From a virus, in the IMG/VR virus record IMGVR_UViG_3300017989_000139, positions 1 to 55,858 of that record: 55,858 nt of DNA, one strand, 5' to 3'. Below the pieces are notes generated by a model that was not told where the DNA came from, ran no database searches, and was given only the letters and a program-made list of their open reading frames with translations. The translations under genes were made by a program, and so were the position numbers. Of the stretch, positions 1 through 55,858 are shown one piece after another; the stretch's first letter is position 1; every line of letters starts with the position of its first letter.

Positions 1-2
1 GG

Positions 3-509
3 TTTCCATGTTCGTATTGTATACTCCACAAGATCAAACTTCTCATGTTTTTCAAGCGTTCTTCTCTTCCATTTCCACCAATTGATTTTTGGGAAATGAG
101 TATCTCCCTTATGTTTTCCGAAAACCTGACTTACAATAATCCGGTCTACAAGACCCGATTTCATTGCTGTTTCATATACCATCCCACCACCAATAATGAA
201 AATTTCATTCGAAGAATGCAGACAAGCGATATGGATGGCTTCCTGAAGATCTGCGGCGAGATATATGGGAGATTTTCTCGTCAGGTGCCCGCCTGGAATT
301 TCTACCAATCCATTAGAGATAACAACGTTGATCCGTCCCGTCAAGGGCTTCTTGGGCAAACTATCCCAAGTTTTTCTTCCCATGATTACGGGATGTCCCA
401 TTGTTCTTTCCCGAAATAGAGAAAGATCCTCGGGAATATACCAGGGTATTTTTCCCCGATTTCCGATTATTCTTTTACCATCAAAAGCTACAAGAATTGT
501 AATCATCAT
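3..509 (-). CDS. dihydrofolate reductase, C-terminus cut by window edge
   Basis: Reduces dihydrofolate to tetrahydrofolate with NADPH, feeding the thymidylate synthase encoded just upstream. Reading the minus strand from the ATG at 509 gives an open frame to the window edge with the DHFR signatures: N-terminal MITILVAFDGKRIIGNRGKI, then PWYIPEDLSLFRERTMGHPV, IMGRKTWDSLP and the IFIIGGGMVYE nucleotide loop. About 169 codons are visible; the last part of the family's usual 160-190 residues lies outside the window. Two ATGs are adjacent (509 and 506). There is no clear Shine-Dalgarno, only an AT-rich TTTATATG just before the start. It lies 5 bp downstream of the sulfotransferase stop, so it is the last visible gene of a thyA-sulfotransferase-DHFR operon. 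Confidence 0.93.
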   Translation of the reverse strand, partial: MMITILVAFDGKRIIGNRGKIPWYIPEDLSLFRERTMGHPVIMGRKTWDSLPKKPLTGRINVVISNGLVEIPGGHLTRKSPIYLAADLQEAIHIACLHSSNEIFIIGGGMVYETAMKSGLVDRIIVSQVFGKHKGDTHFPKINWWKWKRRTLEKHEKFDLVEYTIRTWK

Positions 510-514
510 ATAAA

Positions 515-1090
515 CTATGGATTATTTTTATGTTTCTTTTTTCCCTTGTGCTTCTTTCTCATGCTTTCTTTAGTTTTGCAATTTCTCCAGGGGAACGGCT
601 TGTTAGGAATTGGTTTATCCAAAAATTTGCAAAGCGGAGGCCATCCAACACCATCACAGAGATGGTATATTAACACTCGTTCGTGTCTAGTTTCATCACC
701 GAAATATTCCAGGGCTTCGGAATAATGGCGATAATGCGATTCTCTATACTTTTTCTCAGTGATATGTCTTTTGTTTCTGTTGTGCCATTTAGCACTTCTG
801 ACCCAAGAATCTACATCTCTCATTGTAAGAATAAATTGACTGTTTGGGTATTGTATATCTAATTCTCGGTAATATTTATGAAGTAAACTATCCGTAAATG
901 CTTGATATGGTAATCCTTCAACTAATCCCTGACCTAATCGAAGATTTTTCAGTATTATTGGATTTTGCTTTCGAGGCCCATCGATAGTTTTAAATCCCAA
1001 AATTTTGAGTGCTTTTGATAAACTCGTTGTTCCTGTTTTGAAAAGACCTATCCCGAAAATCATGCCATATTTAGATTTGTCAAACCGCAA
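515..1090 (-). CDS. sulfotransferase-family protein
   Basis: Probable sulfotransferase of 191 aa. The N-terminal [16 protein letters not shown] matches the PAPS 5'-phosphosulfate-binding loop seen in the Sulfotransfer_4 type family, and [18 protein letters not shown] in the middle matches the second, 3'-phosphate-binding region (R-D-x-x-S-W). The C-terminal 20 residues are very Lys-rich. The start overlaps the thymidylate synthase stop by 11 bp, so translation is probably coupled. The substrate is unknown; with several glycosyltransferases nearby, a carbohydrate acceptor is a reasonable inference. Being inserted between ThyA and DHFR, it looks like an accessory gene. Confidence 0.75.
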
Positions 1091-1874
1091 TTGGGGCCCG
1101 AATTGCAGAATGACATCGGTAGTTTTTAATTACAATGTCATCATATTCAAAGTCATCAATGTTTTTAATCTCTTGATTCAAAAATAAGGTCGGCAAATCG
1201 AACCATGTTCTCCCTAATTGCTCATTGACTTGATTTAGATGATTTTGGTAAATATGTACATCAATTCCATGCCATACAAATTCTCCAGCCGGGAATCCGG
1301 TAACATGAGCCATCATACATGTCAACAAAGAATACGATGAAATATTGAATGGTACTCCGAGAAAAAGATCACATGATCTTTGAAACATTGAGCAATTTAA
1401 TTTGCCGTCCATTACGTTAAAAATAAACGCAAAGTGGCATGGAGGCAAGGCCATATTTGGCAATTCTCCAACATTCCAAGCAGAAACCAATAATCTTCGG
1501 GAATTAGGATTTGCTTGAAGCTGGGTGATTACATTTGTGATTTGATCGATTTCCTGCCAATTTCTCCACTGTACGCCGTATACAGGCCCGAGATCTCCTC
1601 TCTCGTCAGCCCATTCATCCCAAATTGTCACATGATTTCGCTGGAGGTATTCAATATTTCCGGTTCCCTTCAAAAACCAGAGCAATTCATAAATCACAGA
1701 TTTCAAGTGAACTTTCTTGGTTGTCAATATAGGGAACCGATCCGACAGATCAAACCGGAGCGTTCTGTCAAATACTGCAAGTGTCCCCGTCCCTGTCCTA
1801 TCTTTTTTCTCTACCCCATTTTCTAACACGTCACGCAAAAGATCCAAGTATTTAGGATCGACATCGTTCTTCAT
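1080..1874 (-). CDS. thyA: thymidylate synthase
   Basis: Converts dUMP to dTMP with methylene-tetrahydrofolate. The 264-aa product has the whole ThyA architecture: [19 protein letters not shown] near the N-terminus, [31 protein letters not shown], the catalytic Cys in [30 protein letters not shown] (dUMP binding) and a C-terminal IRAPIAV. The start at 1874 is chosen because a strong GGAGGTGTTGCT Shine-Dalgarno precedes it; a frame extension to 1913 exists but has no such signal. It forms an operon with the sulfotransferase and DHFR downstream. Confidence 0.97.
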
Positions 1875-1941
1875 AGCAACACCTCCAGGAAATACTATAG
1901 ACAATCGTCCCAAAAAAATCTAGGCAAACCTCATATAAAGC

Positions 1942-2685
1942 ATGGATAAGATCCACGTCTATTCGCCGTGCTACAACGAAGAGAAAATGTTGCCGTACTA
2001 CCTGCGGCATTACGAAACAATAGCAGACAAGATCTTCATCTATGACAATGAATCCACCGACCAGTCAGCCGCAATCATAGAGAAACATCCGAAGGCTGTT
2101 TTAAAACATCTACCGTATCAAAAAAATCTTCCTTTAAACCGGATTCTCGACAAAGTGAGAAACCATAAATGGAAAAAAAGCCGAGAGCAAACTGAGTGGG
2201 TAATTGTCTGTGACCTGGATGAGTTTTTGGTTCGTCCCAAATTACATTGCTTCCTAGATAAGTGTGCAGAGCAAGGGACAACGATTCTTCGTGCCAAAGG
2301 ATTTAACATGTATTCCGAGGAATTTCCGCAAACTACAGGACAAATTTACCATGTTGTCAATCAGGGAGTTGCTAGTGTTTGGTATGACAAGAAGGCTATT
2401 TTCAATCCCAACAAGGTTACAACTATGCAATTTGGTCTAGGGTGCCACCATGCCCGCCCAAAAGGGGATGTAAAAATAGGAAGAGATCGATTGTTGAATC
2501 TCCTGCATTTTAGATATTTAGGTGTCGAATACACAAAGGAACGAGTGCAAATCGGTGGTTCCCGAAGAAAACTTGATCGAGCCCAAGGAATGTCTCGACA
2601 CTTCATTTTGTCAAAAGCTCTCAAGATGGTGAAACCACCAAACAAAACAAAAAGACCTCCTTGCTTAGAAATGCGATTGATGTAA
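1942..2685 (+). CDS. GT-A glycosyltransferase (Glyco_tranf_2_4-like)
   Basis: A 247-aa putative glycosyltransferase. It begins IHVYSPCYNEEKMLPYYLRH, the nucleotide-sugar binding start of family-2-like enzymes, then KIFIYDNESTDQS, and carries the metal-binding motif VIVCDLDEFLV at about residues 86-96, as in the Glyco_tranf_2_4/GT92 type. The C-terminal part is His/Arg-rich (GCHHARPKG, LLHFRYLG), typical of that group. Transcribed divergently from thyA. No Shine-Dalgarno is visible; CATATAAAGC lies directly before the ATG. Donor and acceptor are unknown. Confidence 0.82.
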   Translation: MDKIHVYSPCYNEEKMLPYYLRHYETIADKIFIYDNESTDQSAAIIEKHPKAVLKHLPYQKNLPLNRILDKVRNHKWKKSREQTEWVIVCDLDEFLVRPKLHCFLDKCAEQGTTILRAKGFNMYSEEFPQTTGQIYHVVNQGVASVWYDKKAIFNPNKVTTMQFGLGCHHARPKGDVKIGRDRLLNLLHFRYLGVEYTKERVQIGGSRRKLDRAQGMSRHFILSKALKMVKPPNKTKRPPCLEMRLM

Positions 2686-2716
2686 CTCTTCTATTGATGA
2701 AAGAAAGGAGGGTAAG

Positions 2717-3535
2717 ATGAAGACACTTATCATTTTAATTGCACTGTTGTTCGTTCCCGCCGTATGTTGGGGTAAAGAAGTTCAAGAACCACCTGTTACA
2801 ATTCCAAATGCTACCAAGCCCGTAGCAGATCCCGTAGCACAGGCCATTGGATTGGAACCCGATAAGGCCGTTCCACACGACGATTCGAAAACCAAGAAAA
2901 AGAACGCCGAAAAGAAACTGTTCGCCATCTCATCTGTTACTTATCCCGGCAACAATTGGATGGGACATGGTTGGCATCAGGGATACGGAGGATATGGAGA
3001 TGGTTGGGGTGATTACCATCACGCTAGCACAGCAGGAGAAGGGTATTTGTCCGGTTATGGTCGCCTATATCGAGGCTACGGACAATATCTTGTAAGCAGA
3101 GGGATGTATCTCAATCTCTATCAAGATGCTCGTCATAGAGCCATCGTTAATCATCGCGATGCAGTGCATACTTGGTGGCAACTCAAAGACGAATATAAGG
3201 AACGATTTAGGAGAGATAATCCAACATACCTAGAACGACAAGAAAGACGTTTTGATACAGCCATCAGAGCCCATGAGATCCAAGAGAAAGAAAAGAAACT
3301 AATCGCGGCGGGCATTTTGCCGCCAAGAGAACCTAGTTCTTTCACATACCAAGGCATAACGTACCCCAGCTATAAAGCATTCAAAAGTTCGCCCGGCTGG
3401 ATCAATATGAAAATGGAATCCATGCAAAACATAGCGGACAGAAAAAGACAAGCCCAAGAACAAGAAGAGCGATATCGCCAAGCCCTTCAGAAGTTTGAAG
3501 AATCTCGAAATACTGTCAAAGGCTCGACCTACTAA
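2717..3535 (+). CDS. secreted Gly/Tyr-rich protein of unknown function
   Basis: A 272-aa protein with a classical signal peptide (MKTLIILIALLFVPAVCWGK, probable cleavage near residues 18-20). It then has a Pro-rich and Lys-rich linker, a Gly/Tyr/His/Trp-rich stretch at about 75-115, and a charged, largely helical C-terminal half with coiled-coil character. The STAGEGYLSGYGRLYRGYGQ segment followed by a helical NHRDAV..W.LKDEY region recalls a family of secreted planctomycete proteins; this is recollection, not a search result. An AGGAGGG Shine-Dalgarno sits 6 nt before the ATG, and a strong terminator follows the stop. Probably an accessory protein exported by the infected cell. Confidence 0.75.
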   Translation: MKTLIILIALLFVPAVCWGKEVQEPPVTIPNATKPVADPVAQAIGLEPDKAVPHDDSKTKKKNAEKKLFAISSVTYPGNNWMGHGWHQGYGGYGDGWGDYHHASTAGEGYLSGYGRLYRGYGQYLVSRGMYLNLYQDARHRAIVNHRDAVHTWWQLKDEYKERFRRDNPTYLERQERRFDTAIRAHEIQEKEKKLIAAGILPPREPSSFTYQGITYPSYKAFKSSPGWINMKMESMQNIADRKRQAQEQEERYRQALQKFEESRNTVKGSTY

Positions 3536-3553
3536 ACTTGGGATCAACCACCT

Positions 3554-3591
3554 AAGGCACCGCTCCCGCGAAGCGGGAGCGGTGCCTTTTT
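3554..3591 (+). terminator. rho-independent terminator
   Basis: Perfect 14-bp stem (GGCACCGCTCCCGC / GCGGGAGCGGTGCC) with a GAA loop, followed by TTTTT. It ends the 2717-3535 gene just before the convergent minus-strand gene ending at 3591. Confidence 0.92.
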
Positions 3592-3875
3592 CATTTATAT
3601 CGAAGTTTTACGATATAGAAATCGGCATCTTGACCAATTGACGTAAATTCAACTTTCGTGAATGTCCATTTCTTCATTGGAACCCAGACAGTGATCCACA
3701 TTGGTCTTTCAATCCGTTGAAGCACCACACTATCCTCAGGATCGTACTCTCGTTTTATTGTAAGCATTGGATTGCATTTTTTTAAAAAGAACAATGTGGT
3801 TTCTTTTTTGTCTTCATCAACAATTGCATTCGAACAATGTTGCCCATCAAATTCGTATTTACGTCCGTATGACAT
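3591..3875 (-). CDS. hypothetical protein
   Basis: A 94-aa protein with no family I recognise. It has mixed alpha/beta character, with an aromatic and basic C-terminal half (PMWITVWVPMKKWTFTKVEF). It follows the glycosyltransferase at 3877 with a 1-bp gap, so it is the last gene of the 5496-3591 minus-strand operon. Its stop adjoins the terminator of the convergent gene. Confidence 0.6.
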   Translation of the reverse strand: MSYGRKYEFDGQHCSNAIVDEDKKETTLFFLKKCNPMLTIKREYDPEDSVVLQRIERPMWITVWVPMKKWTFTKVEFTSIGQDADFYIVKLRYK

Positions 3876-3876
3876 T

Positions 3877-4665
3877 CTATTTCTCCACTTTCTCTAGTTT
3901 ATCTCTTGGTCCCACCCAATGCACTATGTAACTTTCTGGGTGGTCAATTCGTATGGCTTTCAATCTTTCTTTCGGGTCAGAAATTAAATATTGTTCACGT
4001 TCATGAAACTTGCCACGCATCTTAAAGTTCGGGGGAGTGTTGTATTTGATATCCAACAGAATCAAGTCCGTTTTCCCCAGAGTGTTCACGGCATAACAGA
4101 GCATGTCTTGATCGCAAGTTTTGGTTTTTTCTCGCAGGATTGGGTTGGAAGTCACAAAGAACGTGGTGGCGGCCCACAAATCTATGATTTCATTTCCCTT
4201 ATTCCAACCCACCACTCCCGAATTGAGAGGCACGATTCCTGCACTTGGGCAACATAGCCGACCGAGCAGTTCCAAACTGGCGGCCATATCGGGGCTCGTA
4301 AACGGAAAGACAAAGAAGGCTTCCTGTCGGTCCAGGACGTTGAACATCTCGTCCAATCCTCTTAACGGAACAGCGTCGGCATCAATCCAAATGGTTTGAT
4401 CGAAAGGACTTTGCAGACACTTGAATGGCTTTTGGTAGGCCTCGATTGGGATCTTCCGTGTTGATTTCCCCTGACAGAGAAAGGGGTGCATAGGTATCGG
4501 ATCGAGCCAAGTCACATCATATGATTCCAAGAGTGCCGCATATTCTTCGCACAGGCCATCATCGAAAACGGCAAGTTCTATTCCTTGTTCTTGACAGGAC
4601 AAGGCGAAAAGCTCTAGGGTGGGGATGTATAGATCGGCAGCCCCAGTAATGATTCCCTTAGACAT
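3877..4665 (-). CDS. putative GT-A fold glycosyltransferase (DxD motif)
   Basis: A 262-aa protein. QTIWIDADAVPLRGLDEMF at about residues 90-108 is a classic DxD-type metal/nucleotide-sugar motif of GT8-like and related retaining transferases. PLNSGVVGWNKG and CDQDMLCYAV follow at the positions where such enzymes carry acceptor-side motifs. The N-terminus GIITGAADLYIPTLELFALS resembles the first Rossmann strand. It overlaps the upstream GNAT gene by 8 bp. Specific activity is unknown; its company suggests glycan modification. Confidence 0.72.
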   Translation of the reverse strand: MSKGIITGAADLYIPTLELFALSCQEQGIELAVFDDGLCEEYAALLESYDVTWLDPIPMHPFLCQGKSTRKIPIEAYQKPFKCLQSPFDQTIWIDADAVPLRGLDEMFNVLDRQEAFFVFPFTSPDMAASLELLGRLCCPSAGIVPLNSGVVGWNKGNEIIDLWAATTFFVTSNPILREKTKTCDQDMLCYAVNTLGKTDLILLDIKYNTPPNFKMRGKFHEREQYLISDPKERLKAIRIDHPESYIVHWVGPRDKLEKVEK

Positions 4666-5080
4666 CTTTTTTTAAAGCCCAACAATCATAGTGTTTTTTT
4701 GTGACACGGAAACCACATTTCTCATAGAATTTTTTAGCACGATACACAAAGGCAGTCTCCACAACAACTTTGGATTTGTTCAACCTTTTTGCCTTTTTTA
4801 TTGCTTCTTGAATCAACTTAGTGCCAACACCTTTTTTCCGACTCCCTGCTTTCACTATCAGGGCGGAAATATAGATGCTGTTTCGTATAGGTGTCAGTAC
4901 AATTGTTCCAACAATGATTTCGTTATCGATTGCAATTTTAATTTCATGGTTTTTGATAGCTGCATCGATAGCTGCGAGTCTCGCATATTCAAGACAGATA
5001 TCTTTGCCAATTTTGTTTAAGGAGCAAAATAAGCCCAAAAGAGCCTTTCGATCCTGATGTCTAGCAGATACGGTTTTCAT
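4658..5080 (-). CDS. GNAT-family N-acetyltransferase
   Basis: A 140-aa putative acetyltransferase. ISALIVKAGSRKKGVGTKLI contains the acetyl-CoA pyrophosphate-binding pattern (R/Q-x-x-G-x-G) of the GNAT fold. ETAFVYRAKKFYEKCGFRVT is the typical C-terminal 'A..FYEK.GF' motif. Length fits a single-domain GNAT. Its ATGA overlaps the NUDIX stop by 4 bp, and its end overlaps the DxD glycosyltransferase by 8 bp, indicating translational coupling. Substrate unknown; amino sugars or proteins are both possible. Confidence 0.85.
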   Translation of the reverse strand: MKTVSARHQDRKALLGLFCSLNKIGKDICLEYARLAAIDAAIKNHEIKIAIDNEIIVGTIVLTPIRNSIYISALIVKAGSRKKGVGTKLIQEAIKKAKRLNKSKVVVETAFVYRAKKFYEKCGFRVTKKHYDCWALKKDV

Positions 5081-5496
5081 TTATTTCCCTTAAAGGGATT
5101 CGCCCCTAAATTCAAGATCATCTGGAAGCTTTTCATACGAGGGGCAGGCAACTCAGTCCACCGAAACCAATGCCAACATTCGCATTTGTTGGGTTCCATT
5201 ACTTTTGCTTCGCCTGAAATCCAGTCGGCCACCATGAAGATCGTGACGTAGTGTTTGTTTTCATCAAAGTATCTGGCATTCGCTATCGTCCAAAATTCGG
5301 GATGAGTTACATTTAACTCTGGGCCCGCTTCTTCGTGCATCTCGCGAATGGCTGCATTGGCAAATGTTTCCATAAACTCTAGGTGCCCACCTGGAAAAGC
5401 CCAGGTGCCATAGCAATGGTTGCATTTCCTCTTGTGCATTAGAACTTTGTCTTCACGTCGAATCGCTAGACAGATCCCTACTTTCGGTCTTTCCAT
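5077..5496 (-). CDS. NUDIX hydrolase
   Basis: A 139-aa NUDIX protein that should hydrolyse a nucleoside-diphosphate-linked compound. The full Nudix box is visible at about residues 36-58 (GGHLEFMETFANAAIREMHE then EAG), i.e. Gx5Ex7REUxEExG. The N-terminus VGICLAIRREDKVLMHKRK and GTWAFPGGH are also typical. Its start lies inside the end of the preceding interrupted gene (44-bp overlap). Candidate substrates include oxidised nucleotides, nucleotide sugars or capped RNA; the sequence does not decide. Confidence 0.9.
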   Translation of the reverse strand: MERPKVGICLAIRREDKVLMHKRKCNHCYGTWAFPGGHLEFMETFANAAIREMHEEAGPELNVTHPEFWTIANARYFDENKHYVTIFMVADWISGEAKVMEPNKCECWHWFRWTELPAPRMKSFQMILNLGANPFKGNK

Positions 5497-5836
5497 TGGC
5501 CAAGCCTTTCTTTAACACCTCAAAGCTATAGTTGTGTTTAAGATAGTGAGCAATATCTGTATCAGTATAGCCCAAAGCTAGACCTAATGCAATGTCGAAT
5601 TTAACCGTGGTTTCATCAAACTTTCTACCTCTATCTTCGTAAGGATACAAATCCCAAGCCGCCGAGACCGCATCGAAATCTTCTTCGTAACGGTAGACGG
5701 CATACTTAGCCATGTTGGGTGGTCGTTTGGCTAATTTAGGGATGCGTTTCATTTTGATGTAACCTGTTTCCACGTAACGGTTTGCGGCAAGCCAAGCAAG
5801 CTCCTCTTTAACAACAGCAATAGGTTTTTTGCCATC
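5453..5836 (-). pseudogene. C-terminal part of a gene split by the IS insertion
   Basis: About 127 codons of original coding sequence, starting at DGKKPIAVVKEELAWLAANR and containing KRPPNMAKYAVYRYEEDFDA. The open frame continues upstream to 5890, but those first 18 codons come from the mobile element. The matching N-terminal piece with a strong ribosome-binding site lies at 8176-8117; joined across the insertion the two give an in-frame protein of about 147 aa. No family recognised. The end overlaps the NUDIX start by 44 bp. The fragment might still be expressed from the 5890 start, but without its native N-terminus. Confidence 0.7.
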
Positions 5837-5845
5837 TGTGACGCA

Positions 5846-5900
5846 CCACGGGGCAAGCCCCGTGGCTTCGTGCCTATCTAACCGATGCAAGTTCGGTTAG
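5846..5900 (-). ncRNA. IS right end / probable TnpB guide RNA (omega RNA) scaffold
   Basis: Two stable hairpins follow and overlap the end of tnpB: CTAACCGA/TCGGTTAG at 5878-5900, spanning the stop region, and CCACGGGG/CCCCGTGG at 5846-5865 with a CAAG loop. In IS605 elements the omega RNA runs across the tnpB 3' end and the right end, and its guide is the flanking DNA. Here the guide would start near 5836 inside the interrupted gene. Exact ends are not determinable by eye. Confidence 0.5.
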
Positions 5901-7079
5901 GGCTAAGCATTGTTTTTTCTTGGCTCTACGACAAGCACTGTCATTATCTGACTGTAACCTCTTATCATCCCCAAGCGTAAATTCCCGTGCGTCCCACGGT
6001 ATATTTTTCATCGCTATATTCTTAATGTTGATAGCGGCATTTAAGTCTCTGTCCATCTTCATTCCACATTGTTCACAACAGAATGTTCGGTCTTGAAGCA
6101 TTTGGTCTGTGTCCTTCCATCCACAACAATGGCAAGTCTTACTGCTTGGCTCAAATGTCCCTATTTCAAGAAACACTTTGCCACTCCACTCTGACTTATA
6201 CTTCAACTTTTGCTTAAAACTATACCAACCAACATCGGCTATACTTTTGGCAAGATTGTGGTTTTTCATCATGCCTTCAATGTTCAGTGTTTCCAAAGCA
6301 AATCCATCATATTTGGCTATCATACGACTTGTGATTTGATGTTGGAAATTACTTCTTACATGTCGGACTTTACGATGAAGTCTCGCAACCTTGATCCGTT
6401 GTTTGTTTCTGTTCTGCCCGCCTTTCTTTCTCCGAGAAAGTATACGTTGGGCTTTATTCAACCTTCTTTCATGCTTTCTTAATACTCGTTCGTTTCCGAT
6501 TGTTGTCCCATCGGACAATGTAGCAAATGTTTTCAGACCTACATCTATGCCAACAACATTGTCTGTGTTTGTATTTGGTCGTTTGATTTTTAGTTCGCAC
6601 AAAACTGAACAATACCACTGGTCGCCATCTTGTTTAACAGTGATACTTTTGACTTTACCTTTATATGGTCTGTGTTTAACCCATTGAACTTCGCCAATCT
6701 TTGGAATGAATACAAACCTTTTGTTGAGACGAAACTTCTGTGGAACAGTTAAACCATCTTGATATTTCTTTTTCTTGTGTTTGGGAAACTCACGGATGCC
6801 TGCAATGAAGTCTTTTAATGCTCTATCAAAAAACCTGCCCACTTGTTGAAGTGATTGGCTAAACGTGAGTCCGAGAAAGTCATGTTCTTTTTTGAGTTTA
6901 GGGATGGAAGTAATGAGTTCGTGAGCAAATACGAACTTACCTGTGGTTTCATACTGCCGCTGGTTCATATCAAGAAACCTATTCCAAAGGAAACGGCAGT
7001 TTCCACATTGTTGTTTTAATTGTTGTTCCTGTTTTTTCGTTGGATACAACCTATATCTGTATGCTCTTAATATCTTCAC
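5874..7079 (-). CDS. tnpB: TnpB, RNA-guided endonuclease of IS605 element
   Basis: A full-length 401-aa TnpB (IS1341/OrfB type). The N-terminal helical region starts LRAYRYRLYPTKKQEQQLKQ. The split RuvC core shows VVGIDVGLKTFATLSDG (Asp179), FALETLNIEGMMKN (Glu263) and MDRDLNAAINIKNIA (Asp345). A four-Cys zinc ribbon (TCHCCGWKD at 315-323, CCEQCG at 334-339) lies between the last two. All three acidic residues are present, so it is likely active. Known TnpBs cut DNA next to a transposon-adjacent motif using a guide RNA from the element's right end, favouring element retention. Overlaps the end of tnpA by 4 bp. Confidence 0.95.
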   Translation of the reverse strand: MKILRAYRYRLYPTKKQEQQLKQQCGNCRFLWNRFLDMNQRQYETTGKFVFAHELITSIPKLKKEHDFLGLTFSQSLQQVGRFFDRALKDFIAGIREFPKHKKKKYQDGLTVPQKFRLNKRFVFIPKIGEVQWVKHRPYKGKVKSITVKQDGDQWYCSVLCELKIKRPNTNTDNVVGIDVGLKTFATLSDGTTIGNERVLRKHERRLNKAQRILSRRKKGGQNRNKQRIKVARLHRKVRHVRSNFQHQITSRMIAKYDGFALETLNIEGMMKNHNLAKSIADVGWYSFKQKLKYKSEWSGKVFLEIGTFEPSSKTCHCCGWKDTDQMLQDRTFCCEQCGMKMDRDLNAAINIKNIAMKNIPWDAREFTLGDDKRLQSDNDSACRRAKKKQCLALTELASVR

Positions 7080-7507
7080 TCTTCCTCATCAAACTCTTTT
7101 TGCTCTTGAATGTATCCTTTAATTGTATCAGCACTGACAAACCCAATCGTGCTAATGAATTTTCCTTCTGACCACAATGAACCGCAACGTGAGTAGAAAT
7201 TTTTGAGTGCATAGAAATTCTTAAACAACTCAATGGCTGATATACTCTTGAAAGTTCGCACAATATCTGATGGGGCAACCGTTGGTTTTGCACCTATGAA
7301 AAGATGCACATGGTCAGGCATGACTTCCATCTCTATAATTTCATACTCATACTTCTCGGCAATTTGTTGGAAGATTTCTTTCAGTTCTTTTGCTACATCA
7401 CCTTTCAACACTGAAAATCTAAACTTTGGACACCACACAAGATGATATTGGCAAAGATAGACACAGTGGTTAAGTGCTTTGTATTTCTTCTTGCGTTTCT
7501 TGCTCAT
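7076..7507 (-). CDS. tnpA: TnpA, Y1 HUH transposase (IS200-like)
   Basis: A 143-aa single-strand transposase. The HUH metal-binding motif is MPDHVHLFI (His66, His68) and the catalytic tyrosine is in IKGYIQEQ (Tyr132). The N-terminal YLCQYHLVWCPKFRFSVL and middle PSDIVRTFKSISAIELF are characteristic of IS200/IS605 TnpA. It is of normal length and intact. It overlaps the RHH gene upstream (38 bp) and tnpB downstream (4 bp), so all three could be read from one transcript. Confidence 0.95.
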   Translation of the reverse strand: MSKKRKKKYKALNHCVYLCQYHLVWCPKFRFSVLKGDVAKELKEIFQQIAEKYEYEIIEMEVMPDHVHLFIGAKPTVAPSDIVRTFKSISAIELFKNFYALKNFYSRCGSLWSEGKFISTIGFVSADTIKGYIQEQKEFDEEE

Positions 7508-7658
7508 GGAGTTCGTATTTCTCCTGCACCGCAGTCCTAATTAGGTCTTGGTAGGAGAGGGTCTTTTCTTCTTCCACAGAGAAAATGCGAGCCAGCCGTT
7601 CCAACTGTCTCTTCCAATCCTCTGGGAGTGCTACGTTGATTTGTATATTCTTACTCAT
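7470..7658 (-). CDS. ribbon-helix-helix-like protein leading the IS operon
   Basis: A 62-aa protein beginning KNIQINVALPEDWKRQLERL: a beta-strand of alternating residues followed by two helices (LARIFSVEEEKTLSYQDLIR), which is the MetJ/Arc/CopG-like layout. It is placed before tnpA and overlaps it by 38 bp. The inverted repeat TATAGTAG-N5-CTACTATA sits 20 bp upstream of its start, a good operator candidate for autoregulation. A GGTGA Shine-Dalgarno precedes the ATG. Most IS200/IS605 elements lack such a gene, so it may regulate transposition; that role is an inference. Confidence 0.65.
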   Translation of the reverse strand: MSKNIQINVALPEDWKRQLERLARIFSVEEEKTLSYQDLIRTAVQEKYELHEQETQEEIQST

Positions 7659-7678
7659 TTTTCACCTACCTATTCTAT

Positions 7679-7699
7679 TATAGTAGCATCCCTACTATA
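7679..7699. promoter_or_regulatory. inverted repeat, candidate operator of the RHH gene
   Basis: Perfect 8-bp inverted repeat TATAGTAG (7679-7686) and CTACTATA (7692-7699) with a 5-bp spacer, just upstream of the RHH-tnpA-tnpB gene set. Its size and position suit a dimeric or tetrameric RHH repressor, or alternatively the folded left-end hairpin recognised by TnpA. Confidence 0.45.
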
Positions 7700-7832
7700 T
7701 CTATACAACAAAATGTAATTTTGATGGAATTTTTGGAGATTTCACCAGACCATCAACAGACAACAATATACTAAATAGAATTGAGCGTAGTCAATAATTC
7801 ATACTATGGCGGCTTACATCCACGACCCAAGG

Positions 7833-7902
7833 GCTGGCACTTTCGTTCGTTTCGCTCCGCTCAACTCGCTCTCAGTGCCAGCATTTTTGCGTTGCAAAAA
7901 TG
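7833..7902. repeat. two adjacent palindromes inside the TnpB relic
   Basis: GCTGGCAC (7833-7840) pairs with GTGCCAGC (7875-7882), enclosing a 34-nt loop. It is immediately followed by CATTTTTGC-GTT-GCAAAAATG (7882-7902), a perfect 9-bp stem. They lie inside the decayed TnpB coding region and may be secondary insertions or parts of the element's fold. Confidence 0.5.
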
Positions 7903-8007
7903 TCATGGTTTTACGCCGCCGATTATAACGCTGCGAAAAATATCGCAGCACGGGCTGCATCAACCAGCCTATTGTCGTCCGCTAAGGAACTGTCAAAAGT
8001 TGCTTAG
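7885..8007 (+). pseudogene. relic of a second TnpB (C-terminal end only)
   Basis: From 7921 the plus strand reads DYNAAKNIAARA and continues to a TAG at 8005-8007. DYNAAKNI is the last RuvC motif of TnpB (D-x-N-A-A). Just before it, frames shift within F-C-V..CHGF, matching the end of the TnpB zinc ribbon, so at least one or two small indels are present. No other part of the gene is visible. It is opposite in orientation to the intact TnpB and different in sequence, hence from another IS lineage. Confidence 0.7.
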
Positions 8008-8115
8008 AATTGGAATGACAAGCCCCTACAATCCGAAGGATTGTTGGGTCATAAAGCGAACGAGCGTTAGCGAGTGAAACTATGACTCAACCTCTTTAGG
8101 GTAGGGGTAGTTGAC
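8008..8115 (+). ncRNA. right end / omega-RNA-like remnant of the second element
   Basis: Directly after the TnpB relic. It includes ACAATCC-GAA-GGATTGT (8028-8044), a long-range pairing CCCCTAC (8023-8029) with GTAGGGG (8101-8107), and ends GTAGTTGAC, similar to IS605-family right ends. It borders the restored gene sequence at 8116. Probably no longer mobile on its own. Confidence 0.45.
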
Positions 8116-8176
8116 CTGCAAGATCCTTGATTGGCTCTGGTAAGGGCTGTACCTTTTTCCCCTTTTTTTTAGACAT
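8097..8176 (-). pseudogene. N-terminal part of the gene split by the IS insertion
   Basis: ATG at 8176 after a strong GGAGGTATTT Shine-Dalgarno; encodes MSKKKGKKVQPLPEPIKDLA. It then runs into element sequence (GQLPLP) and stops at 8097-8099. Joined to 5836 it continues in frame as ...PIKDLADGKKPIAVV. This shows the insertion destroyed a once expressed small gene of about 147 codons. Confidence 0.7.
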
Positions 8177-8251
8177 AAATACCTCCGAAATGAGTTTTAA
8201 GGTGTGAAAATTAAGGTGTGATGCTATAGAAGAGTATGAAATTCCAAAAAA

Positions 8252-9031
8252 TTACATTAACCAAGTGGGCTGAAGTAATCTGCGATGAAGTTCGGCATTT
8301 TTCTCCATAAAAGGAATTGTCCATTCAATACCTGTCTTTTTTATTCGACTCATTACAAGTGCCATTTCCGAAAGTCTTGATTGAAAACGTTTTCTTGAAA
8401 CTGACCTTTGCCATATTCGTTGCATTTGGCCGACAGACGCAATGGTTCGATTCGCTACACTCAGAAGTGCCCTGATTCTGGCCGATTTGATTCTTTTTGC
8501 ATGATTTCCAAAGGAAACGTGATGAAGCAAAAGCTTTTGAAACTTAGGTGTATTTTGAATTATGGATTTTCGAACCGCAAAGTTACATGTCCTGAAAGAC
8601 TTAAACCCATATTTTGTTCTTGGGTTGTCTGTGAATGCCATATTCCAATGAATTATGGCCGCACTTTGGCTCGAAAGCCGAGAAGCAAGTTTTGGACTGA
8701 TCCAATCATCATCATCTATAGGCACAATGTAGGCATCCTCCTCATTCTTCTTGCATTCCTGTTTAAGAGCTTCGAAGCCTTTAACCACCTTGACTCCTAC
8801 AAATGTCTCTTCGGCAAGCTCCTTGACTCTCGCCCGAAATGTGAAATAGTCTATTTGAAAAATTTGATTCCACAAATCAAAAAATATTTTGTTTGCTTTA
8901 AACCATTTCAGAATAGCCTTCCCTTCGGTCTCTCTCCCTCCAGGGCCGAATCTGGGATTTTGGCTCATAAATTCCTTCATCGTCATATCCGCCCAGTCAA
9001 TATTATGTCTGACAAATACGATGGTTTCCAT
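8252..9031 (-). CDS. putative glycosyltransferase with DDDD motif
   Basis: A 259-aa protein starting METIVFVRHNIDWADMTMKE. AYIVPIDDDDWISPKLASRL at about residues 107-126 is a strong acidic metal-binding motif of the kind seen in GT-A enzymes and the putative rhamnosyltransferase group. The following FKSFRTCNFAVRKSII resembles the acceptor-side F-A-V-R segment. The start at 9031 is preferred over 9142 because GAGG lies ahead of it and homology-like sequence begins there. An AATAAATA late-type motif lies 26-33 bp upstream. Exact family uncertain. Confidence 0.65.
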   Translation of the reverse strand: METIVFVRHNIDWADMTMKEFMSQNPRFGPGGRETEGKAILKWFKANKIFFDLWNQIFQIDYFTFRARVKELAEETFVGVKVVKGFEALKQECKKNEEDAYIVPIDDDDWISPKLASRLSSQSAAIIHWNMAFTDNPRTKYGFKSFRTCNFAVRKSIIQNTPKFQKLLLHHVSFGNHAKRIKSARIRALLSVANRTIASVGQMQRIWQRSVSRKRFQSRLSEMALVMSRIKKTGIEWTIPFMEKNAELHRRLLQPTWLM

Positions 9032-9056
9032 TAAAGTCCTCAGAGAGTCCCGCCGA

Positions 9057-9064
9057 TATTTATT
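9057..9064 (-). promoter_or_regulatory. candidate T4-type late promoter (AATAAATA)
   Basis: AATAAATA on the minus strand, 26 bp upstream of the ATG at 9031 of the DDDD-motif protein, with GAGG between. One mismatch to the T4 late consensus TATAAATA. Confidence 0.4.
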
Positions 9065-9100
9065 GTAACTAATTAACATTCTAAAACGGAGAAACCTGAA

Positions 9101-9241
9101 ATGACTATCGCAACAAAAGTAAATCCAAATCATGTCTGCCAAAATGACCTCATGGCCTTTATTTACTTCGCCCGAGTGGAGAAAAATGATCGGGGAGAAA
9201 CCCTAAAGGTATATGATCTAGACAACCAGAAGGAAATGTGA
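9101..9241 (+). CDS. small hypothetical protein (46 aa)
   Basis: Short open frame starting MTIATKVNPNHVCQNDLMAF and ending DLDNQKEM, preceded by CGGAGAAA 9-13 nt before the ATG. Composition (mixed charged and aromatic residues) looks coding rather than random. It precedes the SH3-like small protein at 9314 on the same strand, so the two may share a transcript. No family recognised. Confidence 0.5.
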   Translation: MTIATKVNPNHVCQNDLMAFIYFARVEKNDRGETLKVYDLDNQKEM

Positions 9242-9313
9242 GTCTCTGGACCACAACTCATCGAAAATTCGTTTTCTGCGGATCGGTATGAAAAAGAAGA
9301 AAGGGTCGCAAAA

Positions 9314-9547
9314 ATGAAGGCCGCTGAAATCCTGGTCAACGCTTATCACCGACCTCTGACCGTCTGCTTCGTCAAGAACGATGGCACAGAAAGAACCTTG
9401 AGGGGCCGACTCGTCAAACCAGAACCACTCCTGGGACGCAGCACTGTTGAAGATCTCGACGTAACCAATGGAAATCGTCTGCGTCTGGTCGATCATCGAA
9501 CCATCAAATGGATAGTCGTGGATGGTACTAAGTATACGGTAAAATAA
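9314..9547 (+). CDS. small Sm/SH3-like protein (WYL_2 / DUF2693-like)
   Basis: A 77-aa protein. PLTVCFVKNDGTERTLRGRL matches the 'v.FvKkDGteRtmr..l' core of the DUF2693/WYL_2 family found in many tailed phages, and VDHRTIKWIVVDGTKYTV fits the final strands of its small beta-barrel. The function of the family is not established. A double terminator hairpin follows the stop directly. Confidence 0.7.
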   Translation: MKAAEILVNAYHRPLTVCFVKNDGTERTLRGRLVKPEPLLGRSTVEDLDVTNGNRLRLVDHRTIKWIVVDGTKYTVK

Positions 9548-9598
9548 GAGCCTTTGCGGCAAAAGGCTCTTTGCCGCTTTGCGGCAAAAGGCTCTTTG
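9548..9598 (+). terminator. tandem terminator hairpins
   Basis: GAGCCTTT-GCGGCA-AAAGGCTC followed by TTTG, then a second GCCGC-TTT-GCGGC hairpin followed by AAAAGGCTCTTTG. The block GCGGCAAAAGGCTCTTTG occurs twice, 30 bp apart. It lies between the 9314 gene and the methyltransferase. Confidence 0.7.
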
Positions 9599-9615
9599 TC
9601 CATCTACATATAGGC

Positions 9616-10227
9616 ATGAAGCGATTTGTTTTGCTCAACAAGTTGATTAAAGCCAATCAGTATCGGAGTTATCTTGAGATCGGTACGGCCAAACATGAAA
9701 CTTTCCGAAGAATTGCGTGCGATATAAAAGTGGGAGTTGATATATCCAACAAATACAGTCCTACTTATCACATGTCATCGGACGTTTTTTTCCAGAAACC
9801 GTATCAATTTAAACCCAAGAATTTCGATCTTATTTTCATTGATGGATTACATTTACAAGATCAAGTAATGCGGGACATCCTAAACTCACTTGCTGTACTC
9901 ACGCCAAACGGTACTATTGTCTGCCACGACATGAATCCTGCCACCCAAAAAACTCAATTGCCCAAACATCCCAAACGACGAGGAAGCTGGCATGGAGATT
10001 GTTGGAAAGCCTGGGTGAGCTTGCGAAGATCCCGAAAGGACTTGCAAATGTTCGTTGTGGATGCAGATTCAGGTTGTGGGGTTATCAGAAGAGGCTGTCA
10101 AACCATTTTGAGCGACAATGAAGAGTTAACATGGGAGAATTTTCGAAAGTATCGCAAAGAATGGCTCAATCTAATCACTATTGAAGAGTTTCTTTTACGG
10201 CTCAGATATTCGGCTTCTTTTCTATAG
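9616..10227 (+). CDS. class I SAM-dependent methyltransferase (Methyltransf_24-like)
   Basis: A 203-aa putative methyltransferase. RSYLEIGTAKHETFRRIA is the SAM-binding motif I (E-x-G-x-x), VGVDIS the acidic end of beta-2, NFDLIFIDGLHLQDQVMRDI the 'IDg.H' motif of the Methyltransf_24 group, and GTIVCHDMNPATQ the following strand and loop. This group often modifies sugars or small metabolites. The ATG at 9616 is chosen over an upstream TTG at 9571 that lies in the terminator. It converges with, and overlaps by 26 bp, the RmlC-like gene. Confidence 0.82.
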   Translation: MKRFVLLNKLIKANQYRSYLEIGTAKHETFRRIACDIKVGVDISNKYSPTYHMSSDVFFQKPYQFKPKNFDLIFIDGLHLQDQVMRDILNSLAVLTPNGTIVCHDMNPATQKTQLPKHPKRRGSWHGDCWKAWVSLRRSRKDLQMFVVDADSGCGVIRRGCQTILSDNEELTWENFRKYRKEWLNLITIEEFLLRLRYSASFL

Positions 10228-10750
10228 GAATGTAGGGAGGAGCATTTTCATCTTTTGCCGATAGAATATACCCTCCTGGTGGCTTTCGAATTTCGGCCTC
10301 GGGCCATTCTATTCCAAATGATTGGTAATGCCAATCCTTCTCTACGCCGGGTTGATAAGTTTGGTCTTTTAGATAAACCATCACCGTGGGCTCCTCGGCA
10401 GCAAAGAAGCCATGTCCACAACCTTTAGGAATAAAAACTTTCATGGCAAGGTGCCCAGATAACCATATGCCCTCCCATTCCAAATAAGTCGGGGAATCGG
10501 GACGTAAGTCTACGATAACATCAAATAGACTGCCTGTCACACATGAGACAAATTTGTTGTAGGGAGCCCAATGAATGCCCCTGATTACTCCTCGGGTTGA
10601 TGTGGAACATACTATGTGATTCCATTTTGCTTGGATTTTCGAATCCACCCAATCTTCACTATAGATCTCTTGTAGAAACCCTCGATAATCTTCATATTTC
10701 TGTGTCTTAACCGTATAACAATCTCGTATTTTTGTTGGTGTAATCTTCAT
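10202..10750 (-). CDS. RmlC-like dTDP-4-dehydrorhamnose 3,5-epimerase family protein
   Basis: A 182-aa cupin of the RmlC family, which epimerises dTDP-4-keto-6-deoxy-glucose in dTDP-rhamnose synthesis; related members make other sugars. Visible signatures: KYEDYRGFLQEIYSEDW, GVIRGIHWAPYNK with the catalytic His, FDVIVDLRPDSPTYLEW, VFIPKGCGHGFFA and YLKDQTYQPGVEKDW. No RmlA, B or D gene is visible in the window, so it must act on host sugar nucleotides or with distant phage genes. The substrate could differ from the classic one. It lies in a region with several glycosyltransferases. Confidence 0.85.
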   Translation of the reverse strand: MKITPTKIRDCYTVKTQKYEDYRGFLQEIYSEDWVDSKIQAKWNHIVCSTSTRGVIRGIHWAPYNKFVSCVTGSLFDVIVDLRPDSPTYLEWEGIWLSGHLAMKVFIPKGCGHGFFAAEEPTVMVYLKDQTYQPGVEKDWHYQSFGIEWPEAEIRKPPGGYILSAKDENAPPYIPIEKKPNI

Positions 10751-10752
10751 TG

Positions 10753-11100
10753 TTATCTAGAATGACTTGGATTTCGCCATTCTTCTATACATCGAGGGCA
10801 TGTATACCCATGTCTCTCATTAAATTCTTCACAAGCGGACGATCCCCCGTGATGGAAACAAAAGTGTGCGTAAGGCAATTCGGCCTCTTTGACAGCAATG
10901 TGTGTGCCTAAACGATGCCACCAACCTTTTCCGACGTATTCATAGGTATTCCCCTGATGGCCTCCGCAATGTTCGTTCCTTCCACAGTGACATATAGTTC
11001 GCCATCTGTAATGGTAGTTCCCCAGTGGACATCGGATCAAAAGCCAAGGAAAGTATTTAACACATAGACGATGGAACCAAGTTGACCTTGCACTAGCCAT
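10753..11100 (-). CDS. Cys/His/Trp-rich hypothetical protein
   Basis: A 115-aa protein with at least ten Cys and many His, including TICHCGRNEHCGGHQG and a C-terminal YTCPRCIEEW, so a metal (zinc) binding fold is likely. N-terminus is basic (RSTWFHRLCVKYFPWLLIRC). Placed 2 bp upstream of the RmlC-like gene on the same strand, probably co-transcribed. No family recognised. Confidence 0.6.
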   Translation of the reverse strand: MASARSTWFHRLCVKYFPWLLIRCPLGNYHYRWRTICHCGRNEHCGGHQGNTYEYVGKGWWHRLGTHIAVKEAELPYAHFCFHHGGSSACEEFNERHGYTCPRCIEEWRNPSHSR

Positions 11101-11113
11101 GTCTTAACAGAGT

Positions 11114-11145
11114 AAGCCCGCTGGCTTTGCCAGCGGGCTTTTTTT
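11114..11145 (+). terminator. terminator hairpin, T-run on plus strand
   Basis: AAGCCCGCTGGC-TTT-GCCAGCGGGCTT followed by more T (T7 in all). It lies between two minus-strand genes, so in the genes' direction the U-tract is poor. It would chiefly stop plus-strand (antisense) transcription, although the stem may also slow the sense polymerase. Confidence 0.75.
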
Positions 11146-11527
11146 AGTTTTTGCCTCTATCTACTACGTTCATTTGAACACGATCCGCTTGCCAAAACTT
11201 CCTGCCAAATTCAACAATGACATCAGGATCAAATGGCTTACAAGAAAATAGATTAAACAAGACTAATCCAGTTGCCAAAGCATGGATAACAATGTTGCTT
11301 GTTTTAATCCATTGAAATACACTTATTCCTTTAAGATGAGGTTCTGTGGCCTCCATATCCACCCAAAAGATTGGCTCGCCATGAGCCTCCATATCTGAAA
11401 GTTTGATGACTTCATCGAGAAAAACCCTCAGATTTTCCGTGGTTGCCTTGGCAACGTCACAACCATGAAAGTCAATTACGGCCTCTAATCCGTAATTCCC
11501 AGTCGAAAAATGTTTGTTGTATGTCAT
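11144..11527 (-). CDS. S-adenosylmethionine decarboxylase-like proenzyme (SpeD/SpeH family)
   Basis: A 127-aa protein with the layout of the bacterial class 1B AdoMet decarboxylases, which self-cleave at a Ser to give a pyruvoyl cofactor and supply aminopropyl groups for spermidine. Near the N-terminus VIDFHGCDVAKA parallels the family's 'lwGCd' segment. WIKTSNIVIHALATGLVLFN parallels the ESHLSIHTWPE cleavage region: Ser77, His82 and Cys96 (LFSCKPFDP) have nearly the spacing of Ser63, His68 and Cys83 in the Thermotoga enzyme. The usual Glu before the Ser is Thr here. It is divergent, so activity is uncertain. Preceded by GGAGGT and a CTAAATA motif. Confidence 0.68.
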   Translation of the reverse strand: MTYNKHFSTGNYGLEAVIDFHGCDVAKATTENLRVFLDEVIKLSDMEAHGEPIFWVDMEATEPHLKGISVFQWIKTSNIVIHALATGLVLFNLFSCKPFDPDVIVEFGRKFWQADRVQMNVVDRGKN

Positions 11528-11551
11528 TCATGGGACCTCCAATAGATTAAC

Positions 11552-11558
11552 TATTTAG
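11552..11558 (-). promoter_or_regulatory. candidate late promoter (CTAAATA)
   Basis: CTAAATA on the minus strand, 25 bp upstream of the SpeD-like start, with GGAGGT in between. Matches the T4/cyanomyovirus-type late motif found before other genes here. Confidence 0.4.
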
Positions 11559-11568
11559 AAGAGTAATT

Positions 11569-11838
11569 TCAAATTTTAGTAAGATCAAAAGAGGTCCATT
11601 TGAATGGATTTTTAAGTCGGGCTAGGTCCTTTGGATCGGCTATGCCGGGACGAACCATTTTCAAAGGTTTTTGGCTGTATTCAATGTCGTAATATGTTAC
11701 AAAATCGGCAGCGGTAGGCGTCACGGCCAGAGGAGGATAATTGCCCAAAGTATCCCCAATGTCGGTGTATAAACCAAGTCTTGCACCGGTTCTAGTATCG
11801 TTTTCAGTTAGCCACAATCGAAAATTAAGGAATTTCAT
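11569..11838 (-). CDS. hypothetical protein with CTS-like N-terminus
   Basis: An 89-aa protein starting MKFLNFRLWLTENDT, a variant of the F-x-x-W-L-x-E leader shared by many small proteins here and like the T4 capsid-targeting sequence. The rest (ADFVTYYDIEYSQKPLKMVR) is not recognised. ATGA overlap of 4 bp with the upstream DUF3008-like gene shows coupled translation. Confidence 0.6.
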   Translation of the reverse strand: MKFLNFRLWLTENDTRTGARLGLYTDIGDTLGNYPPLAVTPTAADFVTYYDIEYSQKPLKMVRPGIADPKDLARLKNPFKWTSFDLTKI

Positions 11839-12371
11839 ATCATTTTTTGGAGATCGTTCAAAGCTCCATGACCTCCACCTCCCGGAGCCGAAGGCCCAGT
11901 AATTAAATATCGTTTCTGTAAATCTGGATCAGTTGTACCTATCGCTGCATCTATATCAACAGGCTGAATGCCTACATTTCTTAAACGATCAGAAATGTCT
12001 TGCAAAACACTTGGGTTCACCGGCCACTGATTGTTTTGGGCTAGTCTTTCAAGATCGAAGATAACCTTTTGAACTATATCGTTTTTGTCTGTTCCCTGAG
12101 GAGGTATAGCAGTATCATCGGGACCATAAATTGGTCCTGATGATACCTCGTTCCTTCTTTTTAACCATTCTGAAAAAGTAACAAACCATTCGTTTTTTTT
12201 GCGTGGGAGGCCTTTTCTTTTTGTTTTAGCGAAATGCCGAAGTTGTTTTGCCGACATACTGTTATACATTTGTTTTGCTGCACCATATAAACTTCCTGGA
12301 TCGATTTCTCCACGTTTGGCTGCTAAAGCCATTGCTGCTGCCTTTTGTTGTTGTTTTGATTCTGCTGGCAT
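11835..12371 (-). CDS. DUF3008-like phage protein
   Basis: A 178-aa protein. Its first 65 residues (MPAESKQQQKAAAMALAAKR, then SMSAKQLRHFAKTKRKGLPR) fit the DUF3008 pattern 'MPavSkaQQk.mgmAla.krGei...MS.kqL.dFA.tkhkgLP', common in T4-like and other phages. A variable linker and the C-terminal segment PSAPGGGGHGALNDL follow. Possibly a DNA- or head-associated protein; function not established. It is followed by the 89-aa gene with a 4-bp overlap. Confidence 0.7.
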   Translation of the reverse strand: MPAESKQQQKAAAMALAAKRGEIDPGSLYGAAKQMYNSMSAKQLRHFAKTKRKGLPRKKNEWFVTFSEWLKRRNEVSSGPIYGPDDTAIPPQGTDKNDIVQKVIFDLERLAQNNQWPVNPSVLQDISDRLRNVGIQPVDIDAAIGTTDPDLQKRYLITGPSAPGGGGHGALNDLQKMI

Positions 12372-12378
12372 GATGTTC

Positions 12379-12918
12379 CTATTTTCGTTGAAAAAGAGAA
12401 ATGGTTGTCTTTGTGCCGTCCTTTGAACTAAAAATTATCTGGTTGATTTTTATGGAGTTATTGTCAAAAGGATCAAGGCCATCATATTTCTTACCCCTTC
12501 CTTTCTTGACGTAAGCAATAGTTACATGAGGTTTGTAGATTGGATGACTGCTGGTATACTTTAAGCTATCTCTTAGTTTCGCATTCAATTTGTGCAAATC
12601 AGGACTACGAACATCAATTTTAATTACATCATATTCATCATCTGAAAACAAAGATATTTTTCCCAATTTTATGTTTATGGGCTGAATACTCTTTAAGAGT
12701 TTTTTGACGGCATCCGGCTCGGAATCGTGGATTCCGTAAAGAACCGTGGCATGAATTTCATCTTCTCTTCCGAGTTCATGTAATTCATTATCTGGAATGT
12801 GAACCTTTCCCCATTTGATGATTTTATTTGCAAGAGCATGGGGTAAATTAACTTGTGTCGAGGAAAAGTCGTAGTTTGTGTTCTTCTTTTCTTGTAAAAA
12901 TTGCTGCCAAGTTTTCAT
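12379..12918 (-). CDS. 2H phosphoesterase (2'-5' RNA ligase superfamily) with capsid-targeting-like N-terminus
   Basis: A 179-aa protein. The two HxT motifs of the 2H superfamily are present: IHATVLYGIH (His56, Thr58) and PHVTIAYVKKG (His131, Thr133), 75 residues apart. The superfamily covers 2',3'-cyclic phosphodiesterases, 2'-5' oligoadenylate phosphodiesterases and T4 Acb1, which degrades CBASS cyclic nucleotides. The first ten residues, MKTWQQFLQE, nearly copy the T4 internal-protein targeting peptide MKTYQEFIAE that gp21 cleaves after Glu. The enzyme is therefore a candidate packaged and injected effector (inference). No Shine-Dalgarno; TATAAATG lies directly before the ATG. Confidence 0.8.
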   Translation of the reverse strand: MKTWQQFLQEKKNTNYDFSSTQVNLPHALANKIIKWGKVHIPDNELHELGREDEIHATVLYGIHDSEPDAVKKLLKSIQPINIKLGKISLFSDDEYDVIKIDVRSPDLHKLNAKLRDSLKYTSSHPIYKPHVTIAYVKKGRGKKYDGLDPFDNNSIKINQIIFSSKDGTKTTISLFQRK

Positions 12919-12930
12919 ACATTTATATAG

Positions 12931-12967
12931 GCACCTTTTCGCCCTTTGGGCGAAAAGGTGCTTTTTT
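12931..12967 (+). terminator. terminator hairpin in a divergent intergenic region
   Basis: Perfect stem GCACCTTTTCGCCC-TTT-GGGCGAAAAGGTGC followed by TTTTTT. It lies between the divergent starts at 12918 (minus) and 12981 (plus), with the T-run on the plus strand. It would stop plus-strand transcription arriving from the left just before the CTAAATA of the next gene. Confidence 0.85.
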
Positions 12968-12969
12968 AA

Positions 12970-12976
12970 CTAAATA
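12970..12976 (+). promoter_or_regulatory. candidate late promoter (CTAAATA)
   Basis: CTAAATA immediately after the terminator T-run and only 4 bp before the ATG at 12981. If it acts like a T4 late promoter, the transcript would be leaderless or nearly so. Confidence 0.4.
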
Positions 12977-12980
12977 AGAT

Positions 12981-13331
12981 ATGGAATTTTGCAAATGGCT
13001 AGAAAATACAGAGTCCATTCACCCGACATTGGAACGGATTACGCAAGATATGTGCAAAGGAGGAATTTGCACTCCTTGCGAACTCAATAGCGGTTTGTGC
13101 GATCAATGGGCAAATGAGGTTTTCGAAAGATTAACCGAAATGGGTATTGATGCCGAGATATGGTCCACCGTCTGGGAAAGATCTTATGCGGACCACATGT
13201 TTGTTAAAATCGGAAGTAAGTTTTATGACGCAGAAAATATAGATGGAGTAGATGACTATATGGAGCTTCCCTTTTTTCAGCGTTCTTTTGCTAAACGTGG
13301 CGTCCGAGAACCAGTCCACCGAATTATTTGA
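12981..13331 (+). CDS. CTS-like protein with a Cys-His-Asp triad pattern
   Basis: A 116-aa protein beginning MEFCKWLENTES, a short version of the shared F-x-x-W-L-E leader. After a Cys-rich stretch, LNSGLCDQWANEVFERL places a Cys (40) at a helix start, and ADHMFVKIGSKFYDAE supplies His72 and Asp83. This Cys-helix / His-strand / Asp-strand order is that of papain-like and transglutaminase-like folds, so a cysteine peptidase, deamidase or related activity is possible. No specific family recognised. It has no clear Shine-Dalgarno and lies directly after a late-type motif. Confidence 0.65.
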   Translation: MEFCKWLENTESIHPTLERITQDMCKGGICTPCELNSGLCDQWANEVFERLTEMGIDAEIWSTVWERSYADHMFVKIGSKFYDAENIDGVDDYMELPFFQRSFAKRGVREPVHRII

Positions 13332-13337
13332 TTGCTG

Positions 13338-13535
13338 CTATTTTTCTTCCTTCTTTTTTTTCTCTTCATCCTCTTTTTCTTTCAAAAAAGAAGAGAAAGA
13401 GCGACCCCTACCTCTACCCTTGCCTCTGCCCTTACCTCGACCTCCTCGATCTAGATCATCTTCTCCGCATGGGCCTATTCCTCTTCCAGTACGAGGGCCT
13501 TCTCCTTCGGGACCAGTTTTGTCAAATCCAGGCAT
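13338..13535 (-). CDS. DUF5320-like Gly/Arg-rich small protein
   Basis: A 65-aa protein. MPGFDKTGPEGEGPRTGRG matches the DUF5320 signature 'MPgFDgtGP.G.GPmTGrg.G.C'. The middle is GRGKGRGKGRGRGR and the C-terminus is a charged SSFLKEKEDEEKKKKEEK. The N-terminal family is usually found in anaerobic bacteria and archaea, function unknown. AAGGAG Shine-Dalgarno upstream. It ends 6 bp from the convergent 12981 gene. Confidence 0.7.
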   Translation of the reverse strand: MPGFDKTGPEGEGPRTGRGIGPCGEDDLDRGGRGKGRGKGRGRGRSFSSFLKEKEDEEKKKKEEK

Positions 13536-13618
13536 GTTATTCTCCTTTTAGTTTATTCACAAATAGTTACCTTAAGTACATATCCCAACCTATTATATTT
13601 AATTGTATTTGTTTTTTC

Positions 13619-13652
13619 TTCTTGAAAAAGCCAAATTCTTGAAAAAGCCAAA
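13619..13652 (+). repeat. 17-bp direct tandem repeat
   Basis: TTCTTGAAAAAGCCAAA occurs twice in tandem (13619-13635, 13636-13652). The second copy contains the TTGAAA taken as the -35 box of the promoter for the 13714 gene. Confidence 0.8.
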
Positions 13653-13667
13653 CACCATCACTACTGT
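13639..13667 (+). promoter_or_regulatory. sigma70-like promoter
   Basis: TTGAAA (13639-13644), 17-bp spacer, TACTGT (13662-13667). It lies 47 bp upstream of the 58-aa gene at 13714, in an otherwise empty 178-bp gap. Confidence 0.4.
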
Positions 13668-13713
13668 AGAAGTAGGATGAAATGGTAGAATTTGTGGAAC
13701 ACGGGAGATTCAG

Positions 13714-13890
13714 ATGACATATTTAGACGAGTTCTGTGAATGGTTGAAGAACCATCCAAACCATGAACCATTGCCACAAGCAATCGGAGAAGCCCTTGGT
13801 CATGGCTGTGGAACCGATGATCCCGATTGGCAAAGGCTTGTAGAGCTTTGGAAGAAACGACACGAAACCCAGTGCAATTGTGACAAATAG
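13714..13890 (+). CDS. small hypothetical protein (58 aa)
   Basis: Open frame MTYLDEFCEWLKNHPNHEPL ... RLVELWKKRHETQCNCDK, preceded by GGGAG 8 nt before the ATG. The start (L-D-E-F-C-E-W-L-K) resembles the F-x-x-W-L leader found on other small proteins here but lacks the following Glu. Three Cys near the ends could bind metal. No family recognised. Confidence 0.6.
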   Translation: MTYLDEFCEWLKNHPNHEPLPQAIGEALGHGCGTDDPDWQRLVELWKKRHETQCNCDK

Positions 13891-13926
13891 AGGAATGAAA
13901 AGAAACAATTTCTTTCCTCGCCTAAA

Positions 13927-14220
13927 TTAAGCTGTTCCCTTGATGAAATCGTGAAATCTTTTAATGGTGCCCTTCAATGTGGGTGTTACATTATAAGCTC
14001 GGTGTGTGTTAGTTACATACCATGTTTTACCATTTATTGTTGATTTCCAAACTGCTGGTGTGAGATTTCCTTCAGAATGATGCCATACTGCTTTGGATCG
14101 CATTACTTGTTCTCGTTCTTCGGGAGTTAATTGTTTGCGGTTTTTCTTGAGTGTTTTGAAATTAGGTTCCTTTCGACCATCATGTTTTTCTTCTATTATC
14201 CATTCGTAGAAACTTCTCAT
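13927..14220 (-). CDS. CTS-like small phage protein
   Basis: A 97-aa basic protein starting [15 protein letters not shown]. The first ten residues end in I-I-E, fitting the T4 capsid-targeting peptide and gp21 cleavage rule (hydrophobic-x-Glu). The rest ([20 protein letters not shown], then SPAVW-like [20 protein letters not shown] and [14 protein letters not shown]) resembles a hypothetical protein of cyanophages and other phages as I recall it. CATATATAAAATC precedes the ATG without a Shine-Dalgarno. Function unknown; possibly packaged. Confidence 0.7.
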
Positions 14221-14254
14221 GATTTTATATATGCTTTATTTGAGAAAGAAATTT

Positions 14255-14575
14255 TTACCTGAAGTTTTCGTTCATTTCATCGGCTTCGGCTTGACTCTTT
14301 AGTAGTTTATAAACCACATGTCCTGAGTTCATTGCCCATGCAAGTGCTTCTTTAGTTCTTCCTGATTCCCATAATTCTGCCACTTGTGTGGCTTGACCTT
14401 CGATGACTTCTGCTAGTATGGGATCGTCGAAAGCAATTTCATTCAATGTTGAGGTGAAGAAATTATCATCGACTCCGTGTTCTAATGATACACCAAGGGA
14501 AATGACCGTTTCCCTTTTTAGCTTCGGCAATCTGATTTTGATTATCGGCTTTTTGTTTCTTCTGTTTTTTTTCAT
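14255..14575 (-). CDS. hypothetical protein
   Basis: A 106-aa protein with a very basic N-terminus (MKKNRRNKKPIIKIRLPKLK) and a helical acidic C-terminal part (EALAWAMNSGHVVYKLLKSQ, EADEMNENFR). No family recognised. Same strand as the 14597 gene upstream and the 13927 gene downstream. Confidence 0.6.
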   Translation of the reverse strand: MKKNRRNKKPIIKIRLPKLKRETVISLGVSLEHGVDDNFFTSTLNEIAFDDPILAEVIEGQATQVAELWESGRTKEALAWAMNSGHVVYKLLKSQAEADEMNENFR

Positions 14576-14596
14576 GGTATTTCTAATGATCTAAAA

Positions 14597-14806
14597 TTAA
14601 GTTTCTATCCACTCAAACCATCTATCTATCTCCCATCCAAGCCTGGGATTGAAGTTGAAAGCGGCTCTGTTTACGAGCCGCTTTCGTATGTGATAAAAAC
14701 CTTTCTTTTTGCCTAGAGTACAGTGTTTAACAACTTCTAAATCCGACTGACCATGAAAATGGTGGCCCGCCGTATTGCCGATGGCTATTTTGTTTTTCTT
14801 GTTCAT
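14597..14806 (-). CDS. hypothetical protein with an internal perfect hairpin
   Basis: A 69-aa basic protein, MNKKNKIAIGNTAGHHFHGQ ... LGWEIDRWFEWIET. No Shine-Dalgarno and no recognised family. Its codons for KRLVNRAAF contain an 11-bp perfect inverted repeat. Either a real small gene or an accidental frame across a structured element; the coherent C-terminus favours a gene. Confidence 0.5.
   Translation of the reverse strand: MNKKNKIAIGNTAGHHFHGQSDLEVVKHCTLGKKKGFYHIRKRLVNRAAFNFNPRLGWEIDRWFEWIET
14657..14685. repeat. perfect inverted repeat
   Basis: GAAAGCGGCTC (14657-14667) and GAGCCGCTTTC (14675-14685) with a 7-base loop, inside the 69-aa open frame. No T-run follows on either strand, so it is not an ordinary terminator. 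Confidence 0.8.
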
Positions 14807-14847
14807 TTTTATGCGAGATATACTATATTAGTTATAGTCAATAACAT

Positions 14848-16011
14848 ATGGAGCAAATAATGTATCTACAAGACATAGATGGTATTTTACCAGCCCAGAA
14901 AGTAAAAATCAAGTATGATTGTAACGGCGGTTACGAGCGGTGCGGCAAGGAGTGGATGCTGAAGCTCGAAAACGCACAAAAGAACTTCGCCAATAACGAC
15001 GGCAAGCATATTTGCCGATCCTGCCAAATCAGTAAAAAGAATCCCATGCGGGACAAAAAAGTACAGGAGAAGATCAAGGAAACCACCATGAAGAGGTATG
15101 GGGTATCTTGTGCCCTGAACACTCAGGAAAATATTGAAAAGCGAAAAAAGCTTTTTGAAAATGAAGAAAGAAAGACCGAGTGGAATCGAAAACGTCGAGA
15201 GACTTGCAGGAAGAAATATGGAGCCGACCATGCCGCCCAGTCGGATCAAGTTAAAAAGAAACAACGGCAGACCATGATGGAAAACTATGGTGTCGAGTTT
15301 CCATATCAGTCCGAAGAAATCATGGCAAAGATGAAAAAACACAATATGGAAAAGTATGGTGTTGAAAATGTTGCCCAGCTTCCAGAAGTTCAAATTAAGA
15401 TGGCAAAGACGACTCTTGAAAAGTATGGAGTAGAGCGTTACAACGAATTGCCTGAAATGCGTGAATATTTGCGAGAGAATTGCCGTGAATGGCTGGCCGA
15501 GAGTTGGGCGAATCCTTGGGCCAAGGGGATTACGCGACCGGAGGAGTGGAATCAGAAGCAGAGGGAAACTGTTGCGGAGCTTGTGGCAAGAGGAGAATGG
15601 CACACGGGCGATAAAAACTCAATAAAAGGGCGGTATAGTTCCAAGAAATGCACAAAAAAAGATCCTTTGTTCAGATCTAGTTACGAACTTATAGTACATA
15701 TATGGCTTGATGAAAACCGAGATGTTTTGGGCTACGAGTATGAGCCATATATGATTGCATATTACGATACTGAAGGAAAGCATAGATATTACTTTCCTGA
15801 CTTTTTGGTGAAATTCAAAAGAAGTCGGTTATTTTTGCTGGAGGTTAAAAATGACTATGCATTGAAGTTCGCGATCAATATCAGCAAGGATAAAGCGGCC
15901 AAAGAGTATGCATCTCAAAATGACTTGGATTACGAATTGTGGTCTAATCAAAAAATTAAAGAGCTTGGTATCGATCACTCTAATTTTCAGGAGCGGTACA
16001 TTCTCTTCTAA
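14848..16011 (+). CDS. putative homing endonuclease with YGV repeats and PD-(D/E)XK domain
   Basis: A 387-aa free-standing endonuclease candidate. The N-terminal third has Cys pairs (HICRSCQISKKNP) suggesting a zinc finger. About five repeats follow with the pattern (M/L)EKYGVE....q..e...K (RYGVSCAL, KYGADHAAQ, NYGVEFPYQ, KYGVENVAQ, KYGVERYNE), as in phage DUF7487-type mobile endonucleases. The C-terminus carries FRSSYELIVHIWLDEN, YFPDFLVKFKRSRLFLLEVK: an E..D..ExK nuclease core like the TnsA/Vsr type. It sits beside the major capsid gene, a place where homing genes often settle. Ends in a bidirectional terminator. Confidence 0.8.
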   Translation: MEQIMYLQDIDGILPAQKVKIKYDCNGGYERCGKEWMLKLENAQKNFANNDGKHICRSCQISKKNPMRDKKVQEKIKETTMKRYGVSCALNTQENIEKRKKLFENEERKTEWNRKRRETCRKKYGADHAAQSDQVKKKQRQTMMENYGVEFPYQSEEIMAKMKKHNMEKYGVENVAQLPEVQIKMAKTTLEKYGVERYNELPEMREYLRENCREWLAESWANPWAKGITRPEEWNQKQRETVAELVARGEWHTGDKNSIKGRYSSKKCTKKDPLFRSSYELIVHIWLDENRDVLGYEYEPYMIAYYDTEGKHRYYFPDFLVKFKRSRLFLLEVKNDYALKFAINISKDKAAKEYASQNDLDYELWSNQKIKELGIDHSNFQERYILF

Positions 16012-16024
16012 TTCTAATTCAAAG

Positions 16025-16060
16025 AAAAAGCCCGCTTGCCTTTGGCAAGCGGGCTTTTTT
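16025..16060. terminator. bidirectional terminator
   Basis: AAAAAGCCCGCTTGCC-TTT-GGCAAGCGGGCTTTTTT. The A-run on one side and T-run on the other make it work in both directions, between the plus-strand endonuclease and the minus-strand capsid gene. Confidence 0.9.
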
Positions 16061-16103
16061 ATTTGCTATAAGTCATTATCTGACTTGCACTTACGGTGTA
16101 AAA

Positions 16104-17543
16104 TCAGATCACAAAATTGGCAATGCTCAATCTTGCGTAAAACTTCGCTCCCTCCCTAAGCAACTTTTTGCCGTACCTGGTAAGTATACCCTTTCGAGGA
16201 CAAAAGCTATCAGGATCAAGGACGACCGGAGTCTGTGTCAGCGGAACGTAAGGACAATAAAAATATCCAGAGTCCATATAGCTGTCACCCTTGTAACCCA
16301 TCAAGATTTGACCTGTTGGGAACAGAGGATCTTTGTAAAGTCGCCATCTGTTGTTCACAGTACCGACATATTGGATGCCGAGGCTGCTTGTGAAGGTCTC
16401 AGACGGAGCGGGTGCAAAACCGGCAGTTGCGGTCTCGAAGATCGAGGCAACTTCGGGGCTCGTTACGAGCCAGTTGCATCCACCGCGAAGAGTCTTACGG
16501 TGAACAATGTTGGTAACTTCAACGACCTTGACATAGAGGCTTTCATACTTTTCCTTGATTGTGTCACCAAGGGCGGTATTAAAGTCCCAAGAAGCAACCG
16601 TACCAGCGTTGTTACGAAGGTCGGTCAAAACTTCACGGTCAATTTCCAGGTTGATTTCTTGAGCCAAGACGGCGGTCAGTTCGGCCTCGGCATCAAGGTT
16701 ATGTTGTGAACGAAGGTCCTGTTGGGCCTCGTAGCTCCAGACAGCCTTGAGCTTTCTTGTCTTAGCAGCGATTTCTTCACTTTCAACAACCAGATTGATT
16801 TCTGGGAGATCTTGGTTGCATTCCATGTTGTATTCATACGACATGATGCAGTAGTTCTCACCAGGGGCACCGTTCCAGGTCAAGGTCATCTCGCCTGTGG
16901 TTAGGTCGAGAGTACCGGCAGTAACCTTAGGAGCCGGGGCACCAATGTCCGTGAAAGTAAAGTTGCTATTTTCGTCAACGACGAAGGTTTGAACTGCCAC
17001 TCCACCATCATAGATGGTTCCAGTGATTGTTCCAGCCAAAATTGGAGTGTGTTCCAAGGGGCTGTAAACAGAGAGAACATCAGCACCATCATCTGTAGAT
17101 GTGGTTTCGTTCTCAACCAACTGGTGGGAGTAGTAAATCGACAGATTGGCATCACCAGAAGCCAACTGTTGGAGGGAGTTAGCATCATCGCCAGGGAATC
17201 CAGCGTTGTTGTCGGCTCCTCTCACGTCGCCCTTGTTAGTCGAATAACGGAAACGCAGATAGTAGACCAAACCAGTTGGGCCGAGCAACGGTTGAACCGA
17301 GACGACCTTATTGGCGATCAACTGCGGGTAAATTCGTCTAACCAAAGGAATTGAAATTCGCTTAAACTGAGCGATGTCGCCTGTGTCTGTTGAAACTTCG
17401 TTCATTAGACGCTGATTTTCTAGAAGAACGGCGGTGCAAGAACGAGTGTAACGATCTTCAATGCCGTTCAGCAAACCAGTCTCGCCCCAACGACTTTCCA
17501 TGACGGCGGCTTCATTCAGAAATTTTGCATTTGCTGATTGCAT
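16104..17543 (-). CDS. major capsid protein, T4 gp23-like
   Basis: A 479-aa T4-type major capsid protein (HK97 fold). It starts MQSANAKFLNEAAVMESRWG, with DTGDIAQFKRISIPLVRRIYPQL, the conserved gp23 N-terminal region including PLVRRI.P.L. Later come VQPLLGPTGLVYYLRFRY, EINLEIDREVLTDLRNNAGT, RKTLRGGCNWLVTSPEVASI and a C-terminal GILTRYGKKLLREGAKFYAR. The insert at about 140-260 contains an Ig-like extension. An AAGGAG Shine-Dalgarno and a GATAAATA late motif are upstream. It follows scaffold and protease in the canonical gp21-gp22-gp23 order, so gp21 processing of its N-terminus is expected. Confidence 0.93.
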   Translation of the reverse strand: MQSANAKFLNEAAVMESRWGETGLLNGIEDRYTRSCTAVLLENQRLMNEVSTDTGDIAQFKRISIPLVRRIYPQLIANKVVSVQPLLGPTGLVYYLRFRYSTNKGDVRGADNNAGFPGDDANSLQQLASGDANLSIYYSHQLVENETTSTDDGADVLSVYSPLEHTPILAGTITGTIYDGGVAVQTFVVDENSNFTFTDIGAPAPKVTAGTLDLTTGEMTLTWNGAPGENYCIMSYEYNMECNQDLPEINLVVESEEIAAKTRKLKAVWSYEAQQDLRSQHNLDAEAELTAVLAQEINLEIDREVLTDLRNNAGTVASWDFNTALGDTIKEKYESLYVKVVEVTNIVHRKTLRGGCNWLVTSPEVASIFETATAGFAPAPSETFTSSLGIQYVGTVNNRWRLYKDPLFPTGQILMGYKGDSYMDSGYFYCPYVPLTQTPVVLDPDSFCPRKGILTRYGKKLLREGAKFYARLSIANFVI

Positions 17544-17557
17544 TTTTCTCCTTAGTG

Positions 17558-18463
17558 TTATTTATCTTTTTTAGTTCCCGCGAGGACCTGCATTTGAGCA
17601 AGCACGGCAGGATCTAAAGTCTCTACTAACGTTTTATCGGCCTGTGGCTTTTCTTCTGGAAGCTCTTCTTTATGCTCCTGGATGAGTTCACCATCGGCTG
17701 TTCGTCCTCTCCCCGTTGCGTTCTTCGCTTTCTGCTCTCTTTCTTGTCTGTTCTCGGTAGACTCAGTGAGCATTTGCTCTTGTTGACGGCAAACCTCATT
17801 GAGCTTTCCATTCTCTGTGCCAAGTCGAATATTTCTGGCTTCTAGGATCTTTACTTGGCTTCTCAGATCCTCAATAGCTTGTTGTGCTTCCTCAAGTTTT
17901 GCGTTGCAAACACTGTTGTAGTCGTCATCGGAAAGATAAGTAGAAACACTATCGATAACCTTATCCAGAACGACCTTGTGTTCAACTAGACGCGGGTCAC
18001 TTAGAACATCACGACGGACGCTTTCAGCGATTTCGGGTCCTTTATACTCCAAGAACTGGTGAATCTTGTTGATGAAGTATTCACGCATCTCCTGCAACTT
18101 GGTATTGAACTCTTCATACATATCGACATCGAGATTATCATTCTTTGCCTTTTCGGCTTGAAGCATCTCGAAAGCCTCTTGGTAGCCATCATTCATCGCA
18201 GATTCAAATTCTTTCTTCTGCGTTTCAAGACGACCACGAAGGTCCTTAATAATTGCGTAAGCTTCTTGGTATCCCTGCTCGCCGGTTTGTTCAGCTTGCT
18301 TAAGCTCTTCTGTAAACTCTTGATAGGCTTCATGAAGCTTTTCGGTATACTCCTTCTCCATGTCAGTCTTCGCTGTTTCCAGTTCGCTTTGCACGGCCTC
18401 GGTAACCTCCGCGACTTGCTCTTCAGGAAGTAATTTGCTCAACGCTTCAACGATTTTTTCCAT
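17558..18463 (-). CDS. prohead core scaffold protein, T4 gp22-like
   Basis: A 301-aa highly charged helical protein between the prohead protease and the capsid gene, the position of T4 gp22. It starts MEKIVEALSKLLPEEQVAEV, is rich in Glu, Lys and Gln with long coiled-coil stretches, and ends EKPQADKTLVETLDPAVLAQ MQVL. It would form the core around which the head assembles and then be degraded by gp21. Its start shares one base with the protease stop (TAATG), indicating tight coupling. A GATAAATA motif overlaps its end and drives the capsid gene. Confidence 0.85.
   Translation of the reverse strand: MEKIVEALSKLLPEEQVAEVTEAVQSELETAKTDMEKEYTEKLHEAYQEFTEELKQAEQTGEQGYQEAYAIIKDLRGRLETQKKEFESAMNDGYQEAFEMLQAEKAKNDNLDVDMYEEFNTKLQEMREYFINKIHQFLEYKGPEIAESVRRDVLSDPRLVEHKVVLDKVIDSVSTYLSDDDYNSVCNAKLEEAQQAIEDLRSQVKILEARNIRLGTENGKLNEVCRQQEQMLTESTENRQEREQKAKNATGRGRTADGELIQEHKEELPEEKPQADKTLVETLDPAVLAQMQVLAGTKKDK
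17559..17566 (-). promoter_or_regulatory. candidate late promoter of the capsid gene (GATAAATA)
   Basis: GATAAATA 16 bp upstream of the major capsid ATG, with AAGGAG between. One mismatch to the T4 late consensus. It would give the capsid gene its own strong late transcript. Confidence 0.5.
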
Positions 18464-19176
18464 TACTTTAACCTCGCTTGAATTTCTTTGGCCTTTTTAT
18501 GAACAATGCCACCAAGGCAAGCCTTTACCAGTTCTGCATTAACTGTATATAAGCCGCTGGACTCATTTTTAACAACATCGTCGTGTTGTTCGGGTGACAC
18601 GTTTTCACGTTTGTTACTAACAATCTGTTTTTGAAAGGCTGCGTTTGTGCTTGGATCGGCCACAGCATCAAACGTAATTAGCTTGTACGACTCACCAATT
18701 ACGAGGACTCCATTCTCATTAACCTTTCCATTTCCAACACCGCGACTACTGATACCAACTCTTACTCCATCGTTGAGCAAAGACTTGATAATTTTTCCCG
18801 CTGGTGTGTTAAGGATTATTCCCTCACCCATCAGAGTCTTGCCATCCCACCAGAGTTTTGTGATCTTGTGGCAGGCCTTCTCAAAATGGATAATAGAGTC
18901 CGTTGGGTGATCCAGTTCACCGACTAAACCGCCGTTTTTAATAACTTCATCGAGTTTTTGAACGTTCTTGTTTAGTACCGCATACGGATACATCCTCTTG
19001 TTTTTGTTGACCGCTTCGGCTTCCTGGAATTTGCCCCTGAATTTAAGGGAACTTCCAACCTCGGTCGATTCGTGAAGTACCATCTCATTCAAGATAGCAC
19101 CCACTGTTCCTCCTAGAATTAGTCGATCCTCATAGATCGTTCCGGGAGTCACATCATGCTCGATAAGCAATTCCAT
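18463..19176 (-). CDS. prohead protease, T4 gp21-like
   Basis: A 237-aa protease of the T4 gp21 (S78/U9-like) family, which matures the prohead and removes targeting peptides from internal proteins. Visible family motifs: LKFRGKFQEAEAVNKNKRMY PYAVL, GGLVGELDHPTDSIIHFEKA with the conserved His, GKTLMGEGIILNTPAGKIIK, and VGISSRGVGNG with the Ser. The start at 19176 is chosen because GGGAGG lies 5 nt before it; a TTG extension to 19203 is less likely. The recognised T4 cleavage rule (hydrophobic-x-Glu) is relevant to the many small proteins with such N-termini in this window. Confidence 0.92.
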   Translation of the reverse strand: MELLIEHDVTPGTIYEDRLILGGTVGAILNEMVLHESTEVGSSLKFRGKFQEAEAVNKNKRMYPYAVLNKNVQKLDEVIKNGGLVGELDHPTDSIIHFEKACHKITKLWWDGKTLMGEGIILNTPAGKIIKSLLNDGVRVGISSRGVGNGKVNENGVLVIGESYKLITFDAVADPSTNAAFQKQIVSNKRENVSPEQHDDVVKNESSGLYTVNAELVKACLGGIVHKKAKEIQARLK

Positions 19177-19192
19177 AGAACCTCCCATTAGA

Positions 19193-20935
19193 TTACTGGT
19201 CAACGACTAAGTCTGGTTCCTTGCCGTGATTCATCTTGTACGTTTGAGGAGTCACAGCAGCGGGACAATAAGGATTTTGCAATGCTGGCCACGTATCACT
19301 ACCGCCCCAGTGGGCTAGTTGATCCGAGTCCGTTTCAATTGCTTTCTCTCCTTTGATCTTGTAATCACCAAAAGGTGTTGGGACATATGGATTGTTCAAA
19401 GCTGGAAAGACATCAGGTCCACCCAGATTGCCATATGCTCGATTTCTCATGAGGTCTGCTTCGCCACCCTTGTAACTGGCTCCATCACTGGCAGGAGCAA
19501 CATCTCCCCAGTCGCCACTAGCATCTGCGGCGGGAGAATACTTCTGACGTGCTTTGTCAGCCATTGCGGGATGGTCACCACTGACTGTGATGTGTGGTGT
19601 GTTGCTGACGTTCCAATCCTTCGTTTCCAGATTGGTTTCAACCAATGTCCACAGCCACTCAGCAGCAGATTCCGCAACCTCAAGAGTAGGTTCAACTTCT
19701 TGTTGAACGATGGGCAGAAGCTCGTTCAAGTGCATGGCGGCTTCCGCTCTCAGAGGAGCATTCTTTTGCTCTGTCGCTAATGTGTGAACGTGTCGAAGTG
19801 CTTCGTAAAGATCAATAAAAACTTGCATTTCGAGGGTTACGTTCTCATCAAGTGATGGATAGAACTGGTCAACGACATTTTTGAAGACCAAGTAAGGATC
19901 TTCTGCATTCTCATCGACCCTAGCACCAGCGAGTTTCATCACTTTAGCTACACGATCAACAAACGTGTGATGGGCTGTTCGCAGAATGCCTTCGGCCATG
20001 AAATCACACATTTGGTCGTCGTAGTTGCTTGCACCGGCCATTTCCAAAGCCGACTTGATTGATTCGGAAAGTTCGTCTTGAGTTAAGTAAATGACTTGTG
20101 GCCACTTGCCAATAATGTTCTCAAGGGTTTCTTGCAGGCTGTTGTCGTCCGACAAAGCATTGTGCCGCTTAAGTTCAGCGACCGCCTGGGCGAATTGAGC
20201 GTCTTCCGAAAGCGTCTTTGCATTCATTCTCTTGCAAACACAGTCGGTGTTGAGAGTCTTCCAATCAAAAGAAAGGAGCTTCATTTCGTTTCTCAGTCGT
20301 GTAGTAGGTACACGAACACCAACCGGGTTGCCTCGCTCGTCATATCTGACTCGGGACTCGTTAATAACGGGTCCATGTTCTTTGTAGTCAATGTACTCGA
20401 AAACATGCTGGCATATCTGGCCCCAAGATTGAAGTACGTTCTCCTTACAGGAGAAAGGCCCACAGGGCTTCTTCTTCTTTTTCTTCTTGGCAATCTTGCC
20501 TAGTACCCCGCCTTTCGGGATCTCTATAGCACGTTCTTCTTTCCTTTCAATAAAGGTTCTGCGAGTTCTTGGGAGAGCTAGATATTCACTAAACAACTGG
20601 TTTGCCTTCTCTTCTTTGTCTTCCATCAAAGCATCGAGCATTTGAGCAACAATTTCACGTTGCTTTTTGTACTCGGTCTCTTCGTTAAGGACCAGTTCTT
20701 CAACATTATCAAATTCAATGTGGTTGTTCTTGACCTGATAATTGGCATGGATGTAATTGCCATCGCATGTCTCATAAAGAACGTCATTGGGTCCAAAACA
20801 ATGAAGCTGGGCACAATTCAATTGCAGTGCCTTAGCTAAGATTGGAGCGGCTTCAGCCAGTTCGACTTCGGCGGACGATAGCGAATCCTCTTCGATTCTC
20901 TCAAAAACATCGTAATTGATGAGTTTTTTCTTCAT
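19193..20935 (-). CDS. large virion-associated protein of unknown function
   Basis: A 580-aa acidic protein between portal and prohead protease. The N-terminal part is helical (SSAEVELAEAAPILAKALQL). A Lys block GKIAKKKKKKKPCGPFSCKE sits at about 147-166, followed by a helical middle. The C-terminal 130 residues contain a duplicated motif (GGPDVFPALNNPYVPTPFGD YK and GGSDTWPALQNPYCPAAVTP). T4 has the small gp67/gp68 at this position; this protein is far larger. Location and the TATAAATA motif 115 bp upstream argue for a late structural or assembly protein. Some regions (RTRRTFIERKEERAIE) could be processing sites. Confidence 0.75.
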   Translation of the reverse strand: MKKKLINYDVFERIEEDSLSSAEVELAEAAPILAKALQLNCAQLHCFGPNDVLYETCDGNYIHANYQVKNNHIEFDNVEELVLNEETEYKKQREIVAQMLDALMEDKEEKANQLFSEYLALPRTRRTFIERKEERAIEIPKGGVLGKIAKKKKKKKPCGPFSCKENVLQSWGQICQHVFEYIDYKEHGPVINESRVRYDERGNPVGVRVPTTRLRNEMKLLSFDWKTLNTDCVCKRMNAKTLSEDAQFAQAVAELKRHNALSDDNSLQETLENIIGKWPQVIYLTQDELSESIKSALEMAGASNYDDQMCDFMAEGILRTAHHTFVDRVAKVMKLAGARVDENAEDPYLVFKNVVDQFYPSLDENVTLEMQVFIDLYEALRHVHTLATEQKNAPLRAEAAMHLNELLPIVQQEVEPTLEVAESAAEWLWTLVETNLETKDWNVSNTPHITVSGDHPAMADKARQKYSPAADASGDWGDVAPASDGASYKGGEADLMRNRAYGNLGGPDVFPALNNPYVPTPFGDYKIKGEKAIETDSDQLAHWGGSDTWPALQNPYCPAAVTPQTYKMNHGKEPDLVVDQ

Positions 20936-21027
20936 GGTCGCTTTACTCCTGTTCGACTAGACTTCATTTTACCCATTCTGTCATGCACAGAGGTTGGATA
21001 TTCAATGTCATTTCACATCGCAAATGC

Positions 21028-21034
21028 CTAAATA
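21028..21034 (+). promoter_or_regulatory. candidate late promoter (CTAAATA)
   Basis: CTAAATA on the plus strand 60 bp upstream of the CTS-like gene at 21095, in the 159-bp divergent gap. The gap holds no other gene I can support. Confidence 0.4.
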
Positions 21035-21050
21035 GAGGCGGATGTAACTA

Positions 21051-21058
21051 TATTTATA
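21051..21058 (-). promoter_or_regulatory. candidate late promoter (TATAAATA, perfect)
   Basis: An exact T4 late consensus TATAAATA on the minus strand, 115 bp upstream of the 580-aa gene. It would drive the 580-aa protein, protease and scaffold. Confidence 0.55.
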
Positions 21059-21094
21059 GTATGCCGCAATCGCCAAAAACCGTGGGATTTAATA

Positions 21095-21394
21095 ATGAAA
21101 ACATTTACTAGCTACATCAAGCTCCTAGAATCAGATGAGCTTGACACCCCAGAAAATCAAGACGATCTACTTGCAAAGCTTGTCCGACTGGCTTGGAGAA
21201 GATACGCACAAGAAACGAAAGACTTCTTTTCCCAATTAGGAAGCAAAGATCCCGATATTAAAGATCTCCTAACAAAAGCCGAACGACCCACAGACGAAAT
21301 GCCTCCAGATCGAGTGCCCGACGATCTGGGTGATGATATGGATGTCGTCGCACCACCCGCCGCAGATAGTAGTGCGGGATTACAAGAAGATTAG
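21095..21394 (+). CDS. CTS-like small acidic protein
   Basis: A 99-aa protein beginning MKTFTSYIKLLESDE, which shares MKT-aromatic and a hydrophobic-x-Glu end with the T4 targeting peptide MKTYQEFIAE. A helical segment (LAKLVRLAWRRYAQETKDFF) and an acidic Pro/Asp-rich tail (MPPDRVPDDLGDDMDVVAPP) follow. Unknown family. It sits within the head block on the opposite strand, and its stop faces a bidirectional terminator. Confidence 0.65.
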   Translation: MKTFTSYIKLLESDELDTPENQDDLLAKLVRLAWRRYAQETKDFFSQLGSKDPDIKDLLTKAERPTDEMPPDRVPDDLGDDMDVVAPPAADSSAGLQED

Positions 21395-21401
21395 ATTTAA
21401 A

Positions 21402-21440
21402 AAGAGCCGCTCCCGCTTTGCGGGAGCGGCTCTTATTTTA
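21402..21440. terminator. bidirectional terminator
   Basis: AAGAGCCGCTCCCGC-TTT-GCGGGAGCGGCTCTT followed by ATTTTAT, between convergent genes ending at 21394 (plus) and 21438 (minus). Confidence 0.85.
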
Positions 21441-21665
21441 TCCCTTTCCCTTTGGATTTTTACCTTTCTTAAGGTTTTCCTTGTGGATGTCTCCCTTTTT
21501 GAATCTCATCGCTAGAGCTTTTCTCCTGGGAGTACAGGTTTTCTTTGTCATTGGTGTGCAGTATCCCTCATGTTCGGGATCGACAGCCTTTTGAATCCAT
21601 TTTTTCTTGGCTTCGTCAAGAAGTTCAGGATCGATTTCTTCTAAAAAGTCGTTAAAATTTCTCAT
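21438..21665 (-). CDS. CTS-like small basic protein
   Basis: A 75-aa protein beginning MRNFNDFLEEIDPELL, with a ten-residue leader ending L-E-E as in T4 internal proteins. The rest is strongly basic (KKKWIQKAVDPEHEGYCTPM, RRKALAMRFKKGDIHKENLK), similar to the small Lys/Arg-rich 'KKWIQKA' domains seen in many phages, and probably binds DNA. Its start overlaps the portal stop by 4 bp (ATGA-type). It would make sense as a packaged, DNA-associated internal protein (inference). Confidence 0.72.
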   Translation of the reverse strand: MRNFNDFLEEIDPELLDEAKKKWIQKAVDPEHEGYCTPMTKKTCTPRRKALAMRFKKGDIHKENLKKGKNPKGKG

Positions 21666-24600
21666 TCTTCCTCGCTGTAATCTACATCTTCAGCGTCTTG
21701 CTGTTGACTGTAGTTTTGAATTTCAAGATCAAATCGTTTGATGTCTGCCGTTTCTACTTCTGGCAATGGTGAAGCACCACCACCCGCACCGGCTTCTGAA
21801 CCTGGAGGTGTCCCTTCTACCCCCGGTTCACCTGGAGGTGCTTCTTCTGCTCCTGGTTCGCCGCCACCCAACATCGGGCTAGGTCCACCAGCTTCCGTTC
21901 CCATTTCTTGTTCACCGGATGGGGCTCCTGGTACACCGACGCCCATAAGCTGTGGATTCTGTCCGATGATTTGCAGTTTCAGTTCTTGTAGTTTCTGGAT
22001 GGTATTGCGGGCGATGATCTGTTGAACCTCATCTTCCGGCATGTTCATAAAGCGTGTCAGAAGATCATAGTCGGCCATTATCATCGAACCTTTCAAGCTA
22101 GTAATGAAGTTCAATCGGGCTTGCAAAACTTCACTTCTACTCATTTCCCTCCAATCCGAGGGAGGAGTCATCCTAATCTCAAGATCTTGGTAGGATTCCT
22201 CAGGATATCCCCTGAGTTCCAGATGCCGTTCACAAACTTCGATAATACCATCCACATAATGAGCCTGGATTCTTTCGATCATACGAGCGAATCGCACGTC
22301 TTGGGCCGAAAGAGAAATCCTTGTTTGTTGGGGATCGCTGTTGTTAAAATAATTCTGTGGAAAGTTTAAAGCGGTGAAAAGCTTGTTTCTGAAGTAGAGA
22401 GCATCGTCAATTTCACCAAGATTTTGGGCACCTTGGAGGGTGTCGATTCTCGTATTAGAATTGGGTCGAATCGGTAGCCAGTAATCTTCATCGGCTGCTG
22501 GAGCATGCCATCTTTCTTCAACGACATTGGCCCCTTGACCACCGCCTCTTGTTCTGGCGACTTTCTTTTTACGGAATTGATCTTTCATCTTTTCGATGAA
22601 AGCTTCTGCTTTAAATGGCGGAAGTTTTCCAACATCAATGTAGAAAATTCTTCTTTCTGGGGCTCGGGTATTGTGAACCGGAATCCCATTGGCTATGAAG
22701 TTGTGTTCTTTATTGTCTACTGTAATATCGTAGACCTCTTCCCTGCCTGCATGTTCGACACTTTCTAGAGTTTCATATTCACCAAGCGGCTTTTTTGAAA
22801 TATAGACAGCCCAGGCTTTTGTTGGAGGCATCGTCCTTCCAGGTTCAATTTCGTGTCCTCCATCTCGCTCGCGATATCGTATGTGCCCGCTCGCCAAACC
22901 GGCAGAATGCCAAAGTTCCTTGATGTCTTCTATAAGTTGCTTATTGGCCATTTCGAACTCGGCAGTCCATAAACCCGAAGGCAAGATCTTAATGGCCGCA
23001 TCCGCATCTGCAAGACCTTCTAGAAAAGCTATTCTGATATGTTTCGGAGCCGAGAATACCCATTCGGGGATTCTTTTTGCATAAGTGCCGGGAATATACC
23101 CCATCTTTTTAAGGATTCTGGACCCCACAACAGAATGAACACAGAAATTACCGAGTCCCTCTGTTTTGCGTTTTCTGCGTTCTTGATTGAAACCAACTTT
23201 GCCAAAGTATCTTTTAAGTAATTTGGCATATCTAGAGTTAACTTCGTGATCGGAACCGGCAGAAAACGCAATGGCATATTCGTTTTTCCTCACACTCCCG
23301 TCGCCTATAAGGAATCCGAACAATCTTGCAAAATCGTTGTCTACAAAATCTGGCAATTTGATTTTTTCTGGTTTAATTTCACCCTTATTCTGAACTTTAA
23401 GATTTTCAGGGTTTAGACCGAAAACATCGCAAACTTCAGTGGCTTGGTCATAAGGCAACGCTTTTCCTTCGCTATAAAGAAATTGTTTGGTTCTGCCGGG
23501 GGTGCTTTGACACAGTCTCATCAATTCGCTTTTATTTTGATATTTTTTCTCGCGAAACAGTTTTCTCTGCCCCCGACTGAGTTTAGCCCATTTTTCTCCG
23601 ACAATTCTTGGAATCGCTACTGGCTTATTGCTCTCTCTCGTTACATTGATTAGTTGGTCTCGGCCCGGAATCAAATCTTGCACATCAACGTATTGAATGA
23701 TTCCGTTTCGGCTCACCAATACAGGATGGGTTCCCGTGGCCCGAAGGTCATTGTGTTTAGATTTTATTCGATAGACATCCTTTTCCCCATTGTTGATAAC
23801 GGCTCTCACGCGAGATCTTACTGTTCTGTCTTGCTCTTTGGTGAAGGTTATGTCGCCAATACGGATATCCTTAATGTACTTCCATCCTTCATCGACTCGG
23901 ATTCTAGCATCACCAGTCAAACAGAGTCGGTAGACTACCATTGCATCTTCCATCAGCCTTAATTGATGGGCGGGCCCGCGAGCAGGCTCGATCAAAGATT
24001 GTCCATATGGATAAAATGCTTTGCGATCATCTCCAATTCGGAAATGAACGATTTGTTTTGGAGCAAAGCGAATGGCGGTGGATTGTTGTAGATCCGCCTC
24101 CGTTGCTTTTGTTACTTCGTTTCGTGTAAGGGCTTGATAGTCGGGACCATCTTTACCTTGCTGAAACTCAACCAAGCGACACTTGGTAGTTTCGATTCGG
24201 TACATGCTATCCGGTGGTAGTTCCTGTACACCAAGGATTCCGTCCTTTGGATTCTCTGGGTTGGTCAGAAGTTCATAGAAACCATCACCAAAGATACACA
24301 ATCTTTTCAGGTAATTCCATGATCTTCGGTCAAGATTGAGCATTCTTCTACTGAACAAAAGCCACTCTAGTTCCTTCTTGATTTCCTGGCTTTTGCACTT
24401 AAGTTCGAATACATGGCCATTGTCCCCAATCTGGCAGTTATGAACGATCCCGGCACTATCGGTACAAAAATTCTCATGATCTTTGACCGAAAGGTCATAA
24501 ACATTAACTTCGTCATGTCGTTCGATATTGACTATTCGTTTGAAATCATGTTTACGACTTAATTCCCGATATTCGGCCATCGTAAAGCCAGCCTCTTCAA

Positions 24601-25444
24601 TCCATTTTTTGAATCGATCCCATTTGATGCCCGTGACTCTTTCGACTTCGGTAGTTGTTGCTCCATCTTCAAGCAATCGGGCAGCCATATTGACACGACT
24701 TTGTCGTTTGGTAACCTCTCCAGTTCGCCATTCATCTATGAACTGTCTTTCGCCTTTCCATCCGTCTTTGTAGGTGAAAATTCTTGGGAATACGTTTTTG
24801 GTTAACTTGTTAACGATGCGATTGGCATCCATTTTGTAAAATGCCTTCATCTCATCGTACATCTCGATGCCTCCCATCTCGATCCAGGTTCCATCCATTC
24901 GCAGAACTCGGTGGTCATCGGTAGCTATAAGTTGTGTGCCATCATGAAAGGTCACGCGAATTGTTTTGGCTTTTTTTACGAATCGAGGTTCATAAGCCCA
25001 GGCAAGAGTGTAATCGTCTTTGTCAAAATCCCAGGCATATACTAGGAATGGTTTTGGATTCTTTTTCCATTCCCTAGCCAGTTTTGCAATTTTTACATAG
25101 CCATCCCAAACGGTTGCCACTTTGGTATTAGCCCCCACACAAGCCTCTTCGGCAATTACGGTCATTGCCATTTCGATTTCAGCCAGATTTCGTAGACGCT
25201 CGTATTCTTTGTATCGAGCCAATCGGTTGGTGACGGTAGATAGGTCAATAAAATCATTACTATCGTGAAGTCGGATGCTGCCACGGGGGCCACCACCCCA
25301 AGCTTCGCCTCGCAAATCGGGGATCGCCTCAGGCATACCGATACCGGCACCACTTGGTTTACCCTTGGTTATGTTCCTTTGCTTTTCCAGGGGACCTTGT
25401 TCAAAGTTGTAGGTCCAAAGTTTATAAAAATCCCACCACGGCAT
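21662..25444 (-). CDS. portal protein, T4 gp20-like, with two inteins
   Basis: A 1260-codon frame encoding a portal of about 607 aa after removal of two inteins (residues 102-336 and 508-925). Extein features of T4-type portals: RLARYKEYERLRNLAEIEMA, RSWNYLKRLCIFGDGFYELL, PARGPAHQLRLMEDAMVVYR, TRAPERRIFYIDVGKLPPFK and FPQNYFNNSDPQQTRISLSA QDVRF. The C-terminal 120 residues are a Pro/Gly/Glu-rich tail longer than in T4 (524 aa). The portal forms the DNA entry ring at the head vertex. A GATAAATA motif and GAGAGGT Shine-Dalgarno lie upstream. Unspliced precursor would be non-functional, so both inteins should be active. Confidence 0.95.
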   Translation of the reverse strand: MPWWDFYKLWTYNFEQGPLEKQRNITKGKPSGAGIGMPEAIPDLRGEAWGGGPRGSIRLHDSNDFIDLSTVTNRLARYKEYERLRNLAEIEMAMTVIAEEACVGANTKVATVWDGYVKIAKLAREWKKNPKPFLVYAWDFDKDDYTLAWAYEPRFVKKAKTIRVTFHDGTQLIATDDHRVLRMDGTWIEMGGIEMYDEMKAFYKMDANRIVNKLTKNVFPRIFTYKDGWKGERQFIDEWRTGEVTKRQSRVNMAARLLEDGATTTEVERVTGIKWDRFKKWIEEAGFTMAEYRELSRKHDFKRIVNIERHDEVNVYDLSVKDHENFCTDSAGIVHNCQIGDNGHVFELKCKSQEIKKELEWLLFSRRMLNLDRRSWNYLKRLCIFGDGFYELLTNPENPKDGILGVQELPPDSMYRIETTKCRLVEFQQGKDGPDYQALTRNEVTKATEADLQQSTAIRFAPKQIVHFRIGDDRKAFYPYGQSLIEPARGPAHQLRLMEDAMVVYRLCLTGDARIRVDEGWKYIKDIRIGDITFTKEQDRTVRSRVRAVINNGEKDVYRIKSKHNDLRATGTHPVLVSRNGIIQYVDVQDLIPGRDQLINVTRESNKPVAIPRIVGEKWAKLSRGQRKLFREKKYQNKSELMRLCQSTPGRTKQFLYSEGKALPYDQATEVCDVFGLNPENLKVQNKGEIKPEKIKLPDFVDNDFARLFGFLIGDGSVRKNEYAIAFSAGSDHEVNSRYAKLLKRYFGKVGFNQERRKRKTEGLGNFCVHSVVGSRILKKMGYIPGTYAKRIPEWVFSAPKHIRIAFLEGLADADAAIKILPSGLWTAEFEMANKQLIEDIKELWHSAGLASGHIRYRERDGGHEIEPGRTMPPTKAWAVYISKKPLGEYETLESVEHAGREEVYDITVDNKEHNFIANGIPVHNTRAPERRIFYIDVGKLPPFKAEAFIEKMKDQFRKKKVARTRGGGQGANVVEERWHAPAADEDYWLPIRPNSNTRIDTLQGAQNLGEIDDALYFRNKLFTALNFPQNYFNNSDPQQTRISLSAQDVRFARMIERIQAHYVDGIIEVCERHLELRGYPEESYQDLEIRMTPPSDWREMSRSEVLQARLNFITSLKGSMIMADYDLLTRFMNMPEDEVQQIIARNTIQKLQELKLQIIGQNPQLMGVGVPGAPSGEQEMGTEAGGPSPMLGGGEPGAEEAPPGEPGVEGTPPGSEAGAGGGASPLPEVETADIKRFDLEIQNYSQQQDAEDVDYSEEE
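22670..23923 (-). other. intein 2 of portal, with LAGLIDADG homing endonuclease
   Basis: Residues 508-925 (418 aa) of the portal precursor. It begins CLTGDARIRVDEGWKYIKDI (Cys1, block A), then block B LRATGTHPVLVS. It ends VYDITVDNKEHNFIANGIPV HN, with terminal Asn925, followed by Thr926 as the +1 nucleophile. The two dodecapeptides are LFGFLIGDGSV and FLEGLADADAAI. It should be able to home into intein-less portal alleles. Confidence 0.95.
24437..25141 (-). other. intein 1 of portal, without recognisable LAGLIDADG
   Basis: Residues 102-336 (235 aa) of the portal precursor. It starts CVGANTKVATVWDGYVKIAK, has block B QLIATDDHRVLRMDGTWIEM, and ends NVYDLSVKDHENFCTDSAGI VHN, followed by Cys337. 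The middle holds a short insert with a helix-turn-helix look (LEDGATTTEVERVTGIKWDR) instead of an endonuclease, suggesting a degenerate or minimal intein. Confidence 0.93.
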
Positions 25445-25470
25445 GTATTACCTCTCTTTTCTAGTTGCCG

Positions 25471-25478
25471 TATTTATC
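25471..25478 (-). promoter_or_regulatory. candidate late promoter of the portal gene (GATAAATA)
   Basis: GATAAATA 27 bp upstream of the portal ATG, followed by GGCAACTAGAAAAGAGAGGT. The terminase gene has a closely similar leader (TATAAATGAGCAACTAGAAG), so the two leaders share a common pattern. Confidence 0.5.
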
Positions 25479-25503
25479 TACCGCCTACACTCTTATTTAT
25501 TAC

Positions 25504-26106
25504 ATGAAGAATGTTGTTTTTATCATGAGCCACTTCGGGTCGGGATCGTTCGATCTTGTTCGAATGATGAACCGTAATCCCCGAATCACTATCGAAAATT
25601 CGGGAGCCAGATATTACCATCCCGATGACCTGGAATGGCTTTTTTCGAAGGAGCATAAGCTCAAAAATGCGGCTGCAATCTATGGTGACCATATTCTCCT
25701 AAATGCTAATTTTGCGTGTGATGCATTGCTAAAAGCCTATAAATTCATCTATGTGATCCGTTCGGCCAAAATGGCTCTAAATCGGATCGTAACCCAAAGT
25801 AAGTTTTCAGAGAAAAACACTCTTTCGTATTACGCATTTCGTCTTACTCGCATCTCCGAAATGGCAAAAGCTACTCCCGGAGCCGTCCTTCTAACGTGGG
25901 AGGATTTGACAAGTGCCACGGGTCTGCCGCTTATAGAAGAGTATTTGGGGCTCAAGACACAATTAGAACCCACAATAGACGAATTTGTGCAAGACGAGAC
26001 CCAAACACAGTGTAATCTACCTTCAGAGCTAATTCAGCAGGGACAAGAAGCATATGAGCGATATTTGTACTATTTGAAGCAATTAGATCTCAGGTCTAAT
26101 CTGTGA
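25504..26106 (+). CDS. sulfotransferase-like protein
   Basis: A 200-aa protein. NVVFIMSHFGSGSFDLVRMM resembles the PAPS-binding loop of sulfotransferases (SHx-x-SGS), and KFIYVIRSAKMALNRIVTQS resembles the second, R-x-x-x-x-x-x-S motif. LLTWEDLTSATGLPLIEEYL resembles the downstream dimerisation segment. Starts at 25504 (MKNVV). It is on the opposite strand from, and inserted within, the terminase-portal block, typical of an accessory gene. Its last 11 bp overlap the convergent 26096 gene. The acceptor is unknown. Confidence 0.6.
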   Translation: MKNVVFIMSHFGSGSFDLVRMMNRNPRITIENSGARYYHPDDLEWLFSKEHKLKNAAAIYGDHILLNANFACDALLKAYKFIYVIRSAKMALNRIVTQSKFSEKNTLSYYAFRLTRISEMAKATPGAVLLTWEDLTSATGLPLIEEYLGLKTQLEPTIDEFVQDETQTQCNLPSELIQQGQEAYERYLYYLKQLDLRSNL

Positions 26107-26437
26107 GGATGTCCATATCCGGTTCTTGGTCCTTGTTCTGGATTTCTCGGATTTTTTGTTCTTGCTCTCCAATCATCTTGTCGATATTGGCGATAACGTT
26201 GTCTCTCTGTTGTGGGTTAAGTGGTGGAGCCATCATCTGACTGCTTTGTAGATCGAACTCCCACTTTTGACGAGGGGTCATTTGTGATCCCCTCTTACAT
26301 CTTCGGTTTTCAACCTTGTCAATTTCGTTAATAGCCCGAAACATATGGTAACGAGCATCTCTTAACGCAAAATCTTCAGGTAGAAGCCGGATCGCCTCTT
26401 CGATTAGTTTCTTAGTTCTTTCAGTATTGTTTTTCAT
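26096..26437 (-). CDS. hypothetical helical protein
   Basis: A 113-aa helical protein starting MKNNTERTKKLIEEAIRLLP, with RHMFRAINEIDK-type helices and a Gln/Glu-rich end. AGGGA lies before the ATG at 26437, which overlaps the endonuclease stop (ATGA). In T4-like phages small genes occur between gp17 and gp20 (gp18, gp19, tail sheath and tube), but this is neither. Function unknown. Possibly displaced from directly behind the terminase by the endonuclease gene. Confidence 0.65.
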   Translation of the reverse strand: MKNNTERTKKLIEEAIRLLPEDFALRDARYHMFRAINEIDKVENRRCKRGSQMTPRQKWEFDLQSSQMMAPPLNPQQRDNVIANIDKMIGEQEQKIREIQNKDQEPDMDILTD

Positions 26438-27342
26438 ATTTCCCTTGAAACGTGTTTCCACGATCTTCCTTTAATGATATTGCCCGCATTGCCAACGGTG
26501 GTTCCCTTAATTTTGGCAATATTGCTTAAAAGCATCCCTTCTGTCCTTAATCTAATTATATCTCGTACATCTTCTTCTGTTAGCTTTGTCGCGTTGTTTT
26601 GACTGCCGCATTGATTGCCATGGTATTTTCTTTTTGCTTGTTGGAAGCACATTTTGTCGGACGATTTGTTATTCGCGATCCATTGGTTTTTACACTTGTT
26701 GTTGCAAAACCTTTGTCGCTTTTCTTTTCTCACAAACATTTCATGGCATTGCTCGCACTGATGTTTCGGGGCCGGTAATCCTGGATAATCTTTGTTTAAG
26801 TCTATACCAAGTGCTTTAAGCTCTTTTCTTTGCAAAACAACTAGCGTTCCGGGATAATGTTCTTTGAATAGAGAGATTTTTCGTTGGCTTTCTTCGGTAA
26901 GCCAGCCTTTGATTTCGACATAGTGATTTTTTTCTATCCAAAAATCAGGCGTGTATGCTGATCCATTTGGCAATACAAATGTTTCGGGCTCATATTCCCA
27001 TGTTATGCCTTGATCGGTTAAAAAGTAAGCAAAGGCAACTTCCCAGCGGCTTCTCATAGAGACCGTAGTTCCATCAGGGCATTTGACCCAATATCTTTTC
27101 TTGCTTCTGGATTTCTTACCAAAATTGGGATGATTTGAACCCCGTTTAGATTCGCTAATTTTACGCCTATGGTCGGACGAGAATTTGTGTCCTTTTTTAA
27201 ATCCCGGTTTACGAGTTCGGATTTTGTATTTGTTAATGTATTTGTTGATGGTGCTATAAGCACAATCTTTAATTTGGGCAATTTCTTGCATTGTTAATTT
27301 TTGTTTGGCATACAATTCAATCAATTCTTGTTTCCCAATCAT
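26434..27342 (-). CDS. homing endonuclease with NUMOD3-like and PD-(D/E)XK domains
   Basis: A 302-aa free-standing endonuclease candidate. The N-terminal HTH (LTMQEIAQIKDCAYSTINKY) is followed by a NUMOD3-like segment (FKKGHKFSSDHRRKISESKR). The nuclease core is MRSRWEVAFAYFLTDQGITW, with YTPDFWIEKNHYVEIKGW supplying D and ExK. A zinc finger (CEQCHEMFVRKEKRQRFCNN KC) and a C-terminal HTH (EEDVRDIIRLRTEGMLLSNI AKIKG) follow. It begins 2 bp after the terminase stop and overlaps the next gene by 4 bp, so it has slipped neatly into the operon. The shared E..D..ExK type with the 14848 gene is notable. Confidence 0.85.
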   Translation of the reverse strand: MIGKQELIELYAKQKLTMQEIAQIKDCAYSTINKYINKYKIRTRKPGFKKGHKFSSDHRRKISESKRGSNHPNFGKKSRSKKRYWVKCPDGTTVSMRSRWEVAFAYFLTDQGITWEYEPETFVLPNGSAYTPDFWIEKNHYVEIKGWLTEESQRKISLFKEHYPGTLVVLQRKELKALGIDLNKDYPGLPAPKHQCEQCHEMFVRKEKRQRFCNNKCKNQWIANNKSSDKMCFQQAKRKYHGNQCGSQNNATKLTEEDVRDIIRLRTEGMLLSNIAKIKGTTVGNAGNIIKGRSWKHVSREI

Positions 27343-27343
27343 A

Positions 27344-29236
27344 TCAACAATAATAGAGTAGACTACCAGCCAAAAACAACCAGTTTATCATCCAGCCGAA
27401 CTCACGGAGTAATTTATCGTGTTTTCTCTTAATATTAAAAGTAACTGGAGCCAAAAGTTCATCTGAATCCGGGGCCAAAATAGGATCTTCAGATTCTATG
27501 GCAAGCCAATCCTTTTGACTGCCTTCTATGATCTCCTGCTGAATTTCCTTATACATTTCCGATTTAAAGATTTTAGTCATCTCTTCAGGGACATCGGCCC
27601 CAACCGGAATACCCTGCATTTGTTCATCTCGCACACGTAATGCAAAACAGGAAGCCATAATGGCATCGTCATGCTTGCCCTTTGTTGCCTCGGCCTTTTT
27701 CTTTTGAGGATTGTAGACAAAAGTTTTTAATTCATGAACGAATCTTTGGCTGTTGATTCTGGCCGTGTTGTTGTGTAGTCGTTGTTGTAGAGCCTCCAAA
27801 TACAGAGAGCGATTCGTTACTTGAATCTTGATTCCAGGGGTATTGACAACAACTTTTTTGGTTTCATAGTGAAGGTTTTCGTAGGCCAAATCGTTTTGAA
27901 GCATGCTTACTATCGCTCCACCGTAAGAATTGTTTTCTACAACGACTAAAGCAGTATTATAGAATTGCCCAAGCTGATGAATAATTTGAGCGTAGATGTA
28001 TGGTGGCACAAGATTACTGTAAAATTCAGCAACTTGCTCCAAGGTAGATATATCGAATACCTCAAAACATTGGTTGTCGTCGCCTTTGCCCTCCGAAGAA
28101 TCCACTCCTATTATGTATTCCTGGCCGTCTTGAGGCTCTTTCCAAATCCAAAGGGCTCCATCTGGCCATTTTTGCTTTTTGGCATCTCTGTTTGTCCATT
28201 TTTCAAAAGCGGTTCTAATTGGAGGGCTGGCTTTAGTATATCTGTTTAGTTGACCAATGATGTGGGGTGATATAAAAGTCTCTCCAGATCCGAGGAAGTC
28301 GCGAAGAATCTCTTGCTGCCACTTTTTCTCGCCAAGGTTTGCTTTTGTAATATCAGCCCATTCTGGATTGGCATAGACCGGATGTTCCCAATAATCAATG
28401 TCGATTACATTGAAAAAGTTTTCGTTCGCTTGGGCACCATGATACATTTCCTCATACCAGTTACCTAAGCCATTGACTGTGGAAACAACATTGATTTTTC
28501 CCCCCGTAGCGACAACTGGATACATAGCCTTCCAGTGATCGTTCATGCCCGGAATGAAGGCGGCCTCATCAATGATAATTAAACTAGCTGATTTACCACG
28601 GGCAGCTTCCGGTGTGTAAAAGCAAATTTTAGAGCCGAGATCATGGAATTGTTTTTCGTGTTTGCTAATGTCAGCCTTTTCACGGTCATACATCCAAGTT
28701 GGGAAATTATCCATCGCTTTCTTTGCGATATCCCCGGCTGCCAGAGCTTCGCGGTCTGTTTTTGACAGAACGTAGATTTGTTGATCTTTCCTAAACATCG
28801 CTTGCCATAGCCCATAGAGTACCGCAACGGTAGTCAAACCCCCCTGTCGGAACTTGGAGACCATATTGTATTTGTGATTTCGATAGCAATCGATCACTCG
28901 CCGCTGATATTTGTAAAGCACGAATGGAATTGTTCCGTGTACCGGATGCAGAATTTTGACGTACCGGTGACAGAAGTAGTAGAAGCTTTGCATTATTTTC
29001 ATCACTTCTTCGACTTGTTTCTCGGGCGAGAAGTAATTTTGGTCGTCTGTTGTTTCGCCTATTGGTATTTCCAATTCATATTGGTCTAATTCGTAGTAGT
29101 TCGAATAGACCTTTTTCCACTCCCGATGTTTGACTAGTTCTTTTACGGAATCAAACTGGACATAGAAGTCCTCGAAATTCTGGGTTGGGTAAATCAGATC
29201 AACAGGCCTTTTGGGCAAAGACTGAAATTCATCCAT
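27344..29236 (-). CDS. terminase large subunit, T4 gp17-like
   Basis: A 630-aa packaging motor. The ATPase domain shows FVLYKYQRRVIDCYRNHKYN, Walker A MVSKFRQGGLTT (about 126-136; the usual Gly-Lys is replaced, as in some RQxGxTT terminases), Walker B SASLIIIDEAAF (216-227) and NVVSTVNGLGNWY (coupling motif). The nuclease domain has YIIGVDSSEGKGDD (Asp), ALVVVENNSYGGA (Glu) and GKHDDAIMASC (Asp). No intein interrupts it. GGAG before the ATG and TATAAATG upstream. The C-terminus FGWMINWLFLAGSLLYYC is unusually hydrophobic and may have been altered by the adjacent endonuclease insertion. Confidence 0.95.
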   Translation of the reverse strand: MDEFQSLPKRPVDLIYPTQNFEDFYVQFDSVKELVKHREWKKVYSNYYELDQYELEIPIGETTDDQNYFSPEKQVEEVMKIMQSFYYFCHRYVKILHPVHGTIPFVLYKYQRRVIDCYRNHKYNMVSKFRQGGLTTVAVLYGLWQAMFRKDQQIYVLSKTDREALAAGDIAKKAMDNFPTWMYDREKADISKHEKQFHDLGSKICFYTPEAARGKSASLIIIDEAAFIPGMNDHWKAMYPVVATGGKINVVSTVNGLGNWYEEMYHGAQANENFFNVIDIDYWEHPVYANPEWADITKANLGEKKWQQEILRDFLGSGETFISPHIIGQLNRYTKASPPIRTAFEKWTNRDAKKQKWPDGALWIWKEPQDGQEYIIGVDSSEGKGDDNQCFEVFDISTLEQVAEFYSNLVPPYIYAQIIHQLGQFYNTALVVVENNSYGGAIVSMLQNDLAYENLHYETKKVVVNTPGIKIQVTNRSLYLEALQQRLHNNTARINSQRFVHELKTFVYNPQKKKAEATKGKHDDAIMASCFALRVRDEQMQGIPVGADVPEEMTKIFKSEMYKEIQQEIIEGSQKDWLAIESEDPILAPDSDELLAPVTFNIKRKHDKLLREFGWMINWLFLAGSLLYYC

Positions 29237-29256
29237 ATTTTCTCCTTCTAGTTGCT

Positions 29257-29264
29257 CATTTATA
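29257..29264 (-). promoter_or_regulatory. candidate late promoter of terL (TATAAATG)
   Basis: TATAAATG on the minus strand 21 bp upstream of the terminase ATG, followed by GAAGGAG. One mismatch to the T4 late consensus. Confidence 0.5.
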
Positions 29265-29286
29265 TAGGAATCAAAAAGAGGGAATT

Positions 29287-29541
29287 ATGCCGAAGAACTC
29301 TGAAAACCCATCTAAAACCAAAAAATTCTTCATTGGTCCCATCGTTGGTACTACTGGTTTTTTAGCTCTTACCTTGCAAGCCATTTGGTATGCATTGGTT
29401 TCTTTTTTCACTGGCCAATGGATCAAGAGACAACAGCGGGGGCAAAAGAAAGAACAGCCACAAGAGCAAAAAAAAGAAGAAAAAGAAGAAATGGATAATG
29501 GTTGGGTTGATCCGTTGAAATCAAGAAAGAGAAAATCATGA
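29287..29541 (+). CDS. small single-span membrane protein
   Basis: An 84-aa protein with one strong transmembrane segment (FFIGPIVGTTGFLALTLQAI and on to WYALVSFF) flanked by basic residues, then a Gln/Glu/Lys-rich tail. The start at 29287 has GAGGG before it. It overlaps the M28 peptidase gene by 4 bp (ATGA), so the two are coupled and may act together at the inner membrane. No family recognised. Confidence 0.7.
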   Translation: MPKNSENPSKTKKFFIGPIVGTTGFLALTLQAIWYALVSFFTGQWIKRQQRGQKKEQPQEQKKEEKEEMDNGWVDPLKSRKRKS

Positions 29542-30686
29542 AAAACAATCAAACAACGACGATCTTGATCGTCCTGACAGCTTTATTGGCAGTCACCTTT
29601 GTGGTGCTTCATACGAAGGTTTCAAACCGAGTAGAATCAACACCTCCACCAAACGAGGGAATGCCCTATACAACACCTCCACCGATTGAACCAAATTACA
29701 CATTAGAGGATGCTGTCAATTCAATCACACAAGATGAATGTAAAGAACATCTCTACAAACTAGCCGACAACGCATGGGAAGGCAGGATGTCGGGGAAGAG
29801 AGGAAATGTCCTGGCGGCTGCCTATATTAAGGAACAATTTGAAAAGGCTGGACTTAAAACCGAATATCAGAAATTCGGAATTTCTAGGATGAATCCAGGC
29901 CCCAAGAATGAAACTGGTGATGACTTTACCCAAAACATTTATGGCTGGATTGAAGGAAGCGATCCTGAACTTAAAAATGAAATTGTGGTTATCGGAGCCC
30001 ATATGGATCATATCGGCTATGGACCCAAAATGTCTCGCACCCCTCAACGTAGGGAGATCCACCCCGGTGCAGATGACAATGCATCGGGCACCGTTGCTTT
30101 GATAGAAATGGCAAAAGCTTTTGCTATGTTAAAACCAAAACGAACTGTCGTTCTTCAAGCATACAGTGCTGAAGAAATGGGCCTGATTGGAAGCCGATTC
30201 TATTGCGACAATCCAACCTTTCCTAAACATGATCCCGATATAAAGAAACACATCTTTATGCTCAACATGGATATGATCGGACACCTGGGTAGCAGGACAG
30301 TCTTTGCCGTTTCGTTTCGTGATGGCGAAAGCTCTGTCGATGTTCAACGTTATATCGCAGAACTCAATGAAAAATATGCCTTCGGCAGAAGAATCACCAG
30401 TACGCGAGGAAGTGGCTCAGATCACGTTAGTTTCTACAACAAGAGGATTCCCGTTGCCTTTCTGCATACAGGATTAACAAACACATATCACACTCCAAGC
30501 GATACCGCCGACACAATTGATTGCTATGGAATGCATAAGGTCGCCCAATACGGCTTTGAATTGGCATGGAAAATCGCAAACAAGGATAAGGCTCCAGCCT
30601 TTAATCACGCAAAATTCAAAGAACTAGAATATACTCATGACCATGGACACATGCTCTTCCATGGTTATCATAAGGAGGCCAAATGA
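29538..30686 (+). CDS. membrane-anchored M28-family zinc aminopeptidase
   Basis: A 382-aa M28 peptidase. Residues 8-25 form an N-terminal signal anchor (ILIVLTALLAVTFVVLH), then a Pro-rich linker. All co-catalytic zinc ligands are visible: GAHMDHIG (His155, Asp157), PGADDNASGT (Asp179), AYSAEEMGLIGS (Glu212, Glu213), NMDMIG (Asp245) and NTYHTPSDTAD (His). It should be a periplasmic or outer-face aminopeptidase or carboxypeptidase. Such enzymes are unusual in phages. It is flanked by coupled small genes, and the 30683 gene overlaps its stop by 4 bp. Possible roles: processing envelope peptides or exported phage proteins. Confidence 0.9.
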   Translation: MKNNQTTTILIVLTALLAVTFVVLHTKVSNRVESTPPPNEGMPYTTPPPIEPNYTLEDAVNSITQDECKEHLYKLADNAWEGRMSGKRGNVLAAAYIKEQFEKAGLKTEYQKFGISRMNPGPKNETGDDFTQNIYGWIEGSDPELKNEIVVIGAHMDHIGYGPKMSRTPQRREIHPGADDNASGTVALIEMAKAFAMLKPKRTVVLQAYSAEEMGLIGSRFYCDNPTFPKHDPDIKKHIFMLNMDMIGHLGSRTVFAVSFRDGESSVDVQRYIAELNEKYAFGRRITSTRGSGSDHVSFYNKRIPVAFLHTGLTNTYHTPSDTADTIDCYGMHKVAQYGFELAWKIANKDKAPAFNHAKFKELEYTHDHGHMLFHGYHKEAK

Positions 30687-30991
30687 CATTGAGTGAACTT
30701 ATCAAAACAGATGATTTGCACTGGTGCGAAGAAGACGGCAAATTTGTCCCTCTAAGCAGAAAGGAAATCAAACGACTTGTTTTAATTTGTGCTGTATGTG
30801 GAATCGAAGATGTTTCCTCTGTAACCCAAGTAATTAGATGGGCCGAAAAAACCAGAACTGCCGAGTTGATTTTCAAGGGTATTATGGAAAATCGGATCGG
30901 CTTTCGATTACTCGAAGACGATCCCGAACCTAGATTTTTCGCTTTGCCGCTTGAAACCATGGATGAAATTGACGAAATCGAAAAAATCTAG
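30683..30991 (+). CDS. hypothetical protein
   Basis: A 102-aa protein, MTLSELIKTDDLHWCEEDGK ... ETMDEIDEIEKI, coupled to the M28 peptidase gene by a 4-bp overlap, with AAGGAGG before it. Mixed helical, acidic at the end. No family recognised. Confidence 0.65.
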   Translation: MTLSELIKTDDLHWCEEDGKFVPLSRKEIKRLVLICAVCGIEDVSSVTQVIRWAEKTRTAELIFKGIMENRIGFRLLEDDPEPRFFALPLETMDEIDEIEKI

Positions 30992-31002
30992 CGAAATTAG
31001 TC

Positions 31003-31031
31003 TTGCAAATACCTAGACAGTCTGCTAAATT
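31003..31031 (+). promoter_or_regulatory. sigma70-like promoter
   Basis: TTGCAA (31003-31008), 17-bp spacer, TAAATT (31026-31031), 35 bp upstream of the start at 31067, which has AAGGAG. Confidence 0.45.
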
Positions 31032-31066
31032 AGCCCTATCTGAAAAATCCCTATAAGGAGTTTGTG

Positions 31067-31381
31067 ATGAACAAGTATACTTTGGTTCGAAACCTACCAG
31101 TAGCTAGATTCTACTACCAGGGCCATCACACCCACCCAGTTCGCAGGGTTGTTGCAATCACCAACGAAACCAGAACTACGTTTACCGGCTACGAATTGAG
31201 AGAGGGTAGTGAGTTAAGGACGGGAGATTTGCCTGTCAAGACGTTCCGCAAAGACCGTGTTGCCGAAATCGGCCAAATTGACAAGCGTAGAGTTCTTAGA
31301 AGGAAGACCCCCAAAAGGAACCAGACCCAAACCACGCTGTCTAGGTCGAATCTACAAAGTCTGGTGATTGACGGCATTTGA
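31067..31381 (+). CDS. small basic protein of unknown function
   Basis: A 104-aa basic protein, MNKYTLVRNLPVARFYYQGH ... RSNLQSLVIDGI. The pattern 'VARFYYQGHHTHPVRRVVAI' followed by 'FTGYELREGSELRT' resembles a recurrent small protein in tailed phages, possibly a beta-barrel. AAGGAG lies 7 nt before the ATG at 31067. It is followed by a hairpin pair and a strong terminator. Confidence 0.65.
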   Translation: MNKYTLVRNLPVARFYYQGHHTHPVRRVVAITNETRTTFTGYELREGSELRTGDLPVKTFRKDRVAEIGQIDKRRVLRRKTPKRNQTQTTLSRSNLQSLVIDGI

Positions 31382-31450
31382 TCCGCCCAATGGGGCGGAA
31401 ATGGCACCGTAGAGTGAGATCTGTGTAAAGCAACTGGTGCCTGTTGGAAG

Positions 31451-31488
31451 GCCCCACTCCCGGCGAAGCCGGGAGTGGGGCTGTTTTT
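31451..31488 (+). terminator. rho-independent terminator
   Basis: Perfect 14-bp stem GCCCCACTCCCGGC-GAA-GCCGGGAGTGGGGC, then TGTTTTT. It ends the 31067 transcription unit. Confidence 0.9.
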
Positions 31489-31528
31489 ATGGATTCATTA
31501 CTACATAATAAAAGTAGGAGAAAACGCT

Positions 31529-32476
31529 ATGACATATTTCTTGAACCCATTTCATGAAGATTTTTATGGGGTCTGGGTAATAGATGATAGAGCCCATCAC
31601 CCCACCTTTCCATGCCGCAGAAATGCGGGCCGTGGGCATAACATTGTAGCCGCTTGGCATGAGCCCATTGGAGCGGTTCCCAAGACCTACGATCTTTCAG
31701 GTAACGACGCAGATGGGAACCCGGTAAAGGATTTGACTCTTCAATTTGCGATAGGCAATGATTTTTTGGATTGGATGATACTGACCATCGATTTGACCGA
31801 CGATTCAAATGTCAGTTTCACCGCCGTTCCCGCAGCAATGCAACCATGGCAGATCGTTGACATCTTGAATGCCCACGACACATTCCCCTCTTACTTTGAA
31901 GCTTCTATCGGACGCTTTGAAGACGAACAGCAGCCGAGGGACAGAATTTTGATTACACAAAAGCTCGGTGTTGAAAGAATGAAATTCTTCGTTGTCAAAG
32001 GTACGGCAGACGAGGTTCTGGGATTCAATGCTAGAGTCGGTATAGCGGAATTGCCGACATATTTTGCTCGACATACTGTTTTCAATCGAGATGCAACAAC
32101 AGGTTTGGTTGCTTTTGAAGATGGTTGTAACGTATTGATTGAACTCGATCCTGCTGCCGCTGGCGGGGCTTCTGTTGTAGATGATAATCTCATCGATAAT
32201 GCGGTGGATGCAAAAGGTCATAATTTGGGATACGATTCTAGTGTTGTCCGAGATGACTGGGAATTGGTCCAAGGCCAAAGTTCGACTTTCCTATTTTCCA
32301 AGGTTAGTGGGGCTGCTTCGGCTTCTACAACTACGACAATTGAATACCCTGCGGGTGCGAAAGTGGGCGATTTGGCTAAAAAAATCGTTGAAGAATTTGA
32401 TGGTGGAGGGGCCTTATTACGGAAATTTATTATGCCTCATACGCTTACGAGCGGAGATTTGATAACTCCTCCGTAA
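31529..32476 (+). CDS. putative virion or accessory protein, unknown
   Basis: A 315-aa protein starting MTYFLNPFHEDFYGVWVIDD, with GGAG upstream. It contains repeated beta-rich segments (LTLQFAIGNDFLDWMILTID, RMKFFVVKGTADEVLGFNAR) and a Thr/Ala-rich part near the end (GAASASTTTTIEYPAGAKVG). Composition (few Cys, many short strands) looks like a virion or exported surface protein, but no family is recognised. It stands alone between two terminators. Confidence 0.65.
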   Translation: MTYFLNPFHEDFYGVWVIDDRAHHPTFPCRRNAGRGHNIVAAWHEPIGAVPKTYDLSGNDADGNPVKDLTLQFAIGNDFLDWMILTIDLTDDSNVSFTAVPAAMQPWQIVDILNAHDTFPSYFEASIGRFEDEQQPRDRILITQKLGVERMKFFVVKGTADEVLGFNARVGIAELPTYFARHTVFNRDATTGLVAFEDGCNVLIELDPAAAGGASVVDDNLIDNAVDAKGHNLGYDSSVVRDDWELVQGQSSTFLFSKVSGAASASTTTTIEYPAGAKVGDLAKKIVEEFDGGGALLRKFIMPHTLTSGDLITPP

Positions 32477-32561
32477 TTTAGAAAATCCGACACTCTAATA
32501 AATTTGGATATCTAATCACATAGATATTGAAGATGCATCAACTCTACAAGGAGTAATAACT

Positions 32562-33110
32562 ATGGCTGATGAAGTTAAACATGATGAACTTGTGGAACCG
32601 ATAACTCTAGAGGATGGCCGTAGAGCAGAAAGAAAGACTGTCAAAACGTTCGATCCAAAGACACGGGAAGGCATAGAGGTTGTCGAGACAAGCGTAGAAC
32701 CGAAAGTAAATTTAAGATTGGCTCGGAGAGAAATAACCAAGACTCGTCCTGTTGTACACAGACGAGAAACGGAACTTGTTGATGAAGAAAGCGGAGAGGT
32801 CCTTCAGAGAGAAGTTGAAAGTATTGATCCTGAAGTCAAAATGGAAGTAAGAGAGCGAGTAGTTTCGGCTGCTTCACTCCCTGAAAAACCTGAGGTTCCT
32901 TTTGTCACTCGCGAGGAATTGCGGGAAGATATCACGCATGCCATGTGTGTTTTTGATCGAAAGGTAAACGGCGATTACGCTGTTTCTGCTCAAAGCATGG
33001 TGGAAGAACGACTGGGCGGCAAATCAGGTACTTCTTGGTTTAATGTTGCTCTTGTTGCTACCATGGGAGCCTTGATCGCTGGCATTATTTGGGTACTAGT
33101 CGCAGCCTAG
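32562..33110 (+). CDS. tail-anchored hypothetical protein
   Basis: A 182-aa protein with a highly charged, Glu/Arg/Lys/Val-rich soluble part and a C-terminal transmembrane helix (WFNVALVATMGALIAGIIWV). Duplicated charged segments (VETSVEPKVNLRLARREITK; REVESIDPEVKMEVRERVVS) suggest an internal repeat. AAGGAG lies 8 nt before the ATG. A terminator-like hairpin follows. No family recognised. Confidence 0.7.
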   Translation: MADEVKHDELVEPITLEDGRRAERKTVKTFDPKTREGIEVVETSVEPKVNLRLARREITKTRPVVHRRETELVDEESGEVLQREVESIDPEVKMEVRERVVSAASLPEKPEVPFVTREELREDITHAMCVFDRKVNGDYAVSAQSMVEERLGGKSGTSWFNVALVATMGALIAGIIWVLVAA

Positions 33111-33212
33111 CTTGTGAAAGTTGGATATTACACAACTTTCCGATTGGGATATTAGTAGACTTTGCTCATCAGCCAAAAACGATCTATCGTGTTAGAAACA
33201 TTCATCAAATGC

Positions 33213-33245
33213 AAAAGCCTGCCAATACGGCGGGCTTTTCTTTTT
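33213..33245 (+). terminator. terminator
   Basis: AAAAGCCTGCC-AATAC-GGCGGGCTTTT (one G-T pair) followed by CTTTTT. It ends the tail-anchored protein gene. Confidence 0.75.
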
Positions 33246-33247
33246 CT

Positions 33248-33352
33248 CTAACGAACGATCAGTATCCAAAAGCACCACAGAACGAACAGCGTTGGGCCTA
33301 TAATCAGAAACAAGAACACTAGTATGCCCAATATCTTCTCAATAATTTCCAT
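33248..33352 (-). CDS. possible small hydrophobic peptide (34 aa)
   Basis: Open frame MEIIEKILGILVFLFLIIGP ... FWILIVR, which would be a single membrane helix. It lies in the 33111-33389 gap. No clear Shine-Dalgarno, and antisense to nothing, so it may be chance; its strongly hydrophobic nature and clean charged N-terminus keep it as a candidate. Confidence 0.3.
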   Translation of the reverse strand: MEIIEKILGILVFLFLIIGPTLFVLWCFWILIVR

Positions 33353-33389
33353 TCAGGCATTTTAGCAAACTAGATCGGCAAAAACAAGA

Positions 33390-34046
33390 TCAAATCCCCC
33401 ACCGATCTCTCAGACTTTGAAGCCAGGATTTCTTTTCTTCCTCAATTTCCTGAGCTTCTTCTTGAGCAAATTGCCCTCGTTTTTTCAACTCAAGCGGTTT
33501 AGCCACTTTGAATAATCTTTCAATCCATTCCTCCCATTCGGAAATTGGTACGTAGACCACAAGATTTCCTCTAATTTCTTTGTATACCTCGTAACCCTTG
33601 TAGTGGACAGAGAAGATGCTGGTATCATCCATATAGCTGATTTCCAAATGCATCCCTCGACTTAAGCCGTCAAAATGGTAGCCAATAGCTGTGGGATTGT
33701 AGGACCGTTCTTCTGGACTATCTCGCCACTCCCAGGAATCTTCTGGGGCATCTTCGCCGGTCGGAGAAGGATCGGACCCATCTGGATTTCTAACTCGATG
33801 CATAGGGATTCTGTCTCTTAATTCTTCTGGAGAGTTAGAATCCTCGATGGTTTCTAGGCCATCATATGGGTCATCTAGATAGTAACTATCTACAAGACCG
33901 CCGCTCGCACTATCCAGCATGATCGGTTGTCCTAAATTTCTCATGACGATAGCGATTTTGCCATCTTGGCCAAGATAACTTTTTTGTTCTGCTTGCTCTA
34001 GTCGCTGTTCTTGTATTTGTTTTTCGTATTCTTGAGGACTAATCAT
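33390..34046 (-). CDS. hypothetical protein next to MscL
   Basis: A 218-aa protein with a Gln/Glu-rich N-terminus (YEKQIQEQRLEQAEQK), a middle with a possible KTKL-like SH3 segment (GMHLEISYMDDTSIFSVHYK GYEVY) and a charged helical end. The segment VYKEIRGNLVVYVPISEWEE could be a small beta domain. It overlaps the MscL gene by 8 bp, so it is translationally coupled to it. No family recognised. Confidence 0.6.
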   Translation of the reverse strand: MISPQEYEKQIQEQRLEQAEQKSYLGQDGKIAIVMRNLGQPIMLDSASGGLVDSYYLDDPYDGLETIEDSNSPEELRDRIPMHRVRNPDGSDPSPTGEDAPEDSWEWRDSPEERSYNPTAIGYHFDGLSRGMHLEISYMDDTSIFSVHYKGYEVYKEIRGNLVVYVPISEWEEWIERLFKVAKPLELKKRGQFAQEEAQEIEEEKKSWLQSLRDRWGI

Positions 34047-34539
34047 TTAAGCAACTTGTGCATTGAGGACACACAGTACATTGCCAATTGATAACACTCA
34101 TACAGTATGGGCATTTTTTGGTTTCAATGCACTTGATAGTCGGTTCTTTTTCTTTTTCTACGATCTTTTTCAGGAAATTATGCCAGATAACGAAGAAAAT
34201 CACAGCAATCAAAATAAAATCTACGAAAGCCCCGGCGAATTTGCCCAACTCAATATTCATGCCTTCAAGAGGAGTCCATACAAATTCTCGCCAATTGGAA
34301 CCCGTAAAAGACAAACCATAGTTGATGATAGGCATGATGAGGTTTTCAGAGATGGATTTGACGACGCTGTTAAAAGCCGCCCCCAACATGAAGGCCACGG
34401 CCATTTGAACCATTTGTCCCTTAAAGGCGAACTTCTTAAACTCTTCCAGTCTTTTCTTGCCAACAAGCCCGCCAATTTCCTCTGAAAGTTCATCCTTGGC
34501 TCTTTTTATCTCTTCGCCAATGAATTTCTTGTCTTGCAT
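34039..34539 (-). CDS. mscL: MscL large-conductance mechanosensitive channel homologue with zinc ribbon
   Basis: A 166-aa MscL. EFKKFAFKGQMVQMAVAFML is the conserved N-terminal helix and first transmembrane pore helix (E. coli EFREFAMRGNVVDLAVGV), followed by GAAFNSVVKSISENLIMPII. FAGAFVDFILIAVIFFVIWH is the second transmembrane helix. In place of the usual C-terminal bundle it ends in a four-Cys zinc ribbon (KKCPYCMSVINWQCTVCPQC). MscL opens under membrane tension; in a phage it could affect turgor, lysis or DNA entry. No Shine-Dalgarno; TATAATAGAAT precedes the ATG. Confidence 0.9.
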   Translation of the reverse strand: MQDKKFIGEEIKRAKDELSEEIGGLVGKKRLEEFKKFAFKGQMVQMAVAFMLGAAFNSVVKSISENLIMPIINYGLSFTGSNWREFVWTPLEGMNIELGKFAGAFVDFILIAVIFFVIWHNFLKKIVEKEKEPTIKCIETKKCPYCMSVINWQCTVCPQCTSCLND

Positions 34540-34554
34540 ATTCTATTATAGGAG

Positions 34555-34953
34555 ATGAATTACTGCAATTGGAAAGATATCGTAAGAAAAATCATCCGCA
34601 AATTTTCCCCTGATTTGGGAAGTCTACCTGAGGGATGTGAGTTCGTCTTGGGAGAGCCCAAAGGCGAACATTCGCTGTCGGGATGGTTTTCTATAGGCCT
34701 GGAAGTAAAACAGCCACAAGAAGCGTGGATGGTTTTGTCGGGCGTTGCCCCTTCGAAGAGCTACGCTCCTTTCTGGGACGTATATGGCGATGAAAGGTTG
34801 CTAAAAGAAGAACTAGAGAAAGCCTGTGATTGGTTGGGAGGGGTATATTCGACCAAGGACCTTAAAACCCGGCAACTAGAATATGAAATGGGTCGGTTTG
34901 GTCCTACCGACTACATAGACTTTGAGAACTCAAAACGGAGTAAGCATGTTTAA
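34555..34953 (+). CDS. hypothetical protein
   Basis: A 132-aa protein starting MNYCNWKDIVRKIIRKFSPD, with GWFSIGLEVKQPQEAWMVLS in the middle. It is transcribed divergently from mscL with only 15 bp between starts (TATTCTATTATAGGAG). It overlaps the metallopeptidase start by 8 bp. No family recognised. Confidence 0.65.
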   Translation: MNYCNWKDIVRKIIRKFSPDLGSLPEGCEFVLGEPKGEHSLSGWFSIGLEVKQPQEAWMVLSGVAPSKSYAPFWDVYGDERLLKEELEKACDWLGGVYSTKDLKTRQLEYEMGRFGPTDYIDFENSKRSKHV

Positions 34954-36337
34954 AGAACTGGTAAAAGCTCTATCAATAAACAGAATTGACTATTTGTTTA
35001 ACGATCCTAGTACGCCGCAACTCAAGGCGTCCGTAGCCATACCAAGTGAAAAGACACTGAAATTCGGTGTTAAAGGATGGAACGGCAAAGGAACAACGAA
35101 AACTAGTTTGCGGGCCGGTCGTTGTTTCGTCACCGTCGCTGATGGCATAGGTTATTTACAGGACATTCGTAAGAAGCAAAAAACAAAATTGGTACAACGC
35201 TGGCCTGCGACCGCGAAATTAAGCGTAGATCCTGAAAAAAATGCCACAACCCTTAACGCATACTACAACCGAAAAGCTCTTTGTTTCTTTTCAAAGAATA
35301 TCCCAGGATTCGGATTTGTCAGTACAGCCGATTCAGTTGATATTGTGGCACACGAACTGGGCCATGCCCTTTTGGATGCACAACGACCTGATTTTTGGCA
35401 TGTTCAAGCACTAGAAATTTGGTCTTTTCACGAAGCTTATGCCGACATCACGGCAGTAGCCACTGTTTTACAGCATAAACAAGTCCGTGAATATGTCATA
35501 GCTGAAACAGCGGGAGATATTCGAAAAGCGAATGTTGCTTCGCGATTGGCAGAGCAGATGGGTGCGGCAATTTACAGCAGAAGAAGTTCAAGGGGCGGTT
35601 ACTATCCCGACTGTTTAAGAGATGCTACAATCAAGTTTGCTTATAAACGACCCAGCCAGTTGCCAAGAAACGCACCCCACAATAAGCTGTGTGCTGAGTG
35701 CCATAGTTTTGGTCGCATTTTCCTTGGAGCGTGGTATGAAATAATGGTTGGATTTTACGAATTGAATTGCAAGAACGGCCTCAAGGCCCAGATTGCCTTG
35801 AGGGATGCCTGCGATACCGCATTTTCTTACTTAGTGAAAGCCCTTTGTCGGGCTCCTAGAGTCGGTCGTTTTTATCAGGCTATATCCGGTCATTTTCTCT
35901 CTCTTTGTTCTGCCAACGAGGAACATTACCAGATTGTGAAAAGAGTTCTTGCTGAATACGATCTTATAAAACCAAAAATCATGATGTTGCAAAATAAAGT
36001 CTCGGGCTCATTGGCTAATGAGCCGGGGGAAATCCGATATGTTCATGTGGCAAGACAAAAAACAATAAGACTATCGGACTACTTAGCGGACGACGTGGTT
36101 CAAGCTTTTGCGGTCGATACCTTAGCGAATGTGGAATTGGAGGTTCCAAATGATAGCTATTACGAGTTTGATGAAAATGGCACCTTAATAGAAGAAATTG
36201 GAATCACAGAAACCGAAATTGTTGAAGAAGCCCGATTGTGTGCCGCAATTATTCAATCGACCCAGCAGGTGGGTCCGCAAGAGGATAAAATGTGGGAAAT
36301 TAGGGACAATAAGCTCGAAAGAAGCTTTATCGAATAA
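34946..36337 (+). CDS. HExxH zinc metallopeptidase (gluzincin-like)
   Basis: A 463-aa putative metallopeptidase. VDIVAHELGHALLDAQRPDF supplies His136, Glu137 and His140. FHEAYADITAV supplies Glu163 and Asp167, the third ligand arrangement (E-x-x-x-D) of M4/M36-like gluzincins. A second Cys/His cluster (HNKLCAECHSFGRI) lies at about 250-265. It has no signal peptide, so it may act in the cell or in the virion. The C-terminal 100 residues are beta-rich and acidic. GGAG lies before the ATG at 34946. Its start overlaps the preceding gene by 8 bp. Confidence 0.8.
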   Translation: MFKELVKALSINRIDYLFNDPSTPQLKASVAIPSEKTLKFGVKGWNGKGTTKTSLRAGRCFVTVADGIGYLQDIRKKQKTKLVQRWPATAKLSVDPEKNATTLNAYYNRKALCFFSKNIPGFGFVSTADSVDIVAHELGHALLDAQRPDFWHVQALEIWSFHEAYADITAVATVLQHKQVREYVIAETAGDIRKANVASRLAEQMGAAIYSRRSSRGGYYPDCLRDATIKFAYKRPSQLPRNAPHNKLCAECHSFGRIFLGAWYEIMVGFYELNCKNGLKAQIALRDACDTAFSYLVKALCRAPRVGRFYQAISGHFLSLCSANEEHYQIVKRVLAEYDLIKPKIMMLQNKVSGSLANEPGEIRYVHVARQKTIRLSDYLADDVVQAFAVDTLANVELEVPNDSYYEFDENGTLIEEIGITETEIVEEARLCAAIIQSTQQVGPQEDKMWEIRDNKLERSFIE

Positions 36338-36413
36338 TACTTATTAACCAGTTTTCTCCTAGAATTTGGTCCTTGGTGACTACTATATGACTGATTTTTT
36401 AGGAGGACCCTAA

Positions 36414-36602
36414 ATGAACGATGATGGGTGGTATTACGATGACGACGACGAATGGTTGGACGACATCAACGATCCCGACGATGATTTAGAAGAATTGGAC
36501 GATAAGCTGGATGATCTAGAAGAAGAAGAAGAAGAAGAAGAAGAAGAAGATTGTTCAGATTTGGATGAACCGGAAGACGACTGGGTGGACCTAGATGATT
36601 AG
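36414..36602 (+). CDS. extremely acidic small protein
   Basis: A 62-aa protein in which about 39 residues are Asp or Glu, with four Trp and two Tyr (MNDDGWYYDDDDEWLDDIND). It includes ten consecutive Glu encoded by a pure GAA repeat. AGGAGG lies before the ATG. Such polyacidic proteins can mimic DNA or bind basic proteins; no specific family is recognised. Its stop overlaps the convergent 36599 gene by 4 bp. Confidence 0.7.
   Translation: MNDDGWYYDDDDEWLDDINDPDDDLEELDDKLDDLEEEEEEEEEEDCSDLDEPEDDWVDLDD
36519..36548 (+). repeat. GAA trinucleotide repeat (10 units)
   Basis: Ten perfect GAA codons inside the acidic gene. Slippage here would change the length of the Glu run without frameshift. 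Confidence 0.9.
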
Positions 36603-36787
36603 ATTCGCCTCTTTTTTCGTTTTCTAGTGGGCGGCAATTTGCCTTCTGGATTTTCAGGATCACTTTCTGATTTACCGTGAAAATCTGCAAAACCCAATGA
36701 ACCCACCTTGGTTGGGTCTTGTTTGGGCGGTGGTTGACCGCCCGTAGATCCCCAAGTTTCCAACCATTTCTTGAAAGACAATTTCAT
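36599..36787 (-). CDS. CTS-like small basic protein
   Basis: A 62-aa protein starting MKLSFKKWLETWGSTGGQPP. The first ten residues end W-L-E, matching the shared targeting-like leader. The remainder is Pro/Gly/Lys-rich and ends TRKRKKRRI. It would be disordered and could bind DNA. The upstream CTAGATAATGTC lacks a Shine-Dalgarno. Unknown function; candidate packaged peptide. Confidence 0.6.
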   Translation of the reverse strand: MKLSFKKWLETWGSTGGQPPPKQDPTKVGSLGFADFHGKSESDPENPEGKLPPTRKRKKRRI

Positions 36788-36791
36788 GACA

Positions 36792-37310
36792 TTATCTAGT
36801 CAAAACTGTCTTATTTAAAGCCTCAATTCCCTTAATTTCAACCCAATGAAGAATATGAATATAGGGGCCATTCTTGAATTTTGCCTTTCGTTGTTGTTCG
36901 AATCTCAGGTATTGCGAGCCATGGTCACCAATATCTCTTAAATTGCCAGGATGCGGTGGCTTCTTGTTTTCTTCATACCAAGCCTTCTGTTGATCCTTAG
37001 ACATTTCAGCCCATTCTTCAAGACTCGGTGCGGGTTTTTCTTCCTCTTTTAGTTGAGGAAGTCTAATAGCGTAGCCTTTGGTAGTTTTTTTAATTGATTT
37101 GCTATTCTTTTTGTCATTGATGAGTTGGTATTCACAAAAAACTTCTGAAGCTGGCTCGGTGCTTTTCCCACTTTTATGTAATACCCAAACAGGAACAGAC
37201 ACTCCCATTGTAATAATTGACTCTCCTTCAATGAGATCGTAGCGTTCTTTTCTGGTTAAAAAAATATTGTGAAGAACCGTTAGTACAATTTTATTGTCTG
37301 GAGCAATCAT
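36792..37310 (-). CDS. hypothetical protein
   Basis: A 172-aa protein, MIAPDNKIVLTVLHNIFLTR ... IKGIEALNKTVLTR. A beta-rich N-terminal part (SIITMGVSVPVWVLHKSGKS) is followed by a charged linker (LEEWAEMSKDQQKAWYEENK) and a C-terminal beta part. GGAGG lies 5 nt before the ATG. No family recognised. Confidence 0.65.
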   Translation of the reverse strand: MIAPDNKIVLTVLHNIFLTRKERYDLIEGESIITMGVSVPVWVLHKSGKSTEPASEVFCEYQLINDKKNSKSIKKTTKGYAIRLPQLKEEEKPAPSLEEWAEMSKDQQKAWYEENKKPPHPGNLRDIGDHGSQYLRFEQQRKAKFKNGPYIHILHWVEIKGIEALNKTVLTR

Positions 37311-37342
37311 ATATACCTCCGGTAATAAAGGAAGGGGTGTCC

Positions 37343-38302
37343 ATGAAAAAACGATTGGATTTCGTCAAAGTGTTCTTCGTGTCGTTCGGCATTACTATTC
37401 TAGCTCTATTGCTAATTTTTGGCAATTCGAAAAACGATGAGATCATTGGAAGATGGAAGCCTCCAACTGAAGACGTTATCGAAATGCCTATTTTGCGTGA
37501 TAGCAAACCCTCCAAAGCTATCCGACAAATAGCTCCTGAAGAAAATCGAAGTGCAGAGGTCAGGGAATATCTAGCACCTTCGCTCAAAATACGGGTAAGC
37601 AACGCAAGTGGATCTGGCACTATCACTGGATATGACCCCCGTACAGGAGAAGCATATGTTTCTTCTTGTGGTCATTTATGGGGCGGAAGTAGATCTGCCG
37701 AGGAACTTAGAAATAATCCGGTTTTCTGTGAATTTGTTACTTGGTATCACAATAACGTCAAACTTTCTGAACCAAAAAGATACAAAGCTCAAGTTCTCTT
37801 TTGGAGTAATGATCGAGGATATGATTGTAGTCTTCTTAAATTCACTCCTGACTGGGTTCCCACATTTTTTCCTATAGCTCCGCGAGACTACCAACTTACC
37901 CCTGGCATAATGCTGCATTCTTGTGGATGTGATGGCGGAAGAGAAGTCGCACATTATGATGTTGAATTTGTCGAATATCGTGGTGTTGACTTGATAACCC
38001 GCCGTAATAGCCCCCGACCAGGACGTTCAGGAGGAGGATTGATGTCTTCAGACGGTTATTACATTGGCACTTGCTGGGGGACTTCCGATACGAGTTCCGG
38101 TGGCGGGGTTGGTTATTTTACTCCCTTGAAGGCAATTCATCATATGTATGCGAAAAATGGCTATGATTTTCTGTTAAATATGTCTACCCTTGGACGAGCT
38201 AGAACTATTCCAATTCGTGACTGGATGAATCCGAAGCAAGAGTGGGAACCAGAATATATTCCTATTCCGGGGCGACCTAGAATCCCATTGCCAATTCGTT
38301 AG
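37343..38302 (+). CDS. membrane-anchored trypsin-like serine protease
   Basis: A 319-aa protein with an N-terminal signal anchor (FVKVFFVSFGITILALLLIF). The chymotrypsin-fold triad can be seen: His111 in YVSSCGHLWGG, Asp161 in RGYDCSLLKF and Ser229 in PGRSGGGLMSSDG (G-x-S-G-G). KIRVSNASGSGTITGYDP before it is the usual first strand. It should act outside the cytoplasm. The start at 37343 is preferred over GTG 37337 because AAGGAAGG spacing fits. It is the third peptidase of different class within 9 kb, suggesting a proteolytic strategy against the host envelope or exported proteins. Confidence 0.88.
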   Translation: MKKRLDFVKVFFVSFGITILALLLIFGNSKNDEIIGRWKPPTEDVIEMPILRDSKPSKAIRQIAPEENRSAEVREYLAPSLKIRVSNASGSGTITGYDPRTGEAYVSSCGHLWGGSRSAEELRNNPVFCEFVTWYHNNVKLSEPKRYKAQVLFWSNDRGYDCSLLKFTPDWVPTFFPIAPRDYQLTPGIMLHSCGCDGGREVAHYDVEFVEYRGVDLITRRNSPRPGRSGGGLMSSDGYYIGTCWGTSDTSSGGGVGYFTPLKAIHHMYAKNGYDFLLNMSTLGRARTIPIRDWMNPKQEWEPEYIPIPGRPRIPLPIR

Positions 38303-38547
38303 TTATCAGGTCGAGCAAGTTGTTCTTCCCACCAATCAAGTTCGTCTTTTATGTTGGGAACATTGTTCATTTTTAGGATTTCTTTAACGGCAATCAGAAC
38401 TTCTTCTCGGGGCAATTTGTCGAATTGCTCCCAATCATCGGCGGTAGCTTGATTGTGCATGACCTTGTAGATCGACATTGCCAAAGGAATTGGCACATCG
38501 CCAGGATGAGCAAACATCTCGTTCATGAATTGTGAAAAGCTTTTCAT
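38299..38547 (-). CDS. CTS-like small protein
   Basis: An 82-aa protein starting MKSFSQFMNEMFAHPGDVPI. The ten-residue leader ends M-N-E. The rest is helical (AMSIYKVMHNQATADDWEQF, LIAVKEILKMNNVPNIKDEL). An AGAGG Shine-Dalgarno precedes the ATG at 38547. The start lies 2 bp after the stop of the J-domain gene, so they form an operon. No family recognised. Confidence 0.68.
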   Translation of the reverse strand: MKSFSQFMNEMFAHPGDVPIPLAMSIYKVMHNQATADDWEQFDKLPREEVLIAVKEILKMNNVPNIKDELDWWEEQLARPDN

Positions 38548-38548
38548 G

Positions 38549-39742
38549 TTACCTCTTAAATAGTTGTTTGTATTGATCTGCAATTTCAGATGGAACTGGT
38601 TTTCCCGCATCAATTGCTGCTCCGATTTGTCGCCAATACTCTTGGTTATTCGCAGTTACGTCTGTTTTTCCTTGATTACGTCGTAGTTCCTGATATTGGC
38701 CGCGAGTCATTTTCCATACCGGCTTTTCTTCCTCAATCCCCGCCTTTCTTCGAACCCATTTGATGGCACTATCTAAGATACCGGGAGTCAACCTACCATA
38801 TGGTGACGACTCTATTTTGATTTCATGTATTTTACCCTGAAATCTACTTCTACTAACCAAGAGAAATACTTTGGGCTGTAGTTTGATAACCTCGCCTTCA
38901 ACTGTTCTCGGGCCTTGATTTTCGGGCAAGCCGTAGTAGACGTTTCGACCACTGTAGAGTCGTTGAAGTCCGTTTTGAGATAAGTAGACTTCAACAGCAG
39001 ATCTTTTCATCCCCACACCTTTTTGTTGTTTGCGTTTAGGTGGAGCTTTGAAACTGATTGAACGATAGCCAAATTCGCCTCCGATGCCGAACATCCTTCG
39101 TGTTGCAATATTGCCCTCACTCAATGGATAGAAATAGGTAATCCAGCCTTCTTTCCAGTTTTCTTTTACAATTGCAGCGACAATATTAGTCGGATAAGTA
39201 GCATTATCCATCTTCATGGTTTTTTTGATGAGATCTATGACCCCTTCAAAATTATCTTTGCCATATTTTCTCATACTACGAGTCATTTCGGCACTCCCTA
39301 TAGAAGCATCCGAAAACCTAAGCAAAGTAAATGGAAGTCTCTCGGTTTTCTGTCTTAGAACAAATTGAAAATAGCCAAGATCTACAATTTGCTGGGCGAA
39401 TGTTTCTATATCGCTTTCCGAATAGCTTTGAGCCCCCATTCGGGCTCCGGGAGTTGGGGAAATGGGGGGACTCACATGAGACACCTCCCCGGCTCTTGGT
39501 AGTTGTTGTCCTATGAATTGGACCAATCTTTCATAGGCATTTGCTATTTTCTTAAATTTAGATACCGCCTCAGGTTCGCCCGGATTAAGATCAGGATGCC
39601 ATTTTTTAGCAAGGGCCCGATAAGCTATATCGAGAGTATCCTTATCTAAATTTTTACCAGCGAGATTTTCGAGACCCATGTGTTGCATGGCCTCGTAGGG
39701 GTCCATCTGAATTGCTGCTTCAAACCATTTTCTGAAATCCAT
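38549..39742 (-). CDS. J-domain protein with CTS-like N-terminus
   Basis: A 397-aa protein. The start MDFRKWFEAAIQMDPYEAMQ resembles the shared targeting leader (F-x-x-W-F-E). A DnaJ J-domain follows, with the diagnostic HPD (YRALAKKWHPDLNPGEPEAV, His49-Pro50-Asp51) and KFKKIANAYERL. J-domains activate Hsp70 (DnaK) ATPase. The remaining 300 residues are unrecognised and contain basic stretches (KAPPKRKQQKGVGMKRSAVE). CTAAATACCTAT precedes the ATG with no Shine-Dalgarno. If packaged, it could recruit host DnaK at the moment of infection (inference). Confidence 0.82.
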   Translation of the reverse strand: MDFRKWFEAAIQMDPYEAMQHMGLENLAGKNLDKDTLDIAYRALAKKWHPDLNPGEPEAVSKFKKIANAYERLVQFIGQQLPRAGEVSHVSPPISPTPGARMGAQSYSESDIETFAQQIVDLGYFQFVLRQKTERLPFTLLRFSDASIGSAEMTRSMRKYGKDNFEGVIDLIKKTMKMDNATYPTNIVAAIVKENWKEGWITYFYPLSEGNIATRRMFGIGGEFGYRSISFKAPPKRKQQKGVGMKRSAVEVYLSQNGLQRLYSGRNVYYGLPENQGPRTVEGEVIKLQPKVFLLVSRSRFQGKIHEIKIESSPYGRLTPGILDSAIKWVRRKAGIEEEKPVWKMTRGQYQELRRNQGKTDVTANNQEYWRQIGAAIDAGKPVPSEIADQYKQLFKR

Positions 39743-39747
39743 ATAGG

Positions 39748-39754
39748 TATTTAG
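39748..39754 (-). promoter_or_regulatory. candidate late promoter (CTAAATA)
   Basis: CTAAATA 5 bp upstream of the J-domain gene ATG, overlapping the end of the nuclease gene. It would give a nearly leaderless transcript. Confidence 0.4.
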
Positions 39755-40569
39755 CCGCAGCCGAAACTTTTGCCCTTCATCAAATTGGGGGGTAACTTAG
39801 GTTTATTGATGAATGGGCAAATCGATCTATACTCACAGCGGTCACAGTGCCTTCCTATTCGCCCCCAGACCTTATCAGGGTCGTGAGCCTCTATTTGCTT
39901 ATACCCCTCGCGTAACTCGTTCTCAGCGGCTTCTAGGGCCTTCTGAGAGTATGTGGCACCGATTAGGTTTCCGCCTTCCACATAATACAGGGCTGCCTTG
40001 ATCTTATCGGCAGGAACATCGAAGAGTTTCTGCACTACCCGCGAGTAGCAGCGTAATTGAAGGTCCTTTTTAATAGTTTCTTTGGTTTTTCGCCATCTCC
40101 CCCGCTTAGTGGTTTTGTAGTCGATGATGAAAAACTCGTCGCTTTTTTTAATTAGTCTGTCGATGAGGCCCACCACATGCCTCTCATTGGGGGGATCTAG
40201 GTCATATTCAAACGGATATTCTAGGTCGCCGTCAAAACCGATTTGCTCGGTAAGTGTGTGGAGTGACCTAAGATGACCCTTGAGCCGCTTCTGATAATCG
40301 GGCGGCAAAGAAGGGGCTTTTTTCTCAGTCCCACCATAGACCTCGATGGGTATTTTGCCTTGTAGTACCGCTCCACAGACTTCTTTTAGCTCCTTTTCGC
40401 CCTTGGCTCTAATGTATTCTTCTGCTATTTTGTGGAAGATGTTTCCATACACAAAATAAAAGGGTTCGGGTTCAGGAGATTCTATTTCTAGATGGTAGCG
40501 ATATTTGTACTTGCAGGGGCATGTTTGGTAGATATCCCATCTACTTACAGAAATGTGGTCGATCTTCAT
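39751..40569 (-). CDS. RecB/Cas4-like PD-(D/E)XK nuclease
   Basis: A 272-aa nuclease of the PDDEXK_1 (RecB C-terminal/Cas4-like) group. SRWDIYQTCPCKYKYRYHLE is the N-terminal motif with Cys, GNIFHKIAEEYI the conserved His, HVVGLIDRL the Asp, and FFIIDYKTTKRGRW the D-x-K. It ends in Cys spacing HCDRCEYRSICPF, which with the N-terminal Cys would hold an Fe-S cluster. It should process DNA ends in replication or recombination. GGAGG precedes the ATG at 40569; the frame extension to 40755 overlaps the divergent primase and is rejected. Confidence 0.88.
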   Translation of the reverse strand: MKIDHISVSRWDIYQTCPCKYKYRYHLEIESPEPEPFYFVYGNIFHKIAEEYIRAKGEKELKEVCGAVLQGKIPIEVYGGTEKKAPSLPPDYQKRLKGHLRSLHTLTEQIGFDGDLEYPFEYDLDPPNERHVVGLIDRLIKKSDEFFIIDYKTTKRGRWRKTKETIKKDLQLRCYSRVVQKLFDVPADKIKAALYYVEGGNLIGATYSQKALEAAENELREGYKQIEAHDPDKVWGRIGRHCDRCEYRSICPFINKPKLPPNLMKGKSFGCG

Positions 40570-40585
40570 GTTGCCTCCATCAATG

Positions 40586-40614
40586 TTGACATTTAGATGA
40601 AGGCAGTTTATCAT
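40586..40614 (+). promoter_or_regulatory. sigma70 promoter of the primase gene
   Basis: TTGACA (40586-40591), 17-bp spacer, TATCAT (40609-40614), 32 bp upstream of the primase start, which has AGGGGA. An almost consensus host-type promoter, suited to early expression. Confidence 0.75.
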
Positions 40615-40645
40615 ATCTAGTGGATAAAATCTAGGGGAAAATGGA

Positions 40646-41701
40646 ATGGCAATAGAATTTGAAAGATTTCTTGATTGGGCGGAACGTCGCTTTGGCGATA
40701 TAGTTGTCAAGGGCGATGAAGTTAAAATCAATTCTATTTTCACTGAAGACCACAAACATCATATGTGGTGTAATCCCTATGGCGGAAAGCATGGAAGACC
40801 CAACGGAGTTTTTCATTGTTGGAAAACTGATACCAAAGGTTCATTGGTTTCCTTAGTAATGCAGGTAGACAATTGCACTTATGAGGAAGCTCTAGATATT
40901 CTTGGGGGAGCCGACACTAGGTTGTCGGAGCTAGAAAAAAAGGTCAACGAAATCTTTAGCAAGAAACCAGACCCCTCCCCTGTTGTTGAAACCAAACCAT
41001 CCAAAATAGAACTTCCGCCCTTCACTTATCCTTTTGATGAACTGCCCTCCAACAGTTACTATCGAGTTAAGGGAGAGGTCTATTTATTTCAGCGTAAACT
41101 AAACACAAACGGATTGATGATTTGCACGGCGGGAGAATTTAAGGACAGAATTGTTATCCCGTACTATGATCGTGAAGACAAACTTGTTTACTTCAACAGC
41201 AGATACATTGGCAATTCCAACAAAGTGCTGAGATACCGAGGCCCAGATAAAGAGATAGGCATTGGCAAGGGTGATGTTCTCTTCATGCCGAAATGGCCCA
41301 AGGAAAGGCAACGTGTTTTTCTCGCGGAAGGCGAATTTGATGCTCTCTCCATTCAGCAGTCGGGCCACATGGCAGCCGCTTTTGGTGGTAAGGCTTTGAC
41401 CGACGAACAAATCGTCATTCTACGGAATAATCTAATTACGCCAATTATTTGTTTGGATTCCGACAAAGCCGGAAAGGTTGGATTGAGGAGAATGGCCGAG
41501 ATTCTTTTGAAGGCCGGATTTTCCGAATTTGGGTTTATCAGATCTCCCAAGGAACACAAAGATTGGAACATCCTCTTGCAGAAATTTGGGCCCAAAGTCT
41601 TATTCCATTACATTCAAAAAAACGTCAAATTTTACGAAGGCAGTCACCACCGAACGGATGGGGAATGGACCAACATGGCTTTGGAATATCGGGATCTGTA
41701 A
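40646..41701 (+). CDS. DnaG-type DNA primase
   Basis: A 351-aa primase. The N-terminal part has a CHC2-like zinc-binding segment (MWCNPYGGKHGRPNGVFHCW). A linker and the catalytic Toprim domain follow: RVFLAEGEFDALSIQQSG (Glu) and IICLDSDKAGKVGLRRMAEI (D-x-D). It is shorter than bacterial DnaG and lacks the helicase-binding domain; a T4 gp61-like role with a separate helicase is likely. It is driven by a consensus-like sigma70 promoter and divergent from the nuclease, so both appear to be replication genes. Confidence 0.9.
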   Translation: MAIEFERFLDWAERRFGDIVVKGDEVKINSIFTEDHKHHMWCNPYGGKHGRPNGVFHCWKTDTKGSLVSLVMQVDNCTYEEALDILGGADTRLSELEKKVNEIFSKKPDPSPVVETKPSKIELPPFTYPFDELPSNSYYRVKGEVYLFQRKLNTNGLMICTAGEFKDRIVIPYYDREDKLVYFNSRYIGNSNKVLRYRGPDKEIGIGKGDVLFMPKWPKERQRVFLAEGEFDALSIQQSGHMAAAFGGKALTDEQIVILRNNLITPIICLDSDKAGKVGLRRMAEILLKAGFSEFGFIRSPKEHKDWNILLQKFGPKVLFHYIQKNVKFYEGSHHRTDGEWTNMALEYRDL

Positions 41702-41713
41702 CTCTTCTAAGAT

Positions 41714-42181
41714 ATGGAAGAAAAAGCCATACTACCACCAACGAAGAACTTGCTTAGACCATTCATAGGGAAGGTTTGCACAATCTTTACCGTCCCAATA
41801 AATCGCAATTTCAAAGAAGAGAATCCGGGCACCTTTACCGAACAAGTATTCAACTACTTTACTGGCAGAGTATTAGAAACAGATGCAGAAGGAGTTTTGC
41901 TTGAGCAGCTTACACCCGAACGCTTGAGAAGCTATTTTTGCAAGCAACATATTATCGCAATCTGTCAAGAAGAAGAGCTAAATCCCAACAATCCTGAACA
42001 TGCCAAGAAGATAGCTGAGTTAAAAAAGGAAAGCGTAGCAAAAACAGAACTTAAAAAACAGGCTCAAGCAAAGTTGGCAAAAGAGGCAGAAATCCCACCA
42101 TCCGGTCAGTTCATGGATATAAATGCCATGAATGCTTTTTCAGAACAAATGCAGAATCAATCTCGCAATAGCAATAAGTAA
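41714..42181 (+). CDS. hypothetical protein following primase
   Basis: A 155-aa protein. The N-terminal two thirds are beta-rich (PFIGKVCTIFTVPINRNFKE and YFTGRVLETDAEGVLLEQL), which suggests a small barrel such as an Sm-like fold. The C-terminal third is helical and Lys/Glu/Gln-rich. It starts 13 bp after the primase stop in the same operon. It overlaps the convergent 42157 gene by 25 bp. Confidence 0.65.
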   Translation: MEEKAILPPTKNLLRPFIGKVCTIFTVPINRNFKEENPGTFTEQVFNYFTGRVLETDAEGVLLEQLTPERLRSYFCKQHIIAICQEEELNPNNPEHAKKIAELKKESVAKTELKKQAQAKLAKEAEIPPSGQFMDINAMNAFSEQMQNQSRNSNK

Positions 42182-44538
42182 TAGGTCTTGTGGAATCTTG
42201 AAGGCAAATATTGCAATATATCGTGTGATTCAGCTTGTTTAAACAAAGCGGGCCTTCCCGTTTTCCTACCCCTTTCTTTTTCTGCTAAGGTCAGTATCTC
42301 GTCTAGGTAATGATCGAGATCGGCCAAACTTGCCTCGCCTTTCTCGATTTGGGGCCTAATTTGATCGACTAAACTCGACACCATACCCTTTAGGTCGTCT
42401 TTTCGCGGCGACGGTTTTAATTCATCAATTTCGTCCTTGACCTTTTCGAGTTTTTCCTCGGTTTCGGGAGGTATTTCAATTTCCTCTTTAGCTTTTTCAG
42501 ATTTTGGTTTTCGCTTGGGTTTGGCTTTGGGCTTAGGTTTTTCTGGCAGTTTCAAAACATGTTGTTTATAGAGACCTTCAAGCTGTTTCTCCGCATTTGT
42601 CTCAGGAGACCATGTGGGTCCTGTTCCTTTTTCAATAGCTCTCAACAAGCCATCTACCACCGTAGCTAGCATCTTATCGCCTGCTGTTCCGCCCGCCGCC
42701 GCCACTTTTTTGATTTCTTCAGCCATTTTCTCTGGTGTGGGACGTTCGCTCGGTGCTTCGGCTTTGCGTTCCGGCTTTGGTTCTGGCTTTGGTTCTGGCT
42801 TGTCCTTGGGTTTTTCTCTGGCTTCTGCTTGCAGTTTCTTAATTTCTTTGCGAAATTCTTCGATGCGATTTGTGTAATGTTGAACTTTCGCATCTTTCAA
42901 AAGAGGAATATATCCTGGCTCAAATTCTGCCATCCCCTGGAGCGTTTTTCGGTAATGTTCCAATCTACCGACTAATCGATCTTGCTTTTCGCTTACAGGC
43001 AACTTATCGGCCTGCTTCATAAGTTTTTCGATTTCCTTTCCAAACAATTCCTCAAGTCGCCTTCCCTTCTTTCTCAATTCCTCTTGTTCCTCTGGCGATG
43101 TTTCGGGCTTGGGAGCAGGAGACGGGGGTTTTGGTTTCGCCTCTCCAGTTGGAGCGGGCTTGCTTGGTATTGGTTTTTCAACAAAGAAGTTCCTAAGATT
43201 AAGAAGATCATCGCCTCCTGGCACCCAACCCAATTTTTGAAGGTTGTTTTTAACGTAATTAAAAGCTTTTTTGTCGGCCAAGTTTGTAATGCCGAGACGA
43301 TCCAAAAGATGACCCAACACATTACCCGAAATATGTACCGCTATGCTCTTTGGATGCTTCTCTCGTTCAGCAGAAAGATTGGTCACTTCCTCAAGAGCCT
43401 CTCGCACCGCCTGCTTGTCAAGAATATTCACGCCCTTGTGGATCAGCCAACGTAAGACATCGACGTGTCGTTCAGTACCGCTCTTTTTTGACAACCAGCC
43501 GCCCAAAGATGGATCTTTTTCGACCCTTTGGGGTTTCGTTTTGGTTGCCCAACGATTAAACCAAGTTAATTCCGGTGTTGGTGGTGTTGTGGTTAAATCA
43601 GGATTTTCGAATTTTTCTTTGATGGTCAATTTGCTAGGCTTGACTTTGGGTTCGGCTTCCGCTGCTGCCGCCTCTTCTTCTTCTCGTTTTTTTATATCCG
43701 CAGCAATCTCCGCATCTGTTTTTTCTTCAGGCTCGGTTTCTGCTTGCCCAGAAACATCAATCTCTCCCGGAGTGGGGACATCGGTAATGTCACCGATTCC
43801 AGTGGGTTTCGGTGTCCCAGGAGGAGCTTCGGGAGGGAAAGAAACGCTTGAAGGAACTACACCTCTGATTCTTTCAATAGCTCGTCGGGCTTTGCGGATC
43901 AAACCTTTAAGAGCATTTCTAAATCTGTTGAGTATACTTCTAAGTCTACGAGCAATTCGTGCCTCAGAATAAACATGCTCCGACAATAGATCGTCTATAA
44001 TCTCATCCGCTAGTAGATCCATCTGTTTTTCAAACTCAATGTATTCCCTTAGAGTTAAGCGAGGAATCGGGCCTTCCGTTTTAGGTTGTCCATAAATACC
44101 CCATCTCAAAGGCCCTTTTAGTTCTTCGGAAGGTTTTGGTGTAGGAGCAGGTTCTCTTGGAGGTCTTCCTTCTCTAGCACTAATCGGAGTCGGAGTAGAA
44201 GGTCTTTCTCTAGTACCAAGAGGAGGACGAGATGGCTCTTCCTCTGAACCACTCCAAAGCCACTTCAATAAACCTTTGATTCCTTTCCAACGAGGTTTCT
44301 TTTTGGGGGCTTCTCTCGCAGCCCTTTCGGCATCCTGCCAACTCATGCCGGTTACTTGGGGATACCTAACACCTCCGGGTCTTGGTTGTGTGGGTTCGAC
44401 CTCCACTTCTGGTCGCCCTGCCCTTTCCCGGAAGTATTCCCCTAATTCATCCCGTAGTTTATTGACGAGATCATCAACCTCAGTTTCTAGATCCTGTAGG
44501 ACTTTTACAGCCTGTAGTTGTTCTGCTGATAATGCCAT
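42157..44538 (-). CDS. very large Pro/Lys/Glu-rich protein
   Basis: A 793-aa protein with alternating short helical segments and long low-complexity linkers. Helical parts include LQAVKVLQDLETEVDDLVNK, FEKQMDLLADEIIDDLLSEH and RILNRFRNALKGLIRKARRA-like basic helices. The linkers are KPKDKPEPKPEPKPERK- and KPKPKAKPKRKPK-like. It resembles an elongated scaffold, ejection or internal virion protein, but no family is recognised. A TATATAAGC motif and AAAGGGGATA lie upstream. Its length and disorder are unusual for a T4-like phage. Confidence 0.75.
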   Translation of the reverse strand: MALSAEQLQAVKVLQDLETEVDDLVNKLRDELGEYFRERAGRPEVEVEPTQPRPGGVRYPQVTGMSWQDAERAAREAPKKKPRWKGIKGLLKWLWSGSEEEPSRPPLGTRERPSTPTPISAREGRPPREPAPTPKPSEELKGPLRWGIYGQPKTEGPIPRLTLREYIEFEKQMDLLADEIIDDLLSEHVYSEARIARRLRSILNRFRNALKGLIRKARRAIERIRGVVPSSVSFPPEAPPGTPKPTGIGDITDVPTPGEIDVSGQAETEPEEKTDAEIAADIKKREEEEAAAAEAEPKVKPSKLTIKEKFENPDLTTTPPTPELTWFNRWATKTKPQRVEKDPSLGGWLSKKSGTERHVDVLRWLIHKGVNILDKQAVREALEEVTNLSAEREKHPKSIAVHISGNVLGHLLDRLGITNLADKKAFNYVKNNLQKLGWVPGGDDLLNLRNFFVEKPIPSKPAPTGEAKPKPPSPAPKPETSPEEQEELRKKGRRLEELFGKEIEKLMKQADKLPVSEKQDRLVGRLEHYRKTLQGMAEFEPGYIPLLKDAKVQHYTNRIEEFRKEIKKLQAEAREKPKDKPEPKPEPKPERKAEAPSERPTPEKMAEEIKKVAAAGGTAGDKMLATVVDGLLRAIEKGTGPTWSPETNAEKQLEGLYKQHVLKLPEKPKPKAKPKRKPKSEKAKEEIEIPPETEEKLEKVKDEIDELKPSPRKDDLKGMVSSLVDQIRPQIEKGEASLADLDHYLDEILTLAEKERGRKTGRPALFKQAESHDILQYLPSRFHKTYYLLLLRD

Positions 44539-44580
44539 ACCATATCCCCTTTTAGCTTATATAGAAGCCCCAAGAAGATA

Positions 44581-44838
44581 TTAGATGTTCCTGTGATCTT
44601 GAATTTTTTTGAGAGACATGATGCAAGCATCAAAACGATGGAACTCACTTCGCAAATATTCCAATTGAAGAGTTTCAAACTCCTCCACCTCGTTTCCTGA
44701 GATTTCAAATAGGATATCCTTGCCGTGCCTTCCCACAACCTTGTAGCCATGCATTAAGAGGTAAGCTCCCGCTCCTAAATCACTTACGGATCGGGTGATG
44801 GTATCGGTATCTGTATCTGTCATGTTCTTTTCCTTCAT
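44581..44838 (-). CDS. DUF5659-like small protein
   Basis: An 85-aa protein. SVSDLGAGAYLLMHGYKVVG then ILFEISGNEVEEFETLQLEY and FHRFDACIMSLKKI match, as recalled, the DUF5659 pattern 'DlalAayLl..G.kl...' ending in 'fd..i..LKk'. Function unknown. It lies between a GC-rich hairpin and the large 42157 gene. Translation could start at 44838 or at a second Met five residues later. Confidence 0.6.
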   Translation of the reverse strand: MKEKNMTDTDTDTITRSVSDLGAGAYLLMHGYKVVGRHGKDILFEISGNEVEEFETLQLEYLRSEFHRFDACIMSLKKIQDHRNI

Positions 44839-44844
44839 TCTGAG

Positions 44845-44877
44845 GGCACTCTTCGCCGCTTTGCGGCGAAGAGTGCC
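44845..44877. repeat. 15-bp perfect hairpin without T-run
   Basis: GGCACTCTTCGCCGC-TTT-GCGGCGAAGAGTGCC, between two minus-strand genes. It looks like the window's terminators but lacks a T-run on either side. Perhaps an RNA processing or stabilising structure. Confidence 0.8.
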
Positions 44878-44898
44878 ATTGTGTATGAAACTAAACTA

Positions 44899-45336
44899 TT
44901 AGTCTAAGACCGCTAGTTTCCTTAAATAAATAAGTTGTCCTTCAAGAATTTTTGCATCATTTAAGATATTTGATGCCTGTTTTCGCATATTCGCTATTCG
45001 TTCTTCGATCATGTCAAATGTCGTTTTTTGCTGGATTTTGGCGACTCCTGCTAAAGCTAGCACTTCCTTATAGGTTTTGCGGGAAACCTCCTTTTCCTCC
45101 AAACTCACAATATCAGGGGCCATTACACGGACATATTCCAAACCCGAATCATATAATTCTTTCTTTTCACCAATTGTTTGATGAAGCACACGAACATTTG
45201 CCATAGGGACATCAACATAATCTTCGGGATTGACGGAGTCGTGGAAGGGTCCATGACATTTAAGATCATCCTCGATTTTGTTTCTTACCCCTTTTTCGTA
45301 TTCTTTAAAACAATCTCTTTCTAGTTGCTTACTCAT
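44899..45336 (-). CDS. putative partner of the actin-like protein
   Basis: A 145-aa helical protein starting MSKQLERDCFKEYEKGVRNK, with long coiled-coil-prone helices (RIANMRKQASNILNDAKILE). It starts 12 bp after the actin-like stop, with AAGGAG. In plasmid and phage segregation systems the actin (ParM/Alp) gene is followed by a small adaptor (ParR); position and size fit, but there is no recognisable ribbon-helix-helix. Start chosen at 45336 rather than 45375. Confidence 0.65.
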   Translation of the reverse strand: MSKQLERDCFKEYEKGVRNKIEDDLKCHGPFHDSVNPEDYVDVPMANVRVLHQTIGEKKELYDSGLEYVRVMAPDIVSLEEKEVSRKTYKEVLALAGVAKIQQKTTFDMIEERIANMRKQASNILNDAKILEGQLIYLRKLAVLD

Positions 45337-45347
45337 TTTTCTCCTTA

Positions 45348-47462
45348 TTAGGCATGTTCTGCGGCTATCAGGCAACCTCTCGCCACAGAATAGAGAGGTT
45401 CCTTCGGCCTGATGACACTGCCAATTTTGATTGGCAGTTTGGCCCCCTCTAGTTCCTTTTTGAACAGTTGAGGGAAGCCCTTGGGAGAACTCGTTCCCCC
45501 AGCGACCACAATATCAACAGGGTCATCCAAAGGCCTCTGCTGACACTGTTCAAAGCCTTTTTTGATACCCTGAACAGTTTTGTGGATCATGATTTCGTAT
45601 TGGCCCTTAATGGCTCTGTGGACGTATTCAGAACTGTCACCCGACAAGTCAATCTTTTCCTTCTCTCGATTGACGTAGCTAGTGGTTTCTTCGCCAATGG
45701 CTCTGGATGCTTGCTTATCGATCCAGTCGCCACTGTTGACAAGAGAGAACTTAAAGAGCGGGGCACCGAACATCGACATGCAAACGTTGACCATGCCAGC
45801 ACCGCAATTGTGAATAGTTAATTGTGGACCTGAAAACGAATGGTCTTCTTCAACAACTAAATCATAGACGATTCCTGAATATTCATTCGTTTCTAATTTT
45901 GTTATTCGCGAGCAACAGAAACCATTTTCTATGAATATTTTCTCCATAAATGTACTATTATCGCAAGTAATAGTTCTAACTGCTTCTAAAAGTGAAAGAA
46001 AGCACTTTTTCCCACTAGCGATAACTGACCACTCTTTTTTCTTGCCATTTATTGTTCTACCATCTATTGTTCCTCCTTGACGCGGAGGTCTGGAACTTAG
46101 ACTTGCAGCGAATCCAATTCTAGAAAGACATTGTTTCGCCAATAAAATCAGCGACGTATTGGTGTTAGCAAAACAGAGAGTTCCATCTTCTATCCACCCA
46201 TCAGAACGAACCAAACCGGCCAGCAAATTAAAACAATCGCCATTGCTAATTCTTTCTAAAGACCAAGGATACCTTTTCCTTTTAAATTCATCATAGCAAT
46301 GATTTTTAAACCAATTCATGAGTCCTTTGCTATAACACTTTAGTCGAGTTGTGTTTTCATCTTTTCTCGTTCGGTTACTGGCTTTCCCGAAATTTTTCTC
46401 CAGGATACGTTCAACATCTTCTAAGTTCTCAATTTCGGTTGAAGCAAAATCAAATTGAACACATGGCTCTGATTCGCTAATACTACCGTCACCCATAAAA
46501 TATCCTATTAGTCTTTGCACGTCTTGAGACACTTCTATGTGTTTTTTGGAATATTCTTTTGAACATGTGATTCTTTCGCATAGGGTAATTGTTGGCCTCC
46601 CTTTAGATCGATTTCGATCAATAATTGGTTCTCCTACAATATCTCCAACACGAACTTCTTCACAACCAATCCATTGCCACACATCATCTTTTTTGACATA
46701 AAGTTCATGATTATCAACAAAACGATAAAAATTATCTTCGCCTGCATATCCGGTAATGTGAACATCTGTTTCCAAGCCGTCAAAATGTTTTGTAATGACT
46801 TGGCTAACTGGTCGCCATCTTCCCTTATGCGTTAAAACCTCATCTCCCTTTCTAACATCTTCTATCTTTATGATTCCTCTTTTTGTATAGATTTTAGTTC
46901 CAGGAACCAAACAAGAAATTCCAATGCCCGTCCATTTTTTCTCCTCAAGTTCGGCGTAAACTAAGGCCAAACCTTCATTGATTTCGCTTAGTTTCAACCT
47001 CATATTGCCCTTTTCATCTTCCATTCCCTGAAAGATATTTCTAAGGATCATGCTGTGGTAATCTGCATCTGTTTCCTGGTTAATAGCGTTTGAGGGAACA
47101 CTGTAGAATAGCGTATCCTTAGGCTGAACACGATCTAGCATCCCGTAGATCATGTCGCTCATGATCTCTTGGGCTCGCCTTTCCTTAGGATTGAGGCATC
47201 CGTCTTTCATAGGCCTACGCAGTTGCAGGGTATTGATTGAATGGGCCATATTTACGGCGGCCTGCCCACAGGCATAAAATACCCCTCGCTCTTTGTCTTC
47301 AATCAAGGGGGCACCTTTTTCGTCCATCATGTTGAAGACATAGTCGTCTAACTCTAGTTCCAGAAAAGCATTTACCTCTTTTTTGTAGGCAATTTTGCCG
47401 TCTGGTTTCCGAAAAGCACAAATCATATTGTACGTTCCAGCATCAAAACCAAAACAAGCCAT
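45348..47462 (-). CDS. actin-like ATPase (ParM/Alp-like) interrupted by an intein
   Basis: A 704-codon frame encoding an actin-fold protein of about 335 aa after removal of a 369-aa intein. Extein signatures: CFGFDAGTYNMICAFRK (phosphate 1), TLFYSVPSNAINQETDADYH (connect region as in ParM-like proteins), GIGIS-CGAGMVNVCMSM (phosphate 2, split by the intein) and VDIVVAGGTSSPKGFPQLFK (adenosine motif). The C-terminal PLYSVARGCLIAAEHA is also typical. Phage actins position or segregate DNA in the cell. A 145-aa partner follows. The intein lies exactly in the ATP-binding loop, so splicing is needed for activity. Confidence 0.9.
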   Translation of the reverse strand: MACFGFDAGTYNMICAFRKPDGKIAYKKEVNAFLELELDDYVFNMMDEKGAPLIEDKERGVFYACGQAAVNMAHSINTLQLRRPMKDGCLNPKERRAQEIMSDMIYGMLDRVQPKDTLFYSVPSNAINQETDADYHSMILRNIFQGMEDEKGNMRLKLSEINEGLALVYAELEEKKWTGIGISCLVPGTKIYTKRGIIKIEDVRKGDEVLTHKGRWRPVSQVITKHFDGLETDVHITGYAGEDNFYRFVDNHELYVKKDDVWQWIGCEEVRVGDIVGEPIIDRNRSKGRPTITLCERITCSKEYSKKHIEVSQDVQRLIGYFMGDGSISESEPCVQFDFASTEIENLEDVERILEKNFGKASNRTRKDENTTRLKCYSKGLMNWFKNHCYDEFKRKRYPWSLERISNGDCFNLLAGLVRSDGWIEDGTLCFANTNTSLILLAKQCLSRIGFAASLSSRPPRQGGTIDGRTINGKKKEWSVIASGKKCFLSLLEAVRTITCDNSTFMEKIFIENGFCCSRITKLETNEYSGIVYDLVVEEDHSFSGPQLTIHNCGAGMVNVCMSMFGAPLFKFSLVNSGDWIDKQASRAIGEETTSYVNREKEKIDLSGDSSEYVHRAIKGQYEIMIHKTVQGIKKGFEQCQQRPLDDPVDIVVAGGTSSPKGFPQLFKKELEGAKLPIKIGSVIRPKEPLYSVARGCLIAAEHA
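45807..46913 (-). other. intein in the actin-like gene, with LAGLIDADG endonuclease
   Basis: Residues 184-552 (369 aa). It starts CLVPGTKIYTKRGIIKIEDV, has block B FVDNHELYVKK, LAGLIDADG motifs RLIGYFMGDGSI and LLAGLVRSDGWI, and ends VYDLVVEEDHSFSGPQLTIH N, followed by Cys553. It sits between GIGIS and CGAGMVNV of the phosphate-2 loop. Confidence 0.95.
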
Positions 47463-47710
47463 TATTCCTCCTCTACGGTTTCTCCGAATTTGATCTTTCT
47501 ATTTTTGGAAGAGAAATTGGGAGGAACCCAGGCGGGCCTCTCCGCATCGTCTTCCTGTTTGTCGGGCTGAGTGCCCTTGCTGATTGACAAGCCATCCGAG
47601 TTAAGATTGACATTTAACTCCAGGACGATTGGATCGAAGGTAATGTGAATTGCACACTCGCCCTCTTTAGTGACAAATTTCGTCTCATTTGGTCTTATTA
47701 GAAAAGGCAT
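47462..47710 (-). CDS. hypothetical protein upstream of the actin-like gene
   Basis: An 82-aa protein starting MPFLIRPNETKFVTKEGECA, with ITFDPIVLELNVNLNSDGLS. It shares one base with the actin-like start, so it is closely coupled to it. Start chosen at 47710; CCTATATACAGTGAT precedes it without a Shine-Dalgarno. A longer frame from 47782 would overlap the GT9 gene. No family recognised. Confidence 0.6.
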   Translation of the reverse strand: MPFLIRPNETKFVTKEGECAIHITFDPIVLELNVNLNSDGLSISKGTQPDKQEDDAERPAWVPPNFSSKNRKIKFGETVEEE

Positions 47711-47747
47711 ATCACTGTATATAGGAAAAATTCTTTGCTTTTTGTTA

Positions 47748-48689
47748 TCATCGAGGCCATTTCTGCAACATCTTTTCAACACCTTCCATAATCATGTCGG
47801 TCGTTATTTCTGTGAGACAGGGCTTAGGAACAGTTTTTGTTTTAGGACAGATGGGCCAGTAATAACATGGACCACAATCCCAATCTCCGTTGTCTCTATG
47901 CTTTTGCACCAGAACGAAATCGTAGTACCGGCCATATACCTTTCCATCTGCAAACGTGAAAATGCCCGTAAGAGGTTTACCTACGCCGCCTGCATAATGA
48001 AAACCCGCTGTATCGACAGTTATCACATAATCAGCGACCTCTATTGCTCCCATCCACTGTCGGATAGACAGATCATGCCACACCGGCACCGGCAAATGAG
48101 GCATAGGTTTGTGGTGAAGCACGTAGACAAAGAAATCTATCTTTCGAAGCTGCTCAATGAGCGAAAGCTGCTGTTGTTCCGTTAGGTTCTTGACAATCAT
48201 TGCCGACATCGGACACAGAACTATCGCGGGCTTACCGCCACGTACTGCATCAAGTCGTTTTCTCGCGGATTCGATGTATTCGGGTTCTAATCGAATATGC
48301 ATATTGTGTCGAGTCAATTCGACACCGCAATGATTGGCCCAAATATCGCTTCGATGTTTTTGCGAGAAAGGAGCCATGGACATTTCGTACCGAGTACAAG
48401 CACTCGTCGTCGTGTAATAGGCAACGTATTTCCTAGCATCTACTTTCTGGGAATCCAGCACCTCATCAATGAAAGGGTGGTCCTCAACGGCACTGTGATA
48501 TTTGGTGGGGCAAGCAAAAACAACTTCTATGTCGGGAGCGAGAAGCTTGAAATCCTCAAACATCATTCTGTGCATCAGGATGTCGCCCAAACCACCGGTT
48601 TCCCGAAGAATCAGGACTTTATTCCGCTTTTCAAAAAATTGTCGTAGCGTAAGTGGTGGCGGTTTGATTGGTCTGGTTATTCTGGCCAT
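47748..48689 (-). CDS. glycosyltransferase family 9 (heptosyltransferase-like)
   Basis: A 313-aa protein. VLILRETGGLGDILMHRMMF corresponds to the 'R.d.iGDvl...p' start of GT9 enzymes, VVFACPTKYHSAVEDHPFID EV to the second strand region, GKPAIVLCPMSAMIVKNLTE to the start of domain 2, and ADYVITVDTAGFHYAGGVGK PLTGIF to the ADP-heptose-binding 'vDTg..HlAaA.g.p.v.lfg' motif. The real sugar donor is unknown. A four-Cys C-terminal segment (DCGPCYYWPICPK) is typical of some GT9. It lies among structural genes, so may decorate virion proteins or alter host LPS. Confidence 0.85.
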   Translation of the reverse strand: MARITRPIKPPPLTLRQFFEKRNKVLILRETGGLGDILMHRMMFEDFKLLAPDIEVVFACPTKYHSAVEDHPFIDEVLDSQKVDARKYVAYYTTTSACTRYEMSMAPFSQKHRSDIWANHCGVELTRHNMHIRLEPEYIESARKRLDAVRGGKPAIVLCPMSAMIVKNLTEQQQLSLIEQLRKIDFFVYVLHHKPMPHLPVPVWHDLSIRQWMGAIEVADYVITVDTAGFHYAGGVGKPLTGIFTFADGKVYGRYYDFVLVQKHRDNGDWDCGPCYYWPICPKTKTVPKPCLTEITTDMIMEGVEKMLQKWPR

Positions 48690-48718
48690 ACTTTAAATGA
48701 GTTATGGCCGTTTATTCA

Positions 48719-48725
48719 TATTTAG
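48719..48725 (-). promoter_or_regulatory. candidate late promoter (CTAAATA)
   Basis: CTAAATA on the minus strand, about 30 bp upstream of the GT9 start and directly after the terminator of the previous gene. It would restart late transcription for GT9 and the actin operon. Confidence 0.45.
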
Positions 48726-48729
48726 ATTC

Positions 48730-48766
48730 TAAAAAAAAAAGAGCCCTTCGCTGGGCGAAGGGCTCT
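48730..48766 (-). terminator. rho-independent terminator
   Basis: On the minus strand AGAGCCCTTCGC-CCA-GCGAAGGGCTCT runs into a T10 tract. It ends the 48792-49409 structural gene. Confidence 0.92.
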
Positions 48767-48791
48767 CCATGATTTACATCATTGATGATTC

Positions 48792-49409
48792 TTAGCTGTT
48801 GCAAACAGAGCGGATACTCAAGACAACTTGAACCTCAACAGGACCGGCAGCACCGGATTCACTGTTATCGAACTCAATCAGGCTAAGAGAAAGGTCACCG
48901 CTGTTAAAGACCTGTGTACTATCAGCAGGCAGATCCATAATAGCTGTGGTTAGACCATTCAGACGCATTCTGATATCTTGGGCAGCATGCTTGTTGGTAA
49001 CTTGGGCAAAGACCGCATATCCACCAGTGTCGCCTGCGATATCGACTTGATTGTCGGCGTAGGTAGTGCCAGCGACAACGCTCTCGTCGTAAACCTTCGG
49101 GTAGACATTTTCACTTGCAACGTCAGAGTAGATGCTTCCGTCGTCAGTGACAACTTCAACAATTGCTTCATCCAGAGGGACTTGCGGGTAAGCAAATCGC
49201 TTCCAATAATTGCAATCGGTGAAAGTTTCACCATCAAGCAGAAGGCGGTTAATCAAGTTCGGGCCCATGACCCATACACCACGCTGCTTACTCGGGTCCA
49301 TTTGATTGCCAAGACCTTGGCCTGTTACGGCACCAGCACTAGCGGTACTTGGATCTTTGTCGAGCAAACCTTGTTTGCGGTTGTTAAGTTTAACCTTAAA
49401 TACACTCAT
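48792..49409 (-). CDS. putative virion structural protein
   Basis: A 205-aa protein, MSVFKVKLNNRKQGLLDKDP. It contains VWVMGPNLINRLLLDGETFT DCNYWKRFAYPQVPLDEAIV and a beta-rich C-terminal domain ending VEVQVVLSIRSVCNS. Composition (Asp, Ala, Val, Thr; few Lys) is that of a head or tail decoration protein. AAGGAG precedes the ATG; TATATATAT lies further upstream. A strong terminator follows, fitting a highly expressed single gene. No specific family recognised. Confidence 0.7.
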   Translation of the reverse strand: MSVFKVKLNNRKQGLLDKDPSTASAGAVTGQGLGNQMDPSKQRGVWVMGPNLINRLLLDGETFTDCNYWKRFAYPQVPLDEAIVEVVTDDGSIYSDVASENVYPKVYDESVVAGTTYADNQVDIAGDTGGYAVFAQVTNKHAAQDIRMRLNGLTTAIMDLPADSTQVFNSGDLSLSLIEFDNSESGAAGPVEVQVVLSIRSVCNS

Positions 49410-49493
49410 CGCATCTCCTTAAGGATTGAATGTGAATCGATCCTTGTCTTCAGGGATATATATACAACAACACACACTTTTAAGGTGAGCAAC

Positions 49494-50159
49494 ATGGAAA
49501 ACATATTCACAGACCACCCTTTGGATCAGGTGGGAGAAGAACACAAGAAGCTTTTGACCCGCCATCCAGCAGAAACCGTTGTTGACAATCGACCCCCATA
49601 TGCGAAAGGAGAGTTTCTCAAGAAGAAGAAAAATGCACCGGAAGTAATAGCGGCGATGGCTAGATGTCTTTTGCCGTTGAAATACTACAGTGTGGTTGAT
49701 CTCGGGTGCAATGCGGGGACCAAATCACCATATTTATCGGCTTGGGGCTGCAAGAGCTACCTGGGTTTGGAAAGGATACCAACGGCAATAGATGTGGCGA
49801 AGGAACTAAGGGAATGTGGGCTATGTAAGTTTCAGGTCTGCGATATTGCCCTGGACGAATGGCCCATATCGGAGGTCGATGTTGTGGCCCTCTTGCATGT
49901 TTTTCAGCATTTGCCGTGGAGTTGGAAGCTCAGGGTACTTGAAAAAGCAAAAAAGGTGCGTCCTAAGGCCATTCTCTTTTGGGACGAAGGCCTACTTGAT
50001 CTCTCCGAGAAAGAGTGCATTAAAAAGCACAATCCTGCGGTGGTAAAGGTGCCATTTCCTTTGGGGAAGCTTGATGAAGTCTTGTCTGGATACGAGAGGA
50101 CAGAAGAAGCTCACCATTTCTGGGTCTACAGAGATGACAGATGCTCCAGAGATTTTTGA
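49494..50159 (+). CDS. class I SAM-dependent methyltransferase
   Basis: A 221-aa putative methyltransferase. YSVVDLGCNAGTKSPYLSAW is motif I (D-L-G-C-x-x-G), YLGLERIPTAIDVAKEL the second strand, VDVVALLHVFQHLPWSWKLR VL motif II and the 'Hv..Hl' region of the Methyltransf_23/25 groups, and PKAILFWDEGLLDL the following strand. AAGGTGA lies 6 nt before the ATG at 49494; the longer frame from 48978 overlaps the structural gene and is rejected. The substrate is unknown. Confidence 0.85.
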   Translation: MENIFTDHPLDQVGEEHKKLLTRHPAETVVDNRPPYAKGEFLKKKKNAPEVIAAMARCLLPLKYYSVVDLGCNAGTKSPYLSAWGCKSYLGLERIPTAIDVAKELRECGLCKFQVCDIALDEWPISEVDVVALLHVFQHLPWSWKLRVLEKAKKVRPKAILFWDEGLLDLSEKECIKKHNPAVVKVPFPLGKLDEVLSGYERTEEAHHFWVYRDDRCSRDF

Positions 50160-50458
50160 AGCTCGGATTCCATCAAAAAACATTCTATTGGGTCGCTGTT
50201 CGCGTCATATCGTAAGTCCCGAAAATAACCGAACTTTTTCTTGAGTTTGGGGATTTCCGATTCCTTGATGATTCTTTCTTCATTTTGAACTAAATAAAAC
50301 AGATCATCTCGACAACCTATATGAATTTCGATGCCCGGCAACTCTTTTCCAATAAAAGGCCGCACTGCGACGAGACGAATCAAGTGTTGTTTAAATGGTC
50401 CCAGGTAGCAGGCACAGAACTTGTTTTTGACTTTTGCATACTGAGAAAATGGTATCAT
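50126..50458 (-). CDS. hypothetical protein
   Basis: A 110-aa protein starting MIPFSQYAKVKNKFCACYLG, with VRPFIGKELPGIEIHIGCRD DLFYLVQNEERIIKESE. The latter resembles the acceptor-side of glycan-related proteins, but this is not firm. It overlaps the methyltransferase end by 34 bp. Start at 50458 is opposite the 50457 plus-strand start, so at most a very short divergent promoter exists. Confidence 0.55.
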   Translation of the reverse strand: MIPFSQYAKVKNKFCACYLGPFKQHLIRLVAVRPFIGKELPGIEIHIGCRDDLFYLVQNEERIIKESEIPKLKKKFGYFRDLRYDANSDPIECFLMESELQKSLEHLSSL

Positions 50459-50699
50459 GGCTAAATCCAACAATACATGGAAAAGCAAACAAATCGTAGG
50501 TGCCTTTAGTGCTTTTACCAAACAGTTTGGTGAGTTAGACGATCATAGTAGAGTCGTTTTGGAAATTATTTTGGAGGAATTACATGGCAGACGAAAGGGC
50601 TTACCTGTATTTGGCACGAAGAAACAGACGGGGAGTCAGAGTGCTACTGAGTTTCCCTGCAAAGGAGAAGATTCACGGGACGAGGATGTCGGATATTAG
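50457..50699 (+). CDS. possible small protein overlapping the next gene
   Basis: An 80-aa frame, MAKSNNTWKSKQIVGAFSAF, with TKQFGELDDHSRVVLEIILE EL looking like real helices. From 50584 on it overlaps the 50584 gene in another frame and becomes low quality. The first 42 codons may be coding; the Shine-Dalgarno is weak. Alternatively it is just a leader. Confidence 0.4.
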   Translation: MAKSNNTWKSKQIVGAFSAFTKQFGELDDHSRVVLEIILEELHGRRKGLPVFGTKKQTGSQSATEFPCKGEDSRDEDVGY

Positions 50700-50958
50700 G
50701 ATGTTAGGTCTTGATACGAGTCTAGAAAGAGACATTTTGTTGCTTATTTATGACAATAGAATGCTTTGGGAACCCTGGATTGAAACAGCACTGGGCTATG
50801 CTGATTTGGTTCGGTCATTAAGAAGAAGGGGATTTCACAGAATCCCCCACGCAGCGAATCCTATATTTGAGGTCAAGTCATGGAGAAGGATGCCAATTAC
50901 AAGGGCGATTCCTAAGAAGCAAACCATGCTTAAAAGAAGGCCCACTAGGCCCTCTTAA
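50584..50958 (+). CDS. basic hypothetical protein
   Basis: A 124-aa protein, MADERAYLYLARRNRRGVRV ... AIPKKQTMLKRRPTRPS, with TTTTGGAGGAATTAC giving a strong Shine-Dalgarno. It is Arg-rich and probably nucleic-acid binding. The segment LERDILLLIYDNRMLWEPWI may form a helix. It overlaps the convergent 50945 gene by 14 bp. No family recognised. Confidence 0.6.
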   Translation: MADERAYLYLARRNRRGVRVLLSFPAKEKIHGTRMSDIRMLGLDTSLERDILLLIYDNRMLWEPWIETALGYADLVRSLRRRGFHRIPHAANPIFEVKSWRRMPITRAIPKKQTMLKRRPTRPS

Positions 50959-51238
50959 CGTAATTTCTAGGAATAAAAAATGCTCCCGAAGCTACTTCGA
51001 TAAGAAAGTTTTTCCCCTCCACAGCCAAAATAGTCCCACCATTTTTGCGGAAGTCAATAGCTAGCTGAACCTTTTCTCCCGCATCTACGATCATGTTTTC
51101 AACAAGTCGTTTGCTGTTTACTTTCGATTCTACGGCAGTACCCGTCAAATTGAGTTTGGTTGCTTTGGGTTCTTGGTCTTCTTGATTCTTCATCCATTTT
51201 TTGAAGTCATTGAGACTGAAAATGGGTTCATTATCCAT
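50945..51238 (-). CDS. hypothetical phage protein with F-x-x-W leader
   Basis: A 97-aa protein. The N-terminus EPIFSLNDFKKWMKNQEDQE resembles, but does not match, the targeting-like leaders. The rest (GTAVESKVNSKRLVENMIVD, TILAVEGKNFLIEVASGAFF IPRNYVKR) is a small beta domain recalling hypothetical proteins of other large phages. It overlaps the DUF115-like gene by 8 bp. Function unknown. Confidence 0.65.
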   Translation of the reverse strand: MDNEPIFSLNDFKKWMKNQEDQEPKATKLNLTGTAVESKVNSKRLVENMIVDAGEKVQLAIDFRKNGGTILAVEGKNFLIEVASGAFFIPRNYVKRA

Positions 51239-52091
51239 TGTTTTCCTCGGTAAAGAACTCAGCCAACTTATCCAACTCTATATATTCAGCATGACTATAC
51301 TTTATTCCGTTTCCATAGTATCCAATTTTGATTCCCTTCTCTTTCAGCCAATAGAGAAACCCATCAACAATTTGTTGTGATGCAATTTGTTGAGGATATG
51401 ACCAAAGATCATTGTCGAGTTTTACGGCGGCGGCCCGGCGATCTTCAAAAGAGCTATCGCAACAAAAAAGAAGAAGTCTTCGGACCCCAAAAAGAAAAGC
51501 CAGCGAGATAGCTGCACCTATGGGATTTCTACAATCATCAAGATAAGGACGCAGTTTTGGCATGGCTCCTGAGAAGTGTTTGATGGGCGAAGGCTGATAA
51601 AAAAGAACTGAGCCCTTGTACTTCTGAACAAATTTTGGATTTGTTCTTATTGAAGCGATGCAATTGGGATAATAGGCATATTCAGTTGGTAGGAATTGGG
51701 CACACTCTATGTAAGGGTTGTTGACAACATAGTAAGATATCACTCGTTCAACGACCCCATTTTCCCGTATCATTCTCCACTTAGCCAATGCCCCATTCAC
51801 CGCTATGATCTTAACTTTGTTTGGCAACTTGGCCAGTTCAAACTGTAGTTTTTTGAAATTATAGCCATCCGAAACAATAACCATGTCAGAACAATGAACA
51901 CGATCTGGTTCAAAGGCACCACGCTTGATTTTCAGGTTTTGTAACTCATTATTGAACAACATTTTGGATTCGGTATTCGAATACAATTTGTTGATATCAT
52001 CATACGGACGACCGGGTTCGCAAAAATTGCGGACCCAAACATTTGCATCACTAAGGAGGTAGTGGTTGTGTTTTCTTTTTTTGATTCTCAT
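51231..52091 (-). CDS. DUF115-like glycan-related protein
   Basis: A 286-aa protein. HCSDMVIVSDGYNFKKLQFE followed by KVKIIAVNGALAKWRMI is the Rossmann-like 'vvsdGpS...l.....iiavN.al' pattern of DUF115 (MAF/6-HMPK) proteins. NPIGAAISLAFLFGVRRLLL FCCDSSFED matches the 'a..lA..lG...I.l.G.D.s' block. Some DUF115 members glycosylate flagellin with nonulosonic acids. It overlaps the repeat-rich fibre gene by 4 bp, so it may modify that fibre (inference). The start KKRKHNHYLLSDANVWVRNF is basic. Confidence 0.65.
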   Translation of the reverse strand: MRIKKRKHNHYLLSDANVWVRNFCEPGRPYDDINKLYSNTESKMLFNNELQNLKIKRGAFEPDRVHCSDMVIVSDGYNFKKLQFELAKLPNKVKIIAVNGALAKWRMIRENGVVERVISYYVVNNPYIECAQFLPTEYAYYPNCIASIRTNPKFVQKYKGSVLFYQPSPIKHFSGAMPKLRPYLDDCRNPIGAAISLAFLFGVRRLLLFCCDSSFEDRRAAAVKLDNDLWSYPQQIASQQIVDGFLYWLKEKGIKIGYYGNGIKYSHAEYIELDKLAEFFTEENNG

Positions 52092-54253
52092 TGGGTTGGA
52101 TTGCAGGGCACCAACTGAAAACAGGGGCCCTCGCCGCTGCTATTCATTAGAGTTTGTTTGCCAAATTCTATAGGAATTGGGCCACCTTTATAGACCAGCG
52201 GGACTTCCAGGTTTTCGGGAACCTCTAATTTAGCAACAATTTCTGATGGTATATCGACTTTGATGGAATCCGGGAAACCGGTCACCTTTACTTCCGTTGG
52301 CATATCTTCAGCATTTAGCTTGAGTTCTGTCGGAAAATTGCTGGCTGGTTCTAATCGCAAAGCAGTTGGAATGGCAGTCGCATCAATTGGAATAGCTGCG
52401 GGGATTTCGGTAGCCAAAAGATTGATTGTGGTTGGAATTAAATTATCACTGACAAATCTGATTTCGCTCGGCAGAGGTTCGCCAATCCATTTTGCTTCAA
52501 TAGTTGGAATTGCTGGAACTTCCAAAGAAATTGAGCTTGGTAAATTGTGAATCAGTTTTAATTCAGGTATTTCGGGAGCTACTAAGCTGATTTCTGAGGG
52601 GATACCAAGATCAAGAATGTTTTCTTTTTTTTGTCGATAGTTTTCTCGATATTTTTGAGCAGCCTCTTCTTGCGGAGGCTGCATCGAAATCGTGTCATTC
52701 AATCCCAATTTTTTGATAACTTCGGTAACAACAGGAGAATGCTGGACTGAATCTGCATAAACTGCGAAACTAGGTGTTGGATTGGCACAAACGACTTCTA
52801 CCGAAATTGTGCAATCACAGCTTATTGTGGGAACTGTTCCCCAAGAAATTTCAATAGAAGGAATTGTTCCCCAAGAAATTCCAATTTCACTCGGCCAGTT
52901 TACAAGAGAGATTTCGCTGCACATGCAGATAAGAGAGATTTCGCTGCACAGGCAGACAAGAGAGATCTCGCTGGGGTAATTGACCAACGAAATATTATCC
53001 GGCCAATTGACCAACGAAATCTCACTACAACAATTAACCATTGAAATTTCGCTTGGGGCATTGATTAGCGAAATCTCGCTGGAACAGCCCACAATACTAA
53101 TTTCGCTTGGAATGTCATCAATTACGGTGATGACATTTGGGATATCTTCAACGATTTCTATTTGAGTTGGTATATCGCCAACGATTTCTATGACGCTTGG
53201 TTCGATTGTGATAACGCTTGGTTCGATTGTGATAATGCTTGGAATTTCCGGCTCAATAACAATGAGAGTGGGAATTTCAGGCACAATGGTAATTATTGTG
53301 GGAATCGGAGGCACTATCTGTATTATGGAAGGAATTTCGATGTTGATGCCGCTAAGAATAAAACTAGGAATTTCAATTCCAGGCACAACAATCTGGGGTA
53401 ATTCTATATCCACATCACAGGAAATCGGTGGAATACTTGGAACTGGAAAAGTTGGAACCTCTGGAATTGGAAGCAACCAGTTGGGTGGATCTGCGACGGT
53501 TGGGGCCACAGGCCGGTCTGTTGTTCGGGATGTTGGACTTTGGGCGATAGTACAATTTTCACTCGCTACTCTAACAATGGGATCTACCCTTGTGTTCGGG
53601 GGATAGGTGTGTGTGCCCGTTAGTGAAGTTGATGTTTGCCCATCACCAAAATCAAGTTCAAAGGTGCTGTAGTTTCCAGTAATCTCTATAGCGTATTGAT
53701 ATGTGGTGCCCTCACAGGGATCGGGCTCTGTAACTTCCTTAAAGCTAAAATCGATTTCGGGGCAAGGGACATCATCTGGGCACGGTGGTTCATCTATCAA
53801 GTCTTGGGCACAAGAATCCACCACTGTAAGAAACTGCTCAGTGGCGATTGTGCAATCCACGATTTGATTGTGGTGTTCGGCAATAACCATCCCTCGGACC
53901 CAGACCCCCTTTTCCTTGCAGGGACAACCAGGAGTGGGTACAGTAGAAGCTTTGTTGAATTTAGTAGGTTGGCCTCCCAAGTTTCGGGCACATCTTTTTA
54001 GTTTATCGACCTTGCCATATTCGTTTTTTTCTACTGCATCATAGTAAAAAAGCTCGCCTTCAAGATTTCCAAAACCATTGTCAGCCCATATCTCTGGCTC
54101 GTCAGGACCCACCGGATAGATCTCTATTTCTTGGGCCCAGGCTGCATTATCGGCTGCCAAGCGAGCTTCGCCAGTGTTGTAGACCAAGAACAGGGTATAA
54201 TTTGAGTCTACTGCTTGGGGGTATACTGGCTGTGGTGGGAAACCGACACTCAT
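52088..54253 (-). CDS. fibre-like virion protein with PKD domain and IPSEISL-type repeats
   Basis: A 721-aa protein. The N-terminal 160 residues have paired Cys and a head-like region. A PKD-type Ig domain sits at about 190-245 (FELDFGDGQTSTSLTGTHTY). From about residue 265 to the end, short hydrophobic strands repeat every 8-12 residues with the core I-P-S-E-I-S-L/I-V (PSEISLVCLC, CSEISLINAP, IPTIITIVPE, IPTELKLNAE). There are roughly thirty copies, broken only by a linker near 480-530. Periodicity suggests a beta-solenoid or long fibre shaft. CTAAATA upstream. No known fibre family recognised. Confidence 0.8.
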   Translation of the reverse strand: MSVGFPPQPVYPQAVDSNYTLFLVYNTGEARLAADNAAWAQEIEIYPVGPDEPEIWADNGFGNLEGELFYYDAVEKNEYGKVDKLKRCARNLGGQPTKFNKASTVPTPGCPCKEKGVWVRGMVIAEHHNQIVDCTIATEQFLTVVDSCAQDLIDEPPCPDDVPCPEIDFSFKEVTEPDPCEGTTYQYAIEITGNYSTFELDFGDGQTSTSLTGTHTYPPNTRVDPIVRVASENCTIAQSPTSRTTDRPVAPTVADPPNWLLPIPEVPTFPVPSIPPISCDVDIELPQIVVPGIEIPSFILSGINIEIPSIIQIVPPIPTIITIVPEIPTLIVIEPEIPSIITIEPSVITIEPSVIEIVGDIPTQIEIVEDIPNVITVIDDIPSEISIVGCSSEISLINAPSEISMVNCCSEISLVNWPDNISLVNYPSEISLVCLCSEISLICMCSEISLVNWPSEIGISWGTIPSIEISWGTVPTISCDCTISVEVVCANPTPSFAVYADSVQHSPVVTEVIKKLGLNDTISMQPPQEEAAQKYRENYRQKKENILDLGIPSEISLVAPEIPELKLIHNLPSSISLEVPAIPTIEAKWIGEPLPSEIRFVSDNLIPTTINLLATEIPAAIPIDATAIPTALRLEPASNFPTELKLNAEDMPTEVKVTGFPDSIKVDIPSEIVAKLEVPENLEVPLVYKGGPIPIEFGKQTLMNSSGEGPCFQLVPCNPTQ
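52900..53110 (-). repeat. DNA-level degenerate tandem repeats (SEISL core)
   Basis: In this stretch the fibre gene has about eight near-identical units containing GAAATCTC/GAGATTTC and CCAATT blocks every 24-30 bp, encoding S-E-I-S-L-V/I plus two to four variable residues. These are the most recent duplications of the repeat array. Confidence 0.75.
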
Positions 54254-54268
54254 GTTTTTCCTTTTTCC

Positions 54269-54275
54269 TATTTAG
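54269..54275 (-). promoter_or_regulatory. candidate late promoter (CTAAATA)
   Basis: CTAAATA on the minus strand, 15 bp upstream of the fibre gene ATG, with AAAAAGGA between; it overlaps the stop of the next gene upstream. Confidence 0.45.
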
Positions 54276-55858
54276 TAGATACCCATTAGGAATTGCGAGC
54301 CCGAAGGTCGCACTCCCGCATCATTAAACGTTGCATTGGTGCTGTTGAACTTAATGAAGGCTCGCGGACTATAGTCGAAACTTAGGTAAGCAATGCTGTC
54401 ATTATCTGAGGCAGCCAACAGAGTGTTTGAGGTATCGTTGAATCCTGAGACAGTTGTATCTTGTAGGGATCTAAATGATACAGATTGTACACTTGGTCCA
54501 CCGACCTCCCAAACCTCGGAAGTCTCATTATAGGCCAAAATCTCACTAGAATTATTAAAGAAATACAAGCCATCACTCAAAGTAACCAGTTCGCCTTCTG
54601 TTTTCTGAGTTGCTCCGGTCATTTCCTGTAGTCTTGTCATTCCCTGAAATGGCTCTAATACAGATCCCAATGTCTTAAAAAAACTATCTATTCGGAAGAA
54701 CTCGTTGACCGCACTATTCCGCAACAAATACCCTGTCGAATCTTTCCATGTTCCTCGATATGTGGCAAAATAGCCATTAGTTGGTACGCCGCCATCGTAA
54801 ACGGACGGGTGGGTTAGAAGCGTGTCGGCTCCATTTGTGAAATCCGAGGGCGTCAGAGTAACACGACCGCCACTTAATGTCGAGAGTGAATACGATAGCA
54901 GTTCAGGATTAGAGGGATTTGTATTAGGAGCAGCAACATGTTCTTGTGTGCCAAATACAAAGAATGCATCATCAGAGGAAATTAAAGCTGTCCAATTCCA
55001 AGGCCTTTCTTTTATTGAGGTTTTTGATTCGTAAGTGTCTGCAAAGCCATTGTGTTCTTTAACGGCAATTTTTTGGTTGGCCACATCACTTCCACCTATA
55101 GCCCAGAACAATAAAGCGGTTCCTGATATTCCCGAAGGATCAGTTCCTCGCCTTGTGAATGCCGTGTTGCGTGAAAATTCTCTTTTTGCCCTAGCTTCTG
55201 CGTCTGGGTCGTAAGGGGGATTCGCTAGATAGTCTAAGAATGAATCGTCTCGATTGACAACTACTTCTGTACCGGCTGCTTTAAAAGTCTCGCTTGCTAG
55301 TCCGAACTCATATGCCCGTGCAGTGGGACTTTGGTTCATCCACAACCAAAGATTTTCCTCTTCAACGATATCCATTGTGTTTTCATATGTCGTAATGCGA
55401 TAAGAGCCAAATTGTGTATCGACCCTGAGGGCGAGATCGTATAAACCTCCAATACCGAAAGAAGCCTTTGTTGTTCTTTGGTTTTCGTGTTCTAAATCAT
55501 CGGCAATATTCCATGTGTAGGTTATAATAGGATCGATTGGATCACCACAGTTATCCAACAATTCCCCAGCATAGGATCGACCCGGAGTATTGGGATTCTC
55601 TCCTTCGGGAATTTGAATCTGAATAAAGGTATCTGTGGGCGAACGAATCACAGGTGGCGTAGTATAAGGTCCTCCCGAAGGGATTCCAGGAGTAAGATCT
55701 TGGGTAGCTTGAGGGTCGTAATCAATAACGGCTACGTCGGGAGCCTCGATTCTAGCATCGATGATTTCGGAAAAAACAACTGTGTCTTCACCAAACTGAT
55801 TGATGACTCTCAATGATACATTATATCTGTTGGGTATTGTGTAGCACTTCTTGATTGA
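54272..55858 (-). CDS. tail/baseplate structural protein, N-terminus cut by window edge
   Basis: At least 528 codons, open to the window edge. The first visible residues (YTIPNRYNVSLRVINQFGED) are the end of a PKD/Ig-like domain. After a linker comes another Ig-like segment (ITYTWNIADDLEHENQRTTK) ending GIGGLYDLALRVDT. The C-terminal 350 residues form repeated beta blades (GTALLFWAIGGSDVANQKIA, DAFFVFGTQEHV, DGLYFFNNSSEILAYNETSE, NTLLAASDNDSIAYLSFDYS), like a Kelch-type propeller. This looks like a tail or baseplate-associated surface protein. The TTG at 55813 is not a likely start because the frame continues upstream. Confidence 0.78.
   Translation of the reverse strand, partial: SIKKCYTIPNRYNVSLRVINQFGEDTVVFSEIIDARIEAPDVAVIDYDPQATQDLTPGIPSGGPYTTPPVIRSPTDTFIQIQIPEGENPNTPGRSYAGELLDNCGDPIDPIITYTWNIADDLEHENQRTTKASFGIGGLYDLALRVDTQFGSYRITTYENTMDIVEEENLWLWMNQSPTARAYEFGLASETFKAAGTEVVVNRDDSFLDYLANPPYDPDAEARAKREFSRNTAFTRRGTDPSGISGTALLFWAIGGSDVANQKIAVKEHNGFADTYESKTSIKERPWNWTALISSDDAFFVFGTQEHVAAPNTNPSNPELLSYSLSTLSGGRVTLTPSDFTNGADTLLTHPSVYDGGVPTNGYFATYRGTWKDSTGYLLRNSAVNEFFRIDSFFKTLGSVLEPFQGMTRLQEMTGATQKTEGELVTLSDGLYFFNNSSEILAYNETSEVWEVGGPSVQSVSFRSLQDTTVSGFNDTSNTLLAASDNDSIAYLSFDYSPRAFIKFNSTNATFNDAGVRPSGSQFLMGIY

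Follow-up and report, generated by a model that had tools for sequence, protein, structure and literature searches.

Leader-bearing proteins and head genes in the window

The window analysed here, a 55,858-nucleotide stretch of viral DNA, belongs to a lineage of T4-type phages with large genomes. It lies wholly within G001, a contig of 135 kb from this phage, and, being part of that contig, was itself excluded from the counts below. Nine proteins of the window had been predicted to share an N-terminal leader and no other similarity (Table 1). All nine leader strings lie in frame at the predicted starts and strands, and the nine proteins have no mutual BLASTP match at E<=0.01. The predicted form of the leader held for eight of the nine, which fit our strict pattern of two aromatic residues three apart, an aliphatic residue and a following Glu, but MKTFTSYIKLLE at 21095 falls outside it and has as its sole support a 35%-identical homologue on contig G008 that starts MKRFTDYFIEQE.

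After ORF calling, six of the nine remained as strict hits. The leaders at 36787 and 38547 also match the pattern, but they belong to ORFs that overlap retained ones; the start at 38547 is an internal ATG inside a longer TTG ORF. The 21438..21665 gene shares a few bases with the end of the portal gene, and the 36599..36787 protein looks, by eye, like small basic tagged proteins of relatives. A homologue of the J-domain protein on contig G011 starts MNFRKWLNE. In G001, four of ten strict hits lie outside the window.

The gp21-like protease had been placed correctly: its Peptidase_S77 match is above the cut-off of 27 bits, its start is an in-frame ATG of the ORF at 18463-19203, and S77 proteases were present in all 18 relatives tested. 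The putative core protein sits between the protease and capsid genes and has no PHROG match. The capsid protein itself bears the sites FLNE (E11) and LMNE (E49). Of 45 distinct segments from relatives, 43 retain the first site and all retain the second, in the forms [FLY]LNE and L[MIFY]NE. The leader pattern resembles these capsid sites, FLNE and L(M/I)NE.

Table 1. Tagged genes, head genes and upstream boxes in the window
Feature	Position	Strand	Evidence
Tagged small protein	11569..11838	-	Leader MKFLNFRLWLTE at 11803-11838; G005 homologue starts MEFKEWLRLNE
Tagged 2H phosphoesterase, Acb1/LigT-like	12379..12918	-	Leader MKTWQQFLQE at 12889-12918
CTATATA box	12924..12930	-	5 nt before AUG of 12918; sequence
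CTAAATA box	12970..12976	+	4 nt before AUG of 12981; sequence
Tagged protein, conserved C-H-D residues	12981..13331	+	Leader MEFCKWLE at 12981-13004
Tagged VWHH/VWKS-domain protein	13927..14220	-	Leader at 14191-14220
Major capsid protein gp23	16104..17543	-	PHROG major head protein, 1e-80
Putative prohead core/scaffold protein	17558..18463	-	Resembles gp22 only in position and glutamate-rich look
Prohead protease, T4 gp21 / Peptidase_S77	18463..19176	-	96.5 bits; PHROG head maturation protease, 6e-50
Small acidic protein	21095..21394	+	Leader MKTFTSYIKLLE, weakest of the nine; G008 homologue
Tagged small protein	21438..21665	-	Leader MRNFNDFLEE at 21636-21665; strict pattern
Tagged 62-aa protein, basic tail	36599..36787	-	Leader MKLSFKKWLE at 36758-36787
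CTAGATA box	36793..36799	-	5 nt before AUG of 36787; sequence
Tagged small protein	38299..38547	-	Leader MKSFSQFMNE at 38518-38547; sequence
Tagged J-domain protein	38549..39742	-	Leader MDFRKWFE at 39719-39742; Pfam DnaJ 7.5e-12
CTAAATA box	39748..39754	-	5 nt before AUG of 39742; sequence

The leader and its upstream box across the lineage

We quantified the strict pattern at protein starts in ten long contigs. It follows 119 of 5,265 candidate starts and only 19 of 10,208 internal Met residues (odds ratio 12.4), and it ranks first among 1,260 permuted patterns, the nearest permutation still scoring 95. Chance would account for about ten of the 119 hits, probably including the primase-like ORFs G003_310238 and G008_64900. 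As the pattern was framed after the finding had been seen, the fair tests are the nine contigs besides G001 and 70 other loci. G001 alone has the pattern after 10 of 329 candidate starts and 1 of 581 internal Met; with this contig removed, 109/4,936 starts and 18/9,627 internal Met remain. The 70 loci, where ORFs sharing the same last 40 residues entered the count a single time, gave 31/1,168 starts against 4/2,504 internal Met. Some of these ORFs are close to ORFs of the ten contigs, hence a recount without those at least 70% identical to them (26/894 against 4/1,684). In T4, the positive control, the pattern recovers the MKTYQEFIAEA proteins, two of the three T4 internal proteins. In SPO1, also used as a control genome, the pattern occurs at none of 387 starts.

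Across the 105 strict-hit proteins, the first aromatic lies at positions 3-8 and the second is Trp in 59. By sequence, the tag has two aromatics three apart with an aliphatic residue next, as in T4-type internal proteins. According to PMC9026906, residues 4 and 7 of the T4 capsid-targeting sequence serve targeting, residues 8 and 10 matter for processing, and gp21 cleavage follows L/I-x-E. The terminal Glu of our hits is present by construction of the pattern, but the residue at P3 before it varies: W in 35, L/I in 35, F/Y in 26 and V/M in 9 of the 105. With Trp as common there as Leu/Ile, the cut rule would differ from that of T4. Some homologue leaders have Asp or a displaced Glu (FLVDG in G003, FLANE in G005).

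The T4 late promoter has a TATAAATA-like box; PMC9004378 gives TATAAAT. In our contigs, a late-promoter-like box, CTANATA, is often found with its end 4-5 nt from the downstream AUG, and the tag core was found in 48 of 80 box-bearing ORFs versus 181 of 2,491 others. The association is uneven: none of eight tagged genes in G014 and one of 11 in G009 have the box, and 78 of the 105 tagged genes have none 2-8 nt before the start. T4 has no box of this kind in 202 ORFs, though it has the tag. Homologues of the gp55-like sigma factor occur in eight of the ten contigs, including G001. On contig L068, a header of ~60 nt is common to unrelated cargos as DNA-level repeats.

Cargo families and separability of the tag

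We scanned against Pfam 40 of the 105 strict hits, picked by interest, and ten window ORFs (the nine leader proteins and 11835-12371). Tagged families included 2H/Acb1-like phosphoesterase, ART-PolyVal (ADP-ribosyltransferase), C39 peptidase, NUDIX, HAD_SAK, PolyA_pol, GNAT and J-domain. Within the window, the 2H and J-domain cargos have one recognised domain each and the others none above the cut-off. PADLOC, run on ten cargos, returned two candidate-defence matches.

The 2H protein matches 2_5_RNA_ligase2 (1.6e-8, 35.2 bits) and Acb1 (5.6e-7, 29.8 bits) in Pfam, and both its HxT motifs are invariant across nine aligned sequences. Its predicted model takes the 2H fold, and it shares this fold and the two HxT motifs with the Acb1 anti-CBASS nuclease. 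Unlike Acb1, it bears a leader; Acb1 chains are its best PDB sequence matches, but Foldseek ranks LigT/CPDase structures above Acb1. The 12981..13331 protein looks papain/C39-like by eye, with no Pfam match and a low-confidence model (mean pLDDT 64) that gave no fold match.

The viral-contig search found the 2H protein in its own contig and as one domain within a long ORF, and a single relative of the 12981 protein besides its own contig. Three Pseudomonas phages besides Phabio also have weaker matches to the 12981 protein. The J-domain protein had one short match in phage records; the VWHH domain had none in 50,697 phage records, and none was confirmed in bacterial genomes.

Comparison of homologues and a predicted structure show the leader to be an appended tag, separable from its cargo. 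Homologues of strict hits that are themselves non-strict keep the aromatic core in 36 of 42 cases (four of the 42 being tandem paralogues of one contig), against 352 of 2,488 background ORFs. Three clusters (primase, NUDIX and G008_32176) had been set aside before this test. Leaders of the 2H domain differ among eight phages or contigs and are missing from LR756508, Maribacter phage Colly_1 and Microbacterium phage Cece. The homologue of 12981..13331 in Pseudomonas phage Phabio likewise has no leader. For the VWHH/VWKS protein, the G014 homologue bears its own diverged leader, in four other contigs the domain forms the C-terminal part of longer ORFs, and a fifth has it leaderless. Elsewhere, some contigs and phages have VWHH and 2H domains as parts of longer proteins. 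In the predicted structure of the 2H protein, residues 1-15 are disordered.

Predicted delivery with the DNA

We consider it highly probable that these leaders serve as capsid-targeting propeptides like those of the T4 internal proteins. The F-x-x-W/F/Y-L element, two aromatics three apart plus an aliphatic residue, would bind the prohead core and so bring the tagged protein into the prohead. Cleavage after the following Glu by the gp21-like protease would then leave the mature protein in the head, to be injected along with the DNA. The tag is a portable module on unrelated proteins, and where the box lies so near the AUG, as in many tagged genes, the mRNA would be leaderless. The packaged, co-injected effector set originally proposed is supported by the tag enrichment, the protease, the capsid sites and the cargo families, from which we infer packaging and injection; the word effector is backed by the cargo families, for which anti-defence roles are predicted, although many cargos have no assigned function.

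We looked for the S77 protease and the tag to correlate cleanly and found that they do not. LR756508 and Colly_1 have S77 matches above the cut-off, yet their 2H proteins are untagged, and LR756511 has such a match with a degraded 2H leader. Three records of 635-642 kb outside the lineage have tagged 2H proteins and S77 matches of 20-25 bits, below the cut-off.

Tagged proteins might instead enter the prohead mainly as structural or DNA-condensing core parts for assembly, rather than to act on the host. Tagged proteins of ~60 aa with Lys/Arg-rich tails recur (judged by eye), 64 of the 105 have no homologue among the compared genomes, and many lack a Pfam match. However, 2H, ART-PolyVal, C39 peptidase, NUDIX, HAD_SAK, PolyA_pol and GNAT would be unexpected in a scaffold. 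We regard this as an unlikely general explanation that probably holds for just part of the set; basic internal proteins that bind DNA may be among the small cargos. It is considerably less probable that the motif addresses another site, such as the tail, a membrane or a replication body. FxxWL helices could be generic binding peptides, but the tag matches the T4 targeting residues and the FLNE site in the capsid protein that this phage encodes, with a gp21-like protease encoded in the same gene cluster.

The strong association with the abutting box and the header repeats of L068 would suit a nucleotide start signal for leaderless mRNA, with the amino acids a by-product. Against this, both Phe, six Leu and both Glu codons are used, the first aromatic varies in position, most tagged genes are boxless, and T4 has the tag with no such box. 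We rejected a pure nucleotide signal as very improbable, given the varied codon use and aromatic position. Chance or ordinary N-terminal composition has a negligible probability and was rejected on the permutation, internal-Met, control-genome and replication tests, although the looser core without Glu does occur in 7% (aliphatic required) to 14% (aliphatic not required) of background ORFs, so that single weak leaders mean little.

Capsid-targeting propeptides remain our preferred reading, and this kind of tag is already known from the T4 capsid-targeting sequence; the variant here is much expanded. T4 IPI-IPIII likewise combine a short N-terminal leader (ten residues in T4) with a gp21-family protease and dissimilar cargos (PMC9026906, PMC9391042, PMC12373910). 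T4 has three internal proteins, with GmrSD enzymes as known targets, and PMC12373910 reports at least ten internal proteins in T4-related phages. Our contigs differ in their 3-19 strict-pattern ORFs each, the frequent Trp as second aromatic, the many enzyme families as cargo and the late-type box abutting the AUG. Polyvalent proteins (Iyer et al. 2017, PMC5512222) similarly include ARTs, GNATs and peptidases with predicted delivery alongside DNA, but carry several effector domains per polypeptide, whereas here separate short proteins each have their own tag. Head proteins of SPN3US/phiKZ-type giant phages are packaged and cut after Glu by an S77-like protease (PMC5694885), as is predicted here; their propeptides are mostly far longer, several >100 residues, compared with 8-12 in our leaders. 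A literature search without preprints and most subscription papers found no report of the expanded tag repertoire or the abutting late box.

Across a large family of T4-related phages, the same short removable tag for head loading and delivery with the DNA seems to be carried by dozens of proteins that are unrelated to each other, many being enzymes. With somewhat more confidence than doubt, we further propose a portable header of ~60 nt, consisting of late-promoter box, 4-5 nt, AUG and capsid tag, that would at once provide any captured ORF with late expression from a leaderless mRNA, a translation start and delivery in the virion. Recombination would copy this header between unrelated cargos, so enzymes could keep joining the injected arsenal. 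If true, such a promoter-tag header would explain the one-step recruitment of a new gene to the virion. The tag would provide a sequence-readable list of uncharacterised proteins injected by large T4-type phages, from which first-wave anti-defence and host-takeover enzymes could be picked from metagenomes without culture, as well as short peptides that could direct proteins into phage heads.

The leader in a T4-type phage lineage

The window is part of the genome of a T4-type phage and encodes a recognisable gp23-like capsid protein, portal and terminase. Positions 7668-55858 are 100% identical to part of the 135-kb contig G001, and positions 1-7625 match it at 99.8% identity. We confirmed 384 relatives of the capsid protein in IMG/VR, some on contigs as long as 532 kb, and kept the best 80 of these 384, all with at least 82% identity. 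The closest record in the phage collection was uncultured phage LR756511 (595 kb, 79%). Peptidase_S77 matched over the cut-off in all 18 relatives tested.

The original prediction described nine otherwise unrelated window proteins that begin with a leader resembling that of T4 internal proteins, along with a gp21-like protease. Each leader was present in frame at its start, the protease was recognised, and BLASTP among the nine proteins gave no match at E ≤ 0.01. Eight of the nine leaders fitted the strict pattern M-x(1-6)-[FWY]-x-x-[FWY]-[LIMVF]-x(0-1)-E, which we ran on ten long contigs of the lineage. It followed 119 of 5,265 candidate starts versus 19 of 10,208 internal methionines (odds ratio 12.4, p = 4e-37), with about 10 of the 119 matches expected by chance. 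When the elements of the pattern were permuted, the actual order ranked first of 1,260 (median 10); second place, with 95, went to a close variant of it. Excluding G001 left 109/4,936 candidate starts versus 18/9,627 internal methionines. The FxxWLE form was found at 30 starts and at none of 9,311 internal methionines. The enrichment was replicated in 70 further loci (31/1,168 versus 4/2,504), also when ORFs with 70% or higher identity to the ten contigs were left out (26/894 versus 4/1,684). In total, 105 ORFs in the ten contigs carried the strict pattern (3-19 per contig), and 36 of 42 non-strict homologues of these hits kept the aromatic core, compared with 352 of 2,488 background ORFs. Reading the leaders as a T4-type capsid-targeting tag is well supported as a sequence-based prediction, and the tagged proteins are far more numerous than first noticed.

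Processing and cargo of the predicted tag

The lineage leaders fit the layout of the T4 capsid-targeting sequence. According to PMC9026906, residues 4 and 7 of the T4 leader serve targeting and residues 8 and 10 processing, cleavage follows L/I-x-E, and Asp at position 10 abolishes cutting while targeting is retained. Position P3 of the 105 leaders was Trp in 35, Leu in 29, Phe/Tyr in 26, Ile in 6, Val in 5 and Met in 4, so the cut rule of the lineage would be looser than that of T4. The relatives of the capsid protein supplied 45 distinct N-terminal segments; 43 of them had [FLY]LNE inside the first 22 residues and all 45 had ENQxL[MIFY]NE immediately ahead of the conserved body. From sequence, we infer that the tagged proteins would be packaged, cut, injected and functional in the host.

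Identical searches found four strict ORFs in T4, three in KVP40, two in S-PM2, five in P-SSM2, none in SPO1 and two in T5. Those of T4 are two MKTYQEFIAEA proteins, which we take to be IPII and IPIII, one probable chance hit, and gp61.1, which may be an additional capsid-targeted protein.

We scanned 40 of the 105 strict-hit proteins, chosen by interest, and ten window ORFs for cargo families. Matches included Acb1/2H, DnaJ (two), NUDIX, C39/C70 peptidase, ART-PolyVal, HAD_SAK, NIF phosphatase, GNAT, cyclic-phosphate receiver, PolyA_pol, AAA_33, Radical_SAM, Sigma70 region 4 and DUF3293. SAM-lyase matches were weak, and the remaining scanned cargos had weak or no family matches. The Sigma70 region 4 protein is possibly a packaged sigma factor.

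Tag and cargo are separable. The leaders of the 2H protein differ among the window and four long contigs (G003, G004, G005, G014), with QFL invariant and Trp/Phe three residues upstream of its Phe. Differing leaders also occur in LR745206, LR756502 and LR756504; that of LR756511 appears degraded, and the 2H proteins of LR756508, Maribacter phage Colly_1 and Microbacterium phage Cece have none. LR756508 and Colly_1 nevertheless encode the S77 protease, and tag and protease showed no clean correlation outside the lineage. AlphaFold predicts for the 2H protein a disordered leader (pLDDT <50 for residues 1-15) followed by a 2H fold. In four other contigs the VWHH domain forms the end of longer ORFs, and a fifth contig has it with no leader; the 2H domain lies within long proteins at two loci (L269, L281). 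Some phages thus have these domains in other arrangements, which recalls the 'polyvalent proteins' described in PMC5512222.

Coordinates of features in the window, in related contigs and in T4
Feature	Location	Strand	Observation
Neighbouring ORFs	window 5874-7507		By eye, resemble an IS200/IS605 TnpA and TnpB pair, within the phage
DUF3008 protein	window 11835-12371		No N-terminal tag; VTFSEWLKRRNEV stretch internal, shortly past the DUF3008 domain
2H protein	window 12379-12918	-	Tagged, Acb1/LigT-like phosphoesterase
12981 protein	window 12981-13331	+	Aligns to a Phabio protein without leader
VWHH protein	window 13927-14220	-	
Portal protein	window 21662-25444		Insert at residues 516-925, absent from 9/9 relatives, intein-like end IPVHN/T; another intein-like end, VHNC, at about residue 336, in a region also present in the relatives
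Interrupted protein	window 45348-47462		Insert at about residues 184-552 with intein-like beginning, CLVPGTKIYTKRG; uninterrupted protein of 334-347 aa in eight relatives
Sigma70 region 4 protein	L096:11917-13506 (G009)		529 aa; sigma-70 region 4 matches; tag MIKFKDFVES
Tandem paralogues	L187 (G014:169016-177625)		Five, about 570 aa; a diverged leader of its own on each; GLEHR.FNK segment after leader in 4/5
gp55-like ORFs	G003 (532 kb), 413429 and 286244		Two on one contig
T4 gp61.1	L285:467-631 (T4 18966-19130)		Annotated hypothetical; N-terminus MKTFKEFIKED

A late-type box abutting the start codon

Of the 105 tagged genes, 27 had a CTANATA box ending 2-8 nt upstream of the start, versus 79 of 2,164 other ORFs; the spacing peaked at 4-5 nt, and the share was uneven among contigs (from 9/17 in G003 down to 0/8 in G014). 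The reverse test was stronger: the looser tag core was found in 48 of 80 ORFs with a box 4-5 nt upstream of ATG, compared with 181 of 2,491 without. This share was 19/40 at 7-9 nt, 5/26 at 10-14 nt and 6/76, at background level, at 15-23 nt. The 70 further loci gave 13/20 versus 68/608, and their stricter subset 10/15 versus 54/436. No abutting box was found in T4 or KVP40 ORFs, and none of the five P-SSM2 ORFs with such a box was tagged. Genes for gp55-like late sigma factors were present in eight of the ten contigs. Given the box-to-start spacing of T4 late promoters, transcription of the box genes would begin at the AUG or adjoining it.

At one locus, L068, a 53-nt repeat spans the box and tag at five sites. 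The headers of genes 11271 and 12211 agree at 47 of 52 nucleotides, and their cargos have no BLAST similarity; the two sequences agree at 5/15 positions ahead of the shared block, at 14/15 and 15/15 within it, and at 0-3/15 past nt 45. The cargo of gene 9683 is 94% identical to that of 11271 over 77 residues and their leaders differ (38/52 nt), so the 9683 leader (MKTFNEML, missed by the pattern) diverged or was replaced. Within contigs, 3,990 pairs of tagged starts were compared; six shared at least 38/52 nt, none of them with similar cargos. Among other pairs the count was 7 of 456,600, of which four were paralogues and three involved gene 9683. These repeats are a sign that tag and box may travel jointly as a header.

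The tag as such is already known, and PMC12373910 reports at least ten capsid-targeted proteins in T-even phages, three of which block GmrSD enzymes. Three aspects appear to be new: the large number of tagged proteins and the range of enzymes among them, the placement of a late-type box right next to the AUG, and the indication that the tag moves along with this box.
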